DNA of 64,000 nt from Mycolicibacillus parakoreensis (GTDB lineage: Bacteria; Actinomycetota; Actinomycetes; Mycobacteriales; Mycobacteriaceae). The translations under genes and the position numbers were made by a program. A model generated the notes under the pieces. The model made no database searches and was not told the DNA's origin. It saw only the letters and a program-made list of their open reading frames with translations. Location of the stretch: contig NZ_CP092365.1 of the NCBI RefSeq assembly GCF_022370835.2, positions 3,224,001 through 3,288,000 on the forward strand. The letters run 5' to 3'. Below are positions 1 through 64,000 of this stretch, one piece after another (within the stretch, counting starts at the first letter, position 1; the number at the start of each line of letters is the position of its first letter).

Positions 1-272
1 CGGCGGGCAGCCGAGCCGGAACGGTGATACCACCGGCTCGCCGTGGTGGCCGAGATGGTGAAGATCCCGCCGACCAGGTCCAAGCCGGTGATCGCGACGA
101 CCACGATCTGCAGCGCAGACCACCCCTGCCAGCCGCCCGTGTGCTGCATGTATGCGATGAGCAACGCGATGATCAACGCACCGCCGGCGGCACCAACAAT
201 GGCCTCCGTCCGGGTGCGCGAAGGACCCAAGAACGCGTATCGCCAACCGACCGGCGCGCTTTGCGTCGTCAT
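1..272 (-). CDS. Small integral membrane protein, 3' end outside window (partial)
   Basis: Reading leftwards from an ATG at 272, at least 90 codons stay open to the window edge, so the C-terminus is missing. The visible part has a short cytoplasmic-looking N-terminus (residues 1-23, with the arginine-containing stretch GPSRTRTE), a hydrophobic helix at about 24-42 and a second at about 53-73, followed by basic residues. The start overlaps the stop of the upstream oxidoreductase gene (ATGA), so the two are probably translationally coupled in one transcript. I do not recognise a functional family; it could be a membrane partner of the oxidoreductase, but that rests on coupling alone. Confidence 0.7.
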   Translation of the reverse strand, partial: MTTQSAPVGWRYAFLGPSRTRTEAIVGAAGGALIIALLIAYMQHTGGWQGWSALQIVVVAITGLDLVGGIFTISATTASRWYHRSGSAAR

Positions 273-763
273 GAGCGGGCGTCGAGCCGCAACTCGACCA
301 ACGGCAGCGCGGTATTGGTTTCGGTGATTTCGGCGCCGAGGGTCTCCTCGAGAACCCCCTTGAATCGGGCCCACGCGCGCGGATGCCGGCCGACGTAGCC
401 GGCCAGGGCGTGGTCGGCCTCCTGCTGGTTGAGCACCCGAGCCGTCGCCGGTGCCGGAGCGTGGCTCCCGGCGTAGACACGCACCCGTGGGTTGGCCTGG
501 ATGTTGCGGAACCATTGGGCTTTATCGCCAAATCCGGAGGCCACCACGAAGCTTTCCGGCGCCTCGTGATCGAAGACCTCGAGCACGACATAGCGTGGCA
601 CACCGGATTTCCGCCCGATGTGTTCGAGCATCAGCAGGCGCGAACCCAGCAGCCCGCCCAGACGGATCTTGTAGAGCCAGATCGGCGCACGCATCAGCGG
701 GCGTGATCGCAGCAGACGACTGACACCGGCGACCAGTAGCGACGATGAACGTGTGGTGGACAT
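269..763 (-). CDS. Deazaflavin (F420)-dependent nitroreductase-family protein
   Basis: This 164-residue protein has the features of the DUF385/Ddn family of F420-dependent oxidoreductases, abundant in mycobacteria: an N-terminal basic/hydrophobic segment, then IGRKSGVPR (about residues 50-58), the strand pair ending in FVVASGFGDKAQWFRNI and NPRVRVYAG. Family members bind the deazaflavin cofactor F420 and reduce varied substrates; the substrate here cannot be told. The start at 763 is chosen because AAGGAGG lies a few bases upstream; a longer in-frame start at 844 lacks this and would overlap the regulator gene. It follows the TetR gene and overlaps the next membrane-protein gene by 4 bases. 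Confidence 0.85.
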   Translation of the reverse strand: MSTTRSSSLLVAGVSRLLRSRPLMRAPIWLYKIRLGGLLGSRLLMLEHIGRKSGVPRYVVLEVFDHEAPESFVVASGFGDKAQWFRNIQANPRVRVYAGSHAPAPATARVLNQQEADHALAGYVGRHPRAWARFKGVLEETLGAEITETNTALPLVELRLDARS

Positions 764-789
764 ATGTGCCTCCTTTTCCCTTGGGTGGC

Positions 790-1410
790 TTAAGGCTCGC
801 CGGTGAGCCCCTCTCGATAAATCGCGAATACTTGTGCGCTCCAACGTCGTGCCCCTTCCGCCGATAGGGGGTCGACGTCGAGCAGTTCGGCGAGACGAGC
901 CCGCAGTGCCAGCACCGCCAGATCGTTGACCAGAAGAAACGCCGCCCGCACGACGGGATCCGCACCGGTGGATGCGATTCCGGCTGTGACCATCGCGTCG
1001 AGGGCGTCCTTGCTGATGTCGTAGAGCCGCCTGAAAAGGGTCGACCCCACCTGCCCGCCGGTGATCAACGTCCGAGTCAGATACGACGGGATGGGCGAGT
1101 GTGGGGGTAACCGGGCAGCCAGGCCGTCCAACAGTCCGGGCAGCGCAGACTCGCTCAGTCCGGCCGCGCTGGTCGCGTCGGTCATGTCGGCCAGCAGTGT
1201 TTCCAGGGTGAGCACGACGTGGCTGTCGACTGCCTCCACCAGTCCGTCTTTGGATCCGTAGTGCCGCACTAGCAGGGCCGGCGAGACGCCTGCGGCGGTT
1301 GCGATATCGCGCATGCTGACCCCGTCGGGTCCGAGTTCGGCGAACAGTCGCAAGGCTTCGTCGCGGATGCGGGCGCGCGCGGTCCGGTCATCGGGCGCCT
1401 GTGAATGCAT
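790..1410 (-). CDS. TetR/AcrR-family transcriptional regulator
   Basis: A 206-residue regulator. The N-terminal helix-turn-helix is typical of TetR: IRDEALRLFAELGPDGVSMRDIA, then GVSPALLVRHYGSKDGL, at about residues 15-60. The ligand-binding C-terminal part is divergent, so no ligand can be inferred. The ATG at 1410 is preferred over an in-frame ATG at 1440 because a strong inverted repeat fills the region between them. It lies directly upstream of the oxidoreductase and membrane-protein genes on the same strand, so it probably autoregulates and controls that short operon. Confidence 0.85.
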   Translation of the reverse strand: MHSQAPDDRTARARIRDEALRLFAELGPDGVSMRDIATAAGVSPALLVRHYGSKDGLVEAVDSHVVLTLETLLADMTDATSAAGLSESALPGLLDGLAARLPPHSPIPSYLTRTLITGGQVGSTLFRRLYDISKDALDAMVTAGIASTGADPVVRAAFLLVNDLAVLALRARLAELLDVDPLSAEGARRWSAQVFAIYREGLTGEP

Positions 1411-1435
1411 GTTTACTATTGTAAACATTTGTTTA
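1410..1435. promoter_or_regulatory. Probable TetR operator, three alternating half-sites
   Basis: TGTTTAC (1410-1416), GTAAACA (1421-1427) and TGTTTA (1430-1435) form two overlapping inverted repeats, TGTTTAC-N4-GTAAACA and TAAACA-TT-TGTTTA. AT-rich palindromes of this kind next to a TetR gene are normally the autoregulatory operator. It touches the proposed start codon at 1410, so bound repressor would cover the transcription start. Confidence 0.65.
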
Positions 1436-1568
1436 GTCATTGGCGAGGGGTATGGCGGCGCTGGAGAGGCCGCCGGCTACCGGCCAGGTTTAGAAGCCGC
1501 CGGTAGAGCACCCCCCGGTCGGCGCAATCGGGGGGCCGCACCGGTGTGACCCACTACACTCTGTGGCG

Positions 1569-1628
1569 ATGGCAACCTACGGCACGGGGTGGGCAATGAG
1601 CGGCGACCGATCGCGGGGGCCGCGGTGA
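1569..1628 (+). CDS. Possible leaderless 19-codon upstream ORF
   Basis: A -10-like TACACT (1555-1560) is followed after 8 nt by ATG at 1569, the spacing of leaderless mycobacterial transcripts. The frame encodes 19 residues (MATYGTGWAM...) and stops at 1626-1628, where its TGA overlaps a GTG (1625) that starts the following gene. This arrangement suggests translational coupling. The peptide has no recognisable family. Confidence 0.35.
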   Translation: MATYGTGWAMSGDRSRGPR

Positions 1629-2203
1629 GCGGGGCGGCCGGATCGGACCGGACGGGCGAGCCGACCGACGAGGCAAGCGAGCACACGTATGTGCGGTTGC
1701 CGTCGATCACCGGCGGGCAGCGCGGCGAGGTGGTGGTCGCCCTCTCCCCGGAGGGTCTGCTGATCGGCGGGGACCCCGACGGGGTGCAGTCTTACCTGGA
1801 TCGGCTGCGTGCGGCGGCCGGGCAGCGCCTGGCGGTCGCCGGTCTCGACACGACCGCCGCGGGGTTCTCCGGGCTGCTGGCCGGGGCGGCCGACATGTTC
1901 GGCCAGACCGGCAAATTCGTGGTATTGGGCCCCGAGAGTCTGCAGCAGATCCGCGAACGCCACCTGATCCCCGGGGCGATGGGGCTGTTCCGGCTGGTGA
2001 ACCGCGCCGCCGACAGCACGCTGGTGCAGCAACTGCAGTGGCGGCCGGCGTCGCTGAACCCGCTGCAGCGGTTGGCGACCCGGCTGCTGGTGATGCAGCT
2101 GGCGGTGGAGACCGCGGTGTGCGAGGTGGAGGCCGCGGTGCGCCGGGTGGAGAGCAAGGTCGACCGGATCCTCGGCCCGGCCGAACGCGACCGGCAGCGC
2201 TGA
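1625..2203 (+). CDS. Conserved-looking protein of unknown function
   Basis: This 192-residue protein is soluble and has mixed alpha/beta character. The C-terminal third (NPLQRLATRLLVMQL and AVRRVESKVDRIL) looks helical with a short amphipathic coil. No domain is recognised. The GTG at 1625 is preferred because it overlaps the stop of a short leaderless ORF; an upstream in-frame GTG at 1589 would add 12 residues. It is convergent with selO. Composition and codon use match the surrounding genes, so it is probably real. Confidence 0.6.
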   Translation: MSGAAGSDRTGEPTDEASEHTYVRLPSITGGQRGEVVVALSPEGLLIGGDPDGVQSYLDRLRAAAGQRLAVAGLDTTAAGFSGLLAGAADMFGQTGKFVVLGPESLQQIRERHLIPGAMGLFRLVNRAADSTLVQQLQWRPASLNPLQRLATRLLVMQLAVETAVCEVEAAVRRVESKVDRILGPAERDRQR

Positions 2204-2240
2204 GACTCCTCCAGAACTCCCCGAGAATGCCCCGCGATCT

Positions 2241-3734
2241 TTAGGTGCCGCAGAACGTGCGGTAGGGCCCGAACTCCGGCGGGGCGGCCTCGGCGTAGCG
2301 CTGCAGCCCGTCACGGGCGCGGTACGGGTCGGTGACCGCTTCCAGCAGCCGCTGCACCGGGCCGAGGTCGCCCTCGACACCGGCCGAAAGGGCTTGCTCG
2401 ACGAGGTGGTTGCGCGGGATGTAGATCGGGTTGACTCGGTCCATCGCGGCGGCGTCCGGGTTCAGCGCACGCCAGCGCCGCGCCCACTGGTCGAAACCGG
2501 CGGCGTCGTCGAACAGTGCCCGCACCGCCGTGTCGTCGCCGCGCGCGGCCGCGCCCAGCGCCCGGAAGAACCCCGTGTAGTCGACCTGGTGGCGCTGCAG
2601 CAGATCCAACACGTCCTCGGCGAGCTCTTTGGTCTGCTGGTCGGGCAGATCGTCGTCGACGCCGAGTTTGGTGCGCATCCCGGCCAGCCAGGCGGCGTCG
2701 AACCGCGGGCCGAACGCGTTGAGGTGCTCCATGGCGACCTGCACCGCCGCGTCACCGTCGTCGTCGAACAGCGCCAGCAGCGTCTCGGCGAAGCGGGCGA
2801 GGTTCCACTGGGCCACCGCCGGCTGGTTGCCGTAGCGGTAGCGGCCGCCGGCGTCGATGGAGCTGAACACGGTGTCGCGGTCGTAGGCCTCCAGAAACGC
2901 GCAGGGGCCGTAGTCGATGGTCTCCCCGGCGATCGTCATGTTGTCGGTGTTCATCACCCCGTGGACGAACCCGACCAGCATCCACTGCGCCACCAGGGAG
3001 GCCTGCGCGGCGACCACCGCGTCGAACAGCGCCAGATACGGTGCGGGCGCGTCGGCGGCCTGCCGGTGGTGGCGGGCGATCGCGAAGTCGGCCAGCCGGC
3101 GCACCAGGGCGCTCTCCGGCTGCCGGGCGTCGCGTTGCGCCGCGTACTGGAAACTGCCGACCCGCAGGTGGCTGTCGGCGACCCGGGCCAGCACCGCCCC
3201 GGGCAGCGGGGTCTCGCGCAGCACGGTCGCGCCGGTCGCGGTGACCGCCAGCGCCCGGGTGCTGCGCACCCCGAGGGCGTGCATGGCCTCGCTGATCACA
3301 TATTCGCGCAGCATCGGGCCGATTGCGGCCAACCCGTCGCCGCCGCGGGCGAACGGGGTGGGCCCGGAGCCCTTCAGGTGCAGATCGCGGCGGCGCCCCG
3401 CCCGGTCGGTCAGCTCCCCCATCAACAGCGCCCGCCCGTCGCCCAACCGCGGTACGTAGCCGCCGAACTGGTGACCGGCGTAACCCTGCGCGACCGGGGT
3501 GGCGCCCTCGGGCACCACGGTGCCGGTCACCAACCCCAGCCCGTCGGGACCGGCCAGCCACGCCGGATCCAGCCCCAACTCGGCGGCCAGCGGGGCGTTG
3601 AGCACCAGAAGGTGCGGGTCGGGCACCGCGGCGGCCTGCCAGGGCAGCGCCAACTCCGGGAACAGGCGCGCGAACTCGTCGCCGAGGTGGATCGCGCCGC
3701 CGGTGGCGGCCGCGGGGGTCGATGACACGCTCAC
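2241..3734 (-). CDS. selO: Protein adenylyltransferase SelO (YdiU/UPF0061)
   Basis: This 497-residue pseudokinase-fold enzyme transfers AMP from ATP to protein Ser/Thr/Tyr residues in the SelO family. Visible family motifs are [19 protein letters not shown] (near residue 85), the lysine strand [18 protein letters not shown], the [14 protein letters not shown] helix, and the metal/catalytic segment [20 protein letters not shown] (near residues 255-275). Length is normal for bacterial SelO. The protein ends in Phe-Cys-Gly-Thr, keeping one C-terminal cysteine where selenoprotein members carry selenocysteine. It stands alone, convergent with the gene at 1625 and divergent from the DUF2804 gene. 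Confidence 0.93.
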
Positions 3735-3803
3735 GTCTTCAGCCTACGGACCGGCGGCGCCGACTGGGCCCCGCCGATGGCGGGCGCGGGCTAGCCTCGA
3801 TCG

Positions 3804-4847
3804 ATGCCCGACCCGGAACTGACCGCCCCGGTGGATCTGTGCCTGTCCGACGGCACCGTGAACCCGGCGGCGATCGGCTGGTCGCGCCGCCCGCTGCACC
3901 GGGCGAACCTGCGCGGCTGGGGCCGCACCAAACGGTGGGAGCACTGGTGCGTGACCACCCCCACCCATCTGCTCGCCCTGACCGTGGCGGATCTGGACTT
4001 CCTGCGCCTGCACGCCCTGTACTTCCTGGACTTCGCCGGCCCCACGCCGCGGGAGGTCTCACGCGCCACGATCGCCGGGCCGGCCCGCGCCACGGCGCTG
4101 CCGGAGGTGATCGCCGGCAGCGCCGCGGGCACCGACGTGGTGGTCGGCCCGCCCGATCCCGGCCGGTGGCGGCTGCGCATCGCGATCACCGCCGTCGACG
4201 GCGGCACCCGGCTTCAGGCCCGCACCGTCACCGACGACGGCGCGCTGCTGGCGGCGGATCTGACGGTGGCCGCCCCCGCCGGGCACGAAAGCCTCAGCGT
4301 GGTGGTGCCGTGGAGCCCGCGGCGTTTCCAGTACACCTCCAAGCACGTGGCGCGACCGGCCGACGGCAGCGTGCGCATCGGGCAGCGGGTCTACGACGTC
4401 GGCGACGACGCCTGGGGCACCCTCGACCACGGGCGGGGGCGCTGGCCGCGCTCGGCGCGCTGGAACTGGGGCGCGGCCGCCGGGCGCACCGACGGTCACG
4501 TGGTGGGCCTGCAGTTCGGCGGTCGGTGGACCGACCACACCGGCACCACCGAGAACGCGCTGTGTGTCAACGGCCGGCTCAGCCGCCTGCACGAGGACCT
4601 GCGGTGGGAGTACGACCGGCGGAATTTTCTGCGGCCGTGGACGGTGCACACCCGCGACTCCGACCGGGTGGCGGTGACGTTCACCCCGTTCCACGACCAC
4701 CGGGCCCGCGCCGAGACCGGGCTGCTGGCCACCCGCACCGACCAGTGTTTCGGCTACTACCGCGGGCACATCCGCACCGATGACGGCACCCGGATCGCCG
4801 TCGATGACCTGCTGGGCTGGGCCGAGGACGTGACGATGCGCTGGTGA
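3804..4847 (+). CDS. DUF2804 family protein
   Basis: The 347 residues match the DUF2804 family in layout: an N-terminal NPAAIGWSRRPLHRANLRGW segment, KRWEHWCV, then repeated beta-strands, and late motifs RSARWNWGAAAG (near 215) and GLQFGGRWTDHTGTTENAL. The family resembles lipocalin-like/hydroxyneurosporene-synthase-like beta barrels, but its biochemical role is not established. TAGCCT at 3792-3797 lies 6 nt before the ATG, giving a leaderless start. The stop overlaps a possible GTG of the next gene, which may therefore be cotranscribed. Confidence 0.85.
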   Translation: MPDPELTAPVDLCLSDGTVNPAAIGWSRRPLHRANLRGWGRTKRWEHWCVTTPTHLLALTVADLDFLRLHALYFLDFAGPTPREVSRATIAGPARATALPEVIAGSAAGTDVVVGPPDPGRWRLRIAITAVDGGTRLQARTVTDDGALLAADLTVAAPAGHESLSVVVPWSPRRFQYTSKHVARPADGSVRIGQRVYDVGDDAWGTLDHGRGRWPRSARWNWGAAAGRTDGHVVGLQFGGRWTDHTGTTENALCVNGRLSRLHEDLRWEYDRRNFLRPWTVHTRDSDRVAVTFTPFHDHRARAETGLLATRTDQCFGYYRGHIRTDDGTRIAVDDLLGWAEDVTMRW

Positions 4848-4906
4848 ACCGCGGCGAATCCGCCCGGCCCGCCCTCGCCGGCGCCCGCAGCGCCTACGGT
4901 CGAACC

Positions 4907-6067
4907 ATGACCACCCTGCTGTTGCGGCGCTCGGTGGACGCGCCCGCCGACGTCGTCTGGGCGTTGCTCACCGACCCGGAGGCGATGAACACCTGGTCGA
5001 CCGCGCGCATCGAGTTGCTCGATGCCGGCGACCGGGGCCGCGCCGACGGGGTGGGGGCGCTGCGCCGGGTGCACCTGCCCGGCGGACGCACCCGGTTGAC
5101 CGAGGTGATCCACACCGCGGCGGCGCCGCACGAACTCGGCTACACCGTGGTCGGCGGCGTCGCGGCGCTGCGCGAGCACACCGGGCGGATCAGTCTGCGC
5201 GCCGACGGCGAGCACACCACCGAGATCCGTTGGGAGGTGGTGATGCGCTTCGCGATCCCGGGCATGGCCGCGGTGATCCGCCCGCTCATCGGCCGGGAGT
5301 TGGCCGCGTCGCTGCGGCGGCTGGTCGAGCTGGCCCCGACCGCACCGGCACCGGAGCCCGCGGCCCCCGCGCCGCGGGACCTGCCGCCGCGGGATCTGGC
5401 GGCCCTGCGCCAGACGGTGGCCGCGGTGCTCGCCGAGCAGCGCGACATCGCCGACCGGCTCGCCGGCGCCGACGATCCCAAACGGTGGTTCGCCCGCGTC
5501 TACCAGTACGTCACCGAGGAACAGCTGGCGCATCTGGACACCGGGCGCGTCGACAACCCCGAGTGGGTGCTGCGGCTGATCCCCCGCTTCCACGAGCTCT
5601 ACCGGCGCAACCTGCTGGCCTTCGAGCGCGGCGCACCCACCGAGGAGCCGTGGCGCAAGGCGTGGGGGCTGGCCGAGCGCGCCGGACAGACCGGCTCGTC
5701 GGCGCAGATGATGAAGGCGCTGCTGCTGGGGGTGGCCGCCCACATCGAATCCGACCTGCCGCGCGCGCTGCGCCGCACCTACGCCGAGGACTTCGCCGAC
5801 CGGGTCGACTACGTGTATTTCCGGGCCGACTATCTGCGGATGGCCGACGTGTTCCGGATCGCCTCGGATCGTCTGATGGCCGATCTGCCCCGCACCTACA
5901 CACCGGTGTGGCTGCGGCTGGCCCGCGCGGTGTTGGCCCCCGAGCTGCGCGACCAACTGATGCGGCGCTACTACGACATTCCGCGCCGGCGGCTCGCGGC
6001 GTTCGCCGCCGGCGGGCAGCCCCCGCAGGCCACCGCCGACCCGCCGCTGGCCGGCGCCGATGGGTGA
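4907..6067 (+). CDS. SRPBCC-domain protein with C-terminal DUF5995-like region
   Basis: The 386-residue protein has two parts. Residues 1-140 are a START/SRPBCC-type ligand-binding fold (VDAPADVVWALLTDPEAMNTW, then strands ending in MRFAIPGMAAVIRPLIGREL). After a proline-rich linker comes a helical region (RFHELYRRNLLAFE, HIESDLPRALRRTY, DYVYFRADYLRMADVF) resembling DUF5995 proteins. No substrate is predictable. The ATG at 4907 follows TACGGT (4895-4900) by 6 nt, a leaderless arrangement. A GTG at 4844 overlapping the previous stop would add 21 residues without fold content. Confidence 0.75.
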   Translation: MTTLLLRRSVDAPADVVWALLTDPEAMNTWSTARIELLDAGDRGRADGVGALRRVHLPGGRTRLTEVIHTAAAPHELGYTVVGGVAALREHTGRISLRADGEHTTEIRWEVVMRFAIPGMAAVIRPLIGRELAASLRRLVELAPTAPAPEPAAPAPRDLPPRDLAALRQTVAAVLAEQRDIADRLAGADDPKRWFARVYQYVTEEQLAHLDTGRVDNPEWVLRLIPRFHELYRRNLLAFERGAPTEEPWRKAWGLAERAGQTGSSAQMMKALLLGVAAHIESDLPRALRRTYAEDFADRVDYVYFRADYLRMADVFRIASDRLMADLPRTYTPVWLRLARAVLAPELRDQLMRRYYDIPRRRLAAFAAGGQPPQATADPPLAGADG

Positions 6068-6175
6068 GCCGTGGGTAGCCCGCCGGTTTTCGGGGAGATG
6101 TTTTAGGGTTTCTGGCGTGTCCCACGGTCCCCACAGCCCCCGCGGCGCCCGGCGTGCGCCGAAGGCGCGGCACTG

Positions 6176-7525
6176 ATGGCCGACGTCGACGAGGCCCACG
6201 TCCGACGAATCCTTGACGTGTCGCTGCGCTTCGGGCAGCTGCTGCTGGGGTCGCAGGCCGGGACCGCCGATGTGACGTCGTCGATCGTGGCGGTGGCGTC
6301 GGCCTACGGGCTGTCACACATCCAGGTCGACATCACCGGCAACTCGATCACGGTGTCGATTCCGCGCGGGGTGCCCGGCGCACCGGTCACCGCGATGTAT
6401 CTGGTGCAGACCCGCTCGCTGGACTACACCCGGCTGCAGCTCACCACCGATCTGGCCCAGCACGTGGTGGACACCACGCCGGAGCCGGAGTGGGTGCAAC
6501 GCCAGCTGGACAACCTCGAGCACGCCCGCCACCCCTATCCGCGCTGGGTCTCCACCCTGGGCTGGGCCGGCATGGCCGGCGGCTTCTCGGTGCTGATCGG
6601 CGCGGTGCCGCTGGTGGCGTTGATCGCCGCGATGACCACGGCGTTCATCGACCGGGTGGGCCGGGTCCTCAACCGCTACCGGGTGCCGCTGCTGTTCCAG
6701 CAGGTGGTGGCCTCCGGGCTGGCCACCGGGGTGGTCATCTTCTTGCACAGCGTGGGCTGGCTGCCGTCGCACACCCCGATCTCGCCGGTGGTGGCGGCCA
6801 ACATCGTGGTGTTGCTCTCCGGGCTGGCCACCGTCGGTTCGTTCCAAGACGCGATCACCGGCTATCAGCTCACCGCGCTGTCGCGGATGATGGACATCCT
6901 GTTGTCGTCGGCGGGGATCCTGGTCGGCATCTCGATCGCGGTGCGCGTCGGCGGGCTGGCCGGGGTGTTCGTGCGGGTCAACCCGGTCACGCCGGTGGGC
7001 GCGCTCAGTGTGCCGGTCTACATCGTGGCCGGGGCGTTCGGCGCGGCCGCCGCCGCGATCGCCGGCTACGCCCCGGTCCGGGCGGCGTTCGCCGCCGCGA
7101 TCGCCGGGTCGACCGCCACACTGCTGTTCTTCGGGCTGCAGCTGGTCGACGCCGACCCGATCGCCAGTTCGTTCGCCGCCGCGGCGGCCACCGGTCTGGT
7201 CGGCACCCTGCTCGCACCGCGGCTGAAGGTCACCCCGCTGGTCATCATCACCGCCGGCATCGTCCCGCTGGTGCCCGGGCTCACCCTGTATCGCGGGTTC
7301 GTGAAACTGGTCAACGGCTCGCCCACCGCGCCGGCCACCATCGGGATGGCGGCCGGGCTGGCGTTGGCGCTGGGCGCCGGGGCGGTGTTGGGTCCGCTGC
7401 TGGCGCCGTCGGTGCGCCGCGAACTGGTCAAATCGCTCGGTCCGGTGCGCAACCGGCGGGTGCGCCGCGGCCTGGCGCTGCGGCTGCCGCAGCTGGCCGG
7501 GATTCCGCGGCTGCGAAACCGCTGA
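6176..7525 (+). CDS. Threonine/serine exporter family (ThrE-like) membrane protein
   Basis: This 449-residue protein matches ThrE-type exporters. The N-terminal cytoplasmic domain (about residues 1-110) contains LLGSQAGTADVTSSIVAVAS and SHIQVDITGNSITVSIPRG, followed by about ten hydrophobic helices in two blocks (DUF1212 then DUF3815-like); the second block includes the motif GIVPLVPGLTLYRGF. In Corynebacterium, ThrE exports threonine and serine by proton motive force; the mycobacterial substrate is unproven. It is convergent with the FMN-binding protein gene, with a short GC hairpin between them. Confidence 0.88.
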   Translation: MADVDEAHVRRILDVSLRFGQLLLGSQAGTADVTSSIVAVASAYGLSHIQVDITGNSITVSIPRGVPGAPVTAMYLVQTRSLDYTRLQLTTDLAQHVVDTTPEPEWVQRQLDNLEHARHPYPRWVSTLGWAGMAGGFSVLIGAVPLVALIAAMTTAFIDRVGRVLNRYRVPLLFQQVVASGLATGVVIFLHSVGWLPSHTPISPVVAANIVVLLSGLATVGSFQDAITGYQLTALSRMMDILLSSAGILVGISIAVRVGGLAGVFVRVNPVTPVGALSVPVYIVAGAFGAAAAAIAGYAPVRAAFAAAIAGSTATLLFFGLQLVDADPIASSFAAAAATGLVGTLLAPRLKVTPLVIITAGIVPLVPGLTLYRGFVKLVNGSPTAPATIGMAAGLALALGAGAVLGPLLAPSVRRELVKSLGPVRNRRVRRGLALRLPQLAGIPRLRNR

Positions 7526-7527
7526 GT

Positions 7528-7542
7528 CCCCCGCTGCGGGGG
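7528..7542. terminator. GC-rich hairpin between convergent genes
   Basis: CCCCCG-CTG-CGGGGG forms a perfect 6-bp stem directly after the ThrE-like stop codon and 15 bases before the end of the convergent gene. There is no T tract, as is common in mycobacterial terminators, and the loop is only 3 nt. Confidence 0.45.
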
Positions 7543-7556
7543 CCGGTGCGGAGCGC

Positions 7557-9143
7557 TCAGCCGCGCCGGAAGGTGTCCGGGCTGGCCGCCGCCCACGGCT
7601 TGACCCACGACGCCGGAGGCTCGGCGAGCAGCTGGCCGGGCTCGAGCCACTCGTAGAGCTCCTCGAAGGACTGCACGATCGACGGGGCGATGCGTTTGCG
7701 CAGCAGGTGCGGGGTGAGATCGCCCGGGGAGTGCGCCCCCAGCGACGCCATCATCTGCACCGCCTGGGCGACGGTGGCCTGCTGGTACTGCTGCACCCGC
7801 ACGCTCTTGTCGGCGACGTTGAGTGCGCGGGCGCGTTTGGGGTCCTGGGTGGCCACCCCCACCGGGCAGGTGTTGGTGTGGCAGCGCTGGGCCTGGATGC
7901 AGCCGACCGCCATCATCATCGCGCGGGCGGCGTTGGTGTAGTCCGCTCCCTGGATGAGCCGTTTGACGATGTCGGTGGCCCCGGCGATCTTGCCGCTGGC
8001 GCCGAGTTTGATCCGGTGCCGCAGCCCGGTGCCGACCAGCGCGTTGTGCACGGTCATCAACCCGTCGGTCAGCGCCAGCCCGATGTGGTCCTCGTACTCC
8101 AGCGGGGCGGCGGCGGTGCCGCCCTCGGCGCCGTCGACGACGATGAAATCGGGGGTGATGTCCTCGGCGAGCATCGCCTTGCAGATCGCCAGCACGTCGG
8201 CGCGGGTGCCGACGCAGAGTTTGAACCCGGTCGGTTTACCGTCGGCGAGTTCACGCATCTGCCCGATGAACCGCACCAGCTCGCGCGGGGTGGAGAACGC
8301 CGAGTGATACGGCGGGCTGACGCATTTCTCCCCGACCGGGACCCCGCGGTACTGCGCGATCTGGGCGCTGACCTTCGCCGCCGGCAGCACCCCGCCGAGA
8401 CCGGGTTTGGCGCCCTGGCTCAGTTTCAGCGACACGCATTTGACGTGGGGGTGCGCGGCCTTCTCGGCGAACTGGCTCGGGTCGAACGTCCCGTCGGCGC
8501 GGCGCGCCCCGAAGTACCCCGAGCCGATCTCCCAGATCAGATCGCCGCCGTTGTCGAGGTGATAGGGGGTGAGCCCGCCTTCACCGGTGTCGTGGGCGAA
8601 TCCGCCGAGGGCCGCGCCCTTGTTCAGGGCGCGGATCGCGTTGGCGCTCAACGCCCCGAAGCTCATCGCCGAGACGTTGAGCAGCGCCATCGAGTAGGGC
8701 CGGCGGCAGTCGGGGCCGCCGATGAGCACCCGCGGCGCCTCCGGCGGGGCGGGCACCGGCGCCACTGAGTGGACCAGATGCTCGTAGCCGACCTCGTCGA
8801 TGTCGCGTTCGGTGCCGTAGGCCTGTTCGGCGTGCACCCCCTTGGCCCGTTCGTAGATGATCGAGCGTCGGCCCCGATCGTAGGGACGGCCGTCGTAGTT
8901 GCGTTCGATGAAGTACTGCTGGATCTCCGGGCGCAGCGCCTCCATCGCGAACCGCAGGTGTCCCAGGATCGGGTAGTTGCGCAGGATCGAGTGGCGGGTC
9001 TGGGCCAGGTCGTAGAGGCCGACGCCGGCCAGGGCGGCGGCCGGGGCGGCCAGCAGCACCCACCACGCGGACACGGTGGCGGTGGCCACACCGGCGAGCA
9101 CGGCGAGCAGGGTCAAGACGGCGAGCGGCACGAAGCGATACAT
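7557..9143 (-). CDS. FMN-binding glutamate synthase family protein
   Basis: The 528 residues comprise one or two N-terminal membrane helices (about 5-45), then a TIM-barrel resembling the FMN/synthase domain of glutamate synthase (GltB). Visible landmarks are MSFGALSANAIRALNKGA, HPHVKCVSLKLSQGAKPGLGG, IVVDGAEGGTAAAPLEYEDH and the cysteine cluster CIQAQRCHTNTCPVGVATQ near residue 430, which in GltB binds a 3Fe-4S cluster. There is no glutaminase domain, so this is the stand-alone, membrane-anchored subgroup whose reaction is not established. It stands alone between convergent ThrE and the upstream SDR gene. Confidence 0.85.
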   Translation of the reverse strand: MYRFVPLAVLTLLAVLAGVATATVSAWWVLLAAPAAALAGVGLYDLAQTRHSILRNYPILGHLRFAMEALRPEIQQYFIERNYDGRPYDRGRRSIIYERAKGVHAEQAYGTERDIDEVGYEHLVHSVAPVPAPPEAPRVLIGGPDCRRPYSMALLNVSAMSFGALSANAIRALNKGAALGGFAHDTGEGGLTPYHLDNGGDLIWEIGSGYFGARRADGTFDPSQFAEKAAHPHVKCVSLKLSQGAKPGLGGVLPAAKVSAQIAQYRGVPVGEKCVSPPYHSAFSTPRELVRFIGQMRELADGKPTGFKLCVGTRADVLAICKAMLAEDITPDFIVVDGAEGGTAAAPLEYEDHIGLALTDGLMTVHNALVGTGLRHRIKLGASGKIAGATDIVKRLIQGADYTNAARAMMMAVGCIQAQRCHTNTCPVGVATQDPKRARALNVADKSVRVQQYQQATVAQAVQMMASLGAHSPGDLTPHLLRKRIAPSIVQSFEELYEWLEPGQLLAEPPASWVKPWAAASPDTFRRG

Positions 9144-9186
9144 AGGTCGTTCAATGGTAGGCGCCGTCGCCGACAGGCGGGTCAGG

Positions 9187-10056
9187 TCAGTACAACGGGC
9201 CGCCGCCGAACAGGGCCCGGTGGGAGTCGGGCTGGTTGCCCGCCACGTCGGTGATGGCGTAGTCGCGGGCGATCTCGGCGGTGATCAGGGTGTGGCCGCT
9301 GCGGTCGGCCAGTCGGGGATCGTCGGCGAGCGCGGCGATGACCCGGCCGATGAACTCCGGGGTCTCGGCGTTGGCCAGCGGAAACCCGTGGAAGTCGGCC
9401 AGGCCGCGCTCCATCAGCGCGGTCATGGTCTCGTTTTTCACCAGCCCCGGCCAGAGCGAGACCGCCGCGACCCCGGTGCCGGCCAGGTCGACGGCCATGT
9501 CGGCGGCCATCTTGTCCAGGCCGGCCTTGGAGACGCCGTAGAGCACCGAATGCAGGTAGCCGCGGGTGCCGAACGAGGAGATGTTGACGATCAGGCCGGT
9601 TCCGCGGGCCACCATCAGCGGGGCGGCCGCCACCGCGGCGACGTAGTGGGCGCGCAGCCCCACCGCGATCAGGGTGTCCCAGTCGTCCAGGGGGCGCTCC
9701 CAGAACGGCCGGTGGTGGCGGGCGAATCCGGCCGGGGCGGCCCACACGTTGTTGACGAGCAGGTCCAGCCGGCCGTGCTGCTCGGCGGCGATGCGCTCGA
9801 TGAGCGCGGCGATCTGGGCGTCGTCGCGGTGATCGCAGACCACCGCGATCCCGTGCCCGCCGCCGGCGGTGACCTCCTCGGCGGCGCCGCGCAGCGGCGT
9901 CTCGGTGCGCCCGGTCAGATACACCGTCCAGCCCGCCCGGCCCAGCGCCAGCGCCACGCCCTTGCCGACGCTGCGGCTCGCGCCGGTGACCAGGGCGATA
10001 CGCCGGTCCTTCGCGGGCTGCGCGCGGCGGGGCGGGTGGTGCGCGGGGTTGCTCAT
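9187..10056 (-). CDS. Short-chain dehydrogenase/reductase
   Basis: A 289-residue classical SDR with the NAD(P)-binding TGASRSVG (residues 24-31), a VNN motif at 101-103 and catalytic Tyr173 and Lys177 in YGVSKAG, with the serine in NISS just before. The arginine-rich N-terminus (1-18) is a short extension. The substrate is unknown. Upstream, about 250 bases separate it from the next SDR gene; I see no other gene in that gap. Confidence 0.88.
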   Translation of the reverse strand: MSNPAHHPPRRAQPAKDRRIALVTGASRSVGKGVALALGRAGWTVYLTGRTETPLRGAAEEVTAGGGHGIAVVCDHRDDAQIAALIERIAAEQHGRLDLLVNNVWAAPAGFARHHRPFWERPLDDWDTLIAVGLRAHYVAAVAAAPLMVARGTGLIVNISSFGTRGYLHSVLYGVSKAGLDKMAADMAVDLAGTGVAAVSLWPGLVKNETMTALMERGLADFHGFPLANAETPEFIGRVIAALADDPRLADRSGHTLITAEIARDYAITDVAGNQPDSHRALFGGGPLY

Positions 10057-10303
10057 CGGGTGTTCATCGTCGCGGTCGTCTTTCGGTCCTCGGGCCGTGG
10101 GGTGGCTGTTGACACCTCGACCCTACGGTCGTGGCGTCGGTCTCGATCCGGTGGCAACCGTCCGGTCGTCCGCATCAGCCCGATCTCCCCAGGCCGCCAG
10201 TGGGTTCCGGCCACTGAAATACTGACCGCGCTGCAGCGTCTGGGACCCGACGGTCACCGCGATCGCGGGGTGAGCGGGACAGCGGCCCGCCGATCTGCCA
10301 CCG

Positions 10304-11155
10304 TCAGTACACGTAGTTCTCGCCGGTGGCGCGCACCGTGATGTCGCTGATGGTGATCCCCCACGGCTGGTCGATGACGTGCACCACCGCCTCGGCCAGG
10401 TCCTCGGGGGTGATCAGCCAGTAGCCCACCGAGTCGACGTCGCGCTGCTCGGCGCTCAAGGTGCCCTCGGCGAAGCGGGTCATGTTCTCGGTGAATTCGG
10501 CGCCGCGCTGGCCGAGGACCCCGCCGATCGCGGCGCCGTTGACCACCCAGCCGGCCACGTTGGTGCCCAGCACCCCGGTGGGTTTGACCGTGGTGACCTT
10601 GATCTTGCCCTGGGTCTCCACCCGCAGCGACTCCGACAGCACGTCGACGGCGGCCTTGGTGGCGCTGTAGACCCCGGAGCCTTCGGTGCCGGCGTTGCCG
10701 TAGATCGAGGAGATGTTGACCACGTGGCCGCGCCCCTGGGCGATCATCGTGTCGTAGACCGCCGCGATGCCGTTGACCACACCCTTGATGTTGATGTCGA
10801 TCGCGGTGTGCCACTTGCGCCAGGCCGCCTCGTGGTCGGCGAAGTAGGCCAGCGGCATCACCCCGGCGTTGTTGACGATCACGTCGATCCCGCCGTGGGT
10901 GGCCACGGCGTGCTCGGCGACCGCGCGCATCGCCGCCAGGTCGGTGACGTCGGCGACCTCGGCGGTGGCGACCCCGCCGGCCGCGCCGATCCCGTCGGCG
11001 ACCTCGGTGAGCGCCTCGGCGTCGACGTCGACCCCGACCACGTTCGCCCCGCGGGCCGCGCATCGCTCCGCGATCAGCCGGCCGAAGCCGCTGGCCGCCC
11101 CGGTGACGACAATGGTCTTGCCGCGCAGGTGGTTCGAGTCCGCCGGTGTGGTCAT
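10304..11155 (-). CDS. Short-chain dehydrogenase/reductase downstream of fabH
   Basis: A 283-residue classical SDR: TGAASGFG (residues 18-25), VNNAG (95-99), NISSIYG and catalytic Tyr163/Lys167 in YSATKAA. It starts 9 bases after the fabH stop, with AGAGGAG inside the end of fabH as ribosome binding site, so the two are cotranscribed. The pairing of a ketosynthase with a reductase suggests joint work on an acyl or beta-keto intermediate, but no product can be named. FabG-type function is possible; the housekeeping fabG is normally elsewhere with inhA. Confidence 0.87.
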   Translation of the reverse strand: MTTPADSNHLRGKTIVVTGAASGFGRLIAERCAARGANVVGVDVDAEALTEVADGIGAAGGVATAEVADVTDLAAMRAVAEHAVATHGGIDVIVNNAGVMPLAYFADHEAAWRKWHTAIDINIKGVVNGIAAVYDTMIAQGRGHVVNISSIYGNAGTEGSGVYSATKAAVDVLSESLRVETQGKIKVTTVKPTGVLGTNVAGWVVNGAAIGGVLGQRGAEFTENMTRFAEGTLSAEQRDVDSVGYWLITPEDLAEAVVHVIDQPWGITISDITVRATGENYVY

Positions 11156-11164
11156 GGCGCTCCT

Positions 11165-12181
11165 CTACTCGAAGGGGATCGGGGGCAGGGTCACCACCTG
11201 GGCGGCGTAGCTCAAGCCCGCGCCGTATCCCAGCAGCAGCGCCAGATCCCCCGGCTTGGCGGCCCCGGTCGACAACAGGTCCTCCATCGCCAGCGGGATC
11301 GAGGCGGCCGAGGTGTTGCCGGTGTGCTCGATGTCGTTGGCCACCACCACATCCGGGCCAAGCTGCAGGCTTTTCGCCAGCAGCTCGTTGATCCGGCTGT
11401 TGGCCTGATGCGGCACGAACACCTGCAGGTCCTCGGCACCGACGTGCGCGGCGGCCAGCGCCTGCTCGCCGACCTTGCTCATCTCGAAGGCAGCCCAGCG
11501 GAACACCGCGGTGCCCTCCATCCGCAGGAACGGCCGCGGCCCGTCGGGCACGGCGGCGAAGTCCATCCAGTCGATGTCCTGGCGCACCGCGTCGGCCTGC
11601 TTGCCGTCGCTGCCCCACACGGTGGGCCCGACCCCCTGGGTGTCGGTGGCGCCGACCACCACCGCCCCGGCGCCGTCGGCGAAGATGAAGCAGTTGCCGC
11701 GGTCGTGCATGTCCAGTGCCGGGGAGAGTTTCTCGGTGCCGATCACCAGCACCTTGGCTGCGCTGCCGGAGCGCACCATGTCGGCGGCCAACCCCAGGGC
11801 GTAGCCGAAGCCCGCACAGCCGACGCTGACGTCGAAGCCGGGCACCCCGTGCGCGCCGACCGCGGAGGCCACCATCGGAGCGGCCGCCGGGGTCTGCAGG
11901 TAGTGGGTGTTGGTGGCGACGATGACCGCGTCGATCTCCTCCCCAGTGAGCAGCGCGTTGACCAGGGCGCGCCGGCCCGCCTCGATCGCCATCGTGGCCG
12001 CCGATTCGTCGTCGGCGGCGAACCGGCGGGTCTTGATCCCGGTGCGGGTGTAGATCCACTCGTCGGAGGAGTCGATGTGTGCGCAGATCTCGTCGTTGGT
12101 GACCACCCGTTCGGGTCGGTAGGCGCCGATGGACAGCATCCCGACGTCGGTGGTGCCGGTGGTGGTGTGGATCACGGCCAT
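11165..12181 (-). CDS. fabH: 3-oxoacyl-ACP synthase III (FabH)
   Basis: The 338-residue protein closely follows mycobacterial FabH, which condenses long-chain acyl-CoA with malonyl-AcpM to link FAS-I to FAS-II in mycolic acid synthesis. The catalytic triad is intact and has the M. tuberculosis numbering: Cys122 ([11 protein letters not shown]), His258 ([10 protein letters not shown]) and Asn289 ([12 protein letters not shown]). N-terminal landmarks [15 protein letters not shown] and [19 protein letters not shown] are conserved. It heads a two-gene unit with the SDR at 10304 and lies downstream of the MpaB-family gene. Confidence 0.95.
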
Positions 12182-12234
12182 GCGGGCAGCCTAGGCGGTG
12201 GCGTTTTTCCCGGCGCCTCGGGCACCGCGGTCAA

Positions 12235-13329
12235 TCACCCGAACGGGCAGCCCGCCGCCCGCCGCTCGGGCACCGCGAACGTGTCGAGCCCGTAGCGCTC
12301 ATAGAAGGCGGCCAGCCGGGCGTTCTGCCGCCCCAGCCGCCGCACGGCCCGCTGGTGGCGGGCCCGGCTGCGGGGGCTGTCGTCACGGCGGGCCCGCAGC
12401 GCGTCCAGGCGCACCCGGTTGTAGTGGATCGGTTCGAGCAGCAGCCGATCCGGCAGCATCCGCCAGGCCAGTCGCAACGCCCGCGAGTAGAGCGCGAACT
12501 CCCAGTCGTGGCGGGCCTTGAGCTCGAAGCCGATCATCGCCAGCACGTCGGGGTGCATGGTCTTAGCCGAGCAGACCTGCACCACGCGGCCCGCCAGCGG
12601 GCGCACCGCCAGCCAGGGCGGGGTGAGCACCGGACGCAGCCACCGCGGCAGCAGCAGGTTCGGCAGCGGCAACCGGGTCAGGGTGGCGAACTGGTGACGC
12701 AGGAACCCGTTGCCGGTCAGCTTGGTGGTGACGGTGTGGTCGTAGTAGGCGGTGAACGCCGCGACCGTGTCGGGCAGCCGTCCCCGCCTGCTGGGAAGTT
12801 CCATGTCGGCGAACAGGTACCGCAGATACTGGTAGGCGGCCTCCCGCTCGGCGGGCCGCAGGGCGTTTCCCGAGACCGTCGGGTAGGCGGCCATCAGGGC
12901 ATGCACCGTGCTGGCGATGATCCACAGCCACAGCTCGGGATCCAACGCGCTGTAGCGAACGCCGTCGTACTCGCCGACGCCGGTGCCGCGCACACTGCGG
13001 TGTTGGTCTATGAGCCACTGGGCGTGCCTGCGGCGCTGCGCGGGGTCGGCGAGGATCGCCTGCAGGCTGAACCCGCTGCGCAGCGCGCGGTCGGTGAAGT
13101 TCTCCCGGAACCGGCCGGTGTGATCCACCGAGGCCGCGATCGGCAGCATCGCCACCTCATCGAAGAGCACCCCGGCGAACACCCCGGTCAACACGCTGCC
13201 GATGTGCTTGCGGAAATCGGCCATCACCGCCGGGCGCAGCCCCGGCCCGGAAAGCAGCGCCAGACCGTCGCGGTCATCGAGGTCGTCGTCGGGTGCGGCC
13301 CGATCGGTGTCGGGGAGCAGTTCGGTCAC
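12235..13329 (-). CDS. Oxygenase MpaB family protein (DUF2236)
   Basis: This 364-residue all-helical protein has the DUF2236/MpaB pattern, shared with the haem-b rubber oxygenase Lcp: an N-terminal helix with FRKHIGSVLTGVFAGVLFDEVAMLP, DHTGRFRENFTDRALRSGF, and WLWIIASTVHALM near residue 135, where an arginine/histidine environment holds haem in this fold. The substrate is unknown. The GTG at 13329 gives proper spacing to AGGAGG; a GTG one codon earlier is too close. It is divergent from a TetR gene with shared palindromes between them, so it is the likely target of that repressor. Confidence 0.85.
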   Translation of the reverse strand: MTELLPDTDRAAPDDDLDDRDGLALLSGPGLRPAVMADFRKHIGSVLTGVFAGVLFDEVAMLPIAASVDHTGRFRENFTDRALRSGFSLQAILADPAQRRRHAQWLIDQHRSVRGTGVGEYDGVRYSALDPELWLWIIASTVHALMAAYPTVSGNALRPAEREAAYQYLRYLFADMELPSRRGRLPDTVAAFTAYYDHTVTTKLTGNGFLRHQFATLTRLPLPNLLLPRWLRPVLTPPWLAVRPLAGRVVQVCSAKTMHPDVLAMIGFELKARHDWEFALYSRALRLAWRMLPDRLLLEPIHYNRVRLDALRARRDDSPRSRARHQRAVRRLGRQNARLAAFYERYGLDTFAVPERRAAGCPFG

Positions 13330-13340
13330 CACAACCTCCT

Positions 13341-13371
13341 GATGTTAGTAAGTTAGCGTTACGATAACATC
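13341..13371. promoter_or_regulatory. Nested operator palindromes between mpaB-like and tetR genes
   Basis: GATGTTA (13341-13347) and TAACATC (13365-13371) form a perfect 7-bp inverted repeat. Inside it, the 17-bp GTTAGCGTTACGATAAC (13352-13368) is itself dyad-symmetric (GTTA-CG-CG-TAAC). The position, only 83 bases separating two divergent starts, is ideal for joint repression by the TetR protein. Confidence 0.65.
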
Positions 13372-13412
13372 ATCACATCTCGCCGGAAAGACGGCTGTGC
13401 GACGATGGGTCC

Positions 13413-14021
13413 ATGCCTGGCGATGCGACCGGCGAGCGCATATTGGACGCGGCCCTGCAGGCGATCCTCGATTTCGGTGTGCGCCGCGCGTCGGTGGAGG
13501 AGATCGCCCGCCGCGCCGGCGTGTCCCACATGACCGTGTACCGGCGTTGGGCGACCAAGAGGGATCTGCTGGTGGCGACGCTGGGCAAGGTGACCGACTC
13601 GATCCTGGCCGACGTCGACGCCGAGGTGGCCGCGCTCGACACCTACGAGGACCGCTTCGTGGCCGGGTTCACCGGAATCTATTGGCGCGTCTACACCCAT
13701 CCGATGCTCTGCCGCACCCTGCAGACCGATCCGGACGCAGTGCTTCCCGCGCTCACCACCGGGGCGGGCCCCTCGCTGGAGTTGGCGACCACCTACCTGG
13801 CCGGCCACATCGCCGACACCGCCCGCCACAGCGGGGTGGAGATCGACGACCCGCGCGGGCTGGCGGAGATCTTCGTGCGCCTCACGCACTCGCTGGTGCT
13901 CACCGAGCGGGTCCACGACCCGCTGGCCACCCGCGCCGACGCCGAACGCTATGCCCGCCAACACCTCCTTCCCCTGGCGTTGGCGGCGCTGCGGCCGGCG
14001 CAGTCGCCGGCCCGCGGGTAG
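13413..14021 (+). CDS. TetR-family transcriptional regulator
   Basis: This 202-residue protein has a clear TetR helix-turn-helix (ILDAALQAILDFGVRRASVE, then RRAGVSHMTVYRRWATKRDL, residues 8-50). The rest is helical, with no diagnostic ligand residues. It is divergent from the MpaB-family oxygenase and shares a short intergenic region carrying two nested palindromes, so it probably represses both genes. Confidence 0.88.
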   Translation: MPGDATGERILDAALQAILDFGVRRASVEEIARRAGVSHMTVYRRWATKRDLLVATLGKVTDSILADVDAEVAALDTYEDRFVAGFTGIYWRVYTHPMLCRTLQTDPDAVLPALTTGAGPSLELATTYLAGHIADTARHSGVEIDDPRGLAEIFVRLTHSLVLTERVHDPLATRADAERYARQHLLPLALAALRPAQSPARG

Positions 14022-14066
14022 ACGGATCCGGGCGGCGTGTCAGAGCCGACCGGTAACGTCCCGACC

Positions 14067-15089
14067 GTGAGGAACTCAAGTCAGTGGAATCCACTGGCGG
14101 CGTTCGGGATCGGGTCGGCACTGGTGGGCGTGGCGATGGTCACCGCGCCGCTGTGGTCGGTGTGGACGTTGATCATCGCCGCGATGGCCGCCGCGGTGGC
14201 CGCAGCGGTGTGGTGGTTGGCGGTGCCGGCCGTCCGGGAGCGGCGTGCAGCCGAGCGCCGGCAGCGGGCCGCCGAGCGGCGACGGCGGGCCGCGCTGCGG
14301 GATCGCGCCGACGAGCAGCACCGCTGGACGATTCTCGGTGACATCCGGGGCACCTACGGTGTCGCCGGCGCTGAGCAGATGCGGGCGTTCTCCTCACCGC
14401 CGCGTATCGAGTCTCCACAAGAGATCGACGAGACGGTCGATGTGGCCCGCGTGGCGTGGACCCCCGCGGAGCTCACCGAGTTGCTGGCCGAACGCAAACC
14501 GGGCTGGCACTGGGCGGCGTTCGGCTCGGTGCTGGTGCAACGGCGCGCGGCCGTCCAAGACCGGCTGCGCGACCAGCAACTGTGCTTCGCCCCACCGAGC
14601 GGTCAGCGTGCCGAGACCCCGGAAGAAGCCGCCGCGCTGGCGTTGGACTGGGCCGGCGACATCTCGGTGTTGGCCGAACAGATCGAGCAGGTGATGCTCA
14701 GCACCGGTTTTCAGGCCGTGTTCGCCCCGGACTTCGACGAGGAGAACGCCGACGCGGCCACGGCGACGCACCCGGCACAGCGACTGATGGATCTCCACGA
14801 CCGCGCACTGGAGATCGCCGAGGCCGTCCGGGGTTTGGCGGTTCCCCTGCAATGCCGGGAGCTGTTCGTCGATCTGGGTCTGCTCGCCGATGTGCCGCTC
14901 GCCGGGTTTGACCGGTTCATCGACGACTACCTCGCCAGGACGGAGGAGCTGCCCGAGCTGGCGACGATCATCGCGCGGCGCGGGCTGCGCGGCCCGATCC
15001 CCACCGACCCGGTGATGTTGACCATGGACGACAGCACCGAGTTGATGGAGCGGTTCTTCGAGCGGCTGCGGCCGATGCTCGCCGACTAG
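14067..15089 (+). CDS. Membrane-anchored protein of unknown function
   Basis: The 340-residue protein has two hydrophobic helices near the N-terminus (about residues 10-30 and 34-58 from the chosen start), then a strongly basic, coiled-coil-like stretch RERRAAERRQRAAERRRRA, then a soluble domain of about 230 residues with many acidic helices. No family is recognised. The GTG at 14067 follows TAACGT (14054-14059) by 7 nt, a leaderless arrangement; an in-frame start at 14037 would add 10 residues. It precedes the SEC-C gene on the same strand and may be functionally linked, though that gene has its own -10-like box. Confidence 0.7.
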   Translation: MRNSSQWNPLAAFGIGSALVGVAMVTAPLWSVWTLIIAAMAAAVAAAVWWLAVPAVRERRAAERRQRAAERRRRAALRDRADEQHRWTILGDIRGTYGVAGAEQMRAFSSPPRIESPQEIDETVDVARVAWTPAELTELLAERKPGWHWAAFGSVLVQRRAAVQDRLRDQQLCFAPPSGQRAETPEEAAALALDWAGDISVLAEQIEQVMLSTGFQAVFAPDFDEENADAATATHPAQRLMDLHDRALEIAEAVRGLAVPLQCRELFVDLGLLADVPLAGFDRFIDDYLARTEELPELATIIARRGLRGPIPTDPVMLTMDDSTELMERFFERLRPMLAD

Positions 15090-15143
15090 CGCAGAGGTGC
15101 GGGTGACTCGCGACGCCGACGGCTGCGACCTAAGGTGGGCGAA

Positions 15144-17741
15144 GTGACCCACTCTCGCGACCCGATCCTCGCCCTGACGCGGGTCTTGATCGACCACGGC
15201 CCGGTGGCCAGGGACGACATCAAGGAGCGGTTGCAGGCCGACGGGGTTGGCGATCCACACGCGGTCGTGGACCGCTATCTCAACGAAATCATGCTTCCGG
15301 CAGCGCAATTGTCCGACGATCGGTGGGTGTGGCTGCCGACGCTGCTGGCCGGTCGGGTGTTCACCCACCGGCTCACCGACACCGAGATCGAGCACGACAT
15401 GGTGACCGTCACACCGGACCTGAACGCGATTACCGCATTGTGCGAGCACGCCGGCTATCAGCAACTCGATGACGGGACGGCTATCCGGACCGCGCTGGCC
15501 GGCTACGACGACGATGCGCTCGACGAGCGCGGCATCCCCCGGGCCGTCGCGGAAGCCGGGATGCTGCTGCTGTTGGCTCCGGGCACCTTGGCGGCCCGCG
15601 GGCTCGCCGACGACGATCTGATCGCCGTGTCGGTGGGGCCACGAGGGCTGCACCTGCGTGGCGTTGACCGCACCGAGCTGGCACCCCACCCCACGGTGGG
15701 GGCACGACTGGGCGCCTTGGTCGAACGCACCCCCGAGCAGCCTGAGGACGTCGGCACCGCGCTGTGGACGATCTGTGCCGACGACCCGAACGTGTTCACC
15801 GCGCCGCTGGCGCCGATCGCCGAGATCGCCGACGAGCGCGGCCTGGCCCGCGACGGCGAGTGGCTGGCCCGCCCGGGGTTCGACTTCTCCCGGTGGCGCT
15901 TCGAGGTCCGGTGCACCCTGTTGACCGACCGCTACGACCTTGCCGGCGATGAGGCGTTCGCACTGGTGTCGTTGACCTGGTTGTGCGATGACATCGCGGC
16001 GGCGGTGCTGCTCGCTGAGCTCGACACGCCCGAAGACGACCCGATCAAGGCCCTCAACGCCGACCCGGCTTTCGCAGACCTGCGCCGCAGCGTCGATCTG
16101 GTCGCCGAAATCGGTGGTGTGCTGCGTGATCCGCTGCTCGCCGAGGCACTGGCCATCGAGGTCCTGGCCATCGACGACGTCGACGCGCCGGTCGCGTTGG
16201 GGCTCTTCGCCGAGGTGCTCGAACCGAAGGTGCCGCACGCGGCCCGGGTGGCGTGCCGCTGGCTGCGCGCCGTGGCCGCCGATGCGCTCGGCGACGTCGA
16301 GGCCGCCGAACAGGCCCTGCTCGCCGCGGAATCGATGGACACCGACTGGCCGCTGGTCCTGCAGGATCTCGCCCGCATCGCCTCCGATCGTGGCGATGTC
16401 GAGCGCGGCCTGGCCCTGCTGCGCCGCGCCGGCGCCGACGAGGACAACGCGCTCGTCGAGCTGCTGCAGCGCCACCGGGTCACCCCCCGCGGTGATCTCG
16501 GGCGCAACGCACCCTGCTGGTGCGGCTCGGGCCGCAAGTACAAAAAGTGCCATCTGGGCCACGAGCAGCTGCCGCTACCTGAACGCATCGGCTGGCTCTA
16601 CGCCAAGGCCGTGCACCATGCGCTGCGCACCGACGCACGCCTTGTGCTCACCGAGGTGGGCCTTGAGCGGCACCGCTACGACCACGACGACGAGGTTGAC
16701 CCCGACTTCGACCCTTTGATGGCGGCGCTGGCGGATCCGTTGACGCTGGACGTGGTGTTGTTCGAGGGTGGCGCATTCTCCGATTTCCTGCGGGTGCGTG
16801 GTGTGTTGCTGCCCGATGACGAGCGGCTGTTGGCCGAACAGTGGCTGCTGGTCGAGCGTTCGGTGTTCGAGGTCGACCAGGTCCGTCCCGGCCACACCGT
16901 CACCGTGCGCGACGTGCGCACCGGCGATGTCTACGAGGTGAGCGAGCGCACCGCCAGCCGGCAGCTCCGCACCGGCGAGCTGCTGTGCGCACGGGTGCTA
17001 CCTGTCGGCGATGACACCTGGCAGTTCTTCGGCGGCATCGAACCGCTGGCGCTGCACGAGCGGGGCCCGCTGATCGAGTTGCTCGACGACGATCCCGATC
17101 CGGTCACCGTGGTGGCCGCACTGAGTCGTCGCTTCGCCCCTGCGTCGTTGGTCACCACCGCGGGCGAGCCGATGATGCTCTGCGAGGCCACCGTGGCAGT
17201 CGAGGACCCTGACGTGCTCGCGGCCCTGCTGGACGTCACCTACCAGCGTGACGACGGTGCGCTGCGCTGGCATGAGATCCTCGCCCGCGACGACGGCGGC
17301 ACCGTCCGCGCCACCCTCGACCTTGACGGCGACACACTGCAGGTGACGACCACCAGCGAAACGCGGATGGATCGGGTGTTGGGCCGGCTGGCCGAGCTGG
17401 ATCCCACCGCCCGCGTCGTCGAGGACACCCGCCGGCCGATGGGCGACGCCCGTCAGGCCGCCGAACTCGCCGCCTCCCTGCCCGGTACCGGCGCCGGGGC
17501 GGTCGGTGACCCCGATGATCCTGCGCTGGCCGCCGCGCTGGACCAGGTCGTCGCCGACTACGAGACACGGTGGCTCGACGAGTCGATCCCGGCCCTGGAC
17601 GGCTACACCCCGCGTCAAGCCGCCGAGGACCCCACCCGCCGGGGCGATCTGATCAGGCTGCTCGACTCGTTTCCGGCCGGGGCCGCCGCTCGCGGTGGCA
17701 TGGACGCCGACCGGCTGCGCGCCGCGCTGGGTCTGGACTAA
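15144..17741 (+). CDS. Large SEC-C metal-binding domain protein
   Basis: The 865-residue protein carries a SEC-C zinc-binding motif CWCGSGRKYKKCH in the middle (about residues 455-472), where NAPCWCGSGRKYKKCH matches the family. N-terminal to it is a long acidic helical region with TPR-like alanine-rich helices (ARVACRWLRAVAADAL, VEAAEQALLAAESMD); C-terminal to it are mixed alpha/beta segments and a final helix set with GYTPRQAAEDPTRRGDLIRLL. SEC-C motifs occur in SecA and in many proteins of unknown role, so no function is given. TAAGGT (15131-15136) lies 7 nt before GTG 15144, supporting this start over GTG 15135. Confidence 0.8.
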   Translation: MTHSRDPILALTRVLIDHGPVARDDIKERLQADGVGDPHAVVDRYLNEIMLPAAQLSDDRWVWLPTLLAGRVFTHRLTDTEIEHDMVTVTPDLNAITALCEHAGYQQLDDGTAIRTALAGYDDDALDERGIPRAVAEAGMLLLLAPGTLAARGLADDDLIAVSVGPRGLHLRGVDRTELAPHPTVGARLGALVERTPEQPEDVGTALWTICADDPNVFTAPLAPIAEIADERGLARDGEWLARPGFDFSRWRFEVRCTLLTDRYDLAGDEAFALVSLTWLCDDIAAAVLLAELDTPEDDPIKALNADPAFADLRRSVDLVAEIGGVLRDPLLAEALAIEVLAIDDVDAPVALGLFAEVLEPKVPHAARVACRWLRAVAADALGDVEAAEQALLAAESMDTDWPLVLQDLARIASDRGDVERGLALLRRAGADEDNALVELLQRHRVTPRGDLGRNAPCWCGSGRKYKKCHLGHEQLPLPERIGWLYAKAVHHALRTDARLVLTEVGLERHRYDHDDEVDPDFDPLMAALADPLTLDVVLFEGGAFSDFLRVRGVLLPDDERLLAEQWLLVERSVFEVDQVRPGHTVTVRDVRTGDVYEVSERTASRQLRTGELLCARVLPVGDDTWQFFGGIEPLALHERGPLIELLDDDPDPVTVVAALSRRFAPASLVTTAGEPMMLCEATVAVEDPDVLAALLDVTYQRDDGALRWHEILARDDGGTVRATLDLDGDTLQVTTTSETRMDRVLGRLAELDPTARVVEDTRRPMGDARQAAELAASLPGTGAGAVGDPDDPALAAALDQVVADYETRWLDESIPALDGYTPRQAAEDPTRRGDLIRLLDSFPAGAAARGGMDADRLRAALGLD

Positions 17742-17787
17742 CCGACACCGTTGCGGGGCGCGGTTCGGCGCGCCCCGAGGTGTCGGT
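17741..17787. terminator. Two-tier hairpin between convergent genes
   Basis: ACCGACACC (17741-17749) pairs with GGTGTCGGT (17779-17787), and inside it GGGGCGCG (17755-17762) pairs with CGCGCCCC (17769-17776). The structure begins directly at the SEC-C stop codon and is symmetric, so it could end transcripts from both the SEC-C gene and the convergent MazG-like gene. No T tract follows. Confidence 0.6.
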
Positions 17788-17818
17788 GACCCCACCTGCG
17801 AACAGACCGGTGGTGACA

Positions 17819-18139
17819 TCACCCACCGGGGTCGGTGCCTTCCAGCCACAGCCGACGGCTGAACCCGCCGCGGCGGGCGCGTTTGCTCGCCGCCCAGGTG
17901 ATGATGTCGGCCAGGCATGCGTCGTGATGCTCGGCGAGGGCGGTGAGGACCTCCAACACATCGGCGAGTTCCTCCAACAGGCCCGCGGTGGTGGTCGCGG
18001 CGCGCACCTCGGCGGCCTCTTCATCGAGCTTGTCGCAGAGCGCCGCGCGGTAGGCGCCCGCCTCGAGCACCCGAACCGTCGGCGTGCGCCCGGATGCCGC
18101 GATCAACTCCGGAATCGTGTCGCGAACCAACTTGCCCAT
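17819..18139 (-). CDS. MazG-like nucleotide pyrophosphohydrolase family protein
   Basis: This 106-residue protein starts MGKLVRDTIPELI, and has the helical KLDEEAAEVRAA...LLEELADVLEVLTAL pattern, in which E-E-x-x-E and E-L-A-D are the metal-binding acidic helices of the all-alpha NTP-PPase/MazG fold. Members hydrolyse nucleoside triphosphates to monophosphate and pyrophosphate, or phosphoribosyl-ATP. The ATG at 18139 has AAGGAG upstream and matches the usual N-terminus of this subgroup. It is convergent with the SEC-C gene. Confidence 0.8.
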   Translation of the reverse strand: MGKLVRDTIPELIAASGRTPTVRVLEAGAYRAALCDKLDEEAAEVRAATTTAGLLEELADVLEVLTALAEHHDACLADIITWAASKRARRGGFSRRLWLEGTDPGG

Positions 18140-18214
18140 GACCGTCGCTGCTCCTTGCCATACTGCGCTTTGTGCAGTCATACCGCGCCGGTCTGACACG
18201 ACCCGGGCCCCGCC

Positions 18215-18289
18215 GTGGCTGAGCCGGTGACCGATCCGCTGCTGTTGGGCCAGCGCGTCGTGGCGATCCTGGAGACCGGACGGCGCACC
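18215..18289 (+). pseudogene. 5' fragment of a possible HNH-type mobile/defence gene
   Basis: About 25 codons from a GTG near 18215 read MAEPVTDPLLLGQRVVAILE..., a start I associate with long mycobacterial proteins of the HNH-endonuclease type. The similarity ends abruptly after about residue 25, and the remaining frame to 18397 is basic and non-conserved in character. This looks like a gene remnant left when the adjacent toxin-antitoxin module arrived. The family assignment is from memory of similar N-termini and is weak. Confidence 0.3.
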
Positions 18290-18407
18290 GGCTCCTGGAG
18301 TTGCACTGCCCGCAGGTGCGGCATTTTCACGGACGTGTTTCGTGCCTGGTTACGCACCTCCGTGTTCATGTCACCACGGCCCGCGGTCCACGCCTGACCG
18401 GCATGAT

Positions 18408-18439
18408 TAACGCTATACTATAATCGTTATTCAGCGTTA
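18408..18439 (+). promoter_or_regulatory. Promoter/operator of the RES toxin-antitoxin pair
   Basis: TAACGCT (18408-18414) and AGCGTTA (18433-18439) form a perfect 7-bp inverted repeat that brackets two -10-like boxes, TATACT (18414-18419) and TATAAT (18419-18424). It ends 13 bases before the antitoxin ATG. This is the expected layout of an antitoxin-repressed promoter. No convincing -35 box is visible. Confidence 0.7.
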
Positions 18440-18452
18440 GGATGGTGGTTGG

Positions 18453-19070
18453 ATGTCCTCGACAAAGAAGACAGATCGCGGGACCTTTACCGCGTACCAA
18501 GAGCTCGACCAGCTCCTTGAGGACCGCTTCGAGGTCAACAGCGTCAGCTTCGTCGCTGCCCTCCGGGCGATCCCCGCAGTCCGCCCACGGGCCGCCGCCC
18601 TCAGCGAGGACGACGCTCACCTGCTCGATGCCGCCGACTTCGGTGAAGACTCCTCGGCTCATCTTGCTGTCGGCGCGGAGACCGCCGCAGACTTCGGTCG
18701 TCTGGCCATCACTGCCTTCACCGCCCGTGAGGTTGCCGACGGGCTGGGAGTCAGCGCTTCACGGGTCCGCCAGAAGCGTCTTGCCCGGGAGCTGTGGGCG
18801 ATCGCCGACGGGCGGTCTTGGGTGTTTCCGCTCCCCCAGTTCGAACGGGGGCCTGACGGCGGCCCGAGGCGTGTCATTCGTGGTCTGGATCGGGTATTCA
18901 AAGCGCTGCCCGGCGATCTCCATCCGGTCGCGATCAACGGTTTTCTCCACACCCCGCAAGCGGAGCTGACCCTAGATCGGGAGCTGACACCACTGGAGTG
19001 GTTACGCGGAGGAGGGGATGTCGACCAGGCGGTGGCCGCCGCCGAGGCCGTCGACTGGTACGGGCGTTGA
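18453..19070 (+). CDS. Xre/MbcA/ParS-type antitoxin
   Basis: The 205-residue protein has a central DNA-binding helix-turn-helix (FTAREVADGLGVSASRVRQK, about residues 88-107) and a C-terminal domain resembling the MbcA/ParS/Xre toxin-binding domain, ending in LTPLEWLRGGGDVDQAVAAA. In MbcAT and related pairs, the antitoxin occupies the NAD-binding groove of the RES toxin and represses the operon. Its stop overlaps the TTG start of the toxin gene by 4 bases. The palindrome just upstream is its probable operator. Confidence 0.85.
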   Translation: MSSTKKTDRGTFTAYQELDQLLEDRFEVNSVSFVAALRAIPAVRPRAAALSEDDAHLLDAADFGEDSSAHLAVGAETAADFGRLAITAFTAREVADGLGVSASRVRQKRLARELWAIADGRSWVFPLPQFERGPDGGPRRVIRGLDRVFKALPGDLHPVAINGFLHTPQAELTLDRELTPLEWLRGGGDVDQAVAAAEAVDWYGR

Positions 19071-19711
19071 ACACCCGCCTACCCGGGCCGCCCCCTGTCG
19101 CCCAGCTGCGTGTCATCGGGATCCGCGACGACGAATACCGGCACATCGGAACCGACGCGCTGTGGTGGAGGTGTCACCGCACCGAGGGCGCACACGTTTT
19201 GGCTTGGGACGCATTCCGTGAACATGGACCGCATCTGCGCTTCGATCCCCAGCCGCACCCCGTCGGCCATCACGCGGGTGTGGGTGTTTGGTACGGAGCG
19301 TGCGGCCCCACCGCCGCGTTGGCAGAAGCCTTCCAGGCCGACCGGACGATCGACCGTTTTCGGGGCCGGCCGTACTTGACCGGGTTTCGCTTCACCCGAG
19401 TGTTACACCTGCTTGACCTCGCCACGGATGGCACGGGGTCGTGGGCTACGCGCGCCGGCGGCACCTACGCGCTGTCCACTGGTCCACATTTCATCACTCA
19501 GCAGTGGGCACGCCACGTCGTCGAGGCGTTTCCTGGCCTTGAGGGAATGCACTACAACAGCCGATTTGCGGGCGCGCCGTGCGCGGCGTTGTTCTCCCCT
19601 GCCTCGGATGCAATGCCGGCCCGGCCGGTGATCTCACTTCCGTTAACGCACCCTGGGCTCGCGTTACGCATAGGTGGTGCTGCCCATCGACTCGGCTATC
19701 GAATTTGTTGA
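19067..19711 (+). CDS. RES-domain toxin (putative NAD+-degrading)
   Basis: This 214-residue protein has RES-family features: ALWWRCHRTEG near the N-terminus (the Arg of the RES motif), HLRFDPQP, then GVWYGACGPTAALAEAF near residues 85-101 with the Tyr and Glu that line the active site, and a C-terminal HRLGYRI. RES toxins such as MbcT of M. tuberculosis degrade NAD+ and stop growth. The TTG at 19067 overlaps the antitoxin stop (TTGA), better than a start at 18998 that would overlap by 73 bases. All key residues appear present, so the toxin is probably active. Confidence 0.85.
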   Translation: MNTRLPGPPPVAQLRVIGIRDDEYRHIGTDALWWRCHRTEGAHVLAWDAFREHGPHLRFDPQPHPVGHHAGVGVWYGACGPTAALAEAFQADRTIDRFRGRPYLTGFRFTRVLHLLDLATDGTGSWATRAGGTYALSTGPHFITQQWARHVVEAFPGLEGMHYNSRFAGAPCAALFSPASDAMPARPVISLPLTHPGLALRIGGAAHRLGYRIC

Positions 19712-19815
19712 CGACGGGGTGAGTTGCCGTTCCGAAGATAGGACGACGGATAGGGCGGGTAGGCGACCACTACCCTCACCATCACGTTCGCGACCAACCA
19801 CGACCGTGAGGCCAC

Positions 19816-20994
19816 ATGAGTTCATTGCCGTTGCACGGGATCACCGTGATCGCCGTCGAACAGGCCGTCGCCGCGCCGCTGGCGACCCGGCACCTGGCCG
19901 ATCTGGGTGCGCGGGTGATCAAGGTGGAGCGGTGCGGCGACGGCGATTTCGCCCGCCACTACGACACGGCGGTGCACGGAATCTCCTCCCATTTCGTCTG
20001 GCTCAACCGCGGCAAGCAGTCGGTCGCCGTCGACCTGAAACACCCCGACGGGGTGGCGTTGGTGCACCGGATGATCGCCACCGCCGACGTGGTGGTGCAA
20101 AACCTGGGCCCCGGTGCCGCCGAGCGTCTCGGCCTGGGCGCCGCCCAGCTGCGTGAGCGCCAACCCGACCTGATCGTGGCGAACCTCAGCGGCTACGGCG
20201 CCGACGGGCCCTACCGGGAACGCAAGGCCTACGACATGCTGGTGCAGGCCGAGACCGGGCTGTGTTCACTGACCGGCACCCCCGACGGGCCGGCCAAGGC
20301 CGGTGTTCCGGTGGCCGACATCGCCACCGCGATGTATGCGCTCTCGGCGATCCAGGCCGCGTTGTTCCGCCGCGAACGCACCGGGCAGGGCGCCACCGTC
20401 GCGGTGACCATGTTCGATGCGACCACCGAGTGGCTCACCCATCCGATGTACCTCCAGCGCTACGCCGGCGAGCAGCTGCCGCGCATGGGGGTCGCGCACG
20501 CCACGATCGCCCCCTACGACGCCTATCCGACCGCCGACGGCCAGATCCTGATCGGGGTGCAAAACGACCGCGGGTGGCGCGCCCTGGTCACCGAGGTGTT
20601 CGCCGCGCCCGCACTCGCCGACGATCCGCGTTTCGCCACCAACATCGCCCGGGTGCGCCACCGCGCCGAGGTCGACGCGATCGTCGCCGAACACACCCGG
20701 GCGCGCGCCACCGCCGATCTGGAGGAGCGGCTGGCCGCGGCGGGAGTCCCGGCGGCCCGGCTCAACTCGATGGCCGACCTCGTCGCCCACCCCGAGCTGG
20801 CCGGGCGCCGGCGGCAGGTCGACACCGAGGCCGGGCCGGTCGAGGCGCTGGCGCCGCCGATGGGATTCGACGACGCCGCCCTGGCGATGGGGGCGGTGCC
20901 GGCGTTGGGGCAGCACACCGACGCGCTGCTGACCGAACTCGGGCTCGCCACCGGCCACATCGCGGACCTATGCTCCCGCCACGTGGTGCAGTAG
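19816..20994 (+). CDS. CaiB/BaiF family CoA-transferase
   Basis: A 392-residue class III CoA-transferase. The pattern is LPLHGITVIAVEQAVAAPLATRHLADLGARVIKVE at the start, SVAVDLKHPDG near 76, an aspartate in DMLVQAETGL (about residue 140; Asp is the covalent carboxylate in this family), and GIPxARL-like GVPAARLNSMADLVAHPEL near 315-333. It moves CoA between acyl-CoA and an organic acid; the substrate is unknown. The downstream DoxX-like gene starts 11 bases later. Confidence 0.9.
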   Translation: MSSLPLHGITVIAVEQAVAAPLATRHLADLGARVIKVERCGDGDFARHYDTAVHGISSHFVWLNRGKQSVAVDLKHPDGVALVHRMIATADVVVQNLGPGAAERLGLGAAQLRERQPDLIVANLSGYGADGPYRERKAYDMLVQAETGLCSLTGTPDGPAKAGVPVADIATAMYALSAIQAALFRRERTGQGATVAVTMFDATTEWLTHPMYLQRYAGEQLPRMGVAHATIAPYDAYPTADGQILIGVQNDRGWRALVTEVFAAPALADDPRFATNIARVRHRAEVDAIVAEHTRARATADLEERLAAAGVPAARLNSMADLVAHPELAGRRRQVDTEAGPVEALAPPMGFDDAALAMGAVPALGQHTDALLTELGLATGHIADLCSRHVVQ

Positions 20995-21005
20995 GGTCCG
21001 AGCCC

Positions 21006-21389
21006 ATGACCACTTCCGCCGACGCGCGCCCCGCGCAGATGCGGGCGCGTTGGCTGGCCGCCATGCTGCTCGGGGTCGGGGCGACCCATTTCGCCTGGCC
21101 GGCGCCGTTCGACATGATCGTGCCGACCGAGTTGCCCGGCAAACCGCGCACCTACACCCATGCCTCCGGGGTCGCCGAGATCGCCATCGGAGCGCTGCTG
21201 CTGGCCCCACGCACCCGCCGGGTCGGCGGACTCGTCGCCGCGATCCTGTTCGTGGCGGTGTTTCCGGGCAACCTCAACGCGGTCCGGCTGTGCTGGTCCA
21301 ACCCGGCGCTGCGCGCGGCGATGATCGCCCGGCTGCCGCTGCAGATCCCGATGATCACCGCCGCGCTGCGGGTGTGGCGCGCCGGCTGA
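21006..21389 (+). CDS. DoxX-like membrane protein
   Basis: The 127-residue protein has four hydrophobic helices (around 14-30, 50-66, 70-90 and 100-120). Motifs such as GVGATHFAWPAPFDMIVP, ASGVAEIAIGALLLAP and FVAVFPGNLNAV match the DoxX-like small membrane protein family. TAGGGT (20992-20997) lies 8 nt before the ATG, so it may be transcribed leaderless as well as by read-through from the CoA-transferase. No specific role can be given. Confidence 0.8.
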   Translation: MTTSADARPAQMRARWLAAMLLGVGATHFAWPAPFDMIVPTELPGKPRTYTHASGVAEIAIGALLLAPRTRRVGGLVAAILFVAVFPGNLNAVRLCWSNPALRAAMIARLPLQIPMITAALRVWRAG

Positions 21390-21397
21390 CTGGGAGC

Positions 21398-22171
21398 TCA
21401 CACCACCAGCGTCTGTGTGGCCAGCCCCGCCGGTCCGGCCCGGTCGAACACGGTGGTGTGCGTCAGCGCGCCCGCACCGGGGGTGACCGTGGTGTGCGAG
21501 TCCAGCCCGATCCACGGGCCCACCGGGTCGCGGTGCAGCGCCACCACCAAATCGCAGTTGATCGCCGGGAACTCACTCGGCGGCGCGCAGATGCTGATGC
21601 CGCTGCCGGAGTCGGCGACGGTGAGCACCCGCTGCCACGGTGTCATCGGCTCACCGGCGACCAGCGCCACGCTCGGGCGCGCCCAGGCCCGCGCCGGCCC
21701 GGGGGCGGCGAAGTCGCCGGACTCGAACGACCAGTCGATCACCGACAGGTAGCCGTCGCGGCGCAGACCGTCGGGAAACGTCGGCGGCCGGTCGGGGGGT
21801 TCCGCCCCCTGCGGGGCGTCGGCGGGCTCGGCCGGGAAATCCGCCGCGGCGGCCACGACCCGCCAGGCCCGGGCGATCGCCACGGTGTGCTCACCGGACT
21901 GTGCGTGAGCCTGCAGAAGCTGCACCCGCCGGCCGGTGCGCAGCGCCTCCACGCTGATGTGCAACGGCGCCACCGGAACCGGCCGCAGAATGTCGACACT
22001 GACACGGGCCAACCGGTGCCCATCGCGCGGCTCGTAGCCTTCGAGTTCGCGGGCCAGCAGCGCCGAGGGCGGCCCGCCGTGCTGGGCGTCCGGGGACCAC
22101 GGACCGGCGGTCAGCGCCGAGCTGGCGAACACCCCGTCGTCGGTCTGGGTGTAGAACGCGTCCTGATCCAC
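21398..22171 (-). CDS. Acyl-CoA thioesterase family protein (double hotdog)
   Basis: The 257-residue protein resembles the thioesterase-like superfamily common in mycobacteria: WSPDAQHGGPPSALLARELEG (first hotdog helix, near residues 30-50), RLARVSVDILRPVP, and a second half with WQRVLTVADSGSG and INCDLVVALHR...GPWIGLDSHTTV. It would hydrolyse acyl-CoA thioesters. The GTG at 22171 is preferred because TAGCGT lies 7 nt upstream on this strand; a GTG at 22180 is an alternative. It is divergent from the methyltransferase gene. Confidence 0.8.
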   Translation of the reverse strand: MDQDAFYTQTDDGVFASSALTAGPWSPDAQHGGPPSALLARELEGYEPRDGHRLARVSVDILRPVPVAPLHISVEALRTGRRVQLLQAHAQSGEHTVAIARAWRVVAAAADFPAEPADAPQGAEPPDRPPTFPDGLRRDGYLSVIDWSFESGDFAAPGPARAWARPSVALVAGEPMTPWQRVLTVADSGSGISICAPPSEFPAINCDLVVALHRDPVGPWIGLDSHTTVTPGAGALTHTTVFDRAGPAGLATQTLVV

Positions 22172-22212
22172 GGGCCCCACGCTACCGAGACCGGTCTCTA
22201 AGCTGGGGCACC

Positions 22213-23067
22213 GTGGCGAACGAGGAACAGCAGCGGGCGTGGGCGCAGCAGGGCACCGACTGGGTCACCCATGCGGCGATCTTCGAGGCGGTACTGGCCC
22301 CGTTCACCGATGCGGTGTGTGCGGCCGCCGATCTGCGCCCCGGCGCCCGGGTGCTCGATGTGGGCTGCGGGTCGGGTGCGCTGCTGCAGCGCGCCACCGA
22401 CCTCGGGGCGCACCCGGTCGGTGTGGACATCTCCGAGCCGATGGTGGCCGCGGCACGCCGGCGGGTGCCGGCCGCGCACGTGGTGCTCGACGACGCCCAG
22501 ACCGCTGATCTGCGCGCCATCGGCGACGGTGCGGCGTTCGATCGGGTCGTGTCCCGGTTCGGGGTGATGTTCTTCGAGGATCCGGTGGCTGCGTTCACCA
22601 ACATCCGCGCCGCGGTGGCCCCGGCGGCGCGGTTGGCGTTCGTCTGCTGGCGCGACGGCGACAACCCGATGTTCACCGCCGGCGTCGACGTGCTGGCCGC
22701 GCTGCTGGAGTCTCCGCCGCCGGCCCCGGAGCCGGGCGCGCCGGGCCCGCTGGCGTTCGGTCAGGCCGATCGGGTGCGGGCCGTCCTGGCCGACGCCGGG
22801 TGGGCCGAGGTGGCCGTCGAGGCGTTCGACGGCGTCTGCGATTTCCGCACCGAAACCAGCGACGGTGTCGAGGAACGGCTGACGATGCTGCTGGCCAACC
22901 GCACCGGCGTGCAGGCCCGCGCCGAGGTGACCGAGCGGCGTGGCGCCGAGGGCTGGGCCGCGGTGGTCGAGGAGCTGCGCGCCGTGCTGCGCCGCCACCG
23001 CGTCGACGGCGCCCTGACGTTTCCCGGCCACACCTGGGTGGTGACCGCCACCAACCCGCCGGACTGA
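22213..23067 (+). CDS. Class I SAM-dependent methyltransferase
   Basis: This 284-residue protein has motif I VLDVGCGSGALL (about residues 46-57), the acidic end of strand 2 in HPVGVDISEPMV and motif IV/post-motif DRVVSRFGVMFFEDP. It resembles the UbiE/Coq5-like small-molecule methyltransferases; no substrate is indicated. TAAGCT (22199-22204) lies 8 nt before the GTG start. The divergent thioesterase gene has its own leaderless-type box in the same 41-base gap. Confidence 0.87.
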   Translation: MANEEQQRAWAQQGTDWVTHAAIFEAVLAPFTDAVCAAADLRPGARVLDVGCGSGALLQRATDLGAHPVGVDISEPMVAAARRRVPAAHVVLDDAQTADLRAIGDGAAFDRVVSRFGVMFFEDPVAAFTNIRAAVAPAARLAFVCWRDGDNPMFTAGVDVLAALLESPPPAPEPGAPGPLAFGQADRVRAVLADAGWAEVAVEAFDGVCDFRTETSDGVEERLTMLLANRTGVQARAEVTERRGAEGWAAVVEELRAVLRRHRVDGALTFPGHTWVVTATNPPD

Positions 23068-23102
23068 TCGGCGGGGTCGCGGGTAGGCGCTACACGTGGG
23101 CG

Positions 23103-24743
23103 CTACACGCCCAGCCGGTGCGCCAGATCGGGCCCGCCGATCTCGGCGAGGAAACCCGGCTCCCCGCAGACCACCAGCCGGTCGCGTGCTCGCGACAGGC
23201 CGACGTAGAGCCGCTCACGGGCACGCTCGACCGGCCCTTTGGTGTCCACGACGAGGACCACCGCGCGCCGTTCCAGGCCCTTGAAGCCGAGCACATGGCC
23301 GTAGAACACCTGCTCGACGTCCCAGAAGCTGGCCCAGTAGGCGTCGTAGCCGTCGTCTTGGCGGGCCTTCTGCTCGGGGTGGCGGCTGCCGGTGGCCAGC
23401 AGCGCGATGTCCTCGGGGCGCCAACCCTCCTCCAGCAGCGCCTCCACCTGGTCGTCGCCGACCTCCATCGCCTCGGTCGGGTTGCACGCCACGAACGTCA
23501 CGTCCGGGCCGTCGGCGCCGAGGAACCGGATCGGGTGGTCGACCAGCGGCTGAAAGGTGGTGGCGATCTGGCGGGTGTTGCGCAGGTTGCGATCGAGCAC
23601 CAGCGACACCAGCGGCACCGGCGGGGTGCCCTGACGGTCGAAGACGCGCTGGCCTTCGTCGCTGAACACGAACAGCCCGCCGTCGTCCGGGTCGCGCAGC
23701 GCGGTCAGCAGCGGATCCCACCAGGTGTCGGCGAAGTCCTGGGCCTCATCGACCACGACCGCGTCGAAACGCTGCCCGTCGGGCAGGTCGTCGGCCAGTC
23801 CGGCCATCTGGTGGGGCAGATCGTGTTCCCAGAACACCGATTCGGCCACCGATCCGTCGGGGCCGTCCGGGGCACCCCACTGCACACCGAGACGGTGGAA
23901 TTCCCCGACGTAGGCGGGGCGCTGACGCCGCGGCCAGTTCGCGGTGATGCGTTTGAGGTAGGAGGCCAGTCCCCGCGAATAACACAGCAACGCGACCCGT
24001 TGGCCGGCGTCGGCCAGCCGGCGGGCCTGCTCCATCGCCAGGAAGGTTTTTCCGCTGCCGGCGCTGCCGCGCACCTGCACCCGGTTCAGCAACCGGATGG
24101 CCCCCAAGATGACGGCCTGCTCCTCGGTCAGCGCGTCGGCGGTGTCGTCGTTGGCCAGGGCGCGCGCCACCACGTCACGCTGCGGCAGGCCGCGCCCGCC
24201 CAGCACGGTGCGCAGCCGATCGATACCGGCGGCGTCCACCAGCGGGCGCTCGAGCTCCTGATCGAGCAGCGCCTGACGCACCCGCGACACCAGCTGCGGT
24301 AACTCGGTGCGGTCGATCACCTTCCAGCGCGGGCACTGCGGCAGCGCGAAATCCTCGGGTAATTCGGTGTGCGGCAACACCACCAGGTGATCCCAACGCG
24401 GCCGGGCCACACTCCAGCGCGGATCGCCCTCGACGAAACTACGCAGCGCGTAACAGGCCTCGCGGACCTGGCGGACCGGGTGGATGCGGTACTCGGTGCC
24501 GCGGCGACGCTGCCACCAGTCGGTGCCGTCATGCCAGACCTCACCACCTTTGACTTCCAGGCAGGCGATGCCCGCCCCCTCGATCGCCAGCACGAAGTCG
24601 ACCTCGTGATCCTTGCGGTGATCGGTGACCCGCTGCCCGGCGAAGATCACATCCTGCTCGCCCAGTTGGGCGCGCAGATACTCGTAGACACGGCGTTCGG
24701 CGGCGCTGGCGAACCGCGGGTTGGCGGGCACGGTGGTGGGCAT
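23103..24743 (-). CDS. NERD nuclease-related domain plus UvrD-type helicase
   Basis: The 546-residue protein joins an N-terminal NERD domain (about 10-130; VDFVLAIEGAGIACLEVKGG carries the D-x(n)-E-x-K of a PD-(D/E)XK-type fold) to a superfamily 1 helicase core: Walker A RGSAGSGKTFLAMEQ (near 235), Walker B VVVDEAQDF (near 335), DRNLRNTRQIATTF, and C-terminal RLYVGLSRARDRLVV. Such proteins act on DNA, perhaps in repair or defence. The ATG at 24743 is chosen over one 7 codons earlier because family N-termini begin near the ERRVYEYLR helix. Confidence 0.87.
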   Translation of the reverse strand: MPTTVPANPRFASAAERRVYEYLRAQLGEQDVIFAGQRVTDHRKDHEVDFVLAIEGAGIACLEVKGGEVWHDGTDWWQRRRGTEYRIHPVRQVREACYALRSFVEGDPRWSVARPRWDHLVVLPHTELPEDFALPQCPRWKVIDRTELPQLVSRVRQALLDQELERPLVDAAGIDRLRTVLGGRGLPQRDVVARALANDDTADALTEEQAVILGAIRLLNRVQVRGSAGSGKTFLAMEQARRLADAGQRVALLCYSRGLASYLKRITANWPRRQRPAYVGEFHRLGVQWGAPDGPDGSVAESVFWEHDLPHQMAGLADDLPDGQRFDAVVVDEAQDFADTWWDPLLTALRDPDDGGLFVFSDEGQRVFDRQGTPPVPLVSLVLDRNLRNTRQIATTFQPLVDHPIRFLGADGPDVTFVACNPTEAMEVGDDQVEALLEEGWRPEDIALLATGSRHPEQKARQDDGYDAYWASFWDVEQVFYGHVLGFKGLERRAVVLVVDTKGPVERARERLYVGLSRARDRLVVCGEPGFLAEIGGPDLAHRLGV

Positions 24744-24848
24744 GGGCCCAGGGTGGCACGGCACCCCGACATCGTCGGGCGCCGCGACGCGACCGGGCGC
24801 CCGGTGGGCGAGGATGTCGTTAACGAACCGCGGCGGGGTCGACGCGCG

Positions 24849-25976
24849 TCAGGCGGCGGCGCGCAACCCACCGCCGGCGACGGGCGCCGCGGGAGTCGTG
24901 AAGCGCGGAAACCCGTTGGGCAGCGCCAACCGGCACACCGTGGCCAGGATGCCCAGATACTGGCGCACCAGTGGGCCGGTCGTGTACGGCAGGCCGTAGC
25001 GCGCGCACACGGCCTGCACCCGGTGGGAGATCTCGGCGTAGCGGTTGCTCGGCAGATCCGGGAACAGGTGGTGTTCGATCTGGTAGCTCAGGTTGCCGCT
25101 CATGAACGCCATCACCGGACCCGCGTGGAAGTTCGCGGTGCCCAGCAGCTGGCGCAGATACCACTCGGCCTTGGTCTCGCTGTCGAGCACCGCGGCGGTG
25201 AAGGTCTGTGCACCGTCGGCGAAGTGCCCGCAGCAGATCACCAGATAGGCCCAGACGTTGCGGATCAGGTTGGCGACCGCGTTGGCGGCGAGGGTGCGAC
25301 GCCACCGCCGCAGGCTCAGGGCGGGAAAGAACAGGTAGTCCTTGGCCGCCTGGCGGGCGATCTTGCGCACCAATACGCGACCGCGGGTGGCCCGCTCCGT
25401 GTCGTTGGCCGCCGACTTGCGGGTGGAGTGCAGTCCTTGCAGCGCGATGCCCCATTCGAACAGCGCCGCCAGCAGCATGCTGCGCAACGGCTGGATCAGG
25501 TTGCTGGGCCGCCACCGCTGTTCGTGGGTGACCCGCATGACCCCGAAACCGAGGTCGTCGTCCATGTCGATGATGTTGGTGAACACGTGGTGGCGGTAGT
25601 TGTGCGAGTGGCGCCAGTGCGCCGAGACGCCCGCCATGTCCCACTCCCAGCTGGTGGAATGGATCTCGGGGTCGTTCATCCAGTCCCACTGGCCGTGGCC
25701 GATGTTGTGTCCCAACTCCATGTTCTCGATGCTTTTCGCCGCCGCCAGCGCGGCGGTGCCCACCAGCCAGCCGATCCTGCTGCGACTGGCCGCGATGGTC
25801 AGCCGGGCCGCGGCCTCCAAGCCGCGTTGAAAGACGATGGTGCGCCGGATGTAGGCGCGGTCCTTGGCCCCCAGCGACGCCTCGACGTCGTGGCGGATCG
25901 CGTCGAGGTCCGCACCGAGGTCCTCGACGTCGGCGGCGGACAGATGGGCGTAGGCCGCGACGTCGGCTATCGCCAT
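24849..25976 (-). CDS. Membrane fatty acid desaturase, DesA3-like
   Basis: This 375-residue integral membrane di-iron desaturase has three histidine boxes: HNIGH (90-94), HSHNYRHH (123-130) and QIEHH (299-303). Sequence and layout follow mycobacterial DesA3, the stearoyl-CoA delta-9 desaturase that makes oleate (WDWMNDPEIHST, WEWDMAG, LPSNRYAEISHRV). It is shorter at the C-terminus than M. tuberculosis DesA3, which has an extra 50-residue tail. DesA3 needs a flavin oxidoreductase partner; none is adjacent. The 247 bases between this gene and prfC hold nothing I can recognise. Confidence 0.9.
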   Translation of the reverse strand: MAIADVAAYAHLSAADVEDLGADLDAIRHDVEASLGAKDRAYIRRTIVFQRGLEAAARLTIAASRSRIGWLVGTAALAAAKSIENMELGHNIGHGQWDWMNDPEIHSTSWEWDMAGVSAHWRHSHNYRHHVFTNIIDMDDDLGFGVMRVTHEQRWRPSNLIQPLRSMLLAALFEWGIALQGLHSTRKSAANDTERATRGRVLVRKIARQAAKDYLFFPALSLRRWRRTLAANAVANLIRNVWAYLVICCGHFADGAQTFTAAVLDSETKAEWYLRQLLGTANFHAGPVMAFMSGNLSYQIEHHLFPDLPSNRYAEISHRVQAVCARYGLPYTTGPLVRQYLGILATVCRLALPNGFPRFTTPAAPVAGGGLRAAA

Positions 25977-26223
25977 GGCGGGCTCACCGGCGATGTCGGT
26001 GCGGCGGCGCGGCGGGGTCTTCCGGCAGCCGGTGCCGGGGTGCGAGCAGACACGTGGTGATCACTTCCGTTGGTGGGACGGCGCCCCGACGCCCGCGCCG
26101 GGGCTCGGTTCGCCGGTCGTTGGCGCCCCGGGGTGGGGTGTCGGGCGGTGGCGCAGCGCCGCGGGCACGGTGTTCGAGCCGAGGTTGTCGGCGATCCGCG
26201 AACGCGGGCTGCGGGCCGTTCGG

Positions 26224-27906
26224 CTACACCCTACCTGCCCGGGCAGCGCCCACCGGATGGGCGGACTCCCCGTCGGCGGCGACCAGCGAGCCCAACACCA
26301 CCTCGGGGTGATCCCGCTGGAAACCCTGCAGCCGCCAGCTGTTGGAGAACAGCGCCAACGGCACGCCGTCGGTGCGGGTCAGCACCTCGGCCATCGGCTG
26401 CTTGTCGACGAAAGCCGCGTCGGCGGGCTCGACGATGCGCGCCACCTGGTACGGCAGCGACTCCAGTGAGATCGGGGCGCCGAACTCGGTGGCCATCCGG
26501 TGGGCGGCCACCTCGAACTGCATCGGGCCGACCGCGGCGAGCACCGGCGCCTGATCCCCGCGGCGATCCGAACGCAGCACCTGCACGACCCCCTCCTGAT
26601 CCAGCTGTTCGATGCCGCGCCGAAACTGTTTGTGTTTGCCGGGGTCGGTGTTGCGGGCCACCGAGAAGTGCTCGGGGGAGAAACTGGGGATCGGCGGGTA
26701 GGACACCGGGACCTCGCAGTACAGGGTGTCGCCGGGGCGCAGGACGGCGGCGTTGGCCAACCCGATCACATCGCCGGGCCAGGCGGTGTCGAGGGTGGCG
26801 CGTTGCTGGCCGAAGACCGACTGGGCGTATTTGGTGACGAACGGTTTGCCGGTTCTCGCGTGGGTGAGGACCTCGCCGCGCTGGAACGTGCCCGAGTACA
26901 CCCGCGCGTAGGCGATCCGGTCGCGGTGCGCGGTGTTCATGCCGGCCTGCACCTTGAACACGAACGCGCTGAACGGGGCGTCGACGTCGCGGCGGACACC
27001 GTCGGCGTCGAGGGTCCCCGACGGCGACGGAGCCAGTTCGGTGAGCACGTCGAGCAGCTGGTTGACCCCGAAGTTCAGCGCCGCCGAGGTGAACAGCACC
27101 GGGGTGGCCGCGCAGTCGAGGAACGCCTGCAGGTGGTGGTCGGCGCCGTCGGCGCTGAGCAGTTCGGACTCCTCGACGGCGGTGTCCCAGTCCGCACCGG
27201 CGGCGGCGTGAGCGTCGTCGGCACCGAGGTGCTCCTCGGGGGCGGCGGTGGCACCCCCGGCGGTGCGGGTGAACCGGATGAACTGTCCCGACCGGCGGTC
27301 GAGCACCCCGTGGAAGTCCCCGGCGATGCCGACCGGCCAGGTCAGCGGGGTGGGGCGCAGCCCGATGCGCTCGCTGATCTCGTCGGTCAACTCCAGGGCG
27401 TGGCGGCCGGGGCGGTCCCATTTGTTGATCACCGTGATGATCGGGATCCTGCGGTGCCGACACACCTGGAACAGCTTCAGGGTCTGCGGCTCCAGCCCCT
27501 TGCCGGCGTCGATGAGCATGACCGCGGCGTCCACCGCGGTCAGCACCCGGTAGGTGTCCTCGGAGAAGTCGGCGTGGCCGGGGGTGTCGAGCAGGTTGAT
27601 CACGCAGTCGCGCCCCGCGGCGCTGCGGTAGGGGAACTGCAGGGCGGTGGAGGTGATGGAGATGCCGCGGGCTTTTTCCATCTCCATCCAGTCCGACACG
27701 GTGGCGCGCCGGCCCGCCTTGCCGTGCACCGCGCCGGCCTCGGCGATGGCGCGGGCGTGCAGCACCAGCGCCTCGGTGAGGGTGGATTTACCCGCGTCGG
27801 GGTGGCTGATCACCGCGAAGGTCCGCCGCCGCGCCGCCTCGGCGGCGACCCGGCCGGTGTGCTGTGTGGGGGCGACCGTCCTGGAGTTCGCGGCGTTGTC
27901 GGTCAT
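26224..27906 (-). CDS. prfC: Peptide chain release factor 3 (GTPase)
   Basis: The 560-residue translational GTPase recycles RF1/RF2 from the ribosome. Visible are G1 SHPDAGKST (near residue 36), the switch II DTPGHADFSEDTYR, NKWDRPGRHALEL (G4) and the RF3-specific C-terminal part (RNTDPGKHKQFRRGIEQL, VGPMQFEVAAHRM). The ATG at 27906 fits the usual N-terminus; an in-frame start at 27993 would add 29 residues with no family counterpart. Codon use is like the chromosome, and this is the last clearly chromosomal gene before the accessory island. Confidence 0.95.
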   Translation of the reverse strand: MTDNAANSRTVAPTQHTGRVAAEAARRRTFAVISHPDAGKSTLTEALVLHARAIAEAGAVHGKAGRRATVSDWMEMEKARGISITSTALQFPYRSAAGRDCVINLLDTPGHADFSEDTYRVLTAVDAAVMLIDAGKGLEPQTLKLFQVCRHRRIPIITVINKWDRPGRHALELTDEISERIGLRPTPLTWPVGIAGDFHGVLDRRSGQFIRFTRTAGGATAAPEEHLGADDAHAAAGADWDTAVEESELLSADGADHHLQAFLDCAATPVLFTSAALNFGVNQLLDVLTELAPSPSGTLDADGVRRDVDAPFSAFVFKVQAGMNTAHRDRIAYARVYSGTFQRGEVLTHARTGKPFVTKYAQSVFGQQRATLDTAWPGDVIGLANAAVLRPGDTLYCEVPVSYPPIPSFSPEHFSVARNTDPGKHKQFRRGIEQLDQEGVVQVLRSDRRGDQAPVLAAVGPMQFEVAAHRMATEFGAPISLESLPYQVARIVEPADAAFVDKQPMAEVLTRTDGVPLALFSNSWRLQGFQRDHPEVVLGSLVAADGESAHPVGAARAGRV

Positions 27907-28077
27907 GTCGCGGGAAAGTGTAGGGGCCGATCCGGGTGCGGCGATAATCGACGCCCGCCCGTCAGCCAAGCGGGTCAGGGCTTCCTCGATCACCTCGTCG
28001 AGCGCCCGGTCGTTTTTGTTCTGCCACAGAGGCTTCTTCCGTTGGTCCTACCGGCCCCGGCAGCCCTGCGGGCCGCG

Positions 28078-28249
28078 ATGCTGGCCTGGCATGGGCGCGA
28101 CAACCTCGCAGAACGGCCCGCCGCCCTCGAGGAAACCCGCGAAGCCGCCAAGCTGGCCGCAGCACGCGCCCGTATCCACACCCAACAGCGCGATCACCGT
28201 GACCACCAAGCCAAACGCACACAAGCATCGACCGCACTCAACCTCGGAC
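28078..28249 (+). pseudogene. Coding remnant upstream of the Doc module
   Basis: From an ATG at 28078 a frame reads MLAWHGRDNLAERPAALE, continuing as an alanine/arginine-rich helix to about 28249, then runs in frame through the operator into the antitoxin gene. It looks like the C-terminal helical tail of a larger mobile-element protein whose front is missing. The family is not recognised. The rest of the 390-base gap between prfC and the antitoxin holds no other convincing gene. Confidence 0.3.
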
Positions 28250-28268
28250 TGGTACTATCCTGGTACCA
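28250..28268 (+). promoter_or_regulatory. Promoter/operator of the Doc toxin-antitoxin pair
   Basis: TGGTAC (28250-28255) and GTACCA (28263-28268) form a perfect inverted repeat with a 7-base spacer. A -10-like TACTAT (28253-28258) lies within it, 38 bases before the antitoxin ATG. This fits antitoxin autorepression. Confidence 0.6.
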
Positions 28269-28296
28269 ACATTCAGGTGCCGAGAGGGGGCCGGTG

Positions 28297-28494
28297 ATGC
28301 CTGCACTGAACATCGAGTTCTCCGACGAGGAGTTATCCCTGGTGCGCTCGGCGGCCAGTGACTCCGGCGATTCGATGCGTTCGTTCGCCAAGCAGGCCAT
28401 CTTGGACAAGGCACACGACCGCGCGGGGCGCATCCATGCACTGGCCACCGAGATCGCCCAGCGATCAGCTGAGTTGAATAAGCGTCTCGCTTGA
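28297..28494 (+). CDS. Antitoxin of Doc-type module (ribbon-helix-helix-like)
   Basis: The 65-residue protein begins with the strand LNIEFSDEELSLVRSAA followed by MRSFAKQAILDKA, the strand-helix-helix layout of small RHH antitoxins that pair with Doc toxins in actinobacteria. The C-terminal helix (IHALATEIAQRSAELNKRL) would be the toxin-contacting tail. Its stop overlaps the TTG start of the toxin gene (TTGA). GAGAGGGGG before the ATG serves as ribosome binding site. Confidence 0.8.
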   Translation: MPALNIEFSDEELSLVRSAASDSGDSMRSFAKQAILDKAHDRAGRIHALATEIAQRSAELNKRLA

Positions 28495-28868
28495 CCGATT
28501 TCCCCACCGTCGACGAGGTACTGATCGCCGCCGAGTACGCCTGCGGGTTTCGCCCCCTGGTTCGCGACATCGGGTTGTTCGAGTCGAGTCTGATGCGCCC
28601 GACGACCTCCGTGTTCGGCACAGATGCCTATCCGAGCATCTGGGACAAGGCCGCGGCGCTACTGCACTCGCTGGCCACCACCCAATCGCTTGCCGACGGC
28701 AACAAGCGCACCGCGTGGGCGGCATGCTGGCTGCTACTCGGTCTCAACGGCCACCACCTGTCCGCCGAGCTCGACGTCGATGCGGCCGAAGCCCTCGTTC
28801 TTGCCGTCGCCGCCAACACGCTCGCCTGGGAGCACATCGCCGCCAAACTCCCCGCCTTCGCAGAATGA
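28491..28868 (+). CDS. Doc/Fic-family toxin with altered catalytic motif
   Basis: This 125-residue protein is the length of P1 Doc and carries the Fic signature region ALLHSLATTQSLADGNKRTA (residues 56-75). Doc phosphorylates EF-Tu; Fic proteins transfer AMP. In the family motif H-x-F-x-(D/N)-G-N-K-R the first histidine is the general base. Here it is replaced by Gln65 and the phenylalanine by Leu67, while D69-G-N-K-R-T is intact. The protein may be inactive, or use a different mechanism. It starts at TTG 28491, overlapping the antitoxin stop. Confidence 0.8.
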   Translation: MTDFPTVDEVLIAAEYACGFRPLVRDIGLFESSLMRPTTSVFGTDAYPSIWDKAAALLHSLATTQSLADGNKRTAWAACWLLLGLNGHHLSAELDVDAAEALVLAVAANTLAWEHIAAKLPAFAE

Positions 28869-28882
28869 CGAAGGGCTACTGC

Positions 28883-29329
28883 TCACCCGTTGCGGTGCTC
28901 GGCATCGAAGCGGTCCCATTGCGCCACCCGGTGATCCATCGGCCCGCGGTGGCGTCCGCGTGACTGTTCGTGGCGGCGGGCGGCCCGCAACGCCTCGTCG
29001 GCGCTGCGACGCGGCTCGAAATACTCGCAGCGCAGACACACCGCAGACACATCGGCGATCACCGCATCCACGACCGCGCCCGGATGCGGCGTGGGCCAGC
29101 GGTGCGGGTCGCTGCCGTGCACGGTTTCGTAGTCTCGGCGCAGCTCCTCGCGTTTGGTCCACACCAGGCGGGCGATGCCCACCCCGGTGGAACCTCGTTT
29201 CCAGTTGATCCAGCCGGGGATCATCGCCGGGCCGAACAGCACCTCCCAGTACGGGCCCCAACTGGTGCGGCCGTAGTCGGAGAACCTGCGCGCCGGCGTT
29301 CTCGGTTCACGCGGCGAACCGGTGTTCAT
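28883..29329 (-). CDS. Unknown protein downstream of SAM-IV-like RNA copy 1
   Basis: The 148-residue protein is rich in Trp, Arg and Pro. Its centre reads YGRTSWGPYWEVLFGPAMIP and RLVWTKREELRRDYETVHG, then a segment VVDAVIADVSAVCLRCEYFE and a basic tail RAARRHEQSRGRHRG. No domain is recognised. The ATG at 29329 overlaps the stop of a 13-codon leader ORF (ATGA), so translation is probably coupled. That leader lies 33 nt after a structured RNA element. It is convergent with the Doc toxin gene. Confidence 0.6.
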   Translation of the reverse strand: MNTGSPREPRTPARRFSDYGRTSWGPYWEVLFGPAMIPGWINWKRGSTGVGIARLVWTKREELRRDYETVHGSDPHRWPTPHPGAVVDAVIADVSAVCLRCEYFEPRRSADEALRAARRHEQSRGRHRGPMDHRVAQWDRFDAEHRNG

Positions 29330-29367
29330 GGTGTGCCGCCGGTCGCGGTGGAGTGAACCTCGGGCAT
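29326..29367 (-). CDS. 13-residue leader ORF coupled to the downstream gene
   Basis: ATG at 29367 with GGGAGGG about 6 bases upstream encodes MPEVHSTATGGTP and stops in the ATGA shared with the next start at 29329. Its start sits at the same distance from the upstream RNA element (33 nt) as the first genes after the other two copies (34 nt), suggesting that the RNA element controls this ribosome binding site. Confidence 0.5.
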   Translation of the reverse strand: MPEVHSTATGGTP

Positions 29368-29398
29368 GGGTGCCCTCCCGATTCCGGGGCCTCGGATT

Positions 29399-29520
29399 GG
29401 AGGCGCTCTTGCCAAGCGCCGGTTGACGTTCGGCCGCTTCGTCATCCGAGCCACCCACGAGCGAAGGGTTGGCGCACCGTCCAGTCGGAGCTTGTCGACG
29501 GCGTCTCGTGAAGCTTTCTC
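29399..29520 (-). ncRNA. SAM-IV-like riboswitch candidate, copy 1
   Basis: A -10 box TACACT (plus 29522-29527) precedes the element. P1 is GCTTC/GAAGC (29510-29514 with 29436-29440); P2 is CCGTC/GACGG (29497-29501 with 29477-29481). The P2 loop TCCGA (29485-29489) can pair with TCGGA (29445-29449) downstream of P3; the P3 loop CGCTC (29459-29463) can pair with GAGCG in the 3' tail (29404-29408). This order of helices and both pseudoknots is that of the SAM-IV riboswitch, and the tail GGCAAGAGCG resembles it too. The following CCTCC could pair with the ribosome binding site. Ligand specificity is inferred, not seen. Confidence 0.7.
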
Positions 29521-29552
29521 CAGTGTAGTGCGCGCGGGCGACACCGCTGCTT

Positions 29553-32324
29553 CTAGTCGACGGCGACCGGGGTGAGTTCGCGAATGGCGTGGCGTGGCCC
29601 GGCGAGGTTGGCGCGCGCCCACGCGGCGACCTGATCCTCCTGGGTGAAGATCACCACCTGCCGGTCGGCGGCGATCTGCAGGAGCAGATCCAGGATGGCG
29701 TCGGTGCGTACCGCGTCGGCGTGCACGGTGACATCGTCGAGCAGCAGGGGGCAAACGTCGTGGTCTCTGGTCAGATGATCGGCCAGCGCCACCCGCAACA
29801 GCAGATACACCTGCTCGGCGGTGCCGTGGGAGAGCAGATCGGCTTTACGCCACCGTCGCGACGCGCCGCACACCTGCACCTCAAGGGATTCCGGGTCGAC
29901 CAGCACGTCGGTGTAGCGCCCACCGGTGACCGTGGGCAGCCAGCCACGCAGCGTTGCCGCCAGCTGCGGGGCGATGTCCCGGTACACGCGGGTCTGCGCC
30001 TGCTCGAGGAACGCCCGCGTCAACTCCAGGGTTTCTTTGAGCTCCTCCACCCGGTGCAGCTCATCGCGGGCCCGGGCGAGGTCTTCCTCGGCTTCGGCGA
30101 CGCTGCCCAGATGCCTCGCCATCTGCCGTAGCTCGCCGTCTTCGGTGTCCGCTCGCGCCGACGCCGTCTCCGCGGCCTGCCGCAGCGCCGGCAGGCTGTC
30201 GGTGTTCGACTCCGCGTGCACCGACTCGAGGAGCGCCGGGTCGACGCCGTCGGCGAGGTGTGCCGCCCGCGCGGCGGCGATCTCGCCGGCCTCGTGCAGC
30301 TCGGCCGGCGTCGAACCGTCCAGCAGAGCCTGCAGCTCGGCCCACTCGTGTTGTGCGGTGCCCAGTTCGGCCAGCCGGGACTGCCGTTGGTCCATCCACT
30401 CCTGCAGCGCCGTAACCGCTTCCGCTGCGGTGTCGGCGACGATTGCGCACCGGCCGGCGACGTCCCGTATCGCCTCGGCGGCCTCGGCGCGCGCCTGCTC
30501 GTCGAAGGCGACGCGGCGTTCGGCGGCCTGGGTGGACGCCAGCTGGTCCAGCAGGTCGGTGCGGCGGGCGGCTTGGGCGCCTTGGGCGGCGCGCTGACGG
30601 CACGCCTGCCGGTAGTGTTCGACTCCCGTGCGCAGCGCCTCCTGGGTCGCCCCGTCCGGGGGGTGGCCGCGCGCGGCCAGGGCGTCGCGCAGGTCGGCCG
30701 CGGCGGCCCGCAGCACATCACGGGTCTTCGCCTCTCGGCGGGCCCGTTCGTCGTGGTCGCGGTGCAAGGCCGCCGCCCGCGCCCGCGCCACCGGGATCGC
30801 GCGCAGCGCCGCGGGTTCGGCGGGCACGCCGAGTTCGACGCAGCGGGCGGCGGCCTGTTCGCGCCGACCGGTCTGTTCTGCGGTGCGCGCCTGCGCGGCC
30901 TGCACCTGCGCTTCGGCGCGGGCGAGATCTTGTGCCACCGCTGCGGTTCCGTGACGGTGGCGGTGCATCGCGCCGGCGAGCATCAGCACCACACCGGCCA
31001 CCAGGGCGGCCACACCAACCGGTCGGCTCGCCGTGGCCACCAGAGCCAACCCGAGGACGGCGACGACGGCACCGGTGGTGATCACCGCCGCCGAGGGATG
31101 CGGGCGTGTCTGCTCGGCGGCGCGGCGGGCTCGCGTCTCGCGGGCGATCACCTCCGGGGGCACGTCGGGGATCGGGACCTCCAGGGTGCGGGCCAGATCG
31201 AGCAGCTCGTCATCGCCCGCATCGACCTGGGGTGCCGCTTCGGTCACCGGGTGTGGCCGCGCGTAGGACTCCAGCTGGGTGGTGGCCCGCATCCACCGCT
31301 CGGCTGCCTGGCGCACACTCGGATGCTCCTCGGTGTCGCCGTGCGGGGCGGCGGGAAGGGCGGCGATCTCCTGGTGGATGTCGGCGCTGGAGCGCTGCGG
31401 GGGACTCGGTGCCGGCGGGCGTGAGCGCCACCGCGTCAACGTCGCAGCCACCTGCTGGGCCAGCGCATCACCGTCGGCCTCGGAGGGCGGCGGTGAATCG
31501 CCGTGGCGGGCGTGCAATTCGTGGGCGCGGCGGGCCCGGTTTTGCAGCTGCTCCGCCGCCGCGGCCGCCTCGGCGGCCTCGTGGGCCCGCACCAGCGCTG
31601 CGGCGGCGTCAGCCTCGCCGCGGACGCGCTCGACCTCCTCGACCCGCGACAGGTATTCGTCGTGGGCCCGGGTTCGGTGCTCGTATTCGTGTTGGCTCGC
31701 CGCCAGCGCGTCTTTGGCGACGCGCAGCGGTTTGGTCGAGTTGGCGCGGTCCACCCCCACGTGCTCGCGGGCGTAGTCGGCGATGCGGTCCAGGGCCGTT
31801 CCCGCCGTCGACGCGGCCCCGGCGGTCGCGGCGGCACGCTGCAGGTGGTCCTGCAGCCCGTCGGCATGGTCGCGGACCCGATGCATCTGGCCCTGTTCGA
31901 CGCAGGCGGTCGCGACGAACGTGGTGCGGTCCAGCCCCAGCCAGGTGGCGGCGTCGGGGGCGCCGTCGTTCATGATCTCTGCGGAGACGTCGCGGCCCAG
32001 CACCAGATCCTTGGCGTGGCAGTCGATCTTGCCGGCGAGGTCTTGACGCAGCTCGATGTCGCGGCCGTCGTCGAGCATGATCCGCGCGGTCACCAGCCAG
32101 TCCCCCTGCCCCCACGGCTTGTGCAGGTCGATGAAGCGCTGCTCGTCGGCGCGGGGTTTGCCCCGCCCGCGGCGCCGTCCGCACAGCGCGGCGAAGATCG
32201 CGGCGTGCCAGGACGATTTCGCTGACTCGTTGTCGCCGATGACGACGGTCATCCCCTCGGCCAGCGCCAGGTTCTGTTCGTGCAGCGGGCCGAACGCGTG
32301 CGCGCTCACCGAACGGATCCGCAT
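29553..32324 (-). CDS. SbcC/YhaN-like SMC-type ATPase
   Basis: The 923-residue protein has an N-terminal ATPase half (Walker A region GDNESAKSSW at 30-39, with IELRQDLAGK strands), long coiled-coil arms from about 190 to 780, two hydrophobic helices in the middle (about 400-445) as in YhaN proteins, and the C-terminal half with signature LLSHGTAEQVYLLLRVAL and Walker B CPLLLDDVTVH. Its start overlaps the stop of the phosphoesterase gene by one base (TGATG), giving the classic SbcD-SbcC pair that processes DNA ends. Oddly, the Walker A glycine before the lysine is alanine (A35). Confidence 0.85.
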   Translation of the reverse strand: MRIRSVSAHAFGPLHEQNLALAEGMTVVIGDNESAKSSWHAAIFAALCGRRRGRGKPRADEQRFIDLHKPWGQGDWLVTARIMLDDGRDIELRQDLAGKIDCHAKDLVLGRDVSAEIMNDGAPDAATWLGLDRTTFVATACVEQGQMHRVRDHADGLQDHLQRAAATAGAASTAGTALDRIADYAREHVGVDRANSTKPLRVAKDALAASQHEYEHRTRAHDEYLSRVEEVERVRGEADAAAALVRAHEAAEAAAAAEQLQNRARRAHELHARHGDSPPPSEADGDALAQQVAATLTRWRSRPPAPSPPQRSSADIHQEIAALPAAPHGDTEEHPSVRQAAERWMRATTQLESYARPHPVTEAAPQVDAGDDELLDLARTLEVPIPDVPPEVIARETRARRAAEQTRPHPSAAVITTGAVVAVLGLALVATASRPVGVAALVAGVVLMLAGAMHRHRHGTAAVAQDLARAEAQVQAAQARTAEQTGRREQAAARCVELGVPAEPAALRAIPVARARAAALHRDHDERARREAKTRDVLRAAAADLRDALAARGHPPDGATQEALRTGVEHYRQACRQRAAQGAQAARRTDLLDQLASTQAAERRVAFDEQARAEAAEAIRDVAGRCAIVADTAAEAVTALQEWMDQRQSRLAELGTAQHEWAELQALLDGSTPAELHEAGEIAAARAAHLADGVDPALLESVHAESNTDSLPALRQAAETASARADTEDGELRQMARHLGSVAEAEEDLARARDELHRVEELKETLELTRAFLEQAQTRVYRDIAPQLAATLRGWLPTVTGGRYTDVLVDPESLEVQVCGASRRWRKADLLSHGTAEQVYLLLRVALADHLTRDHDVCPLLLDDVTVHADAVRTDAILDLLLQIAADRQVVIFTQEDQVAAWARANLAGPRHAIRELTPVAVD

Positions 32325-33436
32325 CAGTGCACCTCCAGGTCGCCGGCGCGCTCATCGAGGGCGCGCAGCCCGGTGAGCAGGACGCGGTGGCGCTGGTCGT
32401 CGCTGAGGGTGTCGGCGGCCAGCACGTCGCGGACGAACTGCCCGCGCACGGTCTGCTCGGTGGCCAGCTGCTCGTAGTCGTCGGTCAGCGCCACGGTGAG
32501 GGAGCCGAACCGGGTGACCAGTGCCTCCAGGTTCGCCGGGCAGGCCGCGTCGATGTCGGCTGCGCGCAGGTCGACGTCCGGTCCGAGCGCGCCGTGCAGG
32601 GTGACCCGAACGTGACCGGAGAGGTCGGCGAGGGCGTCGAGGACCTTCTGGCGTGCCTGCCCGGCATGGGTCACGCCGGTGATGTCCACGTCGATGTCGC
32701 CGACGGTGGAGGTCGCGGTCGGCAATCGCTGCCGGGTGATAGCGCCGTCGTCGGCGATCGTGACCAGCACCGCCTCGCCGGGCCAGCTCTCCCCGAAGGT
32801 CAGCGGGTCCGGGTTGCCCGGGTAGGTGTGATCGGGGGCGTCGACGGGGTGGTGGAAGTGACCCAGCAGCGCGTGGTGCAGCCCGGATTGGCGGATCTGG
32901 GCGGCCCGAAACGGTGCGTGCGGGACCTTCTCGGTCGGCTGGATCGCCAGATCGCCCTGGGCGGAGCCGTGGAAAAGACCCAGGTGCACACCGCCGCGGT
33001 CGGCACGGAAGTCGTCGAGGAAGCCGCGGGTGTTCGCCGGTGCGCGGTGGGCGGCACCCCACAGTGTGAGACCGTCGGCCAGGGTGATCGGCTGCAGCTC
33101 GTCGGTGTCGAAGATGTGCACGTTCGGTGACCAGTCGACTTGGCGGTAGAGGCTTTTCGGACCGAACCAGTCGTGGTTGCCCGGGGCGAGATACACTCGC
33201 AGCGGGGCGATCTCGGCGAAGGTGGTGCGCAGGAACTCCGCGGTGTCGGGGGTGAACCGGTCCTGCTCGTACAGGTCCCCGCCGCAGGTGAGGGCGTCGA
33301 CCTGCTGGTCGGCGGCCAGCTGGCAGATGCGCTGCAGTGTCTGGCGCAGGGCGTGGCGGCGGCCGCGTGCCTGCGGGCGGGTCGCCCAGCCGAACAGCGT
33401 GTCGAGGTGCAGATCCGCGAAGTGCAGCAGCTTCAT
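32324..33436 (-). CDS. SbcD/YhaO-like DNA repair metallophosphoesterase
   Basis: This 370-residue calcineurin-like phosphoesterase has the full metal-ligand series: FADLHLDTLF (D8, H10), LTCGGDLYEQD, LAPGNHDW, GLFHGS and LLGHFHHP. It would be the Mre11-type nuclease partner of the ATPase encoded directly downstream. C-terminal residues 230-370 form the capping and partner-binding part. A start further upstream would run through the neighbouring gene in another frame, so ATG 33436 is chosen. Confidence 0.87.
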   Translation of the reverse strand: MKLLHFADLHLDTLFGWATRPQARGRRHALRQTLQRICQLAADQQVDALTCGGDLYEQDRFTPDTAEFLRTTFAEIAPLRVYLAPGNHDWFGPKSLYRQVDWSPNVHIFDTDELQPITLADGLTLWGAAHRAPANTRGFLDDFRADRGGVHLGLFHGSAQGDLAIQPTEKVPHAPFRAAQIRQSGLHHALLGHFHHPVDAPDHTYPGNPDPLTFGESWPGEAVLVTIADDGAITRQRLPTATSTVGDIDVDITGVTHAGQARQKVLDALADLSGHVRVTLHGALGPDVDLRAADIDAACPANLEALVTRFGSLTVALTDDYEQLATEQTVRGQFVRDVLAADTLSDDQRHRVLLTGLRALDERAGDLEVH

Positions 33437-33489
33437 CGTCTCGCCTTCCTGCTTGCTCGTCGGTGTCAGTGCGTGCGGTCGATGCGGTG

Positions 33490-34503
33490 TCAGGCCCAGC
33501 GTTCGGCGATCGCCCGCGAGGCCGGGTTGACCTGGTCGTGGCCGACCAGCCGGATGTCCAACCCGGCATACTCCACGATCGGCAGGGCCCGCTCGATCGC
33601 GGCGTCGATCCAGCCCGGGGCGTTGCCGAACGCGCCACCGCCGACGCGGGTCAACAGCACGATGTTCGATCCGCCGGCACGCGCCTGCCCGGCGGCGGCC
33701 AGCAGCGTCGCCTCGTAGGTGGCCTCCAACACCAGCCGCGCGAACGGCTCCCACGCGGCTCCGGGCAGATGCGAGTACGCCACCGGCAGCGCCGAACAGA
33801 ACGCCTGCGACACATGCCGTCGCGGTTCGTCTGTGACGTCGGTGACCTGGACGTTGCGATGCAGGCCTATCGCCAGGTGTCCGCGTAGCCGGTCGCGGAG
33901 CTGCTCGTCGGCGCCGCTCAGCACGTCGGTGATCGCCGCCAGTCCGTGCTCGGTGGCCAGGGCGTAGCCGTTGCGCATATCCCACAGCTCATGCATCGGC
34001 CGGTTCACCTCCGCCGAGAGCGCCGCACCCAGCGGGGCCAGCGCGTCGAGTTGACGGTCGTGGGTCTGGCCGAACTGGTCGCTTATCGGTACCAGGTAGT
34101 TGCGGTAGATGGTGGCCGCCCCGGCCGCCATGGCACACGCCGGGCCCTGGGTGGGATCGTGGGCGTAGCCGGTGACACCGTGCTCAGGGGTGACGTGCGG
34201 TGACACCATCTCCAAGACGTTGAACTGCGAGGCGACCTGAAACAGCGCATCCGCCAGCTCGGCCTCGGAGTGCATCGCACGGGCATCGCCGGCCACAGCG
34301 CTGACCGTGCTGCGCGACCGACCGGCCGGATTCACCCGTGCACGCAGCTCGGACAGCGTCGGCAAGGTCAGCTCACCGATGCCGTAGCGGGCGCCGGTGA
34401 CCGTGGAGATCAGCTCATCGCCGTCGACGGCCAGGCGACGACGGGTGCTCTCGTAACCGTCCTCGCGGAAACCCATCAGGTCGGAAAACCAGCGGGCGCT
34501 CAT
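33490..34503 (-). CDS. Unknown protein with a macrodomain-like C-terminal motif
   Basis: The 337-residue protein begins MSARWFSDLMGFREDGYEST and is not clearly assignable. Its C-terminal segment NIVLLTRVGGGAFGNAPGWI, followed by DAAIERALPIVEYAGLDIRLV, resembles the phosphate-binding loop and final helix of macrodomains, which bind ADP-ribose. Another conserved-looking segment is YRNYLVPISDQFGQTHDRQ. The ATG overlaps the stop of the phosphatase gene by one base (TGATG), so the two are coupled. A role in ADP-ribose or nucleotide chemistry is only a suggestion. Confidence 0.55.
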   Translation of the reverse strand: MSARWFSDLMGFREDGYESTRRRLAVDGDELISTVTGARYGIGELTLPTLSELRARVNPAGRSRSTVSAVAGDARAMHSEAELADALFQVASQFNVLEMVSPHVTPEHGVTGYAHDPTQGPACAMAAGAATIYRNYLVPISDQFGQTHDRQLDALAPLGAALSAEVNRPMHELWDMRNGYALATEHGLAAITDVLSGADEQLRDRLRGHLAIGLHRNVQVTDVTDEPRRHVSQAFCSALPVAYSHLPGAAWEPFARLVLEATYEATLLAAAGQARAGGSNIVLLTRVGGGAFGNAPGWIDAAIERALPIVEYAGLDIRLVGHDQVNPASRAIAERWA

Positions 34504-35069
34504 CAGGACACCACCCGTCGCGTGGCCAACCGGCGCAGAACGGCACACTGGTCGGCGTTTTCCGGGGCGTCATCACCGGCTTTTCTGGTTCCGGCACGCA
34601 ACTCGATGATGCGGTTCAGCGCGGCGTCGGCGTCGAGTCCCTCCTCGGCGACCAGCCAGGCGCCGACCACGGTCGCGGTGCGTCCCTTGCCGCCCCAGCA
34701 GTGCACATAGACGACCCGGCCGGCGTCGAGTTCGGCGCGGATGTGGCCGATGATCCGGTCGTAGCCGTCGTCGCCGATCGTCGACTGATCGGGGATCGGA
34801 TGGCGAACGTAGGCGGGCCGACCCACACCGAGTTCGTCGGCGGCGCTGTTGAGGGCTCCTCGGTAGTCCTCGAGAACGTCCCCGCTCCACGAGCTCTCAC
34901 CGGCCTCGGTCAGGTCCACGATCGAATCGACGCCGGCTTCCAGCAGGGCTCGCCGTTTCTGCATGCCTTTCTGCGCGTCGAGGGAGGCGGGGTATTCCCC
35001 GGCGAGCAGCCGGCCGGGCTGGACCCACCAGCCGTGCAGGATGTCGTCGTGTGCCCAGGATGGCGTCAT
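34503..35069 (-). CDS. Dual-specificity/protein tyrosine phosphatase
   Basis: The 188-residue protein has the cysteine phosphatase loop HCWGGKGRT (Cys124, Arg130) and a candidate general-acid loop PIPDQS (Asp94). The N-terminal WWVQPGRLLAGEYPAS is like that of small DSP-type phosphatases acting on proteins or on small phosphates. It is first in a four-gene operon with the macrodomain-like protein and the SbcCD-like pair. GAGGAG lies 5 bases before the ATG. About 150 bases upstream is a near-perfect palindrome and a TATAGA box on this strand. Confidence 0.85.
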   Translation of the reverse strand: MTPSWAHDDILHGWWVQPGRLLAGEYPASLDAQKGMQKRRALLEAGVDSIVDLTEAGESSWSGDVLEDYRGALNSAADELGVGRPAYVRHPIPDQSTIGDDGYDRIIGHIRAELDAGRVVYVHCWGGKGRTATVVGAWLVAEEGLDADAALNRIIELRAGTRKAGDDAPENADQCAVLRRLATRRVVS

Positions 35070-35222
35070 GGCGTCTCCTCGTTGCGAAGGTTGTGTGTTG
35101 CCCGCAGTATGCGCCGCCCCTCTGACATGGGCCGGCGTGAGCGGGTGTGGCGACCGCGGCGGCGCGGTGAGAACCGGCGAACAGGCGCGCCGTGTCGGTG
35201 TCCGGGTCTATAACTAGATGAG

Positions 35223-35239
35223 CTATTTCCCGGGAATAG
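35223..35239. promoter_or_regulatory. Palindrome upstream of the phosphatase operon
   Basis: CTATTTCCCGGGAATAG is symmetric except for one base pair. On the minus strand a TATAGA box lies just downstream of it (about 35210-35215), so the palindrome would sit near -35 to -20 of a promoter for the phosphatase operon, as an operator. Apart from this, the 257 bases between the operon and the RecB-like fragment show no gene. Confidence 0.35.
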
Positions 35240-35326
35240 GGCGGACACGGTGGACGGTATCGAGGTGCGGTTGGTGGAGCGTCGTCACCGCCGGTCGATG
35301 ACCGGCGAGCGGGACCCGGGTGCCCG

Positions 35327-35437
35327 ATGAACACCGATCGGCTGCTCACTCCGTCCAAGATCACCGCCTGGCTGGATTGCGCGCACTATCTGACGTTGCG
35401 TCATCAGGTTGATACCGGGTCGCGTCAGGTGAGGTGA
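35327..35437 (+). pseudogene. N-terminal fragment of a RecB/TM0106-type nuclease gene
   Basis: Thirty-six codons from ATG 35327 include LLTPSKITAWLDCAHYLTLR, a segment that resembles the N-terminus of RecB-like nuclease-helicases (TM0106 type) found in actinobacteria. The frame stops at 35435-35437, exactly where an IS3-type end begins, so the stop codon is supplied by the insertion. The rest of the gene is absent from the window. Confidence 0.55.
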
Positions 35438-35555
35438 GCCCCTCGTAATGGTCCAGTCATTGTGCGACTCTGATGTCCGGTGTTCGGGCAGGAAGAATCG
35501 ACGACGACATGGCAGCAAACAAGCGACGGCGGCACACGCCGGATCAGATCATAGT
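35435..35555 (+). mobile_element. Left-end remnant of an IS3-family element
   Basis: After a TGAGCCCCTC end, an ATG at 35509 begins MAANKRRRHTPDQII, the usual start of the OrfA transposase of IS3-family elements. Identity breaks off at about 35552, where the IS256-type inverted repeat starts, leaving only 15 recognisable codons. It is therefore a fragment cut by the second insertion. Confidence 0.65.
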
Positions 35556-36984
35556 TGTGTCCAGAGATGTGGTGTACAGACGTTTGGCCTGGTAGGCGTG
35601 TCGTAGCCGGGTAGAGGGCGGTCATCGCGTGATTCTTCGAATTGACCAGCAAAGTCACTCGAAGGGGAACAACGCGATGACCACCTCACCTCACCCTATC
35701 GACGCCGAGCAGCTGTTGGCCGATCAACTCGCGGAGGCCAGCCCGGATCTGCTGCGCGGTCTGTTGTCGACGTTCCTTGCCGCGTTGATGAGCGCGGAAG
35801 CCGACGCCATCTGCGGGGCGGGCTACCGGCAGCGCAGCGACGAGCGGATCAACAGCTGCAACGGCTACCGGCCACGCGATTTCGACACCCGTGCCGGCAC
35901 CATCGACGTGGGCATCCCCAAACTGCGCCAGGGCAGCTACTTCCCGGACTGGCTGCTGGAGCGGCGCAAGCGCGCCGAGCGGGCACTGACCAGCGTGGTG
36001 GCGACCTGCTACCTGTTAGGGGTGTCGACTCGGCGCATGGAGCGGCTCGTCGAATCGCTGGGCGTGACAGGACTGTCGAAGTCGCAGGTGTCGGTGATGG
36101 CCAAAGAGCTCGATGAACAGGTGGAGGCGTTTCGCACCCGCCCCCTCGACGCGGGCCCGTACACGTTCGTGGCCGCCGATGCGGCTGGTGCTCAAGGTCC
36201 GCGAGGCCGGCCGCGTCATCGGCGTACACACGCTGATCGCCACCGGCGTCAACGCCGAGGGCTACCGGGAGATCCTCGGCCTGCAGGTCAGCTCTGCCGA
36301 GGACGGGGCGGGTTGGCTGGCGTTCTTCCGCGACCTGGTCGCCCGCGGCCTCTTAGGGGTCGCACTGGTCACCAGCGACGCGCACCCGGGCCTGGTGGCC
36401 GCGATCGGCGCGACGATACCCGGGGCGGCGTGGCAGCGGTGTCGTACCCATTACGCAGTCAACCTGATGTCGGTCACCCCGAAATCATCGTGGCCGTGGG
36501 TGCGTACCTTGCTGCACTCGATCTATGACCAGCCCGACGCTGACTCCGTTGTTGCCCAATATGATCGGGTGCTCGACGCGCTATCGGACAAGCTGCCGAA
36601 CGTCGCCGAGCATCTGGACGCCGCCCGCGCTGATCTATTGGCGTTCACCGCGTTCCCCAAACAGATTTGGCGACAGATCTGGTCGAATAATCCCCAGGAG
36701 CGCCTCAATAGAGAGGTTCGGCGCAGAACCGACGTGGTGGGCATCTCCCGGTCCGGGCCTCCATCATTCGGCTCGTCGGCGCAGTCCTGGCCGAACAACA
36801 CGACGAATGGATCGAAGGCCGCCGCTACCTCGGCCTCGAAGCCCTCACCCGCGTCCGAGCAGCGCTGGCCAACACCGATGAGCCCAACAGCCAGCAAACC
36901 GACACCACACCGGCCCTGACCGCCTAAACTGCCACGCGAAGGGTCACGCAATCGAGCGACCTCTTACACCACGCCACTGGGCTT
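35556..36984 (+). mobile_element. IS256-family insertion sequence, inactive
   Basis: The element is about 1.43 kb, normal for IS256. The left end (from about 35557, GTGTCCAGAGATGTGGTGTA) and the inverse of the right end (about 36984-36961, CCCAGTGGCGTGGTGTA) match over the core GTGGTGTA and flanking CCAG, giving imperfect terminal inverted repeats. Exact ends are uncertain by some bases. No clear target duplication is visible. The transposase inside is frameshifted. Confidence 0.65.
35677..36927 (+). pseudogene. IS256 transposase with two frameshifts
   Basis: Starting at ATG 35677 (AAGGGG upstream), the frame gives a good Mutator-type transposase (CNGYRPRDFDTRAGTIDVGIP, WLLERRKRAERAL, ATCYLLGVSTRRME). 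An extra base at 36183/36184, just after the first catalytic Asp (FVAADA), shifts it to the next frame, which carries VTSDAHPGLV (second Asp) and NNPQERLNRE (Glu). A base is lost near 36745, after RTDVVGI; the original frame then resumes as IRLVGAVLAEQHDEWIEGRR and ends at TAA 36925. The net shift is zero, but three pieces cannot make one protein. Confidence 0.85.
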
Positions 36985-37126
36985 GGCCCCTTTTTGTTCG
37001 GACATATTATTGTGCCAGCGCTCCCACGGACACCTCGGATCGTTGGCCCTTCAAACTGGACACCCTACATGACGCAACCCCTGCCGAACAGATCGATCAA
37101 CTTTCAGTGGTTCAAGACTATTAATT

Positions 37127-37567
37127 TTATACACCACCGAGCCCTCCGTCAGTGTAAAACTCGAGGTGATTGATTACCGTTTGAACGATATCGTCGATGT
37201 CGTCATGCTCCCAAAAACGTAGAACTCTCCAGCCCCTTTGGCGCAAGAGGGTGTCTACACGCCGATCGCGGTCTCGATTCTCTTGGAGTTTCGCCAGCCA
37301 CCATTCAGTATTCGATTTCGGAATAGTACCGTGCTCAGGACACCCATGCCAGAAACAGCCATCTAAAAACACCGCTATCCGTCTGCCCCGCCAGACGATG
37401 TCCCCACGGAATTTGTGATCAGCTAGCGGTCTGCAATCTACTCGATACCGATATCCGAGAGCATGCAATCGACGACGGACTCGCAATTCGATCCCCGTAC
37501 CGCTAGTCTTCTGTGCTCGCATCTGCCGGCGGATGTGATCCTTCGGTGGCGTCAGCCCGCTCCCCAA
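37127..37567 (-). CDS. vsr: Very short patch repair endonuclease (Vsr)
   Basis: The 146-residue protein has the Vsr pattern: RRQMRAQKTSGTGIELRVRR, FRGDIVWRGRRIAVFLDGCF (Asp56, Asp69) and FWHGCPEHG (His74, zinc-ligand cysteines Cys71 and Cys76). Vsr nicks T:G mismatches made by deamination of 5-methylcytosine, protecting hosts of cytosine methyltransferases. It is divergent from the methyltransferase gene with 87 bases between. The TTG at 37567 is chosen since the family N-terminus needs residues before MRAQK; an ATG at 37522 would truncate it. Base composition is lower in GC than the chromosome. Confidence 0.9.
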   Translation of the reverse strand: MGSGLTPPKDHIRRQMRAQKTSGTGIELRVRRRLHALGYRYRVDCRPLADHKFRGDIVWRGRRIAVFLDGCFWHGCPEHGTIPKSNTEWWLAKLQENRDRDRRVDTLLRQRGWRVLRFWEHDDIDDIVQTVINHLEFYTDGGLGGV

Positions 37568-37654
37568 CAGCGCGTCCTAGCTCACGAGTCCGTACGGTCC
37601 TGACTTACGTGCGGCGCCTGGTAGATCGTCACACCACTGACCTAATCTTGCACC

Positions 37655-39604
37655 ATGCACGCGCATCCGAAGCCCCCTCCGAAGTCGCAGTATGCAGTCA
37701 AACATGTCCGCGGCCCGTTTGTCGAGTTACCTGTTCATTCGGGCCACACGGCTAGCGAGAAGGAGTTCGCCACCTTTTGCACCGAGCTGCGTCACCGCGG
37801 TGTTCCGTTAGCCGCCGATTTGTTCAGCGGAGCCGGCGGCATGAGTCTGGGGCTGCAGGACGCTGGTTTCCAGGTGGTGCTGGGGGTCGACCACTACGGT
37901 TTCGCGGCCGAGACCCATGGACACCATTTTGGAGGTATGTCGTTGGAAGAAGACCTAGCCGATCCGGCGGCAATCAAGCGGGTCGCAAGACTGATGAAGC
38001 GTAACAAGATCGAGTTGCTCGCCGGTGGCCCGCCCTGCCAACCGTTCTCGCGGGCCGGACGGTCAATGATTCGGCACCGCGTTCTGACTGGGGCGGCCGA
38101 CCCTCATGACGAGCGCCGAGATTTGTGGCGGTCGTTTTTGGAAGTGGTCCAGCTCGCGCGCCCAGCTGCGGTCATTATGGAGAACGTCCCAGACATGGCG
38201 TTGGATCGCGAGATGTTCATCCTTCGGAGCATGACCGAAGAACTCGAACAAATCGGCTACTCGGTCTCAGCTCGGGTGATCGACACTTGGCGCTACGGAG
38301 TCCCTCAGATGCGGCAGCGGCTGCTTCTGGTCGCCTTGAGGGGGGGCGTCGAGTTTAGCTGGCCGGATGAGTCGGAAAGACGAGTGACGTTATGGAACGC
38401 GATCGGGGACATGCCTGACGTCGAGGGCGGCTGGCGCCCAGAGGGGGGAGCACTCGGATGGGCTGACTACGCTGGGCCTAGAACGCAATACCAAAGATGG
38501 ATACGCCGACGTGTCCGAGTGAGTGACCGATACAAGCTGTTCGACCACATCACGCGCCCAGTGCGTGAAGACGACCGCGCTGCTTTCGAGTCGATGACTC
38601 ACATGACAAAATACACAGATTTGGCGCCAGAGTATCAGCGCTACCGCAAAGATATTTTCGACGATAAATATAAAAGATTAGACGAAAACGATCTTTCCCG
38701 AACGATCACCGCGCATATCGCTAAAGACGGTTACTGGTATATCCATCCCCGCCAGCCTCGGACCCTCACAGTCCGAGAGGCGGCGCGAATTCAGACCTTC
38801 CCCGACGATTTTCGTTTTGCTGGCCCGCCGTCGGCGGCATTCAAGCAGATAGGTAACGCTGTCCCACCTTTGATCGCGGAAGTGATCGGCAGCGCCGTTC
38901 GTGCCTCATTGACCGCTCGTAGGAGAGCTGCATTGTCGACCAGACAAACAGCGGCGACGCTGGCGCAATGGTTTCACGAACAACCCACTGTTAAGTCAAT
39001 GCCATGGCTGAAGACCACGAACCGCTGGAAATTTGTCTTAGGCGAGATGTTGCTCGATCGCGCTACGCACACTGTTGCCAGTGCGGTATGGAACGTAATC
39101 GATACCGACACACATGACGTACCTCCAGGCCGGCTACCTGACCGGCAAGCCGTGGCGCTTCTCGAGGAACTTATGTCGGGCGTTGGTCGGGCTCAGCGGA
39201 TCTCAGCAGTCAACGCCCTGATCGATCAGATGGGTGCCGATCCGACGGCATTATGGCAACCGTCTATCGAGCGATCCTCCCTACCGGTGATACCGGCGGC
39301 ACTTTGCGACTTGGTGGAGTTGGCTCTGCCCATAACGACGCCTGAAGGTACCGAGAGTGATGAACCCGTTCTTGTCACCAAGGGAGTCCTACGTGTGGCA
39401 AGCCGGTTTCATGGTAACGACGCAGATAAACGAAACGTACAGACAGACGGCCGGATCGCGGTCGCAAGGATGATCGGGTTCGGCGATCAGTCCCGATCCG
39501 CACATCTGGCCCTCATCGCTCTGGCAGCCGAGATCTGTCTAGTGGACAAGCCGCGATGCGCGGAGTGCCCGTTAAATCAATGGTGCGCTACTGCACAAAC
39601 CTAA
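37655..39604 (+). CDS. C5-cytosine methyltransferase fused to EndoIII-like glycosylase
   Basis: The 649-residue protein has two enzymes. Residues 50-430 form a C5-methyltransferase: motif I ADLFSGAGGMSLGL (54-67), catalytic Cys128 in GGPPCQPFS, ENVPDM, QMRQRL and QIGNAVPP. Residues 430-649 resemble the endonuclease III/MutY fold: WKFVLGEMLLDRATHTVASA, then VLRVASRF, and a C-terminal C-x6-C-x2-C-x5-C (628, 635, 638, 644), the [4Fe-4S] pattern of this family. A single chain could therefore both methylate and excise bases. TAATCT lies 6 nt before the ATG. The last codon overlaps the stop of the convergent MORC-like gene. Confidence 0.88.
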   Translation: MHAHPKPPPKSQYAVKHVRGPFVELPVHSGHTASEKEFATFCTELRHRGVPLAADLFSGAGGMSLGLQDAGFQVVLGVDHYGFAAETHGHHFGGMSLEEDLADPAAIKRVARLMKRNKIELLAGGPPCQPFSRAGRSMIRHRVLTGAADPHDERRDLWRSFLEVVQLARPAAVIMENVPDMALDREMFILRSMTEELEQIGYSVSARVIDTWRYGVPQMRQRLLLVALRGGVEFSWPDESERRVTLWNAIGDMPDVEGGWRPEGGALGWADYAGPRTQYQRWIRRRVRVSDRYKLFDHITRPVREDDRAAFESMTHMTKYTDLAPEYQRYRKDIFDDKYKRLDENDLSRTITAHIAKDGYWYIHPRQPRTLTVREAARIQTFPDDFRFAGPPSAAFKQIGNAVPPLIAEVIGSAVRASLTARRRAALSTRQTAATLAQWFHEQPTVKSMPWLKTTNRWKFVLGEMLLDRATHTVASAVWNVIDTDTHDVPPGRLPDRQAVALLEELMSGVGRAQRISAVNALIDQMGADPTALWQPSIERSSLPVIPAALCDLVELALPITTPEGTESDEPVLVTKGVLRVASRFHGNDADKRNVQTDGRIAVARMIGFGDQSRSAHLALIALAAEICLVDKPRCAECPLNQWCATAQT

Positions 39605-40887
39605 AATCCGAGACCTCGCCCCAAGTCAGGATGCTGCTGGCAAACAATCCTCATGACCTTCTTGAAGCCGTCGTATTCACCTGATTGGATAGCGGCTGAC
39701 TTTAAGGCGAGACCGACCTCGGACAAAGCGCCGTTGGTTGGCGCTTTATCGTCATTCTCGATGATTTCGTCTTCGCCGCGCTCCTCAGTAATAGCACCAT
39801 GACGACGATAGACTCGGTCTGCAAGAATACAAAGCTCGCTCACTGGACGGTCCAACATCTGCTTCAGCTGGGCCGGCACCGCAACGCGCATCTTCGCCAC
39901 GTTGATGTTGAAAACCTCATCGAGCGTACTGGTGAAGTCCAAGCTAGCCCGAGCCAACTTCGTATGCTCATCAATACCGCGTGTTCCCGCCCAACTCCCC
40001 CACTGCACTAACCGGTTCTCTCGGTAAACGTAAAGACCCTGTTGGCGGTTCCACTTGAGAGGCCCAGCGGCGTCCTCGAAAGCGTCCACCGAACTAAACG
40101 TTGCTTTGCCGGGCAAGATATAACGTCGCAGCCCAACTGTTCCGACTCCAGCCGCACTCTCCAGTTCGAACTGTTGGGGCGGCAACTCCTGGGTCCCCGG
40201 CTCATGCCGAACGAACGGATCCCACGCAAGTAACTTGTCGCCATTAACTCGGATCGAGATTCGCGCGGCATTTTTCTCGCCGGTCAGGAACCGATGGAAC
40301 ACCATGGCTAGGTGGCGCTTTGTCTTAACGACCAAGTTTTCGAATCGGCGTTTGGCCCAACCGCCCTCTGAGCCGGACGCCGGCAACACACGATCTAGAT
40401 TCTGCCACACCACGACGGTTCCAGTACCCGTGCCGAGCATCTCCTCACTGCGTGCCACGGCGTGATCACGGGGATTCTCAGCCAGTACCCAGTCGTCGAA
40501 CTCGGCGATCAGGTCCAAGTCCAACGATCGTCGCAGCGGCCGTTTACGCTCGGCCGGCCTGGTGACGATCGTGAGACAACGCCCTTGAGACAAGGATGCA
40601 GTCTTCAACCCCAGACCGTACCGACCTAAGTCACCAGACCCGTAGGTACGCCGACTACCGAAGCGCAACGCCTCAGTCATACCGCGGGCAGTTAGACCAC
40701 AACCGTTGTCGGCAATGAAGACTGCCGAGTCACGGCCGGCAAACTCGATCTCCACCGCAATGTCGGTAGCCCCAGCAGAGATGCTGTTATCAATGAGGTC
40801 GGCAATCGCACTGACGAAGTCGTAGCCGATATCCCTGAGCGACGACGTGAGCCGAGCTGCCGACGGTGCCGCACTGGAAAGCTTCAT
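39601..40887 (-). CDS. MORC-like GHKL ATPase
   Basis: The 428-residue protein has the GHKL ATP-binding motifs: N-box IADLIDNSISAGA, G1 IADNGCGL, and G2 LGRYGLGLKTASLSQG, all in the first 115 residues, followed by a transducer-like domain. This matches bacterial MORC/MutL-type ATPases described in restriction-modification islands with Z1 helicases. ATP-driven dimer closing around DNA is the known behaviour of the fold. The ATG at 40887 has GAGG upstream; a TTG three codons earlier is possible. It is convergent with the methyltransferase and divergent from the Z1 operon. Confidence 0.87.
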   Translation of the reverse strand: MKLSSAAPSAARLTSSLRDIGYDFVSAIADLIDNSISAGATDIAVEIEFAGRDSAVFIADNGCGLTARGMTEALRFGSRRTYGSGDLGRYGLGLKTASLSQGRCLTIVTRPAERKRPLRRSLDLDLIAEFDDWVLAENPRDHAVARSEEMLGTGTGTVVVWQNLDRVLPASGSEGGWAKRRFENLVVKTKRHLAMVFHRFLTGEKNAARISIRVNGDKLLAWDPFVRHEPGTQELPPQQFELESAAGVGTVGLRRYILPGKATFSSVDAFEDAAGPLKWNRQQGLYVYRENRLVQWGSWAGTRGIDEHTKLARASLDFTSTLDEVFNINVAKMRVAVPAQLKQMLDRPVSELCILADRVYRRHGAITEERGEDEIIENDDKAPTNGALSEVGLALKSAAIQSGEYDGFKKVMRIVCQQHPDLGRGLGF

Positions 40888-41326
40888 AACACACAAACCT
40901 CGGGATCAGTCCTGCTGTCTTCGTCAAGTTAAGCACTAGGGACAGACAACGTCGGACCGACGCGCGGCGCGGAACCTGCCTCTTCGGGTAAGCTACCGCT
41001 GCCGTCGCGAACAGCATCTCCCTAGACACTCGCGAACCTACCGTTTGTAACCGTGTCCGTGCGCGTCGGCCGCGACACAGTCCATTTCGCGGCGGAAGTG
41101 GTGGAAATCACGTCAGCCATGGTTGCCGCAATCACCTCCCACGGTCCGGTGACGCTCATCCCCGCCTCAGCGCGGGGACTCGGTGCATCGCGGATCGTGG
41201 CATCCATGGCATCCACTACCCACCATGACGCGCCAAGGCTCAGCAAGACCACAGGTTCGCCTGTAAAACACTGGGCTAAACGGTATGTTCCAAGCGATCG
41301 GCATCCGATTAAGAGGGAGCGCGCAG
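40888..41326. other. Divergent control region between MORC-like gene and Z1 operon
   Basis: About 440 bases separate the two divergent starts. A frame of 102 codons on the plus strand (41053-41361) spans part of it but runs into the Z1 gene in another frame and has no recognisable content, so I do not call it a gene. The region must carry the promoters of both units; I see no strong palindrome or convincing -35/-10 pair. Confidence 0.4.
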
Positions 41327-43945
41327 ATGGGATTAACAGACCGCGAACGCAGCGTACTTGAAAACATCGAGATGCTCATCCGCCAAGGCCGAGCGGAAGA
41401 TGAAGCCGCGTCGACACTCGCTCTCATCTCGGGTGAAGAAGAGCTCGTGGCCAGGATGGTTGCGTACCGCCACGCCATAGCGGCGGAACGGCGGACCATC
41501 GCAGGTAGTTCCGTCTTATACGATGCAGAAGACGTTCCGCCCCCGTGGTACACCGGACCATCTGAACACGACATCTTCTGGCCTGGCCTCAAGGCAATGT
41601 TGGAAGATGACCCGGCTTGGGCCGGAGCCGTGCCAAGCCTCGACCGAGCGTCGACTGACGTAGTTGGTCTCCTCGCCGAGCCTCACAGCCCAAAAATTCG
41701 TACGCGAGGGCTAGTTCTCGGACAAGTCCAATCAGGCAAGACCGCTAACTTTACAGCGACCATAGCGAAGGCAGCCGATGCCGGCTACCGACTGTTTATC
41801 GTTCTCTCAGGAGTTCACAACTCGCTACGGCGCCAAACGCAACTTCGGATCGATGAGCACCTTGTATCACGAGAACCAGCGCGTTGGCTGCCATTGACAG
41901 ACGAGCAACGAGACTTCGGAAACCCCGTAAAAGCGCTGCCCCTTTTAGCGCAGCCAAACTTACGTCTGATTGCTGTGGTAAAGAAAAATGTTTCCCGACT
42001 AACAAGACTTCGCGACTGGCTACGAGAAGCGCACAGGCACGGAGGCCTCGATACATGCCCCGTTTTGATAATCGATGACGAAGCAGATCAGGCCAGCCCA
42101 AATGCTGCAAGAAATGCAGAGCTCGACCGTACTCAAATAAACAAGCGGCTACTCGAACTCCTCGAGCTCCCTCGCGTCGCATACGTCGGATATACCGCAA
42201 CGCCCTTCGCAAATGTCTTAATAAACCCCGCGGATGCTAACGACATCTATCCTCGATCTTTCGTTTATTCACTTCCCAAACCCAAGACTTACTTCGGCTC
42301 TCGGGAGTTATTTGGGCCGTTGATTTCCGAAGAAGAAGCAACCGCAGCCGATGTGCCGCACGACATGATCCGCATCGTCTCAGACGCCGAGGCCGAACGA
42401 CACTCAACAAAGAATCTTCTTGAAAAGGGCCCAGAAATAACACCAGCGTTGGCAGACGCCATCATTTGGTTTGTGCTCGCCACCGCCGCGCGCAGGGTGC
42501 GCTCTAGCACATCGAAACACTCGAGCATGTTGATTCATACGACTATGCGGGTCGGTCCGCAGTTGCAATATCTCGAACCTATACGTACGTTCGTGAAACA
42601 TCTTAGCGCGCAGGTCACCAACCGAGACCTTGAAATCCTCCACCAATTCTGGGACGAGGAAAAGCGCAGAGAACCTCCCTCTCGACACAACCTCAAGCCG
42701 ATCGCGTTCCGCGAGATGACCTCAGTGCTACCCAAAGTTATCGACGAGCTAAAAGTTTTGGCAGACAACGGTCTGTCGACCGATCGGCTGGTTTATGGCG
42801 ACGAGCCAGCAACCGTTATCGCGGTCGGGGGCAACACGTTGTCCCGGGGTTTGACTCTCGAGGGCCTAGTCTCGTCATATTTCTTACGTAGTTCAAGCAC
42901 TTATGATTCACTCCTTCAAATGGGGCGTTGGTTCGGCTACCGACCCGGCTACAGCGACTTGCCGCGCATCTGGACAACGCAACAGTTGGCCGACGACTTT
43001 GAGTTCCTTGCCGACGTCGAAGATGCGATCCGTCGGGAGATAGAACGTTACAGAACAATGGATGGCGCAACTCCAGAAAATCTCCCAGTGCGGATATTGC
43101 TCCACCCGCAGATGCATGCCACTTCGGTAACGAAGATGCAGTTCGCAGTTAAAGGTGACGCGTCGTTTAGCGGCCAACGACCGCAGACGACATATTTTGA
43201 TCATACCGACCCGGCTGTGATCGAACAGAACCTAAAAGCTGCACGCGAGCTTATCGAGGCTGCAACAAAAATGGGCGTTGCCGAAGAACCGCTCGACGCC
43301 AAGATCATCCTTCGAGATGTGCCGGTACAGCTAGTCCGGAACTTTGTCGCAGCTTATTCTTTTCACGAAAATAGCGCACTAACGACCGCGCTACTCACGA
43401 AGTATATCGATAGTCAAAATGCGGCGGGAGCATTGCTGTCCTGGAACGTTGTGGTGATGGGTCGTAGGCCCCCGAGCCCAACACTACCCCTCGGATTGCG
43501 AGAAGAAAGTCCATTGATCACACGTTCAAAGTTGAAGAGAAGCAGCACAAAAACACTTGCCGTAATCGGGACGTTGATGTCGAAGCCTGACCGAGTGGCA
43601 GACCTCATACCAGCTTCTGAAGTAAAACCCGAGACAACTGATCAGGCGCTACAGAATCTCCGCGACAAAGATGGACACGGCCTTCTACTGTTGTACCCGA
43701 TCGACAAAGACTCGGAGCCTAAAATGGAAGGCGACCATCGAGTATCGTTGAAAGCAGTCGGTCACCTGCTAGGAGTAGCATTCTCATTCCCGCACGCGGA
43801 CCCTGCGACAGAGCCTGTCAACACTATTCAGGTTGATCCAACGTTACTTAGCTCGACCGAACCAGTTGATGACATGGATGACGGGTCCGCAGAATATACT
43901 GACGAAGAAGGCTCGCGCGACGAAGTGGACTTGGGGGATGGCTAG
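41327..43945 (+). CDS. Z1-domain superfamily 2-like helicase/ATPase
   Basis: This 872-residue protein has a P-loop VLGQVQSGKTANFTATIAKA near residue 130, a Walker B-like LIIDDEADQASPNA near 250, and the Z1 hallmark VAYVGYTATPFANVLINP followed by IYPRSFVYSLP. Later GGNTLSRGLTLEGLVSSYF and LLQMGRWFGYR complete the helicase core. Z1 proteins are partners of MORC ATPases and DUF4420 proteins in restriction-type islands. The ATG at 41327 has AGAGGGAG upstream; an earlier ATG at 41285 lacks this. It begins a tightly overlapping operon running to 48439. GC content is clearly below the chromosome. Confidence 0.9.
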   Translation: MGLTDRERSVLENIEMLIRQGRAEDEAASTLALISGEEELVARMVAYRHAIAAERRTIAGSSVLYDAEDVPPPWYTGPSEHDIFWPGLKAMLEDDPAWAGAVPSLDRASTDVVGLLAEPHSPKIRTRGLVLGQVQSGKTANFTATIAKAADAGYRLFIVLSGVHNSLRRQTQLRIDEHLVSREPARWLPLTDEQRDFGNPVKALPLLAQPNLRLIAVVKKNVSRLTRLRDWLREAHRHGGLDTCPVLIIDDEADQASPNAARNAELDRTQINKRLLELLELPRVAYVGYTATPFANVLINPADANDIYPRSFVYSLPKPKTYFGSRELFGPLISEEEATAADVPHDMIRIVSDAEAERHSTKNLLEKGPEITPALADAIIWFVLATAARRVRSSTSKHSSMLIHTTMRVGPQLQYLEPIRTFVKHLSAQVTNRDLEILHQFWDEEKRREPPSRHNLKPIAFREMTSVLPKVIDELKVLADNGLSTDRLVYGDEPATVIAVGGNTLSRGLTLEGLVSSYFLRSSSTYDSLLQMGRWFGYRPGYSDLPRIWTTQQLADDFEFLADVEDAIRREIERYRTMDGATPENLPVRILLHPQMHATSVTKMQFAVKGDASFSGQRPQTTYFDHTDPAVIEQNLKAARELIEAATKMGVAEEPLDAKIILRDVPVQLVRNFVAAYSFHENSALTTALLTKYIDSQNAAGALLSWNVVVMGRRPPSPTLPLGLREESPLITRSKLKRSSTKTLAVIGTLMSKPDRVADLIPASEVKPETTDQALQNLRDKDGHGLLLLYPIDKDSEPKMEGDHRVSLKAVGHLLGVAFSFPHADPATEPVNTIQVDPTLLSSTEPVDDMDDGSAEYTDEEGSRDEVDLGDG

Positions 43946-44948
43946 TAGAGATTTGGCGGCTGTCTGGACAGTACTTGAGTCAAAACCACCGAGAACCGGC
44001 ATCGATGCCGTACCCGTCGGCTACGAAGTCGCGGCTGGCGAACTTCTTGCCGGGGTCGACGGCGACGGCCGGCGTTATCTATTAATCCCTCTTTTGCCCG
44101 GAGAAGCGGCTCGCGTCGATACCCGGGGTCGGGCTGTACATGTGATACGAGTACAACACGCCGGTACTCATTATTTAGCAGTATTGTGTCTTTCCGCAGA
44201 GCTCCATACCATTTTTACACAGTTCAGCCGTGAGCTCGTCGGCTCTGTCTGCAACGCAGATTCTCCGGCACGCGCTGCCGGGGAACTGTTTGAGCGATGG
44301 AAGGCGCTCTTTTCCGACACCATTCAACGCGGAATAATTAGCGAGGAGCGCCTCATCGGCCTTCTAGGCGAACTGCTCACCATAGAAAGATTTTTAAACC
44401 AAGGTGCGCCTGCCCGCCTTAGCTATTGGCGCGGTCCTTTTGGTGAAGCACAAGACTTTAGAACATTGCACATCGCGCTAGAGGTGAAAGCGACATTAAC
44501 TCGAGATGGACGCATAATAGGTGTTTCGGGTATCGATCAGCTCCAGCCGCCACCAAACTCGAGAATTTACCTTGTACACTATCGGTTTGAACGCGACCCA
44601 GGAGGGTTCAATATCGCCGACGTGAACGCGCGCATCCTTGCCTTGGGTGCTTCAACTAACGACCTTGCCTCCGGGTTAGCGGAGAACGGCGTCTTTCTGG
44701 ACGACCTCGCCCCTTATCTCGAACGACGTTACCGCTGTATCGAGACACGTTGTTATGATGTCATGCAGTCTCATTTTCCGAGAATTACCCGCGATTCGTT
44801 CGTCGGAAGCAATATCCCTCCTGGTACTCTTAGATTTTCATATTCGATTGACCTAACTAACGAACCGCCGCTACCGCTAAGCCCAGCGGAAGCAGATTTA
44901 ACACTTCGAGAGATGGCAGTGGATGCTACACATGGAATGGATTCCTGA
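43938..44948 (+). CDS. DUF4420 PD-(D/E)XK-motif protein
   Basis: The 336-residue protein matches the PD-(D/E)XK family often annotated with Z1 proteins. Nuclease-fold elements are in the middle: LLGELLTIERFL (Glu), GPFGEAQDFRTLHIALEVKA, where D...E-V-K is the catalytic core, then SGIDQLQPPPNSRIYLVHY. It is the probable nuclease of the operon. The ATG at 43938 overlaps the end of the Z1 gene by 8 bases, and its own end overlaps the next gene by 26 bases. Confidence 0.85.
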   Translation: MASRDLAAVWTVLESKPPRTGIDAVPVGYEVAAGELLAGVDGDGRRYLLIPLLPGEAARVDTRGRAVHVIRVQHAGTHYLAVLCLSAELHTIFTQFSRELVGSVCNADSPARAAGELFERWKALFSDTIQRGIISEERLIGLLGELLTIERFLNQGAPARLSYWRGPFGEAQDFRTLHIALEVKATLTRDGRIIGVSGIDQLQPPPNSRIYLVHYRFERDPGGFNIADVNARILALGASTNDLASGLAENGVFLDDLAPYLERRYRCIETRCYDVMQSHFPRITRDSFVGSNIPPGTLRFSYSIDLTNEPPLPLSPAEADLTLREMAVDATHGMDS

Positions 44949-46776
44949 GTCATTCCCGCGTGCCGGAGGTTTAGCGGCGGCGGGTTTCTACAAGCTGCTT
45001 GGTCGACCAAGCTTAGACCCGCTCACCGTCTTGGTCCGCGAGACCGCTCAGAACAGTTGGGATGCGCGGCAGGATGACGACGAGACGGTTGGATTCGCCA
45101 TCCAAGGCTGGATCCAAACTAAGGCTGAACAGGAAGCGCTGCGCGCCGAGATCTTCGTTGACGCGCATAACGCGACGGGTACGTATCTCCAGCGGGAACT
45201 CACCAGACCCGAACTCCTCGGTCTCTATATCTCGGATCGAAACACGAAGGGGTTAAGCGGGCCACTTCAAGCCGACGAGGCCGACCCAGACAATACTTAC
45301 GATTGGGTCGACTTTGTGCTGAATGTGGGAAAGGCAAATACCCAAGGCCATACCGGGGGAACGTACGGCTTCGGCAAAACAATCTCATACATCGTTTCTG
45401 CTGCAAATGCCGTGGTAATACATTCAAGAACGGTACATCGCGGTAAACTACAGACACGACTAATCGGCTGTGCTATTGGCGAGGAGTTCACACGACGGCG
45501 CAGGTTGTATACCGGTCGCCACTGGTGGGGTGTGGCGGACGATGGCGCGCCGAAACCCGTCACGGGGCGAGCTGCCGACCAACTCGCAGAACTCATCGGG
45601 ATGCCGGCCTTCGAACCGCGCGAGACAGGAACTAACCTCCTCATCATCGCTCCGGATTTCGCGGGACGAACTCCCGAGCAGGCTATGCGGTTTATTGCCG
45701 AGTCCGTGACTTGGCACCTCTGGCCCAAGCTGATGAAACGCCAAGGTAAACGCCCGATGGAGATAGATATCTCATGGAACGGCGAAACCATACCGGTACC
45801 ACGCCCACAGGATCGTCCTCCCCTACATGGTTTTACCCAGGCGTTCCAGGCAGTTCTCGATGACGGAGTCGGCAGAGGATCTCCTGTTGGCTTGCGTATC
45901 GACACGATCAATTGTCAACGTCCGAAAACTGTTGTCGGAGAACTAGTGACAGTCCCACTGGTACAACGGGAACGAGCAGTAGTTGATGACGGCTCTGACC
46001 CCGCGAGTGGTGATACGCCAGGCCCCGCGGCCATGATCACTGGTGATTGTCACCACGTTGCACTTCTACGCACCCCAGAACTTGTTATCGATTACCTCGA
46101 AGGCCCAGCCCCTCCTGAAGGTGGGGTCGAGTGGGCTGGTGTATTTCGTTCAAGGGATGAGCACGATGAGCATTTTGCGGCCGCAGAGCCACCAGCACAC
46201 GACTCGTGGGATCCTTCACTCCTACCGAAAAGCCATGGACGCACAATCGTCAACGTTGGGTTGCGAGAAATTCGAAATGCTCTTGATAACAGATGGGGCC
46301 AGCGCAAGCGGCACACCGATCAAGAAGCATCGAGCACGGCGTTGGTCGCCCATGAACTCGCGCACCTAGTCAGGTCAATTGAGGCCAAAGGACTGGGGGG
46401 ACGTAACCAACGCGAACCTACTCGGTCGCGGCCTGGCCGCGGCAAGCCGCGGGTTGACGTCGTCTACACTGCCCCGATCCTCGTCGGCGATGATCTGGGG
46501 ACGCTCGCCCGCCTCAGAATCTTCCCGACTCCGCGTTCAGCTGGGACACGGCTGCATGTGCAAGTCGCGGCTGCCCTAGACGGCAAAGATGCCGATCGGG
46601 AATTGGACTCAGCGCTGTCATTGATCGAAGCACGCTTCAATGACACCACGCATCACGTGAGTGGGTTAAACGATGTGTTGAGCGTCAATCATGATGAGCC
46701 ACTGGAAGTCGATCTGATCGTGAAGCGTGGGCCAGAAACGACAGTACTTTTTGAAGTGGATTCGGAAGCGATCTGA
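44923..46776 (+). CDS. Second, divergent GHKL-like ATPase of the Z1 operon
   Basis: The 617-residue protein keeps the layout of a GHKL ATPase: N-box-like LVRETAQNSWDAR (Glu40, Asn44), a G1-like YISDRNTKGLSGP and G2-like HTGGTYGFGKTISYIVSAA at 140-160. It is distinct from the MORC-like protein encoded at 39601. The rest includes beta-rich segments (RPMEIDISWNGETIPV) and a C-terminal VDLIVKRGPETTVLFEVDSE. The start overlaps the DUF4420 gene; ATG 44923 and ATG 44932 are both possible. It ends in TGATG, coupling it to the next gene. Confidence 0.75.
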   Translation: MLHMEWIPESFPRAGGLAAAGFYKLLGRPSLDPLTVLVRETAQNSWDARQDDDETVGFAIQGWIQTKAEQEALRAEIFVDAHNATGTYLQRELTRPELLGLYISDRNTKGLSGPLQADEADPDNTYDWVDFVLNVGKANTQGHTGGTYGFGKTISYIVSAANAVVIHSRTVHRGKLQTRLIGCAIGEEFTRRRRLYTGRHWWGVADDGAPKPVTGRAADQLAELIGMPAFEPRETGTNLLIIAPDFAGRTPEQAMRFIAESVTWHLWPKLMKRQGKRPMEIDISWNGETIPVPRPQDRPPLHGFTQAFQAVLDDGVGRGSPVGLRIDTINCQRPKTVVGELVTVPLVQRERAVVDDGSDPASGDTPGPAAMITGDCHHVALLRTPELVIDYLEGPAPPEGGVEWAGVFRSRDEHDEHFAAAEPPAHDSWDPSLLPKSHGRTIVNVGLREIRNALDNRWGQRKRHTDQEASSTALVAHELAHLVRSIEAKGLGGRNQREPTRSRPGRGKPRVDVVYTAPILVGDDLGTLARLRIFPTPRSAGTRLHVQVAAALDGKDADRELDSALSLIEARFNDTTHHVSGLNDVLSVNHDEPLEVDLIVKRGPETTVLFEVDSEAI

Positions 46777-47663
46777 TGCGAGTACCCGTCGTCCCATTCC
46801 TCACGCCGCCCGAAGCAGCTATTAGCCACGGAGGGTGGTCTCTCAATACTGTCGACGGTGACATCGATCTACCAAGTGAGATCCCGCATTGGGACTACCA
46901 GACCGTACTTGCGCTTGCAGCCCCTGTGTCGGTCGACAGACGAACTGTAACTGAGACATGCCAGCTTGACTGGGAGAGCGGCCTCGCCGTTCTCGTGATG
47001 GCTCGCTCGAGTCACACCAGCACTGAGCTTGTAGCGGCAAGACTTAACGTCCCACTGAACGAAACCTTTGATCTCGCGGTCGAGATCAAGCTGGAGGGAC
47101 GACAGTTGGGCGGACGGCTCACACTCGAAACCTTGCTGGTTCTGACGCATCCGAAACCAGCGAGCGTTCTCGCTCCTCAACATCCCGGCAGCATTCTATG
47201 GCGGGAAACCCACTGGACCGACCTAGAGGGCGCCGGCGCTCAGTTTCCTACGGACACGGTCGACTTCGCGCAGGCAGGTCGGGATGCGCGAGCAGGTTGG
47301 GAACTGCACATCGAATTGGGTGATCTCGACGCATCTTTCATGTCTGCTGCGCGCTTGACATTGAATTCGGGTCATCCAGCGATCGCTAAATTATTACGGG
47401 GAGAAAAGGACGATGGGACCAAACAGCTCCTAAGGACGTTAAACTGGGACCTCACGCGTCAAATGGTCCGCCTTGCACTGAGAAATGAGGAGATCACCTT
47501 CATCGATGTTGACCCGGAGGCCTTGACCGTAGCCGGTGTTCTACGGAACCTCGTCGCGTCCATTTGGCCCACGCAGAGCATTAGCACCCTACGGCGCTGG
47601 TTCGAACAGGATCCGTCACGTATCGAACTGCACCTCCAGCACCATTGCAGGCTTTTGACGTGA
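46776..47663 (+). CDS. Unknown protein of the Z1 operon
   Basis: The 295-residue protein has many predicted beta-strands and no recognised domain. Segments include PHWDYQTVLALAAPVSVDRR, VEIKLEGRQLGGRLTLETLL and a helical end SISTLRRWFEQDPSRIELHL. Its start and end are coupled (TGATG with the preceding gene, a 4-base overlap with the following one), so it is an obligate part of the operon, perhaps a structural or specificity subunit. That is inference from position only. Confidence 0.75.
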   Translation: MRVPVVPFLTPPEAAISHGGWSLNTVDGDIDLPSEIPHWDYQTVLALAAPVSVDRRTVTETCQLDWESGLAVLVMARSSHTSTELVAARLNVPLNETFDLAVEIKLEGRQLGGRLTLETLLVLTHPKPASVLAPQHPGSILWRETHWTDLEGAGAQFPTDTVDFAQAGRDARAGWELHIELGDLDASFMSAARLTLNSGHPAIAKLLRGEKDDGTKQLLRTLNWDLTRQMVRLALRNEEITFIDVDPEALTVAGVLRNLVASIWPTQSISTLRRWFEQDPSRIELHLQHHCRLLT

Positions 47664-48439
47664 TCGACGGTCACTTTCTCTACCCGCGGCTGCCCCGGGC
47701 AGCCGCGGAGAAACTTTTGACGGAAAGAGCAGAAGCGTCGCTCTCAGAATTGTACGATATGGCGGATCTGCAGAATTCCGAAGCTGCGCCTTCCGCCACC
47801 GGCGGCCATCCGGTTCCGATCGACAGGCTGTGTGACGTTCAGACGGCTATACGAAACGTCGCCAAACAGGCAGGCTACCCCAACGAAATAGCAGGGTCGA
47901 CCCAAGCCTTCGACCGACCGTGCGGAACGGCCTTGTACCAGCTCATGGACATTGTGCCTGCCGACGCCGCAGAAGAGGGGGTCTGGTCATTTATAACGGT
48001 GATCCTCGTACCTGAAATCGGGCCTTGGCGATTTCCGCGTAAGCCCGACGACCGAATGCTTGGCCGCCGCCGGAATGTCTTACGCCGACTTTGGTGGCGT
48101 GCTTGGGCACTTGGACCACACCTAGATTATGCTCCCGATAGTTGCGCGCCTCTGGGCGAGGACGAATCGGTTCAGATTATGGAACGCCCCTCGCTGGGAG
48201 GCAACCGCAGAACAGCTCGAGCCCTCCAAGAAGCACTCTGGCGTGCGGAAAGGTCCGGCCTGCCGGTGCCACGTTCGGAGCTGATGCGCCAACTGGCACG
48301 CCGCCTCAGAGCTACGAAATCACATATTTCCTTGGATGCAATCAGCGACGATCAACTCGTCACCATGCTTGACCACATTACTGACATGTCCATCCGCCAC
48401 CTCATAAAAATTAACTTTGCGTCCGAGACACAAAGTTAA
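47660..48439 (+). CDS. DUF6339-type protein, last gene of the Z1 operon
   Basis: The 259-residue protein has the segment WRFPRKPDDRMLGRRRNVLRR...WWRAWALGP, which I associate with the DUF6339 family found in defence islands; its function is unknown. The acidic-basic C-terminal part is helical (LRATKSHISLDAISDDQLVT). GTG 47660 overlaps the previous stop (GTGA); a TTG at 47645 would add five residues. The stop codon lies inside the right arm of a strong terminator hairpin. Confidence 0.72.
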   Translation: MIDGHFLYPRLPRAAAEKLLTERAEASLSELYDMADLQNSEAAPSATGGHPVPIDRLCDVQTAIRNVAKQAGYPNEIAGSTQAFDRPCGTALYQLMDIVPADAAEEGVWSFITVILVPEIGPWRFPRKPDDRMLGRRRNVLRRLWWRAWALGPHLDYAPDSCAPLGEDESVQIMERPSLGGNRRTARALQEALWRAERSGLPVPRSELMRQLARRLRATKSHISLDAISDDQLVTMLDHITDMSIRHLIKINFASETQS

Positions 48440-48444
48440 TTTTT
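48406..48444. terminator. Strong AT-rich bidirectional terminator
   Basis: AAAAATTAACTTTG (48406-48419) and CAAAGTTAATTTTT (48431-48444) are perfectly complementary over 14 bp around an 11-base loop, giving an A tract on one side and a T tract on the other. The TAA of the DUF6339-type gene (48437-48439) lies within the right arm. AT-rich intrinsic terminators are unusual for mycobacteria, which supports foreign origin of the operon. Confidence 0.85.
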
Positions 48445-48576
48445 CGATCGGTTGTATATCTAGCCGCCTATATTCTGATGTCAATCCATAACCGTTGGTA
48501 GACGCCTATGCTTATCGAGCAAGTCAGCATGGTTATAGTGTTTGCGTTAGCCCCAGATTGCTGAGACCGTCCACAT

Positions 48577-49074
48577 ATGGAGGAAGTTTATAAATTGACT
48601 GTGCACAGAGATCTGCATCCCGTCGCGACCGATGGGAGGCAGCTGGAAGCGACTTTCGACTTGAGCTGTGAACCTATCTTCAGCATCACCTATTACCACA
48701 AGGCTGGTGCGCGAAGCAGTTGGAGGTCTGTAAACGCTGACTATCATCCTGGTCTCGAACTGTTGTTAGCCCGCTTGGCGATGCTCGACGCAAAGATCTT
48801 GGATATCACAGTCGATTCGAGTGTCGCCCGTAAGCTGCCGCTGCAGGACCGTCGTCTTGACTTAGTGTTCCCAATCCACCTTGGTTCTAATGTAGATGTT
48901 CAGGATCTTCGACTAAAGATTACGCGTTCCCAGAAATCAGTCGCGCGTCGGCCCAGCGCGAAACCGGGCGGGGGGAACGATCAAAAAACCATTAGGTTGG
49001 TGTTTACATGCCAAGCCGCCATGGCCACTCTGCGCGCCGTCTTGGTGGGGAATTATGATGGTTCACAAGCATAG
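48577..49074 (+). CDS. Unknown protein after the Z1 operon
   Basis: This 165-residue protein is beta-rich at the start (DLHPVATDGRQLEATFDLSC) with ITYYHKAGARSSWRSVNADY, then LVFPIHLGSNVDVQDLRLKI, a basic linker QKSVARRPSAKPGGGNDQKT and a final strand-helix TIRLVFTCQAAMATLRAVL. No family is recognised. The ATG at 48577 is followed at once by GGAGGAAG; an in-frame TTG at 48595, 10 bases after this sequence, could be the true start. A TATAGT box at 48534-48539 could be its promoter. Its composition matches the low-GC block. Confidence 0.6.
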   Translation: MEEVYKLTVHRDLHPVATDGRQLEATFDLSCEPIFSITYYHKAGARSSWRSVNADYHPGLELLLARLAMLDAKILDITVDSSVARKLPLQDRRLDLVFPIHLGSNVDVQDLRLKITRSQKSVARRPSAKPGGGNDQKTIRLVFTCQAAMATLRAVLVGNYDGSQA

Positions 49075-49194
49075 TGCGTGGCTGTCTCATCCCATTCAGG
49101 TGCGATTACGGGACGTGACTCCCGTTGCCGTTAGCGCCAATGCCCTACCTTGTAGTGCCTCCCTAAACTGCTCAAAAATGCACCACCGCCAGTG

Positions 49195-51126
49195 TTAACG
49201 CGACAACGCCGCATGCTTGCGTCCAAGAGCAGTCGGCAGCGCCCTACTATGCACTACCACCAGCTCCCGGTTCGCCCGCGTCAACGCCGTATACAACGGC
49301 CCTTGATGCCCACGGTTCTGCCGGAACGCCGCCGGCTCGACCACAACCACCGCGTCGAACTCAATACCCCGCGCCGAGTCGGGGTCGAGGACGGTCACCT
49401 CTCTGCCGTCGCGTTCCCAGGGGCTTGAGTCGTGCATAGAGCCGACCCAGCCGCGGGCACGTAGTGTCCTTCTAGCCACACCCGTGTCGGGTCCGATGAC
49501 TGCGACTGTCCCCAGCGGGTAGGCGTTCAACAAGCGCTCGACCTGGTCGACGGTCGCGTCACCGAGCTCCGCCAGTCGGACCTTCACGACCGTCGGCACG
49601 GATCCGTCCTGCTGGAACGCCGTGATCGCCCGCTCACCTGCCGGGAGCAGTCTTGTCGCGAACTCCAGGATCGGCCGGGTGGAGCGGTAACCCATCGCCA
49701 GTTGCCGAACCGGGGTGTCCTCGGCGATCGCGATCAGGTCGAGGATCTCGGGCCAATTCGTGGGGGTGTGGTTGGATCGGCGCTGGTTGAGGTCGCCGAG
49801 CACCGTCCAGGTGTCAGCCACGTTGATCTCATCCAGGAGCAACCACCCGAGCGGCGTCACATCCTGCGCTTCATCGATGACGATGTGGGTGATGCCAGCC
49901 AGATCAGCCGGCGGACTCACTTCCCACTGGATATAGGCGAGCAGCGGAGAGTGCGCCCGCATCATCAGGGCGTGTTTGTACTCGGGTAGGCCGCTGAGGT
50001 ATTCGCTCCATTCCGGATCACGGGCGACGGCTTCACTGTTCGTGCGCATGTACTCATACACCTGCTCCGGGGACAACGCCGCCCCACCACTAGACGTCCG
50101 GACCCGCCGGATGGCGGTGCGAAGGAACCGCACCAGTTTCCAGTCCACGTCGCGCGAGGTGCTGGAGATATCGCCTACCGGCTGGAAGTCCAGACCGAGG
50201 ATGTGCTGCCACAGCTCGGGCAAGGACAACACCCGAATCTGGTTCGAGCCGGGTGCGAGACGGTTGATCACGTCGATCACATGCTTGGAATAGCCCGGAG
50301 TCGGTCCGATCAGCAAGAGGTTGCCGTCGAGTTTCTTCTCGGCCGGAGTGTCCTCGTTGACCAGGTAGGCGGCCCGATGCGCTGCGATGATCGTCTTCCC
50401 GGTTCCGGGTTTGCCCTCGATGATCATGCTGTCCTGTGCCGCGACGGTCACCAAATCGTATTGATCCGGTTGCAACGTCGCGAGAACAGAACTCAGGCCC
50501 TTAGTGCGAGGCGCCTGCAACTGGGCGCGCAGCGCCTCCTCCGCACGGATGCCCGACGGCGCATGGTCGTGGTCGTGCACCTCGTCAGCCGGTGCGTCCG
50601 CTGCCGGCGCCGCCGGCTTCGGCACATCGCGCACCGGAGGCTTCGGCATGCTCGGCGGCGCGGGGATCGTCAACCCGCGCTTGGCGAACGGTCGGTCTGG
50701 AGCATCCGAGCGCACCACCTCGTCGGAGAGATCGACGAGTTTGCCGTTGCGGTGGACAAAGGTGCGGATGACGGCGACGTCGTCGCACAGTTTGTGGTGG
50801 TCCTTGCCGCGGAAAAACGTACAGGCGATCGGTGCGGTCCAACTGAAGACCTGGGTGCCGTCGAGTTCCGCGTGGTGCTCGCCGATGTAAAAATCGGACT
50901 GGCCCTCCAGCACCCATTCGTCCGGACCGACCAGGGCGACCCGGCCCGCCAACTCCCCGCTCTTCACCTCCCGTCGCGTCGGCACCCCGGTGCCGGTCCA
51001 CAAGCTGTTGCGGGGTCCTTGATAGGCCGAAGAGCGCTTCGTCTTCTCCTGCATCGCGTTAGCGTATTGCTTCTCCGCGGTCCGCTCGTCCTCGAGCTCA
51101 AGATCCTTGTGCGCCGTCGTACTCAT
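49195..51126 (-). CDS. HelD/UvrD-like superfamily 1 ATPase
   Basis: The 643-residue protein has an N-terminal beta region (FYIGEHHAELDGTQVFSWTA, with IACTFFRG) of the kind seen in HelD, an RNA polymerase-recycling ATPase, followed by a proline/alanine/His-Asp-rich linker (about 155-200), and an SF1 core: Walker A EGKPGTGKTIIAAHRAAYL, Walker B HIVIDEAQDVTPLGWLLL, MGYRSTRPILEF, then VLDPDSARGIEFDAVVVVEP and YTALTRANRELVVV. It lacks the long N-terminal coiled coil of HelD. It starts 11 bases after the SNF2 gene, on the same strand, so the two helicases are made together. Confidence 0.85.
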   Translation of the reverse strand: MSTTAHKDLELEDERTAEKQYANAMQEKTKRSSAYQGPRNSLWTGTGVPTRREVKSGELAGRVALVGPDEWVLEGQSDFYIGEHHAELDGTQVFSWTAPIACTFFRGKDHHKLCDDVAVIRTFVHRNGKLVDLSDEVVRSDAPDRPFAKRGLTIPAPPSMPKPPVRDVPKPAAPAADAPADEVHDHDHAPSGIRAEEALRAQLQAPRTKGLSSVLATLQPDQYDLVTVAAQDSMIIEGKPGTGKTIIAAHRAAYLVNEDTPAEKKLDGNLLLIGPTPGYSKHVIDVINRLAPGSNQIRVLSLPELWQHILGLDFQPVGDISSTSRDVDWKLVRFLRTAIRRVRTSSGGAALSPEQVYEYMRTNSEAVARDPEWSEYLSGLPEYKHALMMRAHSPLLAYIQWEVSPPADLAGITHIVIDEAQDVTPLGWLLLDEINVADTWTVLGDLNQRRSNHTPTNWPEILDLIAIAEDTPVRQLAMGYRSTRPILEFATRLLPAGERAITAFQQDGSVPTVVKVRLAELGDATVDQVERLLNAYPLGTVAVIGPDTGVARRTLRARGWVGSMHDSSPWERDGREVTVLDPDSARGIEFDAVVVVEPAAFRQNRGHQGPLYTALTRANRELVVVHSRALPTALGRKHAALSR

Positions 51127-51137
51127 CGATCCCTCCA

Positions 51138-54100
51138 CTACGCCACAATCTCGATCACACATGCCGCGAGGGGTTCCAAACGAATCTCGGGCTGAACTTC
51201 ACTTCGTAGATCCGCGCACAGCGAGCTGTAGCGCTCCTGCGCCCGTCGACGCTGACTTTCGAACAGCGCTATTACTCGATCACCGCGCTTTCGGTGCCGC
51301 GCGGTCGCGAGGCGGTTTTCGATCGCCGCCATTTTGCGACTGTGCTGCTGCTCCAGGGAGATCGCCCGGGATTCCCGGAGCCCTTCGAATTCGTGACGTC
51401 GCCGTTCCTGTTCCTCCAGATGCCGACGATGTAGTTGGTTGTGGGCCCGCTCTGCGAGCCTCTCCAGCCGGTCAATGTTCGGAAGTGGAGCATCGGCGAG
51501 CCTTCCTTCGGCGAGGGCCGCCAGTAGCGCATTGCCCGGCCCTTCCCCCGCGTCCCGGCCGGACTCGGTGACCGCAGCACCCCAAATTTCATCTCCGCCA
51601 GGCGATGCCGAAACCGCTTTAGCCATGACCACAACGTAGATACCGGGACTGACATTCTCGGTTGCGGTCGACAGCCTCAGCGACGCGAACCGGGCCTGCC
51701 GATGCCCGGGAACCGCTGCCGCCGCCATCGCCAGTGGGCTCGTGGCAGTGAGGAGTTTTCCGCCACCGGTGCGGGCCAGCTCCTGGTCGAGGACCAGCGA
51801 TATCGGGATCTCGCTGCGAAGCTGCGTGGACAGGTCACTGGTCTCGGCGCGGGTGCGTTGCGCAGTTTTGGCCAGTTCGTCGACGCGGCCGGCCATGACC
51901 GGGTTGCCGTACAGTTCGGCCGTCCGGTTGTCGTCCGCGAGCCGGATGCCCGACGCACCGTCCACGCGTGCCCAGTCATCGAGCAGCTGTGCAAGCTCGT
52001 GCTGTCCGATGTAGCGACCGGTGCGAATAAGCTCGTCTTCCAGGCCGGCGACATCGACGTCGTTGCTGACCAGCAGGGCACTGGAGGCGTCGGAGACGTC
52101 CTGCAGACCGGCACGCTGCTCCTCGATGGCGGTCTCGACTTCGTGAATCTTTTGCGCACGCTGCTCCGGCGTCAGAGTGAAATCGAATCCCGCCTCCAAC
52201 ACTTTGGGGGCGTTGGCGGCGATGATCGGCTCAAGGGCCCCGATGGAGGATTCGAAGATCCCGATCCGCTCCAGGAGCCGAGACAAGATGCGTTCGTCGA
52301 TGGTGGCGTCGTTGACGAAGTTCACCACCAGCATGGTTTCTTCGAGCTGACCGATTCGGTCGATGCGACCGATCCGCTGTTCAATTTCCATCGGGTTCCA
52401 CGGCAGGTCGTAGTTGACGACCGCCGAGCAGAATTCGAAGTCGAGCCCCTCGCTGGCAACCCGGTTGGCTAGGACGAAATCGTAGCTTCCGTCCCGGAAG
52501 TCGGCCATGATGCGGCGACGTTTCTCCCGGTTGACACCACCGTGCATGACGGCTATCCGGAATTCGGCTTGGAGCCGACCGATCAGGTAGGCCAGCGTCG
52601 GCCGCGAGTGGGTGAATACCAATGCGCGGCGGCCCTGCTGCTGCAACGTGCGCAGCACTTGGCGGAGGTGATCGAACTTGGTGTCGACGTCCTCAGGGAG
52701 GCGGCGCGCCGCGGCGACCAACCCGGCATGAGGTTCCACGCGGACGGCCGGGGCATCGGAGTCGGCATCGGTAATGGCTCCGAAGGACTGCGGGTCGAGT
52801 ACAGCGCGTCGCGCCATCGGTAGGCAGGCGCTGGCAAGGCGCAGCGGCATCTGCATCGCGAAATGCAGCGGCCTTCCCATCGCGGCTGCACGGTCCTTGC
52901 ACCACTCCAGATACTCGGTGTAGAACTCGGTTTCGGCCGGAGTCCACGTGACCTCGTAACGGTGCAGCGTCCGCTTGGATTTGCGATCGTCGACGTCGAT
53001 TTTCTTGGTTCGGGTTATCACCGTGGACAACGTGTTGAGGTCGGCAAGATAGCGTTTGGCGTCGACGACATCGCGCGGAGTCAAACGTTCTTTGTCCAGG
53101 ATCTCTGCCAGGAAGCCGAAATCGGGTCGCTGCATCAACGGCGCGCCGAGTGCCGTCGTTCGGAGTTCTTCGAGCTTGCTACACAGCTCGCGGCCGTCGA
53201 CGCCCTTCTCGACCAGGCGCGCCGCGACCGCATTGGTGATGCGGTTGGGCTCCAACCGCATTTCGAGATCACGGATATCGCCGTAGTCGCCGGGGGCCAG
53301 CAGTTCCAGGAGGTTGAGCAGGTCTTCTTGGCGCAGGTTGATCGGAGTCGCGGTGAGGAAAACCAGGTTGTCGGCCCAGTCGGTGAGTCGTGTGCCCAGC
53401 GCGTAGCTCTTGGTGTCCTGGTTACGCATGGAGTGTGCTTCATCGACGATGACCAGATCGAACTCCGGGGGCAGCTCGTCCAACTCCTCCATGCCGGCCC
53501 ACGTGCGCAGCCGCTCGATGCTGCCGATGTAAGCCTGTCGGCGCGGAAGACGGTTCTGGCGGTGCTTTTCCAAAAAGGTGCGCAGCGTACTGCTGTCGAG
53601 TTCGGTCAGGTCGAACTCGAAGCGGTCGTCCATCTCCTCCTTCCACTTGCCGACCAGGCCTGCCGGACAGACGATCAATACCTTGTCGGCTTCCCTTCGT
53701 GCCTCCAGTTCGGTCCAGATCAGGCCGGCTTCGATAGTCTTACCGAGACCGACCTCGTCGGCGATCAGGATCCGGGCTTTGCCGGTTTGCAGCAGCTTGA
53801 GCACCGGCTTGAACTGATAGGGCCGGAATGTGGTGCGGGTGGCGCGGAACGAAAACAGGGTGTTGGCGAATTTGCTCTGCAACTTCGCCCGCGTCAATGT
53901 GGCGCCGAAGCGGCGCGCCGGCGTCGGCTCCCGGGTGACCCACGCCCGCGGGTCGTCGAGCTCGGGGCGGGCCTTCAGCGATGATTCGATCACGCTCTGC
54001 TGGTGGCCCTCGACGATCACCGTGTAGGACCACTGCCCCGATCGACCGCCGAGAAACACCCGATCGCGGATCACGATATCGGCATCACCCGGGTGGGTCA

Positions 54101-54500
54101 CCGCCGCCTCGTTGATCGCGAATCGAGGTGGCGGGACCACATGGGCGTCGAGCCAAAGCTTCTCGGCCCACCCGTACGCTGCCATCAGCGGGTGGTGCTC
54201 GGTGAGCTGGTCGACCGCAGTGACCGTCGCGTCCCCCGGCAGTGCGCCGTGAGCGACCTGCATCACCAACGCGCCGCCGTCGATGCTCTGAAACCAATAG
54301 ATCCCCTCGGGCAGCTCGATCTCGGGCTGGCCCAGAACCCGGCACTCGCCGGCGAAGGAGGCGAGCTCGCGGACCGGACCGTCGAGAACGAGCGCCCGCG
54401 GGAATTCACCGCGGTCAAATGCGACGTTGGGCTGCTCCGGGTCCGGGTGATAGCCGAACGAAGGCGAAACTTCCGGCACCGATGAAGCCTGGGATGTCAC
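51138..54500 (-). CDS. SNF2/RapA-like DEAD/DEAH helicase
   Basis: The 1120-residue protein has an N-terminal beta-rich domain (to about 210), an SF2 core with RPYQFKPVLKLL, Walker A ILIADEVGLGKTIEAGLIW, DEAH box LVIVDEAHSMRN, motif III FLTATPINLR, then the second RecA domain ALVFTHSRPTLAYL, NRVASEGLDFEFCSAVVNYD and motif VI QRIGRIDRIGQ. A C-terminal coiled coil follows (HRRHLEEQERRRHEFEGLRE). This is the RapA/HepA type that moves on duplex DNA or acts on stalled polymerase. The GTG at 54500 has AGGAGGAGG upstream; a GTG at 54530 would add 10 residues. Confidence 0.87.
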   Translation of the reverse strand: MTSQASSVPEVSPSFGYHPDPEQPNVAFDRGEFPRALVLDGPVRELASFAGECRVLGQPEIELPEGIYWFQSIDGGALVMQVAHGALPGDATVTAVDQLTEHHPLMAAYGWAEKLWLDAHVVPPPRFAINEAAVTHPGDADIVIRDRVFLGGRSGQWSYTVIVEGHQQSVIESSLKARPELDDPRAWVTREPTPARRFGATLTRAKLQSKFANTLFSFRATRTTFRPYQFKPVLKLLQTGKARILIADEVGLGKTIEAGLIWTELEARREADKVLIVCPAGLVGKWKEEMDDRFEFDLTELDSSTLRTFLEKHRQNRLPRRQAYIGSIERLRTWAGMEELDELPPEFDLVIVDEAHSMRNQDTKSYALGTRLTDWADNLVFLTATPINLRQEDLLNLLELLAPGDYGDIRDLEMRLEPNRITNAVAARLVEKGVDGRELCSKLEELRTTALGAPLMQRPDFGFLAEILDKERLTPRDVVDAKRYLADLNTLSTVITRTKKIDVDDRKSKRTLHRYEVTWTPAETEFYTEYLEWCKDRAAAMGRPLHFAMQMPLRLASACLPMARRAVLDPQSFGAITDADSDAPAVRVEPHAGLVAAARRLPEDVDTKFDHLRQVLRTLQQQGRRALVFTHSRPTLAYLIGRLQAEFRIAVMHGGVNREKRRRIMADFRDGSYDFVLANRVASEGLDFEFCSAVVNYDLPWNPMEIEQRIGRIDRIGQLEETMLVVNFVNDATIDERILSRLLERIGIFESSIGALEPIIAANAPKVLEAGFDFTLTPEQRAQKIHEVETAIEEQRAGLQDVSDASSALLVSNDVDVAGLEDELIRTGRYIGQHELAQLLDDWARVDGASGIRLADDNRTAELYGNPVMAGRVDELAKTAQRTRAETSDLSTQLRSEIPISLVLDQELARTGGGKLLTATSPLAMAAAAVPGHRQARFASLRLSTATENVSPGIYVVVMAKAVSASPGGDEIWGAAVTESGRDAGEGPGNALLAALAEGRLADAPLPNIDRLERLAERAHNQLHRRHLEEQERRRHEFEGLRESRAISLEQQHSRKMAAIENRLATARHRKRGDRVIALFESQRRRAQERYSSLCADLRSEVQPEIRLEPLAACVIEIVA

Positions 54501-54539
54501 CGACGCCTCCTCCTGCCTGTGCGCAAACACCGCGAGCGA

Positions 54540-54665
54540 CTACGCGACACGAACGGGTCCCTCGGCAGCTGGAGCGGAATTACCGAGCCGCTCGGTCATC
54601 GCCCGCAGCCGTTTGAGGCAGGTCAGGGCAGTGCCCACGGTCGAGTGGAAGTCAGACTCGGTCAA
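54540..54665 (-). CDS. Small ORF before the helicase operon
   Basis: From a TTG at 54665, preceded by GTAGGAG, 41 codons read MTESDFHSTVGTALTCLKRL and end RVA at a TAG, 39 bases before the helicase start. The ribosome binding site and short amphipathic helix suggest a real small protein; there is no recognisable family. Upstream (54666-54837) there is only lower-GC sequence with a TACACT box (plus 54708-54713) on the same strand and no further gene. Confidence 0.4.
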   Translation of the reverse strand: MTESDFHSTVGTALTCLKRLRAMTERLGNSAPAAEGPVRVA

Positions 54666-54837
54666 CGCACTCCTACGAACTGAGCATTTCCTGTGCGGTT
54701 AGAAAGCAGTGTAAATGTACGCACCGACAATTTTCCTCGGGGTGTGAAATATCGGTGACTCCGATTCACCCGGCGAATGGCCGAGCCGGCTCGCCGGGTC
54801 GATGTCGGCGACCCTCGACACCCACCGCTGAAACCCC

Positions 54838-55587
54838 TCACCCCCGCAGCAACGCCCCCACACTGCCCGACCGCCACACCCTGCCGCTCGCGGTGCGCTG
54901 CCCGGAGGAGTTCAGCACCCGGGCGGTGGCCGCCTGCGAGACCCCGCAGCCGTCCACCAGCCACCGCACATAGCCGATCACCAGGGGTTTGCGGTAGCGC
55001 CACGGCACGTGGGCCGGCGGCAACACCGGCGGTCCCGCGCTCTCCTGCCTGCGGTGATCACCGCCGGCGACCGACGTGCGCTTCGGCCCGACCGTGCGCG
55101 CCGCGGCCACCAGCGTCCGTTCGATCTCCGCACTCAGCTTCTTCACCCCGGCGGCCGCCAGGGCGGCGTTGTCCAACGCGTCGACGGCGCGCACCTCGGA
55201 GCGCAGCGCCCAGTCGATCTCGTTGACCCCGCTCTCGGCGGGAAGCGCCCACAGCTTGCGCCCCGTGCGCAGGTTGAGCCCATGACGCTGCAGCACCAGG
55301 CTGATCCGCCGTGAGTGCTGCTCGCGACCCAAATCCGGGCTCAGAAACGGCACCCAGATGTCCAGGTGATCGGCGATGGCCCTCGCCAGCGCGGCCACCA
55401 CCGCGGCGATCTCGGTCAGATCGGCGGTGCGGCCGGGTTCCCAAAGGTCAAACGCGTAGATGTCGGCGACCACGAAGCCACGCCGCTGGGCAGTCGCGGT
55501 CAGATCCTCGCGGTGTGCGGTGGTGTCGGTGTCCCCGAGCAGCAGCACCGCGGTGTTCGTCGCCGACGGCCCCACCAGTGATGTCAT
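54838..55587 (-). CDS. Unknown protein downstream of SAM-IV-like RNA copy 2
   Basis: The 249-residue protein has a Rossmann-like start (TAVLLLGDTDTTAHREDLTA, then RRGFVVADIYAFDLWEP), a helical middle with LDIWVPFLSPDLG and SRRISLVLQRHGLNL, and a C-terminal basic domain WRYRKPLVIGYVRWLVDGCG, ending ARVLNSSGQRTASGRVWRSG, which resembles the C-terminal helix-turn-helix of serine recombinases. The N-terminal segment could be a nucleotide- or DNA-processing fold, but no catalytic motif is clear. GGGAGG lies 7 bases before the ATG, and the conserved end of the RNA element is 34 nt before it. Confidence 0.6.
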   Translation of the reverse strand: MTSLVGPSATNTAVLLLGDTDTTAHREDLTATAQRRGFVVADIYAFDLWEPGRTADLTEIAAVVAALARAIADHLDIWVPFLSPDLGREQHSRRISLVLQRHGLNLRTGRKLWALPAESGVNEIDWALRSEVRAVDALDNAALAAAGVKKLSAEIERTLVAAARTVGPKRTSVAGGDHRRQESAGPPVLPPAHVPWRYRKPLVIGYVRWLVDGCGVSQAATARVLNSSGQRTASGRVWRSGSVGALLRG

Positions 55588-55619
55588 CGCTAGCCTCCCG
55601 ATGTCGTCAGGCCCCCACC

Positions 55620-55740
55620 CGGAGGCGCTCTTACCGGTGCCGGTCGGCACCGGTCGCTTCGTCATCCGAGCCACCCACGAGCGTGGGGTTGGCGCGCCGC
55701 CCAGTCGGAGCTTGTCGACGGCGACTCATGAAGCTGCCCC
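55620..55740 (-). ncRNA. SAM-IV-like riboswitch candidate, copy 2
   Basis: A -10 box TACCGT (plus 55742-55747) precedes P1 GCTTC/GAAGC (55730-55734 with 55656-55660). The J1/2 segment ATGAGT matches the SAM-IV form better than the other copies. P2 CCGTC/GGCGG keeps pairing through a U-G pair where copy 1 has U-A. The loop/P3-distal pseudoknot TCCGA/TCGGA and the P3-loop/tail pseudoknot CGCTC/GAGCG are both present, and a long hairpin (ACCGGTGCCG with CGGCACCGGT) stands where SAM-IV has its extra helix. GCCTCC of the tail is complementary to GGAGGC at the ribosome binding site of the gene at 55587. Confidence 0.7.
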
Positions 55741-55789
55741 TACGGTATCGACGGCCTCTGACATTTCTGCGCCACCGAATCCATCGTTC

Positions 55790-56383
55790 TCAGCGCCCTT
55801 CCCGCAGCGCCGCGTTGATCTCCGCTACCTGCTCATCGACCCGGTATTTGTCACCGCGCAGATAGGCCCAACTCGCCGCGGTCGGCCGCAGTTCAACCAG
55901 CCGTCTGCCGTAGCGGGCCCGAAGGATCGCCGCCACCTCCTTGAACCGGCCGATGCCCTCCCAGAATGTCCGCTCGCGGAAGAGCTCGCGATCGCCGTGG
56001 CGCACCACCGTCCAGCGCTCACCGTCGACGCTCACCTCATCCCAGTCCAGAGCCAGCTGCTCCCCGTCGAGGTCGGGCAGTTGCTCCCCGTCCCGAAGCA
56101 GCGATTCGTACATCTGCCGCCGGTGAGTCATCTGTTCCTCGGCTCGGGGCAGCTCCTTGATGGCCCGCGGGTTGCCCGCCGCCGCAGCCTCGCGGGTCTC
56201 GGCGATCGTCGGGAACAAGACGATCAGGATCATGCAGCAACATTTCGGGCAGCACAGATCGAACAGGTCGGCGTGCATGTCCAGATAGGGCATCTGCGGC
56301 CCGGTCCAGCCGCAGCGCGGGCAGGTGATCTCGGTGTCGCGTTGGTCGTCGAACTCCCAGTACCTCATGAATTTAGCGCTCAC
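55790..56383 (-). CDS. Zinc-ribbon protein of unknown function
   Basis: The 197-residue protein has an N-terminal cysteine set CPRCGWTG...DLCCPKCCCMI (about 21-52), a probable zinc ribbon, followed by a helical region and a conserved-looking middle RHGDRELFRERTFWEGIG...RFKEVAAILRARYG. It ends in KYRVDEQVAEINAALREGR. No function is known. GTG 56383 overlaps the previous stop (GTGA); an ATG five codons later is an alternative. It is the third gene of the unit that begins after RNA copy 3. Confidence 0.65.
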   Translation of the reverse strand: MSAKFMRYWEFDDQRDTEITCPRCGWTGPQMPYLDMHADLFDLCCPKCCCMILIVLFPTIAETREAAAAGNPRAIKELPRAEEQMTHRRQMYESLLRDGEQLPDLDGEQLALDWDEVSVDGERWTVVRHGDRELFRERTFWEGIGRFKEVAAILRARYGRRLVELRPTAASWAYLRGDKYRVDEQVAEINAALREGR

Positions 56384-56592
56384 GGTGCCCCCTTTCCTGG
56401 GTGCGGATCGGTGTGCTGAGGTGGCGCGTCCAGCTCGCTCAGCCGGTGGACCGGCATCGTGATGCCGTGATGGTCACGCTTCGCCCGTTCCAGCAGTTGC
56501 CGGGTGGTCTCGCCGGGGCGCCGACGCAGCGGTGGGCGGCACGCCTCGATACGTCCTGACGTGGCCACATTGAACTGGACAATCGAAACCAT
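56380..56592 (-). CDS. Small unknown protein coupled to its neighbours
   Basis: The 70-residue protein MVSIVQFNVATSGRIEACRP... is basic and contains GETTRQLLERAKRDHHGITM, a short amphipathic helix. No family is recognised. It starts 12 bases after the stop of the preceding 77-residue protein and overlaps the next gene by 4 bases, so it is probably real and part of one operon. Confidence 0.45.
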   Translation of the reverse strand: MVSIVQFNVATSGRIEACRPPLRRRPGETTRQLLERAKRDHHGITMPVHRLSELDAPPQHTDPHPGKGAP

Positions 56593-56604
56593 TTAGAGCA
56601 CATG

Positions 56605-56838
56605 TCATTTCGGCAACCACTCCGCGTACCCGCCGAAACGTTGCGCCGCGGCCATCACCTGCGCGTCGTGATGCCACACCGTGAGGGTCAGATCCTGTCC
56701 GGCGATGTCGATCCTGCCGTCGTCGTGGACGGCGGTCACCTTGACCTTGATGACCGGCTGGTCGGGTTCAACGGGGTTGTAGCCGTGAATCCAGTGCATG
56801 TGATGGCCGGGTGCATAGGACCCGCGGGGAGACGACAT
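56605..56838 (-). CDS. Small unknown protein downstream of SAM-IV-like RNA copy 3
   Basis: The 77-residue protein begins MSSPRGSYAPGHHMHWIHGY and continues as beta-strands (VIKVKVTAVHDDGRIDIAGQ, LTLTVWHHDAQVMAAAQ), ending in GGYAEWLPK. It may be a small beta-barrel; no family is recognised. The ATG has GGAG 6 bases before it, within GGAGTGCTCC, which can fold on itself. The conserved end of the RNA element lies 34 nt before the ATG. It is first in a three-gene unit. Confidence 0.55.
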   Translation of the reverse strand: MSSPRGSYAPGHHMHWIHGYNPVEPDQPVIKVKVTAVHDDGRIDIAGQDLTLTVWHHDAQVMAAAQRFGGYAEWLPK

Positions 56839-56871
56839 AGGAGCACTCCAGAATGTCCGGGCCTCCGGTGA

Positions 56872-56992
56872 AGAGGCGCTCTTGTCGCACACCGGTCGGC
56901 GGCGACCGCTTCGTCATCCGAGCCACCCACGAGCGTGGGGTTGGCGTGTCGTCCAGTCGGAGCTTGGCGACGACATCTCGTGAAGCACCTCT
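56872..56992 (-). ncRNA. SAM-IV-like riboswitch candidate, copy 3
   Basis: A -10 box TATCAT (plus 56994-56999) precedes P1 GCTTC/GAAGC (56982-56986 with 56908-56912). P2 is GTCGTC/GACGAC, different in sequence from copies 1 and 2 but still fully paired, which is compensatory change. Loop TCCGA/TCGGA and P3-loop CGCTC/tail GAGCG pseudoknots are both kept, as is the tail AAGAGCGCCTC. The hairpin after P1 is GGTCG-CCG-CCGACC. The similarity to SAM-IV is by topology and conserved junctions; ligand binding is not shown. Confidence 0.7.
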
Positions 56993-57087
56993 GATGATAG
57001 CGCAGGCGACGGACAGTCGCGGATTCTGTGGTCGAGGCGGGCACACCAGGGACCACCCCCGAGGAGTCCCGCCGACGCTGCGGCATC

Positions 57088-57948
57088 ATGGCATCCGTGT
57101 CGCATTACTATCCGGCCATCGCCGAGATCATCGAGACCCTGCAGGTGGAGCGACTCGATGAGCACCGCTTCCGCGCCACCCAGTTGGACAACCCGGCGCA
57201 CCACATCGTCGGCGGGCACATCGGCGGCCAGGCGGTGATGGCCGCGGCCCTCACCGCACCGGGACGCACCGCGCACAGCGTGCACACCTATTACGTGCGC
57301 CCCGGAGACGCCAGCCGCCCGGTGGAGTTGCGCGTCACCGCGATCCGCGACGGCGGCACGTTGGCCACCCGGCAGGTCACCGCCCACCAGGACGAGAAGA
57401 TCCTGCTGGAGACCCTCGCCTCGTTCAGCACCGAGATCGATGCCCCCGACTACCACCGGCAGTGCCCCGAGGTCCCCGCCCCGGAGACCCTGCCCCCGAT
57501 GCAGGCGCAGCTGGCCGACTACGCCGACGAGCTCGACGGCCACTGGGTGCACCCCCGCCCGTTCGCGCTGCGCTACATCGACCCGCCGTCCCGGTTGGCC
57601 GTCGAGCTGCCCGAGGCGTCACCGCGGCAGCGGCTGTGGTGGCGACCCGACGGCACGGTCCCCGACGACCCGCGGTTGCACACCAGTCTTTTGACCTACC
57701 TGAGCGGGGTCACCATGGTCGAGACGGCGCTGGTGATGCGCCGGGCCACCCCGGCCAGCACGTTCAACGCGCTCATCGACCACGCGCTGTGGTTTCAACG
57801 CCCGGTGGACCTGTCCGATTGGGTGCTCTCCGACCAGGTTTCCCCCAGCGGGACCGGCGGGCGCGGCCTGGTCAACGCCACCATGTACAACCGCTCCGGC
57901 CAGCTGGTGTGCACCGCCACCCAGGAGCTCTACTTCGGCCGCGGCTAG
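57088..57948 (+). CDS. tesB: Acyl-CoA thioesterase II (TesB)
   Basis: This 286-residue double-hotdog thioesterase hydrolyses acyl-CoA. Family landmarks are HHIVGGHIGGQAVMAA (about 40-55), HSVHTYYVRPGDASRPVEL, SFSTEI, and in the second half YLSGVTMVETALVM, then FNALIDHALWFQRPVDLSDW with the catalytic Asp, and GGRGLVNATMYNRSG. The ATG at 57088 is used, as 20 residues of the longer frame are non-family. It is the first chromosomal gene after the island and converges on the POT transporter gene. Confidence 0.92.
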   Translation: MASVSHYYPAIAEIIETLQVERLDEHRFRATQLDNPAHHIVGGHIGGQAVMAAALTAPGRTAHSVHTYYVRPGDASRPVELRVTAIRDGGTLATRQVTAHQDEKILLETLASFSTEIDAPDYHRQCPEVPAPETLPPMQAQLADYADELDGHWVHPRPFALRYIDPPSRLAVELPEASPRQRLWWRPDGTVPDDPRLHTSLLTYLSGVTMVETALVMRRATPASTFNALIDHALWFQRPVDLSDWVLSDQVSPSGTGGRGLVNATMYNRSGQLVCTATQELYFGRG

Positions 57949-57957
57949 CGCAACGAG

Positions 57958-59406
57958 CTAGCGCACCCCGGCCGTCAACCGCCGCACCGCCGGCGCGGCC
58001 ACCGCCAACGCCAGCCCGGCCGCCACCGCCACGCCCCCGATGACCCCGAAGTAGGGAACCTCGTGGGCCGGGTCGTAGTGGCCGGCGAGCATGCCGGCCG
58101 CGGTGGTGCCCAGCGACACCGACAGGAAGAACAGCGCCACCATCTGGGTGTGAAACGCCTTCGGCGCCAGCTTGGTGGTCACCGACAGCCCGATCGGGGA
58201 GACCAACAGCTCGGCGACGGTGAACAACAACACGATCCCGCCGACCGCCACCAAAGACGCACCGGCGCGCCCGGCCAGCGGCACGAACCCCCAGAACGCC
58301 ACCCCCATGATCGCCAAACCGAGGGCGAACTTGACCGGGGTGCCCGGCTGGCGTCGCCCGAGTTTCGTCCACAGCGCCGCGAACACCCCGGACAGCGCCA
58401 CGATGAACACCGGGTTGATCGCCAGCACCCAGCTCGGCGGGATCTGCCAGCCGAGAATCACCCGGTTCACCCGCTGGTCGGCGTAGAGCGCCAACACCGT
58501 GAACTGTTGTTGAAACAGCGCCCAGAACACCACGCTGGCGGCGAACAGCGGCAAGAACCCGAGAACCCGGCGCCGCTCCACCGCATCCAGGCGCCGGCTG
58601 GACAGGATGACGACCAGGTAGCCGAGCGCGGCCAGCGCGGCGGCCCCGGCCATCACCGTCGCCAGGTTCGCCGCGGTGATCACCCCGTCACCCACCAGCG
58701 CGGCGATCACCACGCCCAGCCCGATCACCGCCATCACCACCCGGCGACGCCACTGCCACGCGAGCGGGTTGACCACCTCGTGTGCGGAGTCCGGTAGCCC
58801 ACGGCGGGACAGCGCATACTGGGTCAATCCGGCGGCCATGCCGAGTGCGGCCGCACCGAACCCGACGTGAAAACCCAGGCGGGTCTGCAACAGCCCGGTC
58901 AGCAGCGGGCCGAGCAGCGCCCCGATGTTGACCCCGAGATAGAACAGCAGAAACCCGGCATCGCGGCGCGGGTCGTCGAGTGCGTACAGCGAGCCGACCA
59001 ATGCGGTGGCATTGGCTTTCACCCCGCCGCTGCCCACCGCGATCAACACCAGCCCACCGGCCAGCCCGGCGGCCCCCGGCACCAGCGCCAACACGATGTG
59101 CCCGGCCATCACCGTCACCGCGGAGCCGAACAGCACCCGCTCGCAACCGAATACCCGATCGGCCAGCCATGCGCCGACGATGGTCGCCAGATACACCCCG
59201 CCGCCGTAGGCGCCGACGATCCCGGTGGCCACCGTGGTGTCGATGCCCAGCCCGCCGCGGTCGACGGAGTAGTACATGTAGTACAAGACGATGCCCTGCA
59301 TCCCGTAGAACGAGAACCGTTCCCACAGCTCCAGTCCGAACAGGTTCGCCAGCATCCTGGGATGACCGAAGAAGCTGCGCCGCCGGGGGATTCGGGGTGC
59401 CGACAC
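57958..59406 (-). CDS. POT/PTR2 family proton-coupled peptide transporter
   Basis: The 482-residue membrane protein has about 12-14 hydrophobic helices and the POT signature LWERFSFYGMQGIVLYYMYY (E-x-x-E-R-F-type motif in helix 1, near residues 27-46), followed by GAYGGGVYLATIVGAWLADR and FYLGVNIGALLGPLL. These carriers import di- and tripeptides with protons. The GTG start is supported by family length. It is convergent with tesB, with 9 bases between the genes. Confidence 0.9.
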   Translation of the reverse strand: MSAPRIPRRRSFFGHPRMLANLFGLELWERFSFYGMQGIVLYYMYYSVDRGGLGIDTTVATGIVGAYGGGVYLATIVGAWLADRVFGCERVLFGSAVTVMAGHIVLALVPGAAGLAGGLVLIAVGSGGVKANATALVGSLYALDDPRRDAGFLLFYLGVNIGALLGPLLTGLLQTRLGFHVGFGAAALGMAAGLTQYALSRRGLPDSAHEVVNPLAWQWRRRVVMAVIGLGVVIAALVGDGVITAANLATVMAGAAALAALGYLVVILSSRRLDAVERRRVLGFLPLFAASVVFWALFQQQFTVLALYADQRVNRVILGWQIPPSWVLAINPVFIVALSGVFAALWTKLGRRQPGTPVKFALGLAIMGVAFWGFVPLAGRAGASLVAVGGIVLLFTVAELLVSPIGLSVTTKLAPKAFHTQMVALFFLSVSLGTTAAGMLAGHYDPAHEVPYFGVIGGVAVAAGLALAVAAPAVRRLTAGVR

Positions 59407-59423
59407 CGGGTGGTGACCGCCGT

Positions 59424-60491
59424 TCAGCGGAATCGGTTGAGCGACGGGAACTTATCGAACACCCGATCCCGCAGCCGCGGCGGCGCCGGGGGCGGGCCCG
59501 CCGGAGCCGCCGGGGCCACATAGGCCGGCTCACCCGCCGGTTCGGCCACCGGCGCAGGCTCAGGCTCAGAAGCCGGCTCGTCGAGGACCGGCGGCGCGGC
59601 CGGTGCCGGCTCGACGACCGCCGGCTCCTGCGGGCTGGGCGGGGCGTCCGGTGCCGGTGGCCCCCGCGGCGGGGCCGGTGCGGAGTGCTCCGGGGGCTCG
59701 GCGGCGCTGCCGGTGCGCTCCGGCGGCGCAGCCGGCGCGGACCCGCCGGTGGACATCCCGATCGACACCCCGGCGACGGCGACCACACCGGCGGCGAGCG
59801 CGGCGATCAGCGCCGGGCGCACCGCTTTGCGCCGCGGTGTCGCCGTGGCCGGTGGCGCGGCGGAAACGGCGCGCGCCGCGGCCAGCGCCACCCCGCGGGG
59901 CAGGGCGAACGCCGCCTCGCTGGCGGTGATCACCGGCTGGGTCGCGGTCTGGCCCACCGCCGCGACCACCTCGTCGACGTCACCGGAGCCGAGCACGAAG
60001 ATCGCATCGGGGCGCGGGCGCACCGCGGCGACCCGGGCGGCGACCTCGCCGATCAGCCCCGGCGAGTCGGGGCGCTCGACGCGCTCGACCGCCAGGCGCT
60101 GCGAGCCGACGGTGGCCACCGCGGTGGCGTCGGGCTCGATGTCGCAGACCACCACGAACGGGCAACCGGCCCGCTCGGCGATGCCGGCGGCGAGCACCTT
60201 GAGCGCCTCGGTCTGGGTGATCGCCACCGCGCGGGGTCCGAGCCCGTGGGATTTGCACGCCGCGTGCACCGCCATCGCCGCCGACTCGGCACCCGCACAC
60301 CAGCTCAGCCCCACCGCGTGCAGACGGTGCTCTTCGGCCAGGGCCGCGATCAGCGGATCGGGGTCGAACCCGGCGGCCTCGTCGATCGCCAGCACCCCGC
60401 GGTCGACCGCGGCACCGGCGCCGCTGGCCCCGTCGACGAGCACCCAGCGCAGCTCCGCCGCGGCGACCACCAGACCGAGCACCCGGTCCAC
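59424..60491 (-). CDS. DUF7159-type mycobacterial protein
   Basis: The 355-residue protein has an N-terminal domain resembling actin-like ATPase folds (MDRVLGLVVAAAELRWVLVD; VVCDIEPDATAVATVGSQRL; IFVLGSGDVDEVVAAV), a single membrane helix (about 226-248), and a 100-residue Pro/Ala-rich tail ending RVFDKFPSLNRFR. This layout is common to mycobacterial proteins of the DUF7159 group, whose role is unknown. GGAGGTGA lies just before the GTG start. The 256 bases to the next gene hold nothing clear. Confidence 0.75.
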   Translation of the reverse strand: MDRVLGLVVAAAELRWVLVDGASGAGAAVDRGVLAIDEAAGFDPDPLIAALAEEHRLHAVGLSWCAGAESAAMAVHAACKSHGLGPRAVAITQTEALKVLAAGIAERAGCPFVVVCDIEPDATAVATVGSQRLAVERVERPDSPGLIGEVAARVAAVRPRPDAIFVLGSGDVDEVVAAVGQTATQPVITASEAAFALPRGVALAAARAVSAAPPATATPRRKAVRPALIAALAAGVVAVAGVSIGMSTGGSAPAAPPERTGSAAEPPEHSAPAPPRGPPAPDAPPSPQEPAVVEPAPAAPPVLDEPASEPEPAPVAEPAGEPAYVAPAAPAGPPPAPPRLRDRVFDKFPSLNRFR

Positions 60492-60747
60492 CGCTCACCT
60501 CCGATCCTGCGACGATCCCGCGCCGGCCCCGCCCGAGGCCGCGTCCGAGGCTACCGGGGCACCCCCGGAGCGGACCGAAACCGCCCCCGGGCGACCCGGT
60601 AACGTGCAGGTATGGCCTGGTCCCCGGATGTCGTGTGCTGCCCGGGCCCGATCCGCGCCAACGGCGGCGACGATGCTGTCCCCCACCAGCTATCAGGCCG
60701 CCCCCCTGTGAAGGAGCCGACGGCCACCGACACGTTCTGACCTGCCG

Positions 60748-63156
60748 ATGCGTGTGGACGGCGACGAGATCGAGGTCACCGGCGACCTGCTGCAGCCGCT
60801 GACCCGGCGCACCGGTGATCTGCTGCGGCTGGCCGCCGCGCTGGGGCTGCTCGCTGTGGTGATCGCCAGTTCGCTGATCACCCGCCCCGAATGGGTGGCG
60901 CTGGAGAGATCGCTCTCACAGGTGCTCGGCCCGCTGTCGGCCACCCAGGGCCGGGTGGTGCACGTGGCCTACGGGGTGGCGCTGATGGTGCTGCCGTTCG
61001 TGATCCTCATCGCGCTGCTCATCGCCCGCCACCGTCGCCTGCTCGGGGCCGCGCTGGCCGCCGCGCTGGCCGCCGCGCTGATCATGTCGATCCACGGCAC
61101 CAGCATCCACCCGCCGCACTGGAACCTGGATCTGCCGCACGAGCCGGGCAGCGTGCTGGTGCAGTTCCTCGACGACTCCCGCTGGGTGGCGATGCTCGCC
61201 GCGCTGCTGACCGTGGCCGGGCCGTGGCTGCCGGTGCGCTGGCAACGCTGGTGGTGGACGCTGCTGTTGGCGTTCGTGCCGGTCCACCTGGCGATCAACG
61301 CGGTGGTGCCGCCCCGGTCGGTGCTCGGGCTGACGGTGGGGTTCCTCGTCGGCGCACTGGTGATCCTCGCCGTCGGCACCCCCGCGCTGGAGGTGCCGCT
61401 GACCAGCGCCGTGCGCGCCCTGGCCGGGCGCGGTTACGCGGTGTCGGCGCTGACGGTGCTGCGCCCCGCGCGCCGCGACGGGCTGCTGTTGTTGGCCAGC
61501 GCCACCGCGCCGGAGACCGGGCCCGAGCCCGCGGCGAGCACCGCGGTGCTCCTCGAGCTCTACGGGCCGCATCAGCGCAGCGGCGGGGTGCTGCAGCAGA
61601 TCTGGCACAAGCTGCGCCTGCAACCCACCGAGACCGCCCCGCTGCACGCCTCGATGCGCCGCATCGTCGAGCACCGCGCCTTGATGTCGATCGCGATCGG
61701 GGCGGTCGGGGTGGCCAACACCGCCCCGGTCGCCGCCGACGCGCTGGATCGCGGCTGGTCGCTGTATGCCTACCGGCCCGTGCACGGCACCCCGCTCAGC
61801 GAGTGCGCCGACACCACCCCGGTGCGCCGGGTGTGGGAGTCGCTGCGCCGGCTGCACGACCATCGCATCACCCACGGTGATCTGCGCGCCGACAACATCA
61901 CCGTCACCCACGACGGCGAACTGCAGGTGCTCTTCGGCGGGTTCGCCAACGCCGAATACGGCGCCAACCCCGCGCTGCGCGAATCCGACATCGCCCACCT
62001 GCTGGTGACGACCTCCCAGATCTATGACACTGAGTCGGCGGTGACCGCGGCGATCGACGAGTTCGGCGCCGACGCGGTGCTCACCGCGTCGCGCCGGCTC
62101 ACCAAATCCGCGGTGCCGGCTCGGATCCGTCGCTCGGTGCCCGACGCCGGGGCGCTGATCGCCGCGATCCGCGCCACCGTGATGCAACACACCGGCGCCG
62201 ACCAGATCGAACCGGCCACGATCACTCGGTTCACCCGCAGCCAGCTGATCCAGCTGGTTCTTCTGGTCGCCCTGGTCTACGTCGCCTACCCGTTCCTCAG
62301 CGCCGCCCCCACGTTCGCCTCCCAGATCGTCGACGCCAACTGGTGGTGGGCTTTGGGCGGGCTGGCCGTGATGGCCGGCACGTTCGCCGCGGCGGCCACC
62401 GCGCTGTGGGCGGCCGCCGACGGGCTGGTCAGCTGGCGGCGCCTGACGCTGATGCAGGTCGGCAACACCTTCGCCGCGACCACCACCCCGGCCGGGCTCG
62501 GTGGGCTGGCACTGTCGACCCGGTTCCTGCAGAAAAGCGGGCTGCCGGCGCTGCGGGCCACCGCCGCGGTGACGTTGCAGCAGGTGGTGCAGGTGCTGGT
62601 GCACCTGACGCTGCTGGTGGTCATCGTCTTCGCGGCCGGAAGCTCCACGCAGCTGGCCAGCTTCGTGCCCGACCCCACCGTGCTCTACCTGGTCGCCGGG
62701 GCCGCGCTGGGGCTCATCGGCGTCAGTGTGCTGGTGCCGCGGCTGCGCCGCTGGCTGGCGACCTCGGTGCGCCCCAAACTCCAGGAGGTCACCGCCGAGC
62801 TGGTGGAGGTGATCCGCCAACCCAAACGGCTGGCGCTGATCGTGCTCGGCGACGCCGGCACCACCCTGGGCTCGGCGGTGGTGCTGTGGATGAGCATCCA
62901 CGCCTTCGGCGGGACCACCGGGTTCGCCACCGTCGCGATGGTGACGATGGTCGCCGAGACCCTCGCCTCGGCCGCGCCCACCCCCGGCGGGGTCGGCGCG
63001 GTGGAGGCCGCGGTGATCGGCGCGCTGGCCGCGTTCGGGGTGCCCGCCGCGCTCGGGGTGCCCGCCACCCTGCTGTATCGGGTGGTCAGCTGCTGGATCC
63101 CGGTGTTCGCCGGGTGGCCGGTGATGCGCTGGCTGACCCGCACCGATCTGATCTGA
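60748..63156 (+). CDS. Large LPG-synthase-like membrane protein with kinase-like insert
   Basis: The 802-residue protein has N-terminal membrane helices (about 30-220), a soluble middle, and a C-terminal set of helices (about 490-800) like the lysylphosphatidylglycerol synthase/flippase TM region (UPF0104): [20 protein letters not shown] and [19 protein letters not shown]. The middle contains [20 protein letters not shown] (near 375), which matches the catalytic loop of a protein-kinase-like fold (H-x-D-x4-N), then [11 protein letters not shown] where the DFG aspartate is missing. It may act in lipid transport or modification; that is inferred. Confidence 0.82.
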
Positions 63157-63242
63157 ACCGGCCCGCGGGGGTTGCCGGGACGCGGATTGGGGTCGATGCT
63201 GATCCCACCAGCGTTCGAGGACCGACGATCAAGGACGAGACC

Positions 63243-64000
63243 ATGGATGTGCTGCGAACCCCGGAGTCTCGGTTTGCGAACCTGACCGGCTACCCGTTCG
63301 CCCCGCACTACCTCACCGTCGTCGCCGACGACACCGCCCCGGTGCGCCTGCACTACGTCGAGGAGGGCCCGGCCGACGGCGCCCCGATCGTGCTGCTGCA
63401 CGGCGAGCCGACCTGGAGTTACCTGTACCGCACCATGATTCCGCCGCTGGCCGCGGCCGGGTATCGGGTGCTGGCCCCGGACCTGATCGGGTTCGGCCGC
63501 TCCGACAAGCCCACCCGCATCGACGATCACAGCTACCTGCGCCACGTCCAGTGGGTGGCCGCCTGGATGGAGAACCTCGACCTGCGCGACGTCACCCTGG
63601 TGGTGCAGGACTGGGGCTCGCTGATCGGGCTGCGCATCGCCGCCGAGCACGGCGAACGGGTGGCGCGCATCGTGGTGGCCAACGGGTTTTTGCCGACCGC
63701 TGAGCGCCCGGTGCCGTTCGCGTTTCGGGCGTGGCGGGCGTTCGCCCGCTACACCCCGGTGCTGCCGACCGGCCGGCTGGTGACAGTCGGCACCGTGCAC
63801 CCGGTGTCGGCGGCGGTGCGCGCCGGCTACGACGCCCCGTTCCCCGACCGCCGCTATCAGGCCGGGGCGCGCGCCATGCCGCGGCTGGTGCCGACCGACC
63901 CGGACGATCCGGCGGTGCCGGCCAACCGGGCCGCCTGGGAGGTGTTGGGGCGCTGGGACAAACCCTGCCTGGCACTGTTCGGGGCGCGTGATCCGATCCT
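63243..64000 (+). CDS. dhmA: Haloalkane dehalogenase, DhmA-like (3' end outside window)
   Basis: The first 252 codons of an alpha/beta hydrolase are present. [11 protein letters not shown] carries the oxyanion-hole Glu and the halide-side Trp; [14 protein letters not shown] carries the nucleophile Asp and the adjacent Trp that binds halide. The sequence closely follows M. tuberculosis Rv2296/DhmA ([11 protein letters not shown] start, [28 protein letters not shown]). It hydrolyses carbon-halogen bonds to alcohols. ATG 63243 has AGGACGAG upstream. The stop is outside the window. Confidence 0.92.

Follow-up and report, generated by a model that had tools for sequence, protein, structure and literature searches.

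The 64,000-nt window of the Mycolicibacillus parakoreensis genome analyzed here contains three copies of a structured RNA, all on the minus strand (29400..29513, 55622..55733 and 56873..56985; copies 1, 2 and 3, respectively). The Rfam covariance model of the SAM-IV riboswitch (RF00634) identified all three as full-length matches (76.7, 82.9 and 74.1 bits, E-values 2.8e-13 to 2.7e-11, against a gathering score of 38 bits), and a scan at E<=1 listed no other RNA family between positions 28000 and 58000. The original prediction, which had proposed a threefold minus-strand RNA with the identity and topology of SAM-IV, is thus borne out by these matches. A coding or transposon-end origin of the segments, of which we saw no sign, was rejected on the basis of the fold and of the covariation described below. 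The same genome also has a canonical SAM-IV element, located before an ORF that resembles O-acetylhomoserine sulfhydrylase (product named by eye).

The start codon, expected 33–34 nt after each element, is found at 34 nt in copies 2 and 3 but at 32 nt in copy 1, where it opens a 13-codon leader ORF (29326..29367, minus strand, read by eye) and not the gene itself. The stop codon of the leader overlaps the start of the next gene as ATGA; this gene (28883..29329, minus strand, start at 29329) encodes a 148-aa protein of what we call the WGPY family, with no match to a known family. A 12-codon ORF is similarly placed in M. koreensis (L106, also read by eye). The gene behind copy 2 (54838..55587, minus strand) encodes a 249-aa resolvase-like protein with no Pfam match at E<=0.01; the fold search revealed a weak resolvase likeness (best E 0.03), and some database names read "Recombinase family protein". 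Copy 3 is followed by a gene of the GHxxHWI family (56380..56838, minus strand), which is interrupted by two in-frame stops after a first part of 77 aa (the structure model of the GHxxHWI protein has a mean pLDDT of 76.3), and its cassette also includes an ORF for an uncharacterized 197-aa protein of no family (55790..56383, minus strand). The genes downstream of related elements in other genomes belong to recurring, mostly uncharacterized families, and those that we have seen are not sulfur genes (families counted without the near-duplicate L043 and without L161 and L162, which are not of the subclass defined below). The original observation of paralogous copies before genes other than those of methionine metabolism is borne out. 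NCBIfam, PHROGs and PDB sequence searches for the function of the downstream genes found little.

By sequence, all three belong to a separate mycobacterial subclass of SAM-IV riboswitches, which we term "variant A". Using a model built from 11 of its members, we found 72 copies in 54 of the 297 genus genomes, each scoring at least 84.9 bits, as well as three weaker matches at 66–69 bits; these counts refer to copies that share ancestry and are not independent events. Up to five copies occur in a genome, some of them about 1 kb apart. In the alignment of 81 homologs 97% of the pair cells are paired, 18 of the 39 pairs are changed on both sides, and the double-changed cells number 126 versus 34.2 +/- 4.6 in shuffled alignments, with none of the 500 shuffles reaching the observed value. 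The covariation of P2 reported for the three window copies is confirmed. The two pseudoknots, described as constant, are so within the window but not among the homologs: in 79 distinct rows PK1 (P2 loop with J3/1) has 99.0% of its cells paired and two double-changed pairs, and PK2 (P3 loop with the 3' tail) has 97.5% of its cells paired and shows one-sided changes only. The altered core noted in the original prediction (GCCAACC in place of GGCAACC) is real, and is explained as a compensated inversion of the middle pair of P3a, which is C-G in 80 of the 81 copies. We classify variant A as a variant subclass because it departs in this way from the GGC consensus letters at P3a, even though the Rfam model still scores its copies above gathering.

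Compared with canonical SAM-IV (RF00634, e.g. the mycobacterial copy before O-acetylhomoserine sulfhydrylase), variant A shares P1, P2, P3, the 3' hairpin, both pseudoknots and most pocket residues, but has the inverted P3 pair and a shorter P3 loop, scores lower with RF00634 (50–83 versus 96–118 bits), and differs in its non-sulfur genes, in the number of copies per genome and in the promoter that precedes most copies (see below). The ligand core is also common to SAM-I and SAM-I/IV; SAM-I/IV is described as lacking PK-1 and possessing P4, and PK-2 of SAM-IV as new relative to SAM-I (PMC6890682). The window elements have both pseudoknots and are scored by Rfam as SAM-IV. With pocket residues named after PMC6890682, the A3 alignment of 81 copies retains U3 (81), C4 (80), G7 (81), A8 (81), C57 (81), A58 (79), A59 (81), C60 (81), U76 (80), G77 (81) and A90 (81), i.e. 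each in 79–81 copies, the exceptions being the P3 pair that is inverted and pair 2 of P1, a U-A pair in 71 of 79 rows and a G-C pair in 7.

The inverted pair lies beside the pocket (43–59 in SAM-I numbering), and residue 59 of SAM-I is among those given as lying no more than 5 A from SAM (PMC6890682), which could favour another adenosyl or nucleotide compound, such as SAH, a product of SAM breakdown or a signal resembling ADP-ribose. Such a change of ligand would fit the non-sulfur character of the regulated genes seen and the neighbouring genes for ADP-ribosylglycohydrolase, phosphatase, NrtR and NUDIX proteins (ADP_ribosyl_GH 5, DSPc 6, NrtR_WHD 3 and NUDIX 2 among 93 neighbour proteins). 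Nonetheless, we consider it unlikely: apart from the second P1 pair the remaining pocket positions are kept, and a second variant ("variant B"), which retains the canonical P3 pair, has the same type of promoter and one gene family in common with variant A. SAM is, in our opinion, quite probably the ligand of variant A.

The -10 boxes TACACT, TACCGT and TATCAT, correctly recognized before copies 1, 2 and 3, turned out to be part of a fixed TGTCRg-N10-TAnnnT promoter of the RecA-NDp/PafBC type, which the original prediction did not contain. It agrees in pattern and spacing with the RecA-NDp consensus tTGTCRgtg-8nt-TannnT (PMC5656591), the difference being that it is joined here to a riboswitch. 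RecA-NDp is a PafBC-dependent DNA-damage promoter, and in vivo cross-linking showed that PafBC acts through it (PMC6789036). In the window the promoter is found on the minus strand at 29522..29544 before copy 1 (GTGTCGCCC-N8-TACACT, only 8 of 12 consensus positions), at 55742..55764 before copy 2 (ATGTCAGAG-N8-TACCGT, 10 of 12, ending 8 nt before the aptamer) and at 56994..57016 before copy 3 (CTGTCCGTC-N8-TATCAT, 9 of 12). A fourth promoter, without a riboswitch (54708..54730, minus strand), lies 177 nt before the GTG of a DrmD-like helicase gene and is the single site in the genome (3.94 Mb) that fits the consensus exactly. The genome has 16 matches with one mismatch or none; by eye, none of them could be assigned to recA or to any other repair gene, so that the consensus has no positive control in this genome.

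A promoter matching at least 9 of the 12 positions, fixed 5–10 nt before the aptamer, precedes 55 of 82 variant A copies (47 of 71 once similar upstream regions are removed) and 26 of the 30 variant B copies read, versus none of 31 canonical SAM-IV copies (Fisher's test, 5e-12 for variant A and 2e-13 for variant B). These promoter counts exclude L161 and L162, which are not variant A, and a truncated hit in G070; the Fisher and upstream-deduplicated counts also exclude L043. A score of 8 is reached by copy 1 of the window and likewise by 8 of the 31 canonical copies, so that copy 1 is no better than the best canonical ones, and 19 of the 82 copies of variant A fall short of 8. The rigid exact promoter-plus-aptamer pattern with an 8-nt gap matched only one of 61 genomes, namely M. 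parakoreensis; many copies have a 7-nt gap. The promoter is absent from similar aptamers outside the order. The literature that we searched yielded no description of a riboswitch joined to a RecA-NDp/PafBC promoter.

The promoter could also respond to a different factor and hence to a signal other than single-stranded DNA, as ClgR was reported to recognize the same site (PMC5656591) and SiwR, another WYL activator, acts at -26 (PMC10693628). In view of the cross-linking of PafBC at RecA-NDp we regard this possibility as rather improbable. The genome encodes a pair of WYL proteins about 1 kb apart (C1:1609769 and C1:1610761), consistent with pafBC. PafBC is very probably the activator.

The spacing between aptamer and start codon is nearly constant in variant A (about 29–36 nt). 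In copy 2 the putative expression platform (55594..55626, minus strand) comprises hairpin 1 (GCCUCC/GGGGGC), directly 3' of the PK2 strand, and a possible hairpin 2 (CCUGA/UCGGG) that overlaps the Shine-Dalgarno sequence GGGAGG. Hairpin 1 with at least 5 bp was found in 64 of 69 platforms (a set without L043, L161 and L162) versus 32% in shuffles. Holding PK2 during folding had no net effect on the accessibility of the Shine-Dalgarno sequence (0.364 to 0.354, n=47). One could argue that these are ordinary SAM-IV paralogs that spread with hitch-hiking genes and lost their regulation, with the promoter match as a by-product of common mycobacterial promoters; the interrupted gene behind copy 3 and the copies scoring below 8 would agree with this. 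The covariation, the largely invariant pocket, the absence of canonical copies reaching a score of 9, the regular start-codon spacing and the recurrence of the same gene families all speak against it, and we find such a loss of function very improbable.

Comparison with M. koreensis revealed one cassette-sized presence/absence: the unit with copy 3 (57033-55782), the ends of which precede aptamers 3 and 2 by 48–49 nt, is missing there. Its break points are approximate, because the two blocks that align in M. koreensis are separated by 127 nt that do not. That related species differ by an entire unit, that copies lie about 1 kb apart and that one product is resolvase-like might suggest a transposon- or integron-like element with the RNA as recombination site, but the elements have the fold, the pocket and the promoter of a leader and the viral searches were negative, which makes this explanation extremely improbable. 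Three patterns (the variant A core, a shorter variant A core and the variant B core) matched no viral contig, and a looser promoter-plus-aptamer pattern matched 18, none with an aptamer; a phage origin was rejected on these grounds. The phage collection gave no match and the plasmid collection a single one, in an Arthrobacter megaplasmid.

The location of the three copies in one defence island, as originally proposed, fits this window, in which MzaB, MzaC, MzaD and DrmD-like proteins match defence models (the gene of the DrmD-like SNF2 helicase is at 51138..54530, minus strand). This DrmD/Mza block separates copy 2 from copy 1; M. koreensis lacks it at the corresponding place. The PADLOC analysis of variant A loci does not extend this to the class: the 93 neighbour proteins (of 186 ORFs), from 14 of 25 chosen loci, gave 41 families, none on more than two proteins among the 25 families listed, and 98 control proteins (of 176 ORFs), from 11 of 20 loci, gave two families, on 9 and 1 proteins. 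Defence enrichment around variant A as a class is not clear.

Canonical SAM-IV is an OFF switch, and the SAM riboswitches described so far are mostly associated with genes for sulfur and methionine metabolism. The structure and the promoter pattern of variant A are supported by computation, whereas we infer the ligand, the direction of switching and the gene functions. We suggest, as a likely explanation, that variant A marks gene cassettes switched on by single-stranded DNA or DNA damage, with translation gated by SAM. The regulatory head would consist of the RecA-NDp/PafBC-type promoter, the aptamer at the presumed transcription start, a short hairpin platform with the Shine-Dalgarno sequence, and the start codon. 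PafBC would turn transcription on when single-stranded DNA signals damage, and the aptamer would permit translation only at low SAM; this translational OFF logic, by analogy with canonical SAM-IV, we favour slightly. In mycobacteria, head and gene appear to be acquired and lost together, as a cassette, and the genes so controlled would for the most part be unstudied ones of a conflict- or repair-like kind. A role in genotoxic or phage stress is conceivable, if somewhat short of probable. More speculative, and rather doubtful, is a two-key immune or genotoxic-stress regulon, in which sensing of single-stranded DNA by PafBC and of SAM depletion by the riboswitch act as a coincidence detector: infection by a phage that causes DNA damage and degrades SAM, so as to disable restriction based on methylation, would for instance release effector, immunity or repair cassettes.

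If our main reading is true, the combination of a DNA-damage promoter with a SAM subclass would link methyl-donor supply to genome damage or phage stress, and would provide an entry point to several unnamed protein families as well as a natural two-input leader. The interrupted gene behind copy 3, and the second P1 pair and the P3 pair that are unlike the canonical pocket, are less easily reconciled with it. Accessory SAM-IV copies have been counted before, as SAM-IV RNA (n=16) among 42 predicted Mycolicibacterium prophages carrying other ncRNA (PMC8190616), in a passage that mentions no subclass, promoter or target genes.

A scan of the window against all Rfam families identified three full-length matches to the SAM-IV riboswitch (RF00634, gathering score 38), all on the minus strand: copy 1 at 29400-29513 (76.7 bits), copy 2 at 55622-55733 (82.9 bits) and copy 3 at 56873-56985 (74.1 bits). 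The original prediction of three SAM-IV-like elements is thus confirmed by the covariance model. They are the only matches at gathering level in the 64 kb, and a permissive Rfam scan of 28000-58000 found no other RNA family. A fourth copy in the host genome (3.94 Mb, two contigs) scores 105.8 bits and precedes an ORF resembling O-acetylhomoserine sulfhydrylase (product named by eye), and SAM-IV has likewise been reported before such a gene in M. avium (PMC3774663). RF00634 matches are present in 59 of 60 genomes drawn from the genus, the top copy in each scoring 99.7-118 bits, and 15 of the 60 additionally possess weaker copies of 50-83 bits. On reading, the weaker copies sort into two main groups, variant A, which includes the three window copies, and variant B. 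One odd SAM-IV of 58 bits (L046, 5961-6079, minus strand) belongs to neither; it lacks the promoter motif and precedes a small uncharacterised ORF.

A covariance model built from 11 variant A copies gave 75 matches at E<=1e-9 in 57 of 297 genus genomes. Seventy-two of these, including the 11 model-building copies, score 84.9-137 bits and come from 54 genomes; of the remaining three, at 66-69 bits, one is truncated and two are SAM-IV copies before cysteine-desulfurase-like ORFs. Such ORFs, named by eye, follow SAM-IV at L049 (3980-4124), L161 (7974, minus strand) and L162 (7965, plus strand), and are a second sulfur-type target of SAM-IV in some mycobacteria. A variant B model, run on 294 genomes of the genus, detected 33 copies, spread over 32 of them. 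In an order-wide search (397 genomes), variant A matches of at least 93 bits occurred in this genus and in two more genera of the family (four genomes), with one further match at this level on a 5,223-base contig from another family; a class-wide search (394 genomes) added two inverted-core matches, of 98.6 and 86 bits, in another family. A pattern scan of named genomes returned 60 stretches, 59 from Mycobacterium, Mycolicibacter, Mycolicibacillus or Mycolicibacterium and one from a Pseudonocardiales MAG. An inverted-core aptamer (85.2 bits) also lies on an Arthrobacter megaplasmid (L259, 3004-3123), without the TGTC promoter and before a small uncharacterised ORF with a TTG start.

The window copies are members of a coherent SAM-IV subclass, the structure of which is well supported computationally. 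In an alignment of 81 variant A copies (79 distinct), fitted to the helices and not to the pseudoknots, 97.1% of cells are paired across P1, P2, P3, the 3' hairpin and both pseudoknots. The covariation proposed from the three window copies extends to these wider homologues: 18 of 39 pairs show double-sided changes, none of 500 shuffled alignments reaches any of the measures, and slid controls drop to 35-41%. Counterparts of the residues that PMC6890682 places no more than 5 A from SAM are identical in 79-81 of the 81 copies, with the exception of two pairs: the P3 pair adjoining the pocket is C-G instead of G-C in 80 of 81 copies, and the second P1 pair is U-A in 71 of 79 rows and G-C in seven. 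The GGCAACC core is retained in variant B, and among copies from other genera (21 looked at, 12 read) it was found in 10, the variant core in two. Such a pocket would be consistent with SAM as the ligand of variant A.

The subclass is tied to a promoter of the DNA-damage type, an association that we consider well supported by the computed counts. The RecA-independent DNA-damage promoter has the reported consensus tTGTCRgtg-8 nt-TannnT (PMC5656591) and is used by PafBC (PMC6789036), which is described as activated by ssDNA (PMC11804915). Each copy was given a score out of 12 consensus positions, with the site fixed at 5-10 nt ahead of the aptamer (4-10 nt for variant B). Scores of at least 9 were obtained by 55 of 82 variant A copies and 26 of 30 variant B copies (30 read of 33), versus none of 31 canonical SAM-IV (31 read of about 60 listed) and 1.7% of composition-shuffled upstreams, all places counted. 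At least 8 was reached by 63 variant A and all 30 variant B copies, and exactly 8 by eight canonical ones; the remaining 19 variant A copies scored 5-7. The letters of TGTC are present in 61, 63, 63 and 62 of the 63 variant A copies scoring at least 8, and with similar upstreams removed 47 of 71 copies still score at least 9. Window copies 1, 2 and 3 score 8, 10 and 9. When the promoter-plus-aptamer pattern was made rigid and exact, its gap set at 8 nt, the host was the sole match among 61 genomes; a gap of 7 nt is common among the copies. Two WYL proteins, encoded about 1 kb from each other in the host, would fit pafB-pafC. The sole exact consensus match of this genome is at 54708-54730 (minus strand), 177 nt before a DrmD-like helicase, and 15 more sites have one mismatch (reversed control: 6 matches altogether); inspection by eye recognised recA at none of these 16, which leaves the consensus here without a positive control. 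The position of the exact match, before DrmD-like/UvrD-like helicase genes, suggests that DNA damage might induce the defence helicases themselves, with no riboswitch involved. In the accessible parts of the open-access literature searched, including riboswitches with defence and PafBC with phage infection, we found no description of a SAM-IV-type riboswitch paired with a PafBC/DNA-damage promoter.

The aptamers are also tied to cassettes of uncharacterised genes. Clustering of the first ORFs behind 81 copies (L043, L161 and L162 dropped) gave the GHxxHWI family (24, about 21 true members by eye), ADP-ribosylglycohydrolases (11), a resolvase-like family (7), TY-chaperone-like (6), WGPY (5), ankyrin (5) and IPCGGLRGPV (4) proteins, three smaller clusters (7 together) and 12 single ORFs, some probably misread frames. 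In variant B, 20 or more of the 30 copies read are likewise followed, by eye, by IPCGGLRGPV genes, so both variants meet on one gene family. A Pfam search with one representative per family identified ADP_ribosyl_GH (with a DSPc domain slightly below the cut-off), Metallophos, TY-Chap3 and ankyrin; representatives of the remaining families had no confident match in Pfam or further family searches. GHxxHWI has 255 homologues, with no Pfam domain among the 120 matches listed, and the resolvase-like family has 248 among 8000 candidates scored, its protein model giving only weak fold matches (top: a recombinase, E 0.03). Several of these families often occur as immunity or conflict proteins. Any physiological role of the cassettes is conjectural. 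SAM-IV has been counted in predicted Mycolicibacterium prophages (n=16, PMC8190616), and a phage SAM-degrading enzyme is reported to counter restriction (PMC7877911).

In 57 of the 76 leaders the start codon follows the aptamer by 29-35 nt. A hairpin of at least 5 bp immediately 3' of the PK2 strand is found in 64 of 69 leaders (32% of shuffles), with stems commonly GCCUCC/GGAGGC and variants such as GCCCCG/CGGGGC and GUCUCCG/UGGAGAC, and a second of at least 4 bp overlaps the Shine-Dalgarno sequence in 35 of 61 (about 26% of shuffles). These predicted hairpins make control of translation likely, but holding PK2 in folding left Shine-Dalgarno accessibility unchanged (n=47), and both the way in which SAM would act and the direction of switching are putative. 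A 13-codon leader ORF (29326-29367, minus strand), with a 12-codon counterpart in M. koreensis, overlaps the copy 1 gene as ATGA, and translational coupling is possible.

Among the loci retrieved, the closest relative of the window is that of Mycolicibacillus koreensis (L106). It lacks window 57033-55782 (copy 3 with promoter and genes), a block whose ends, in the window, fall 48-49 nt ahead of aptamers 3 and 2; because 127 nt of M. koreensis stay unaligned, the break point is approximate. Four other genomes likewise have pairs of copies spaced by about 1 kb. PADLOC (E<=1e-15) assigned 41 families over 93 neighbour proteins at 14 variant A loci, each on at most two proteins, and two families, on nine and one proteins, at 11 canonical loci (98 proteins); we do not claim defence-gene enrichment from these counts. 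Window 54785-33453 (21 kb) faces 2.4 kb in M. koreensis and contains helicases, Mza genes, a methyltransferase and a split Mutator transposase. The Mza-like genes (MzaB, MzaC and MzaD models) and the DNA cytosine methyltransferase occupy 37655-44948, and the transposase (35629-36919, plus strand) consists of two overlapping ORFs, each matching one half of the Pfam profile in succession. An AAA ATPase and a calcineurin-like phosphoesterase (29553-33985, minus strand), an SbcCD-like pair lying immediately upstream of copy 1, align partially in M. koreensis. Convergent with the copy 1 gene is a Fic/Doc-type toxin ORF (28491-28868, plus strand), preceded by a small ORF that by eye is antitoxin-like.
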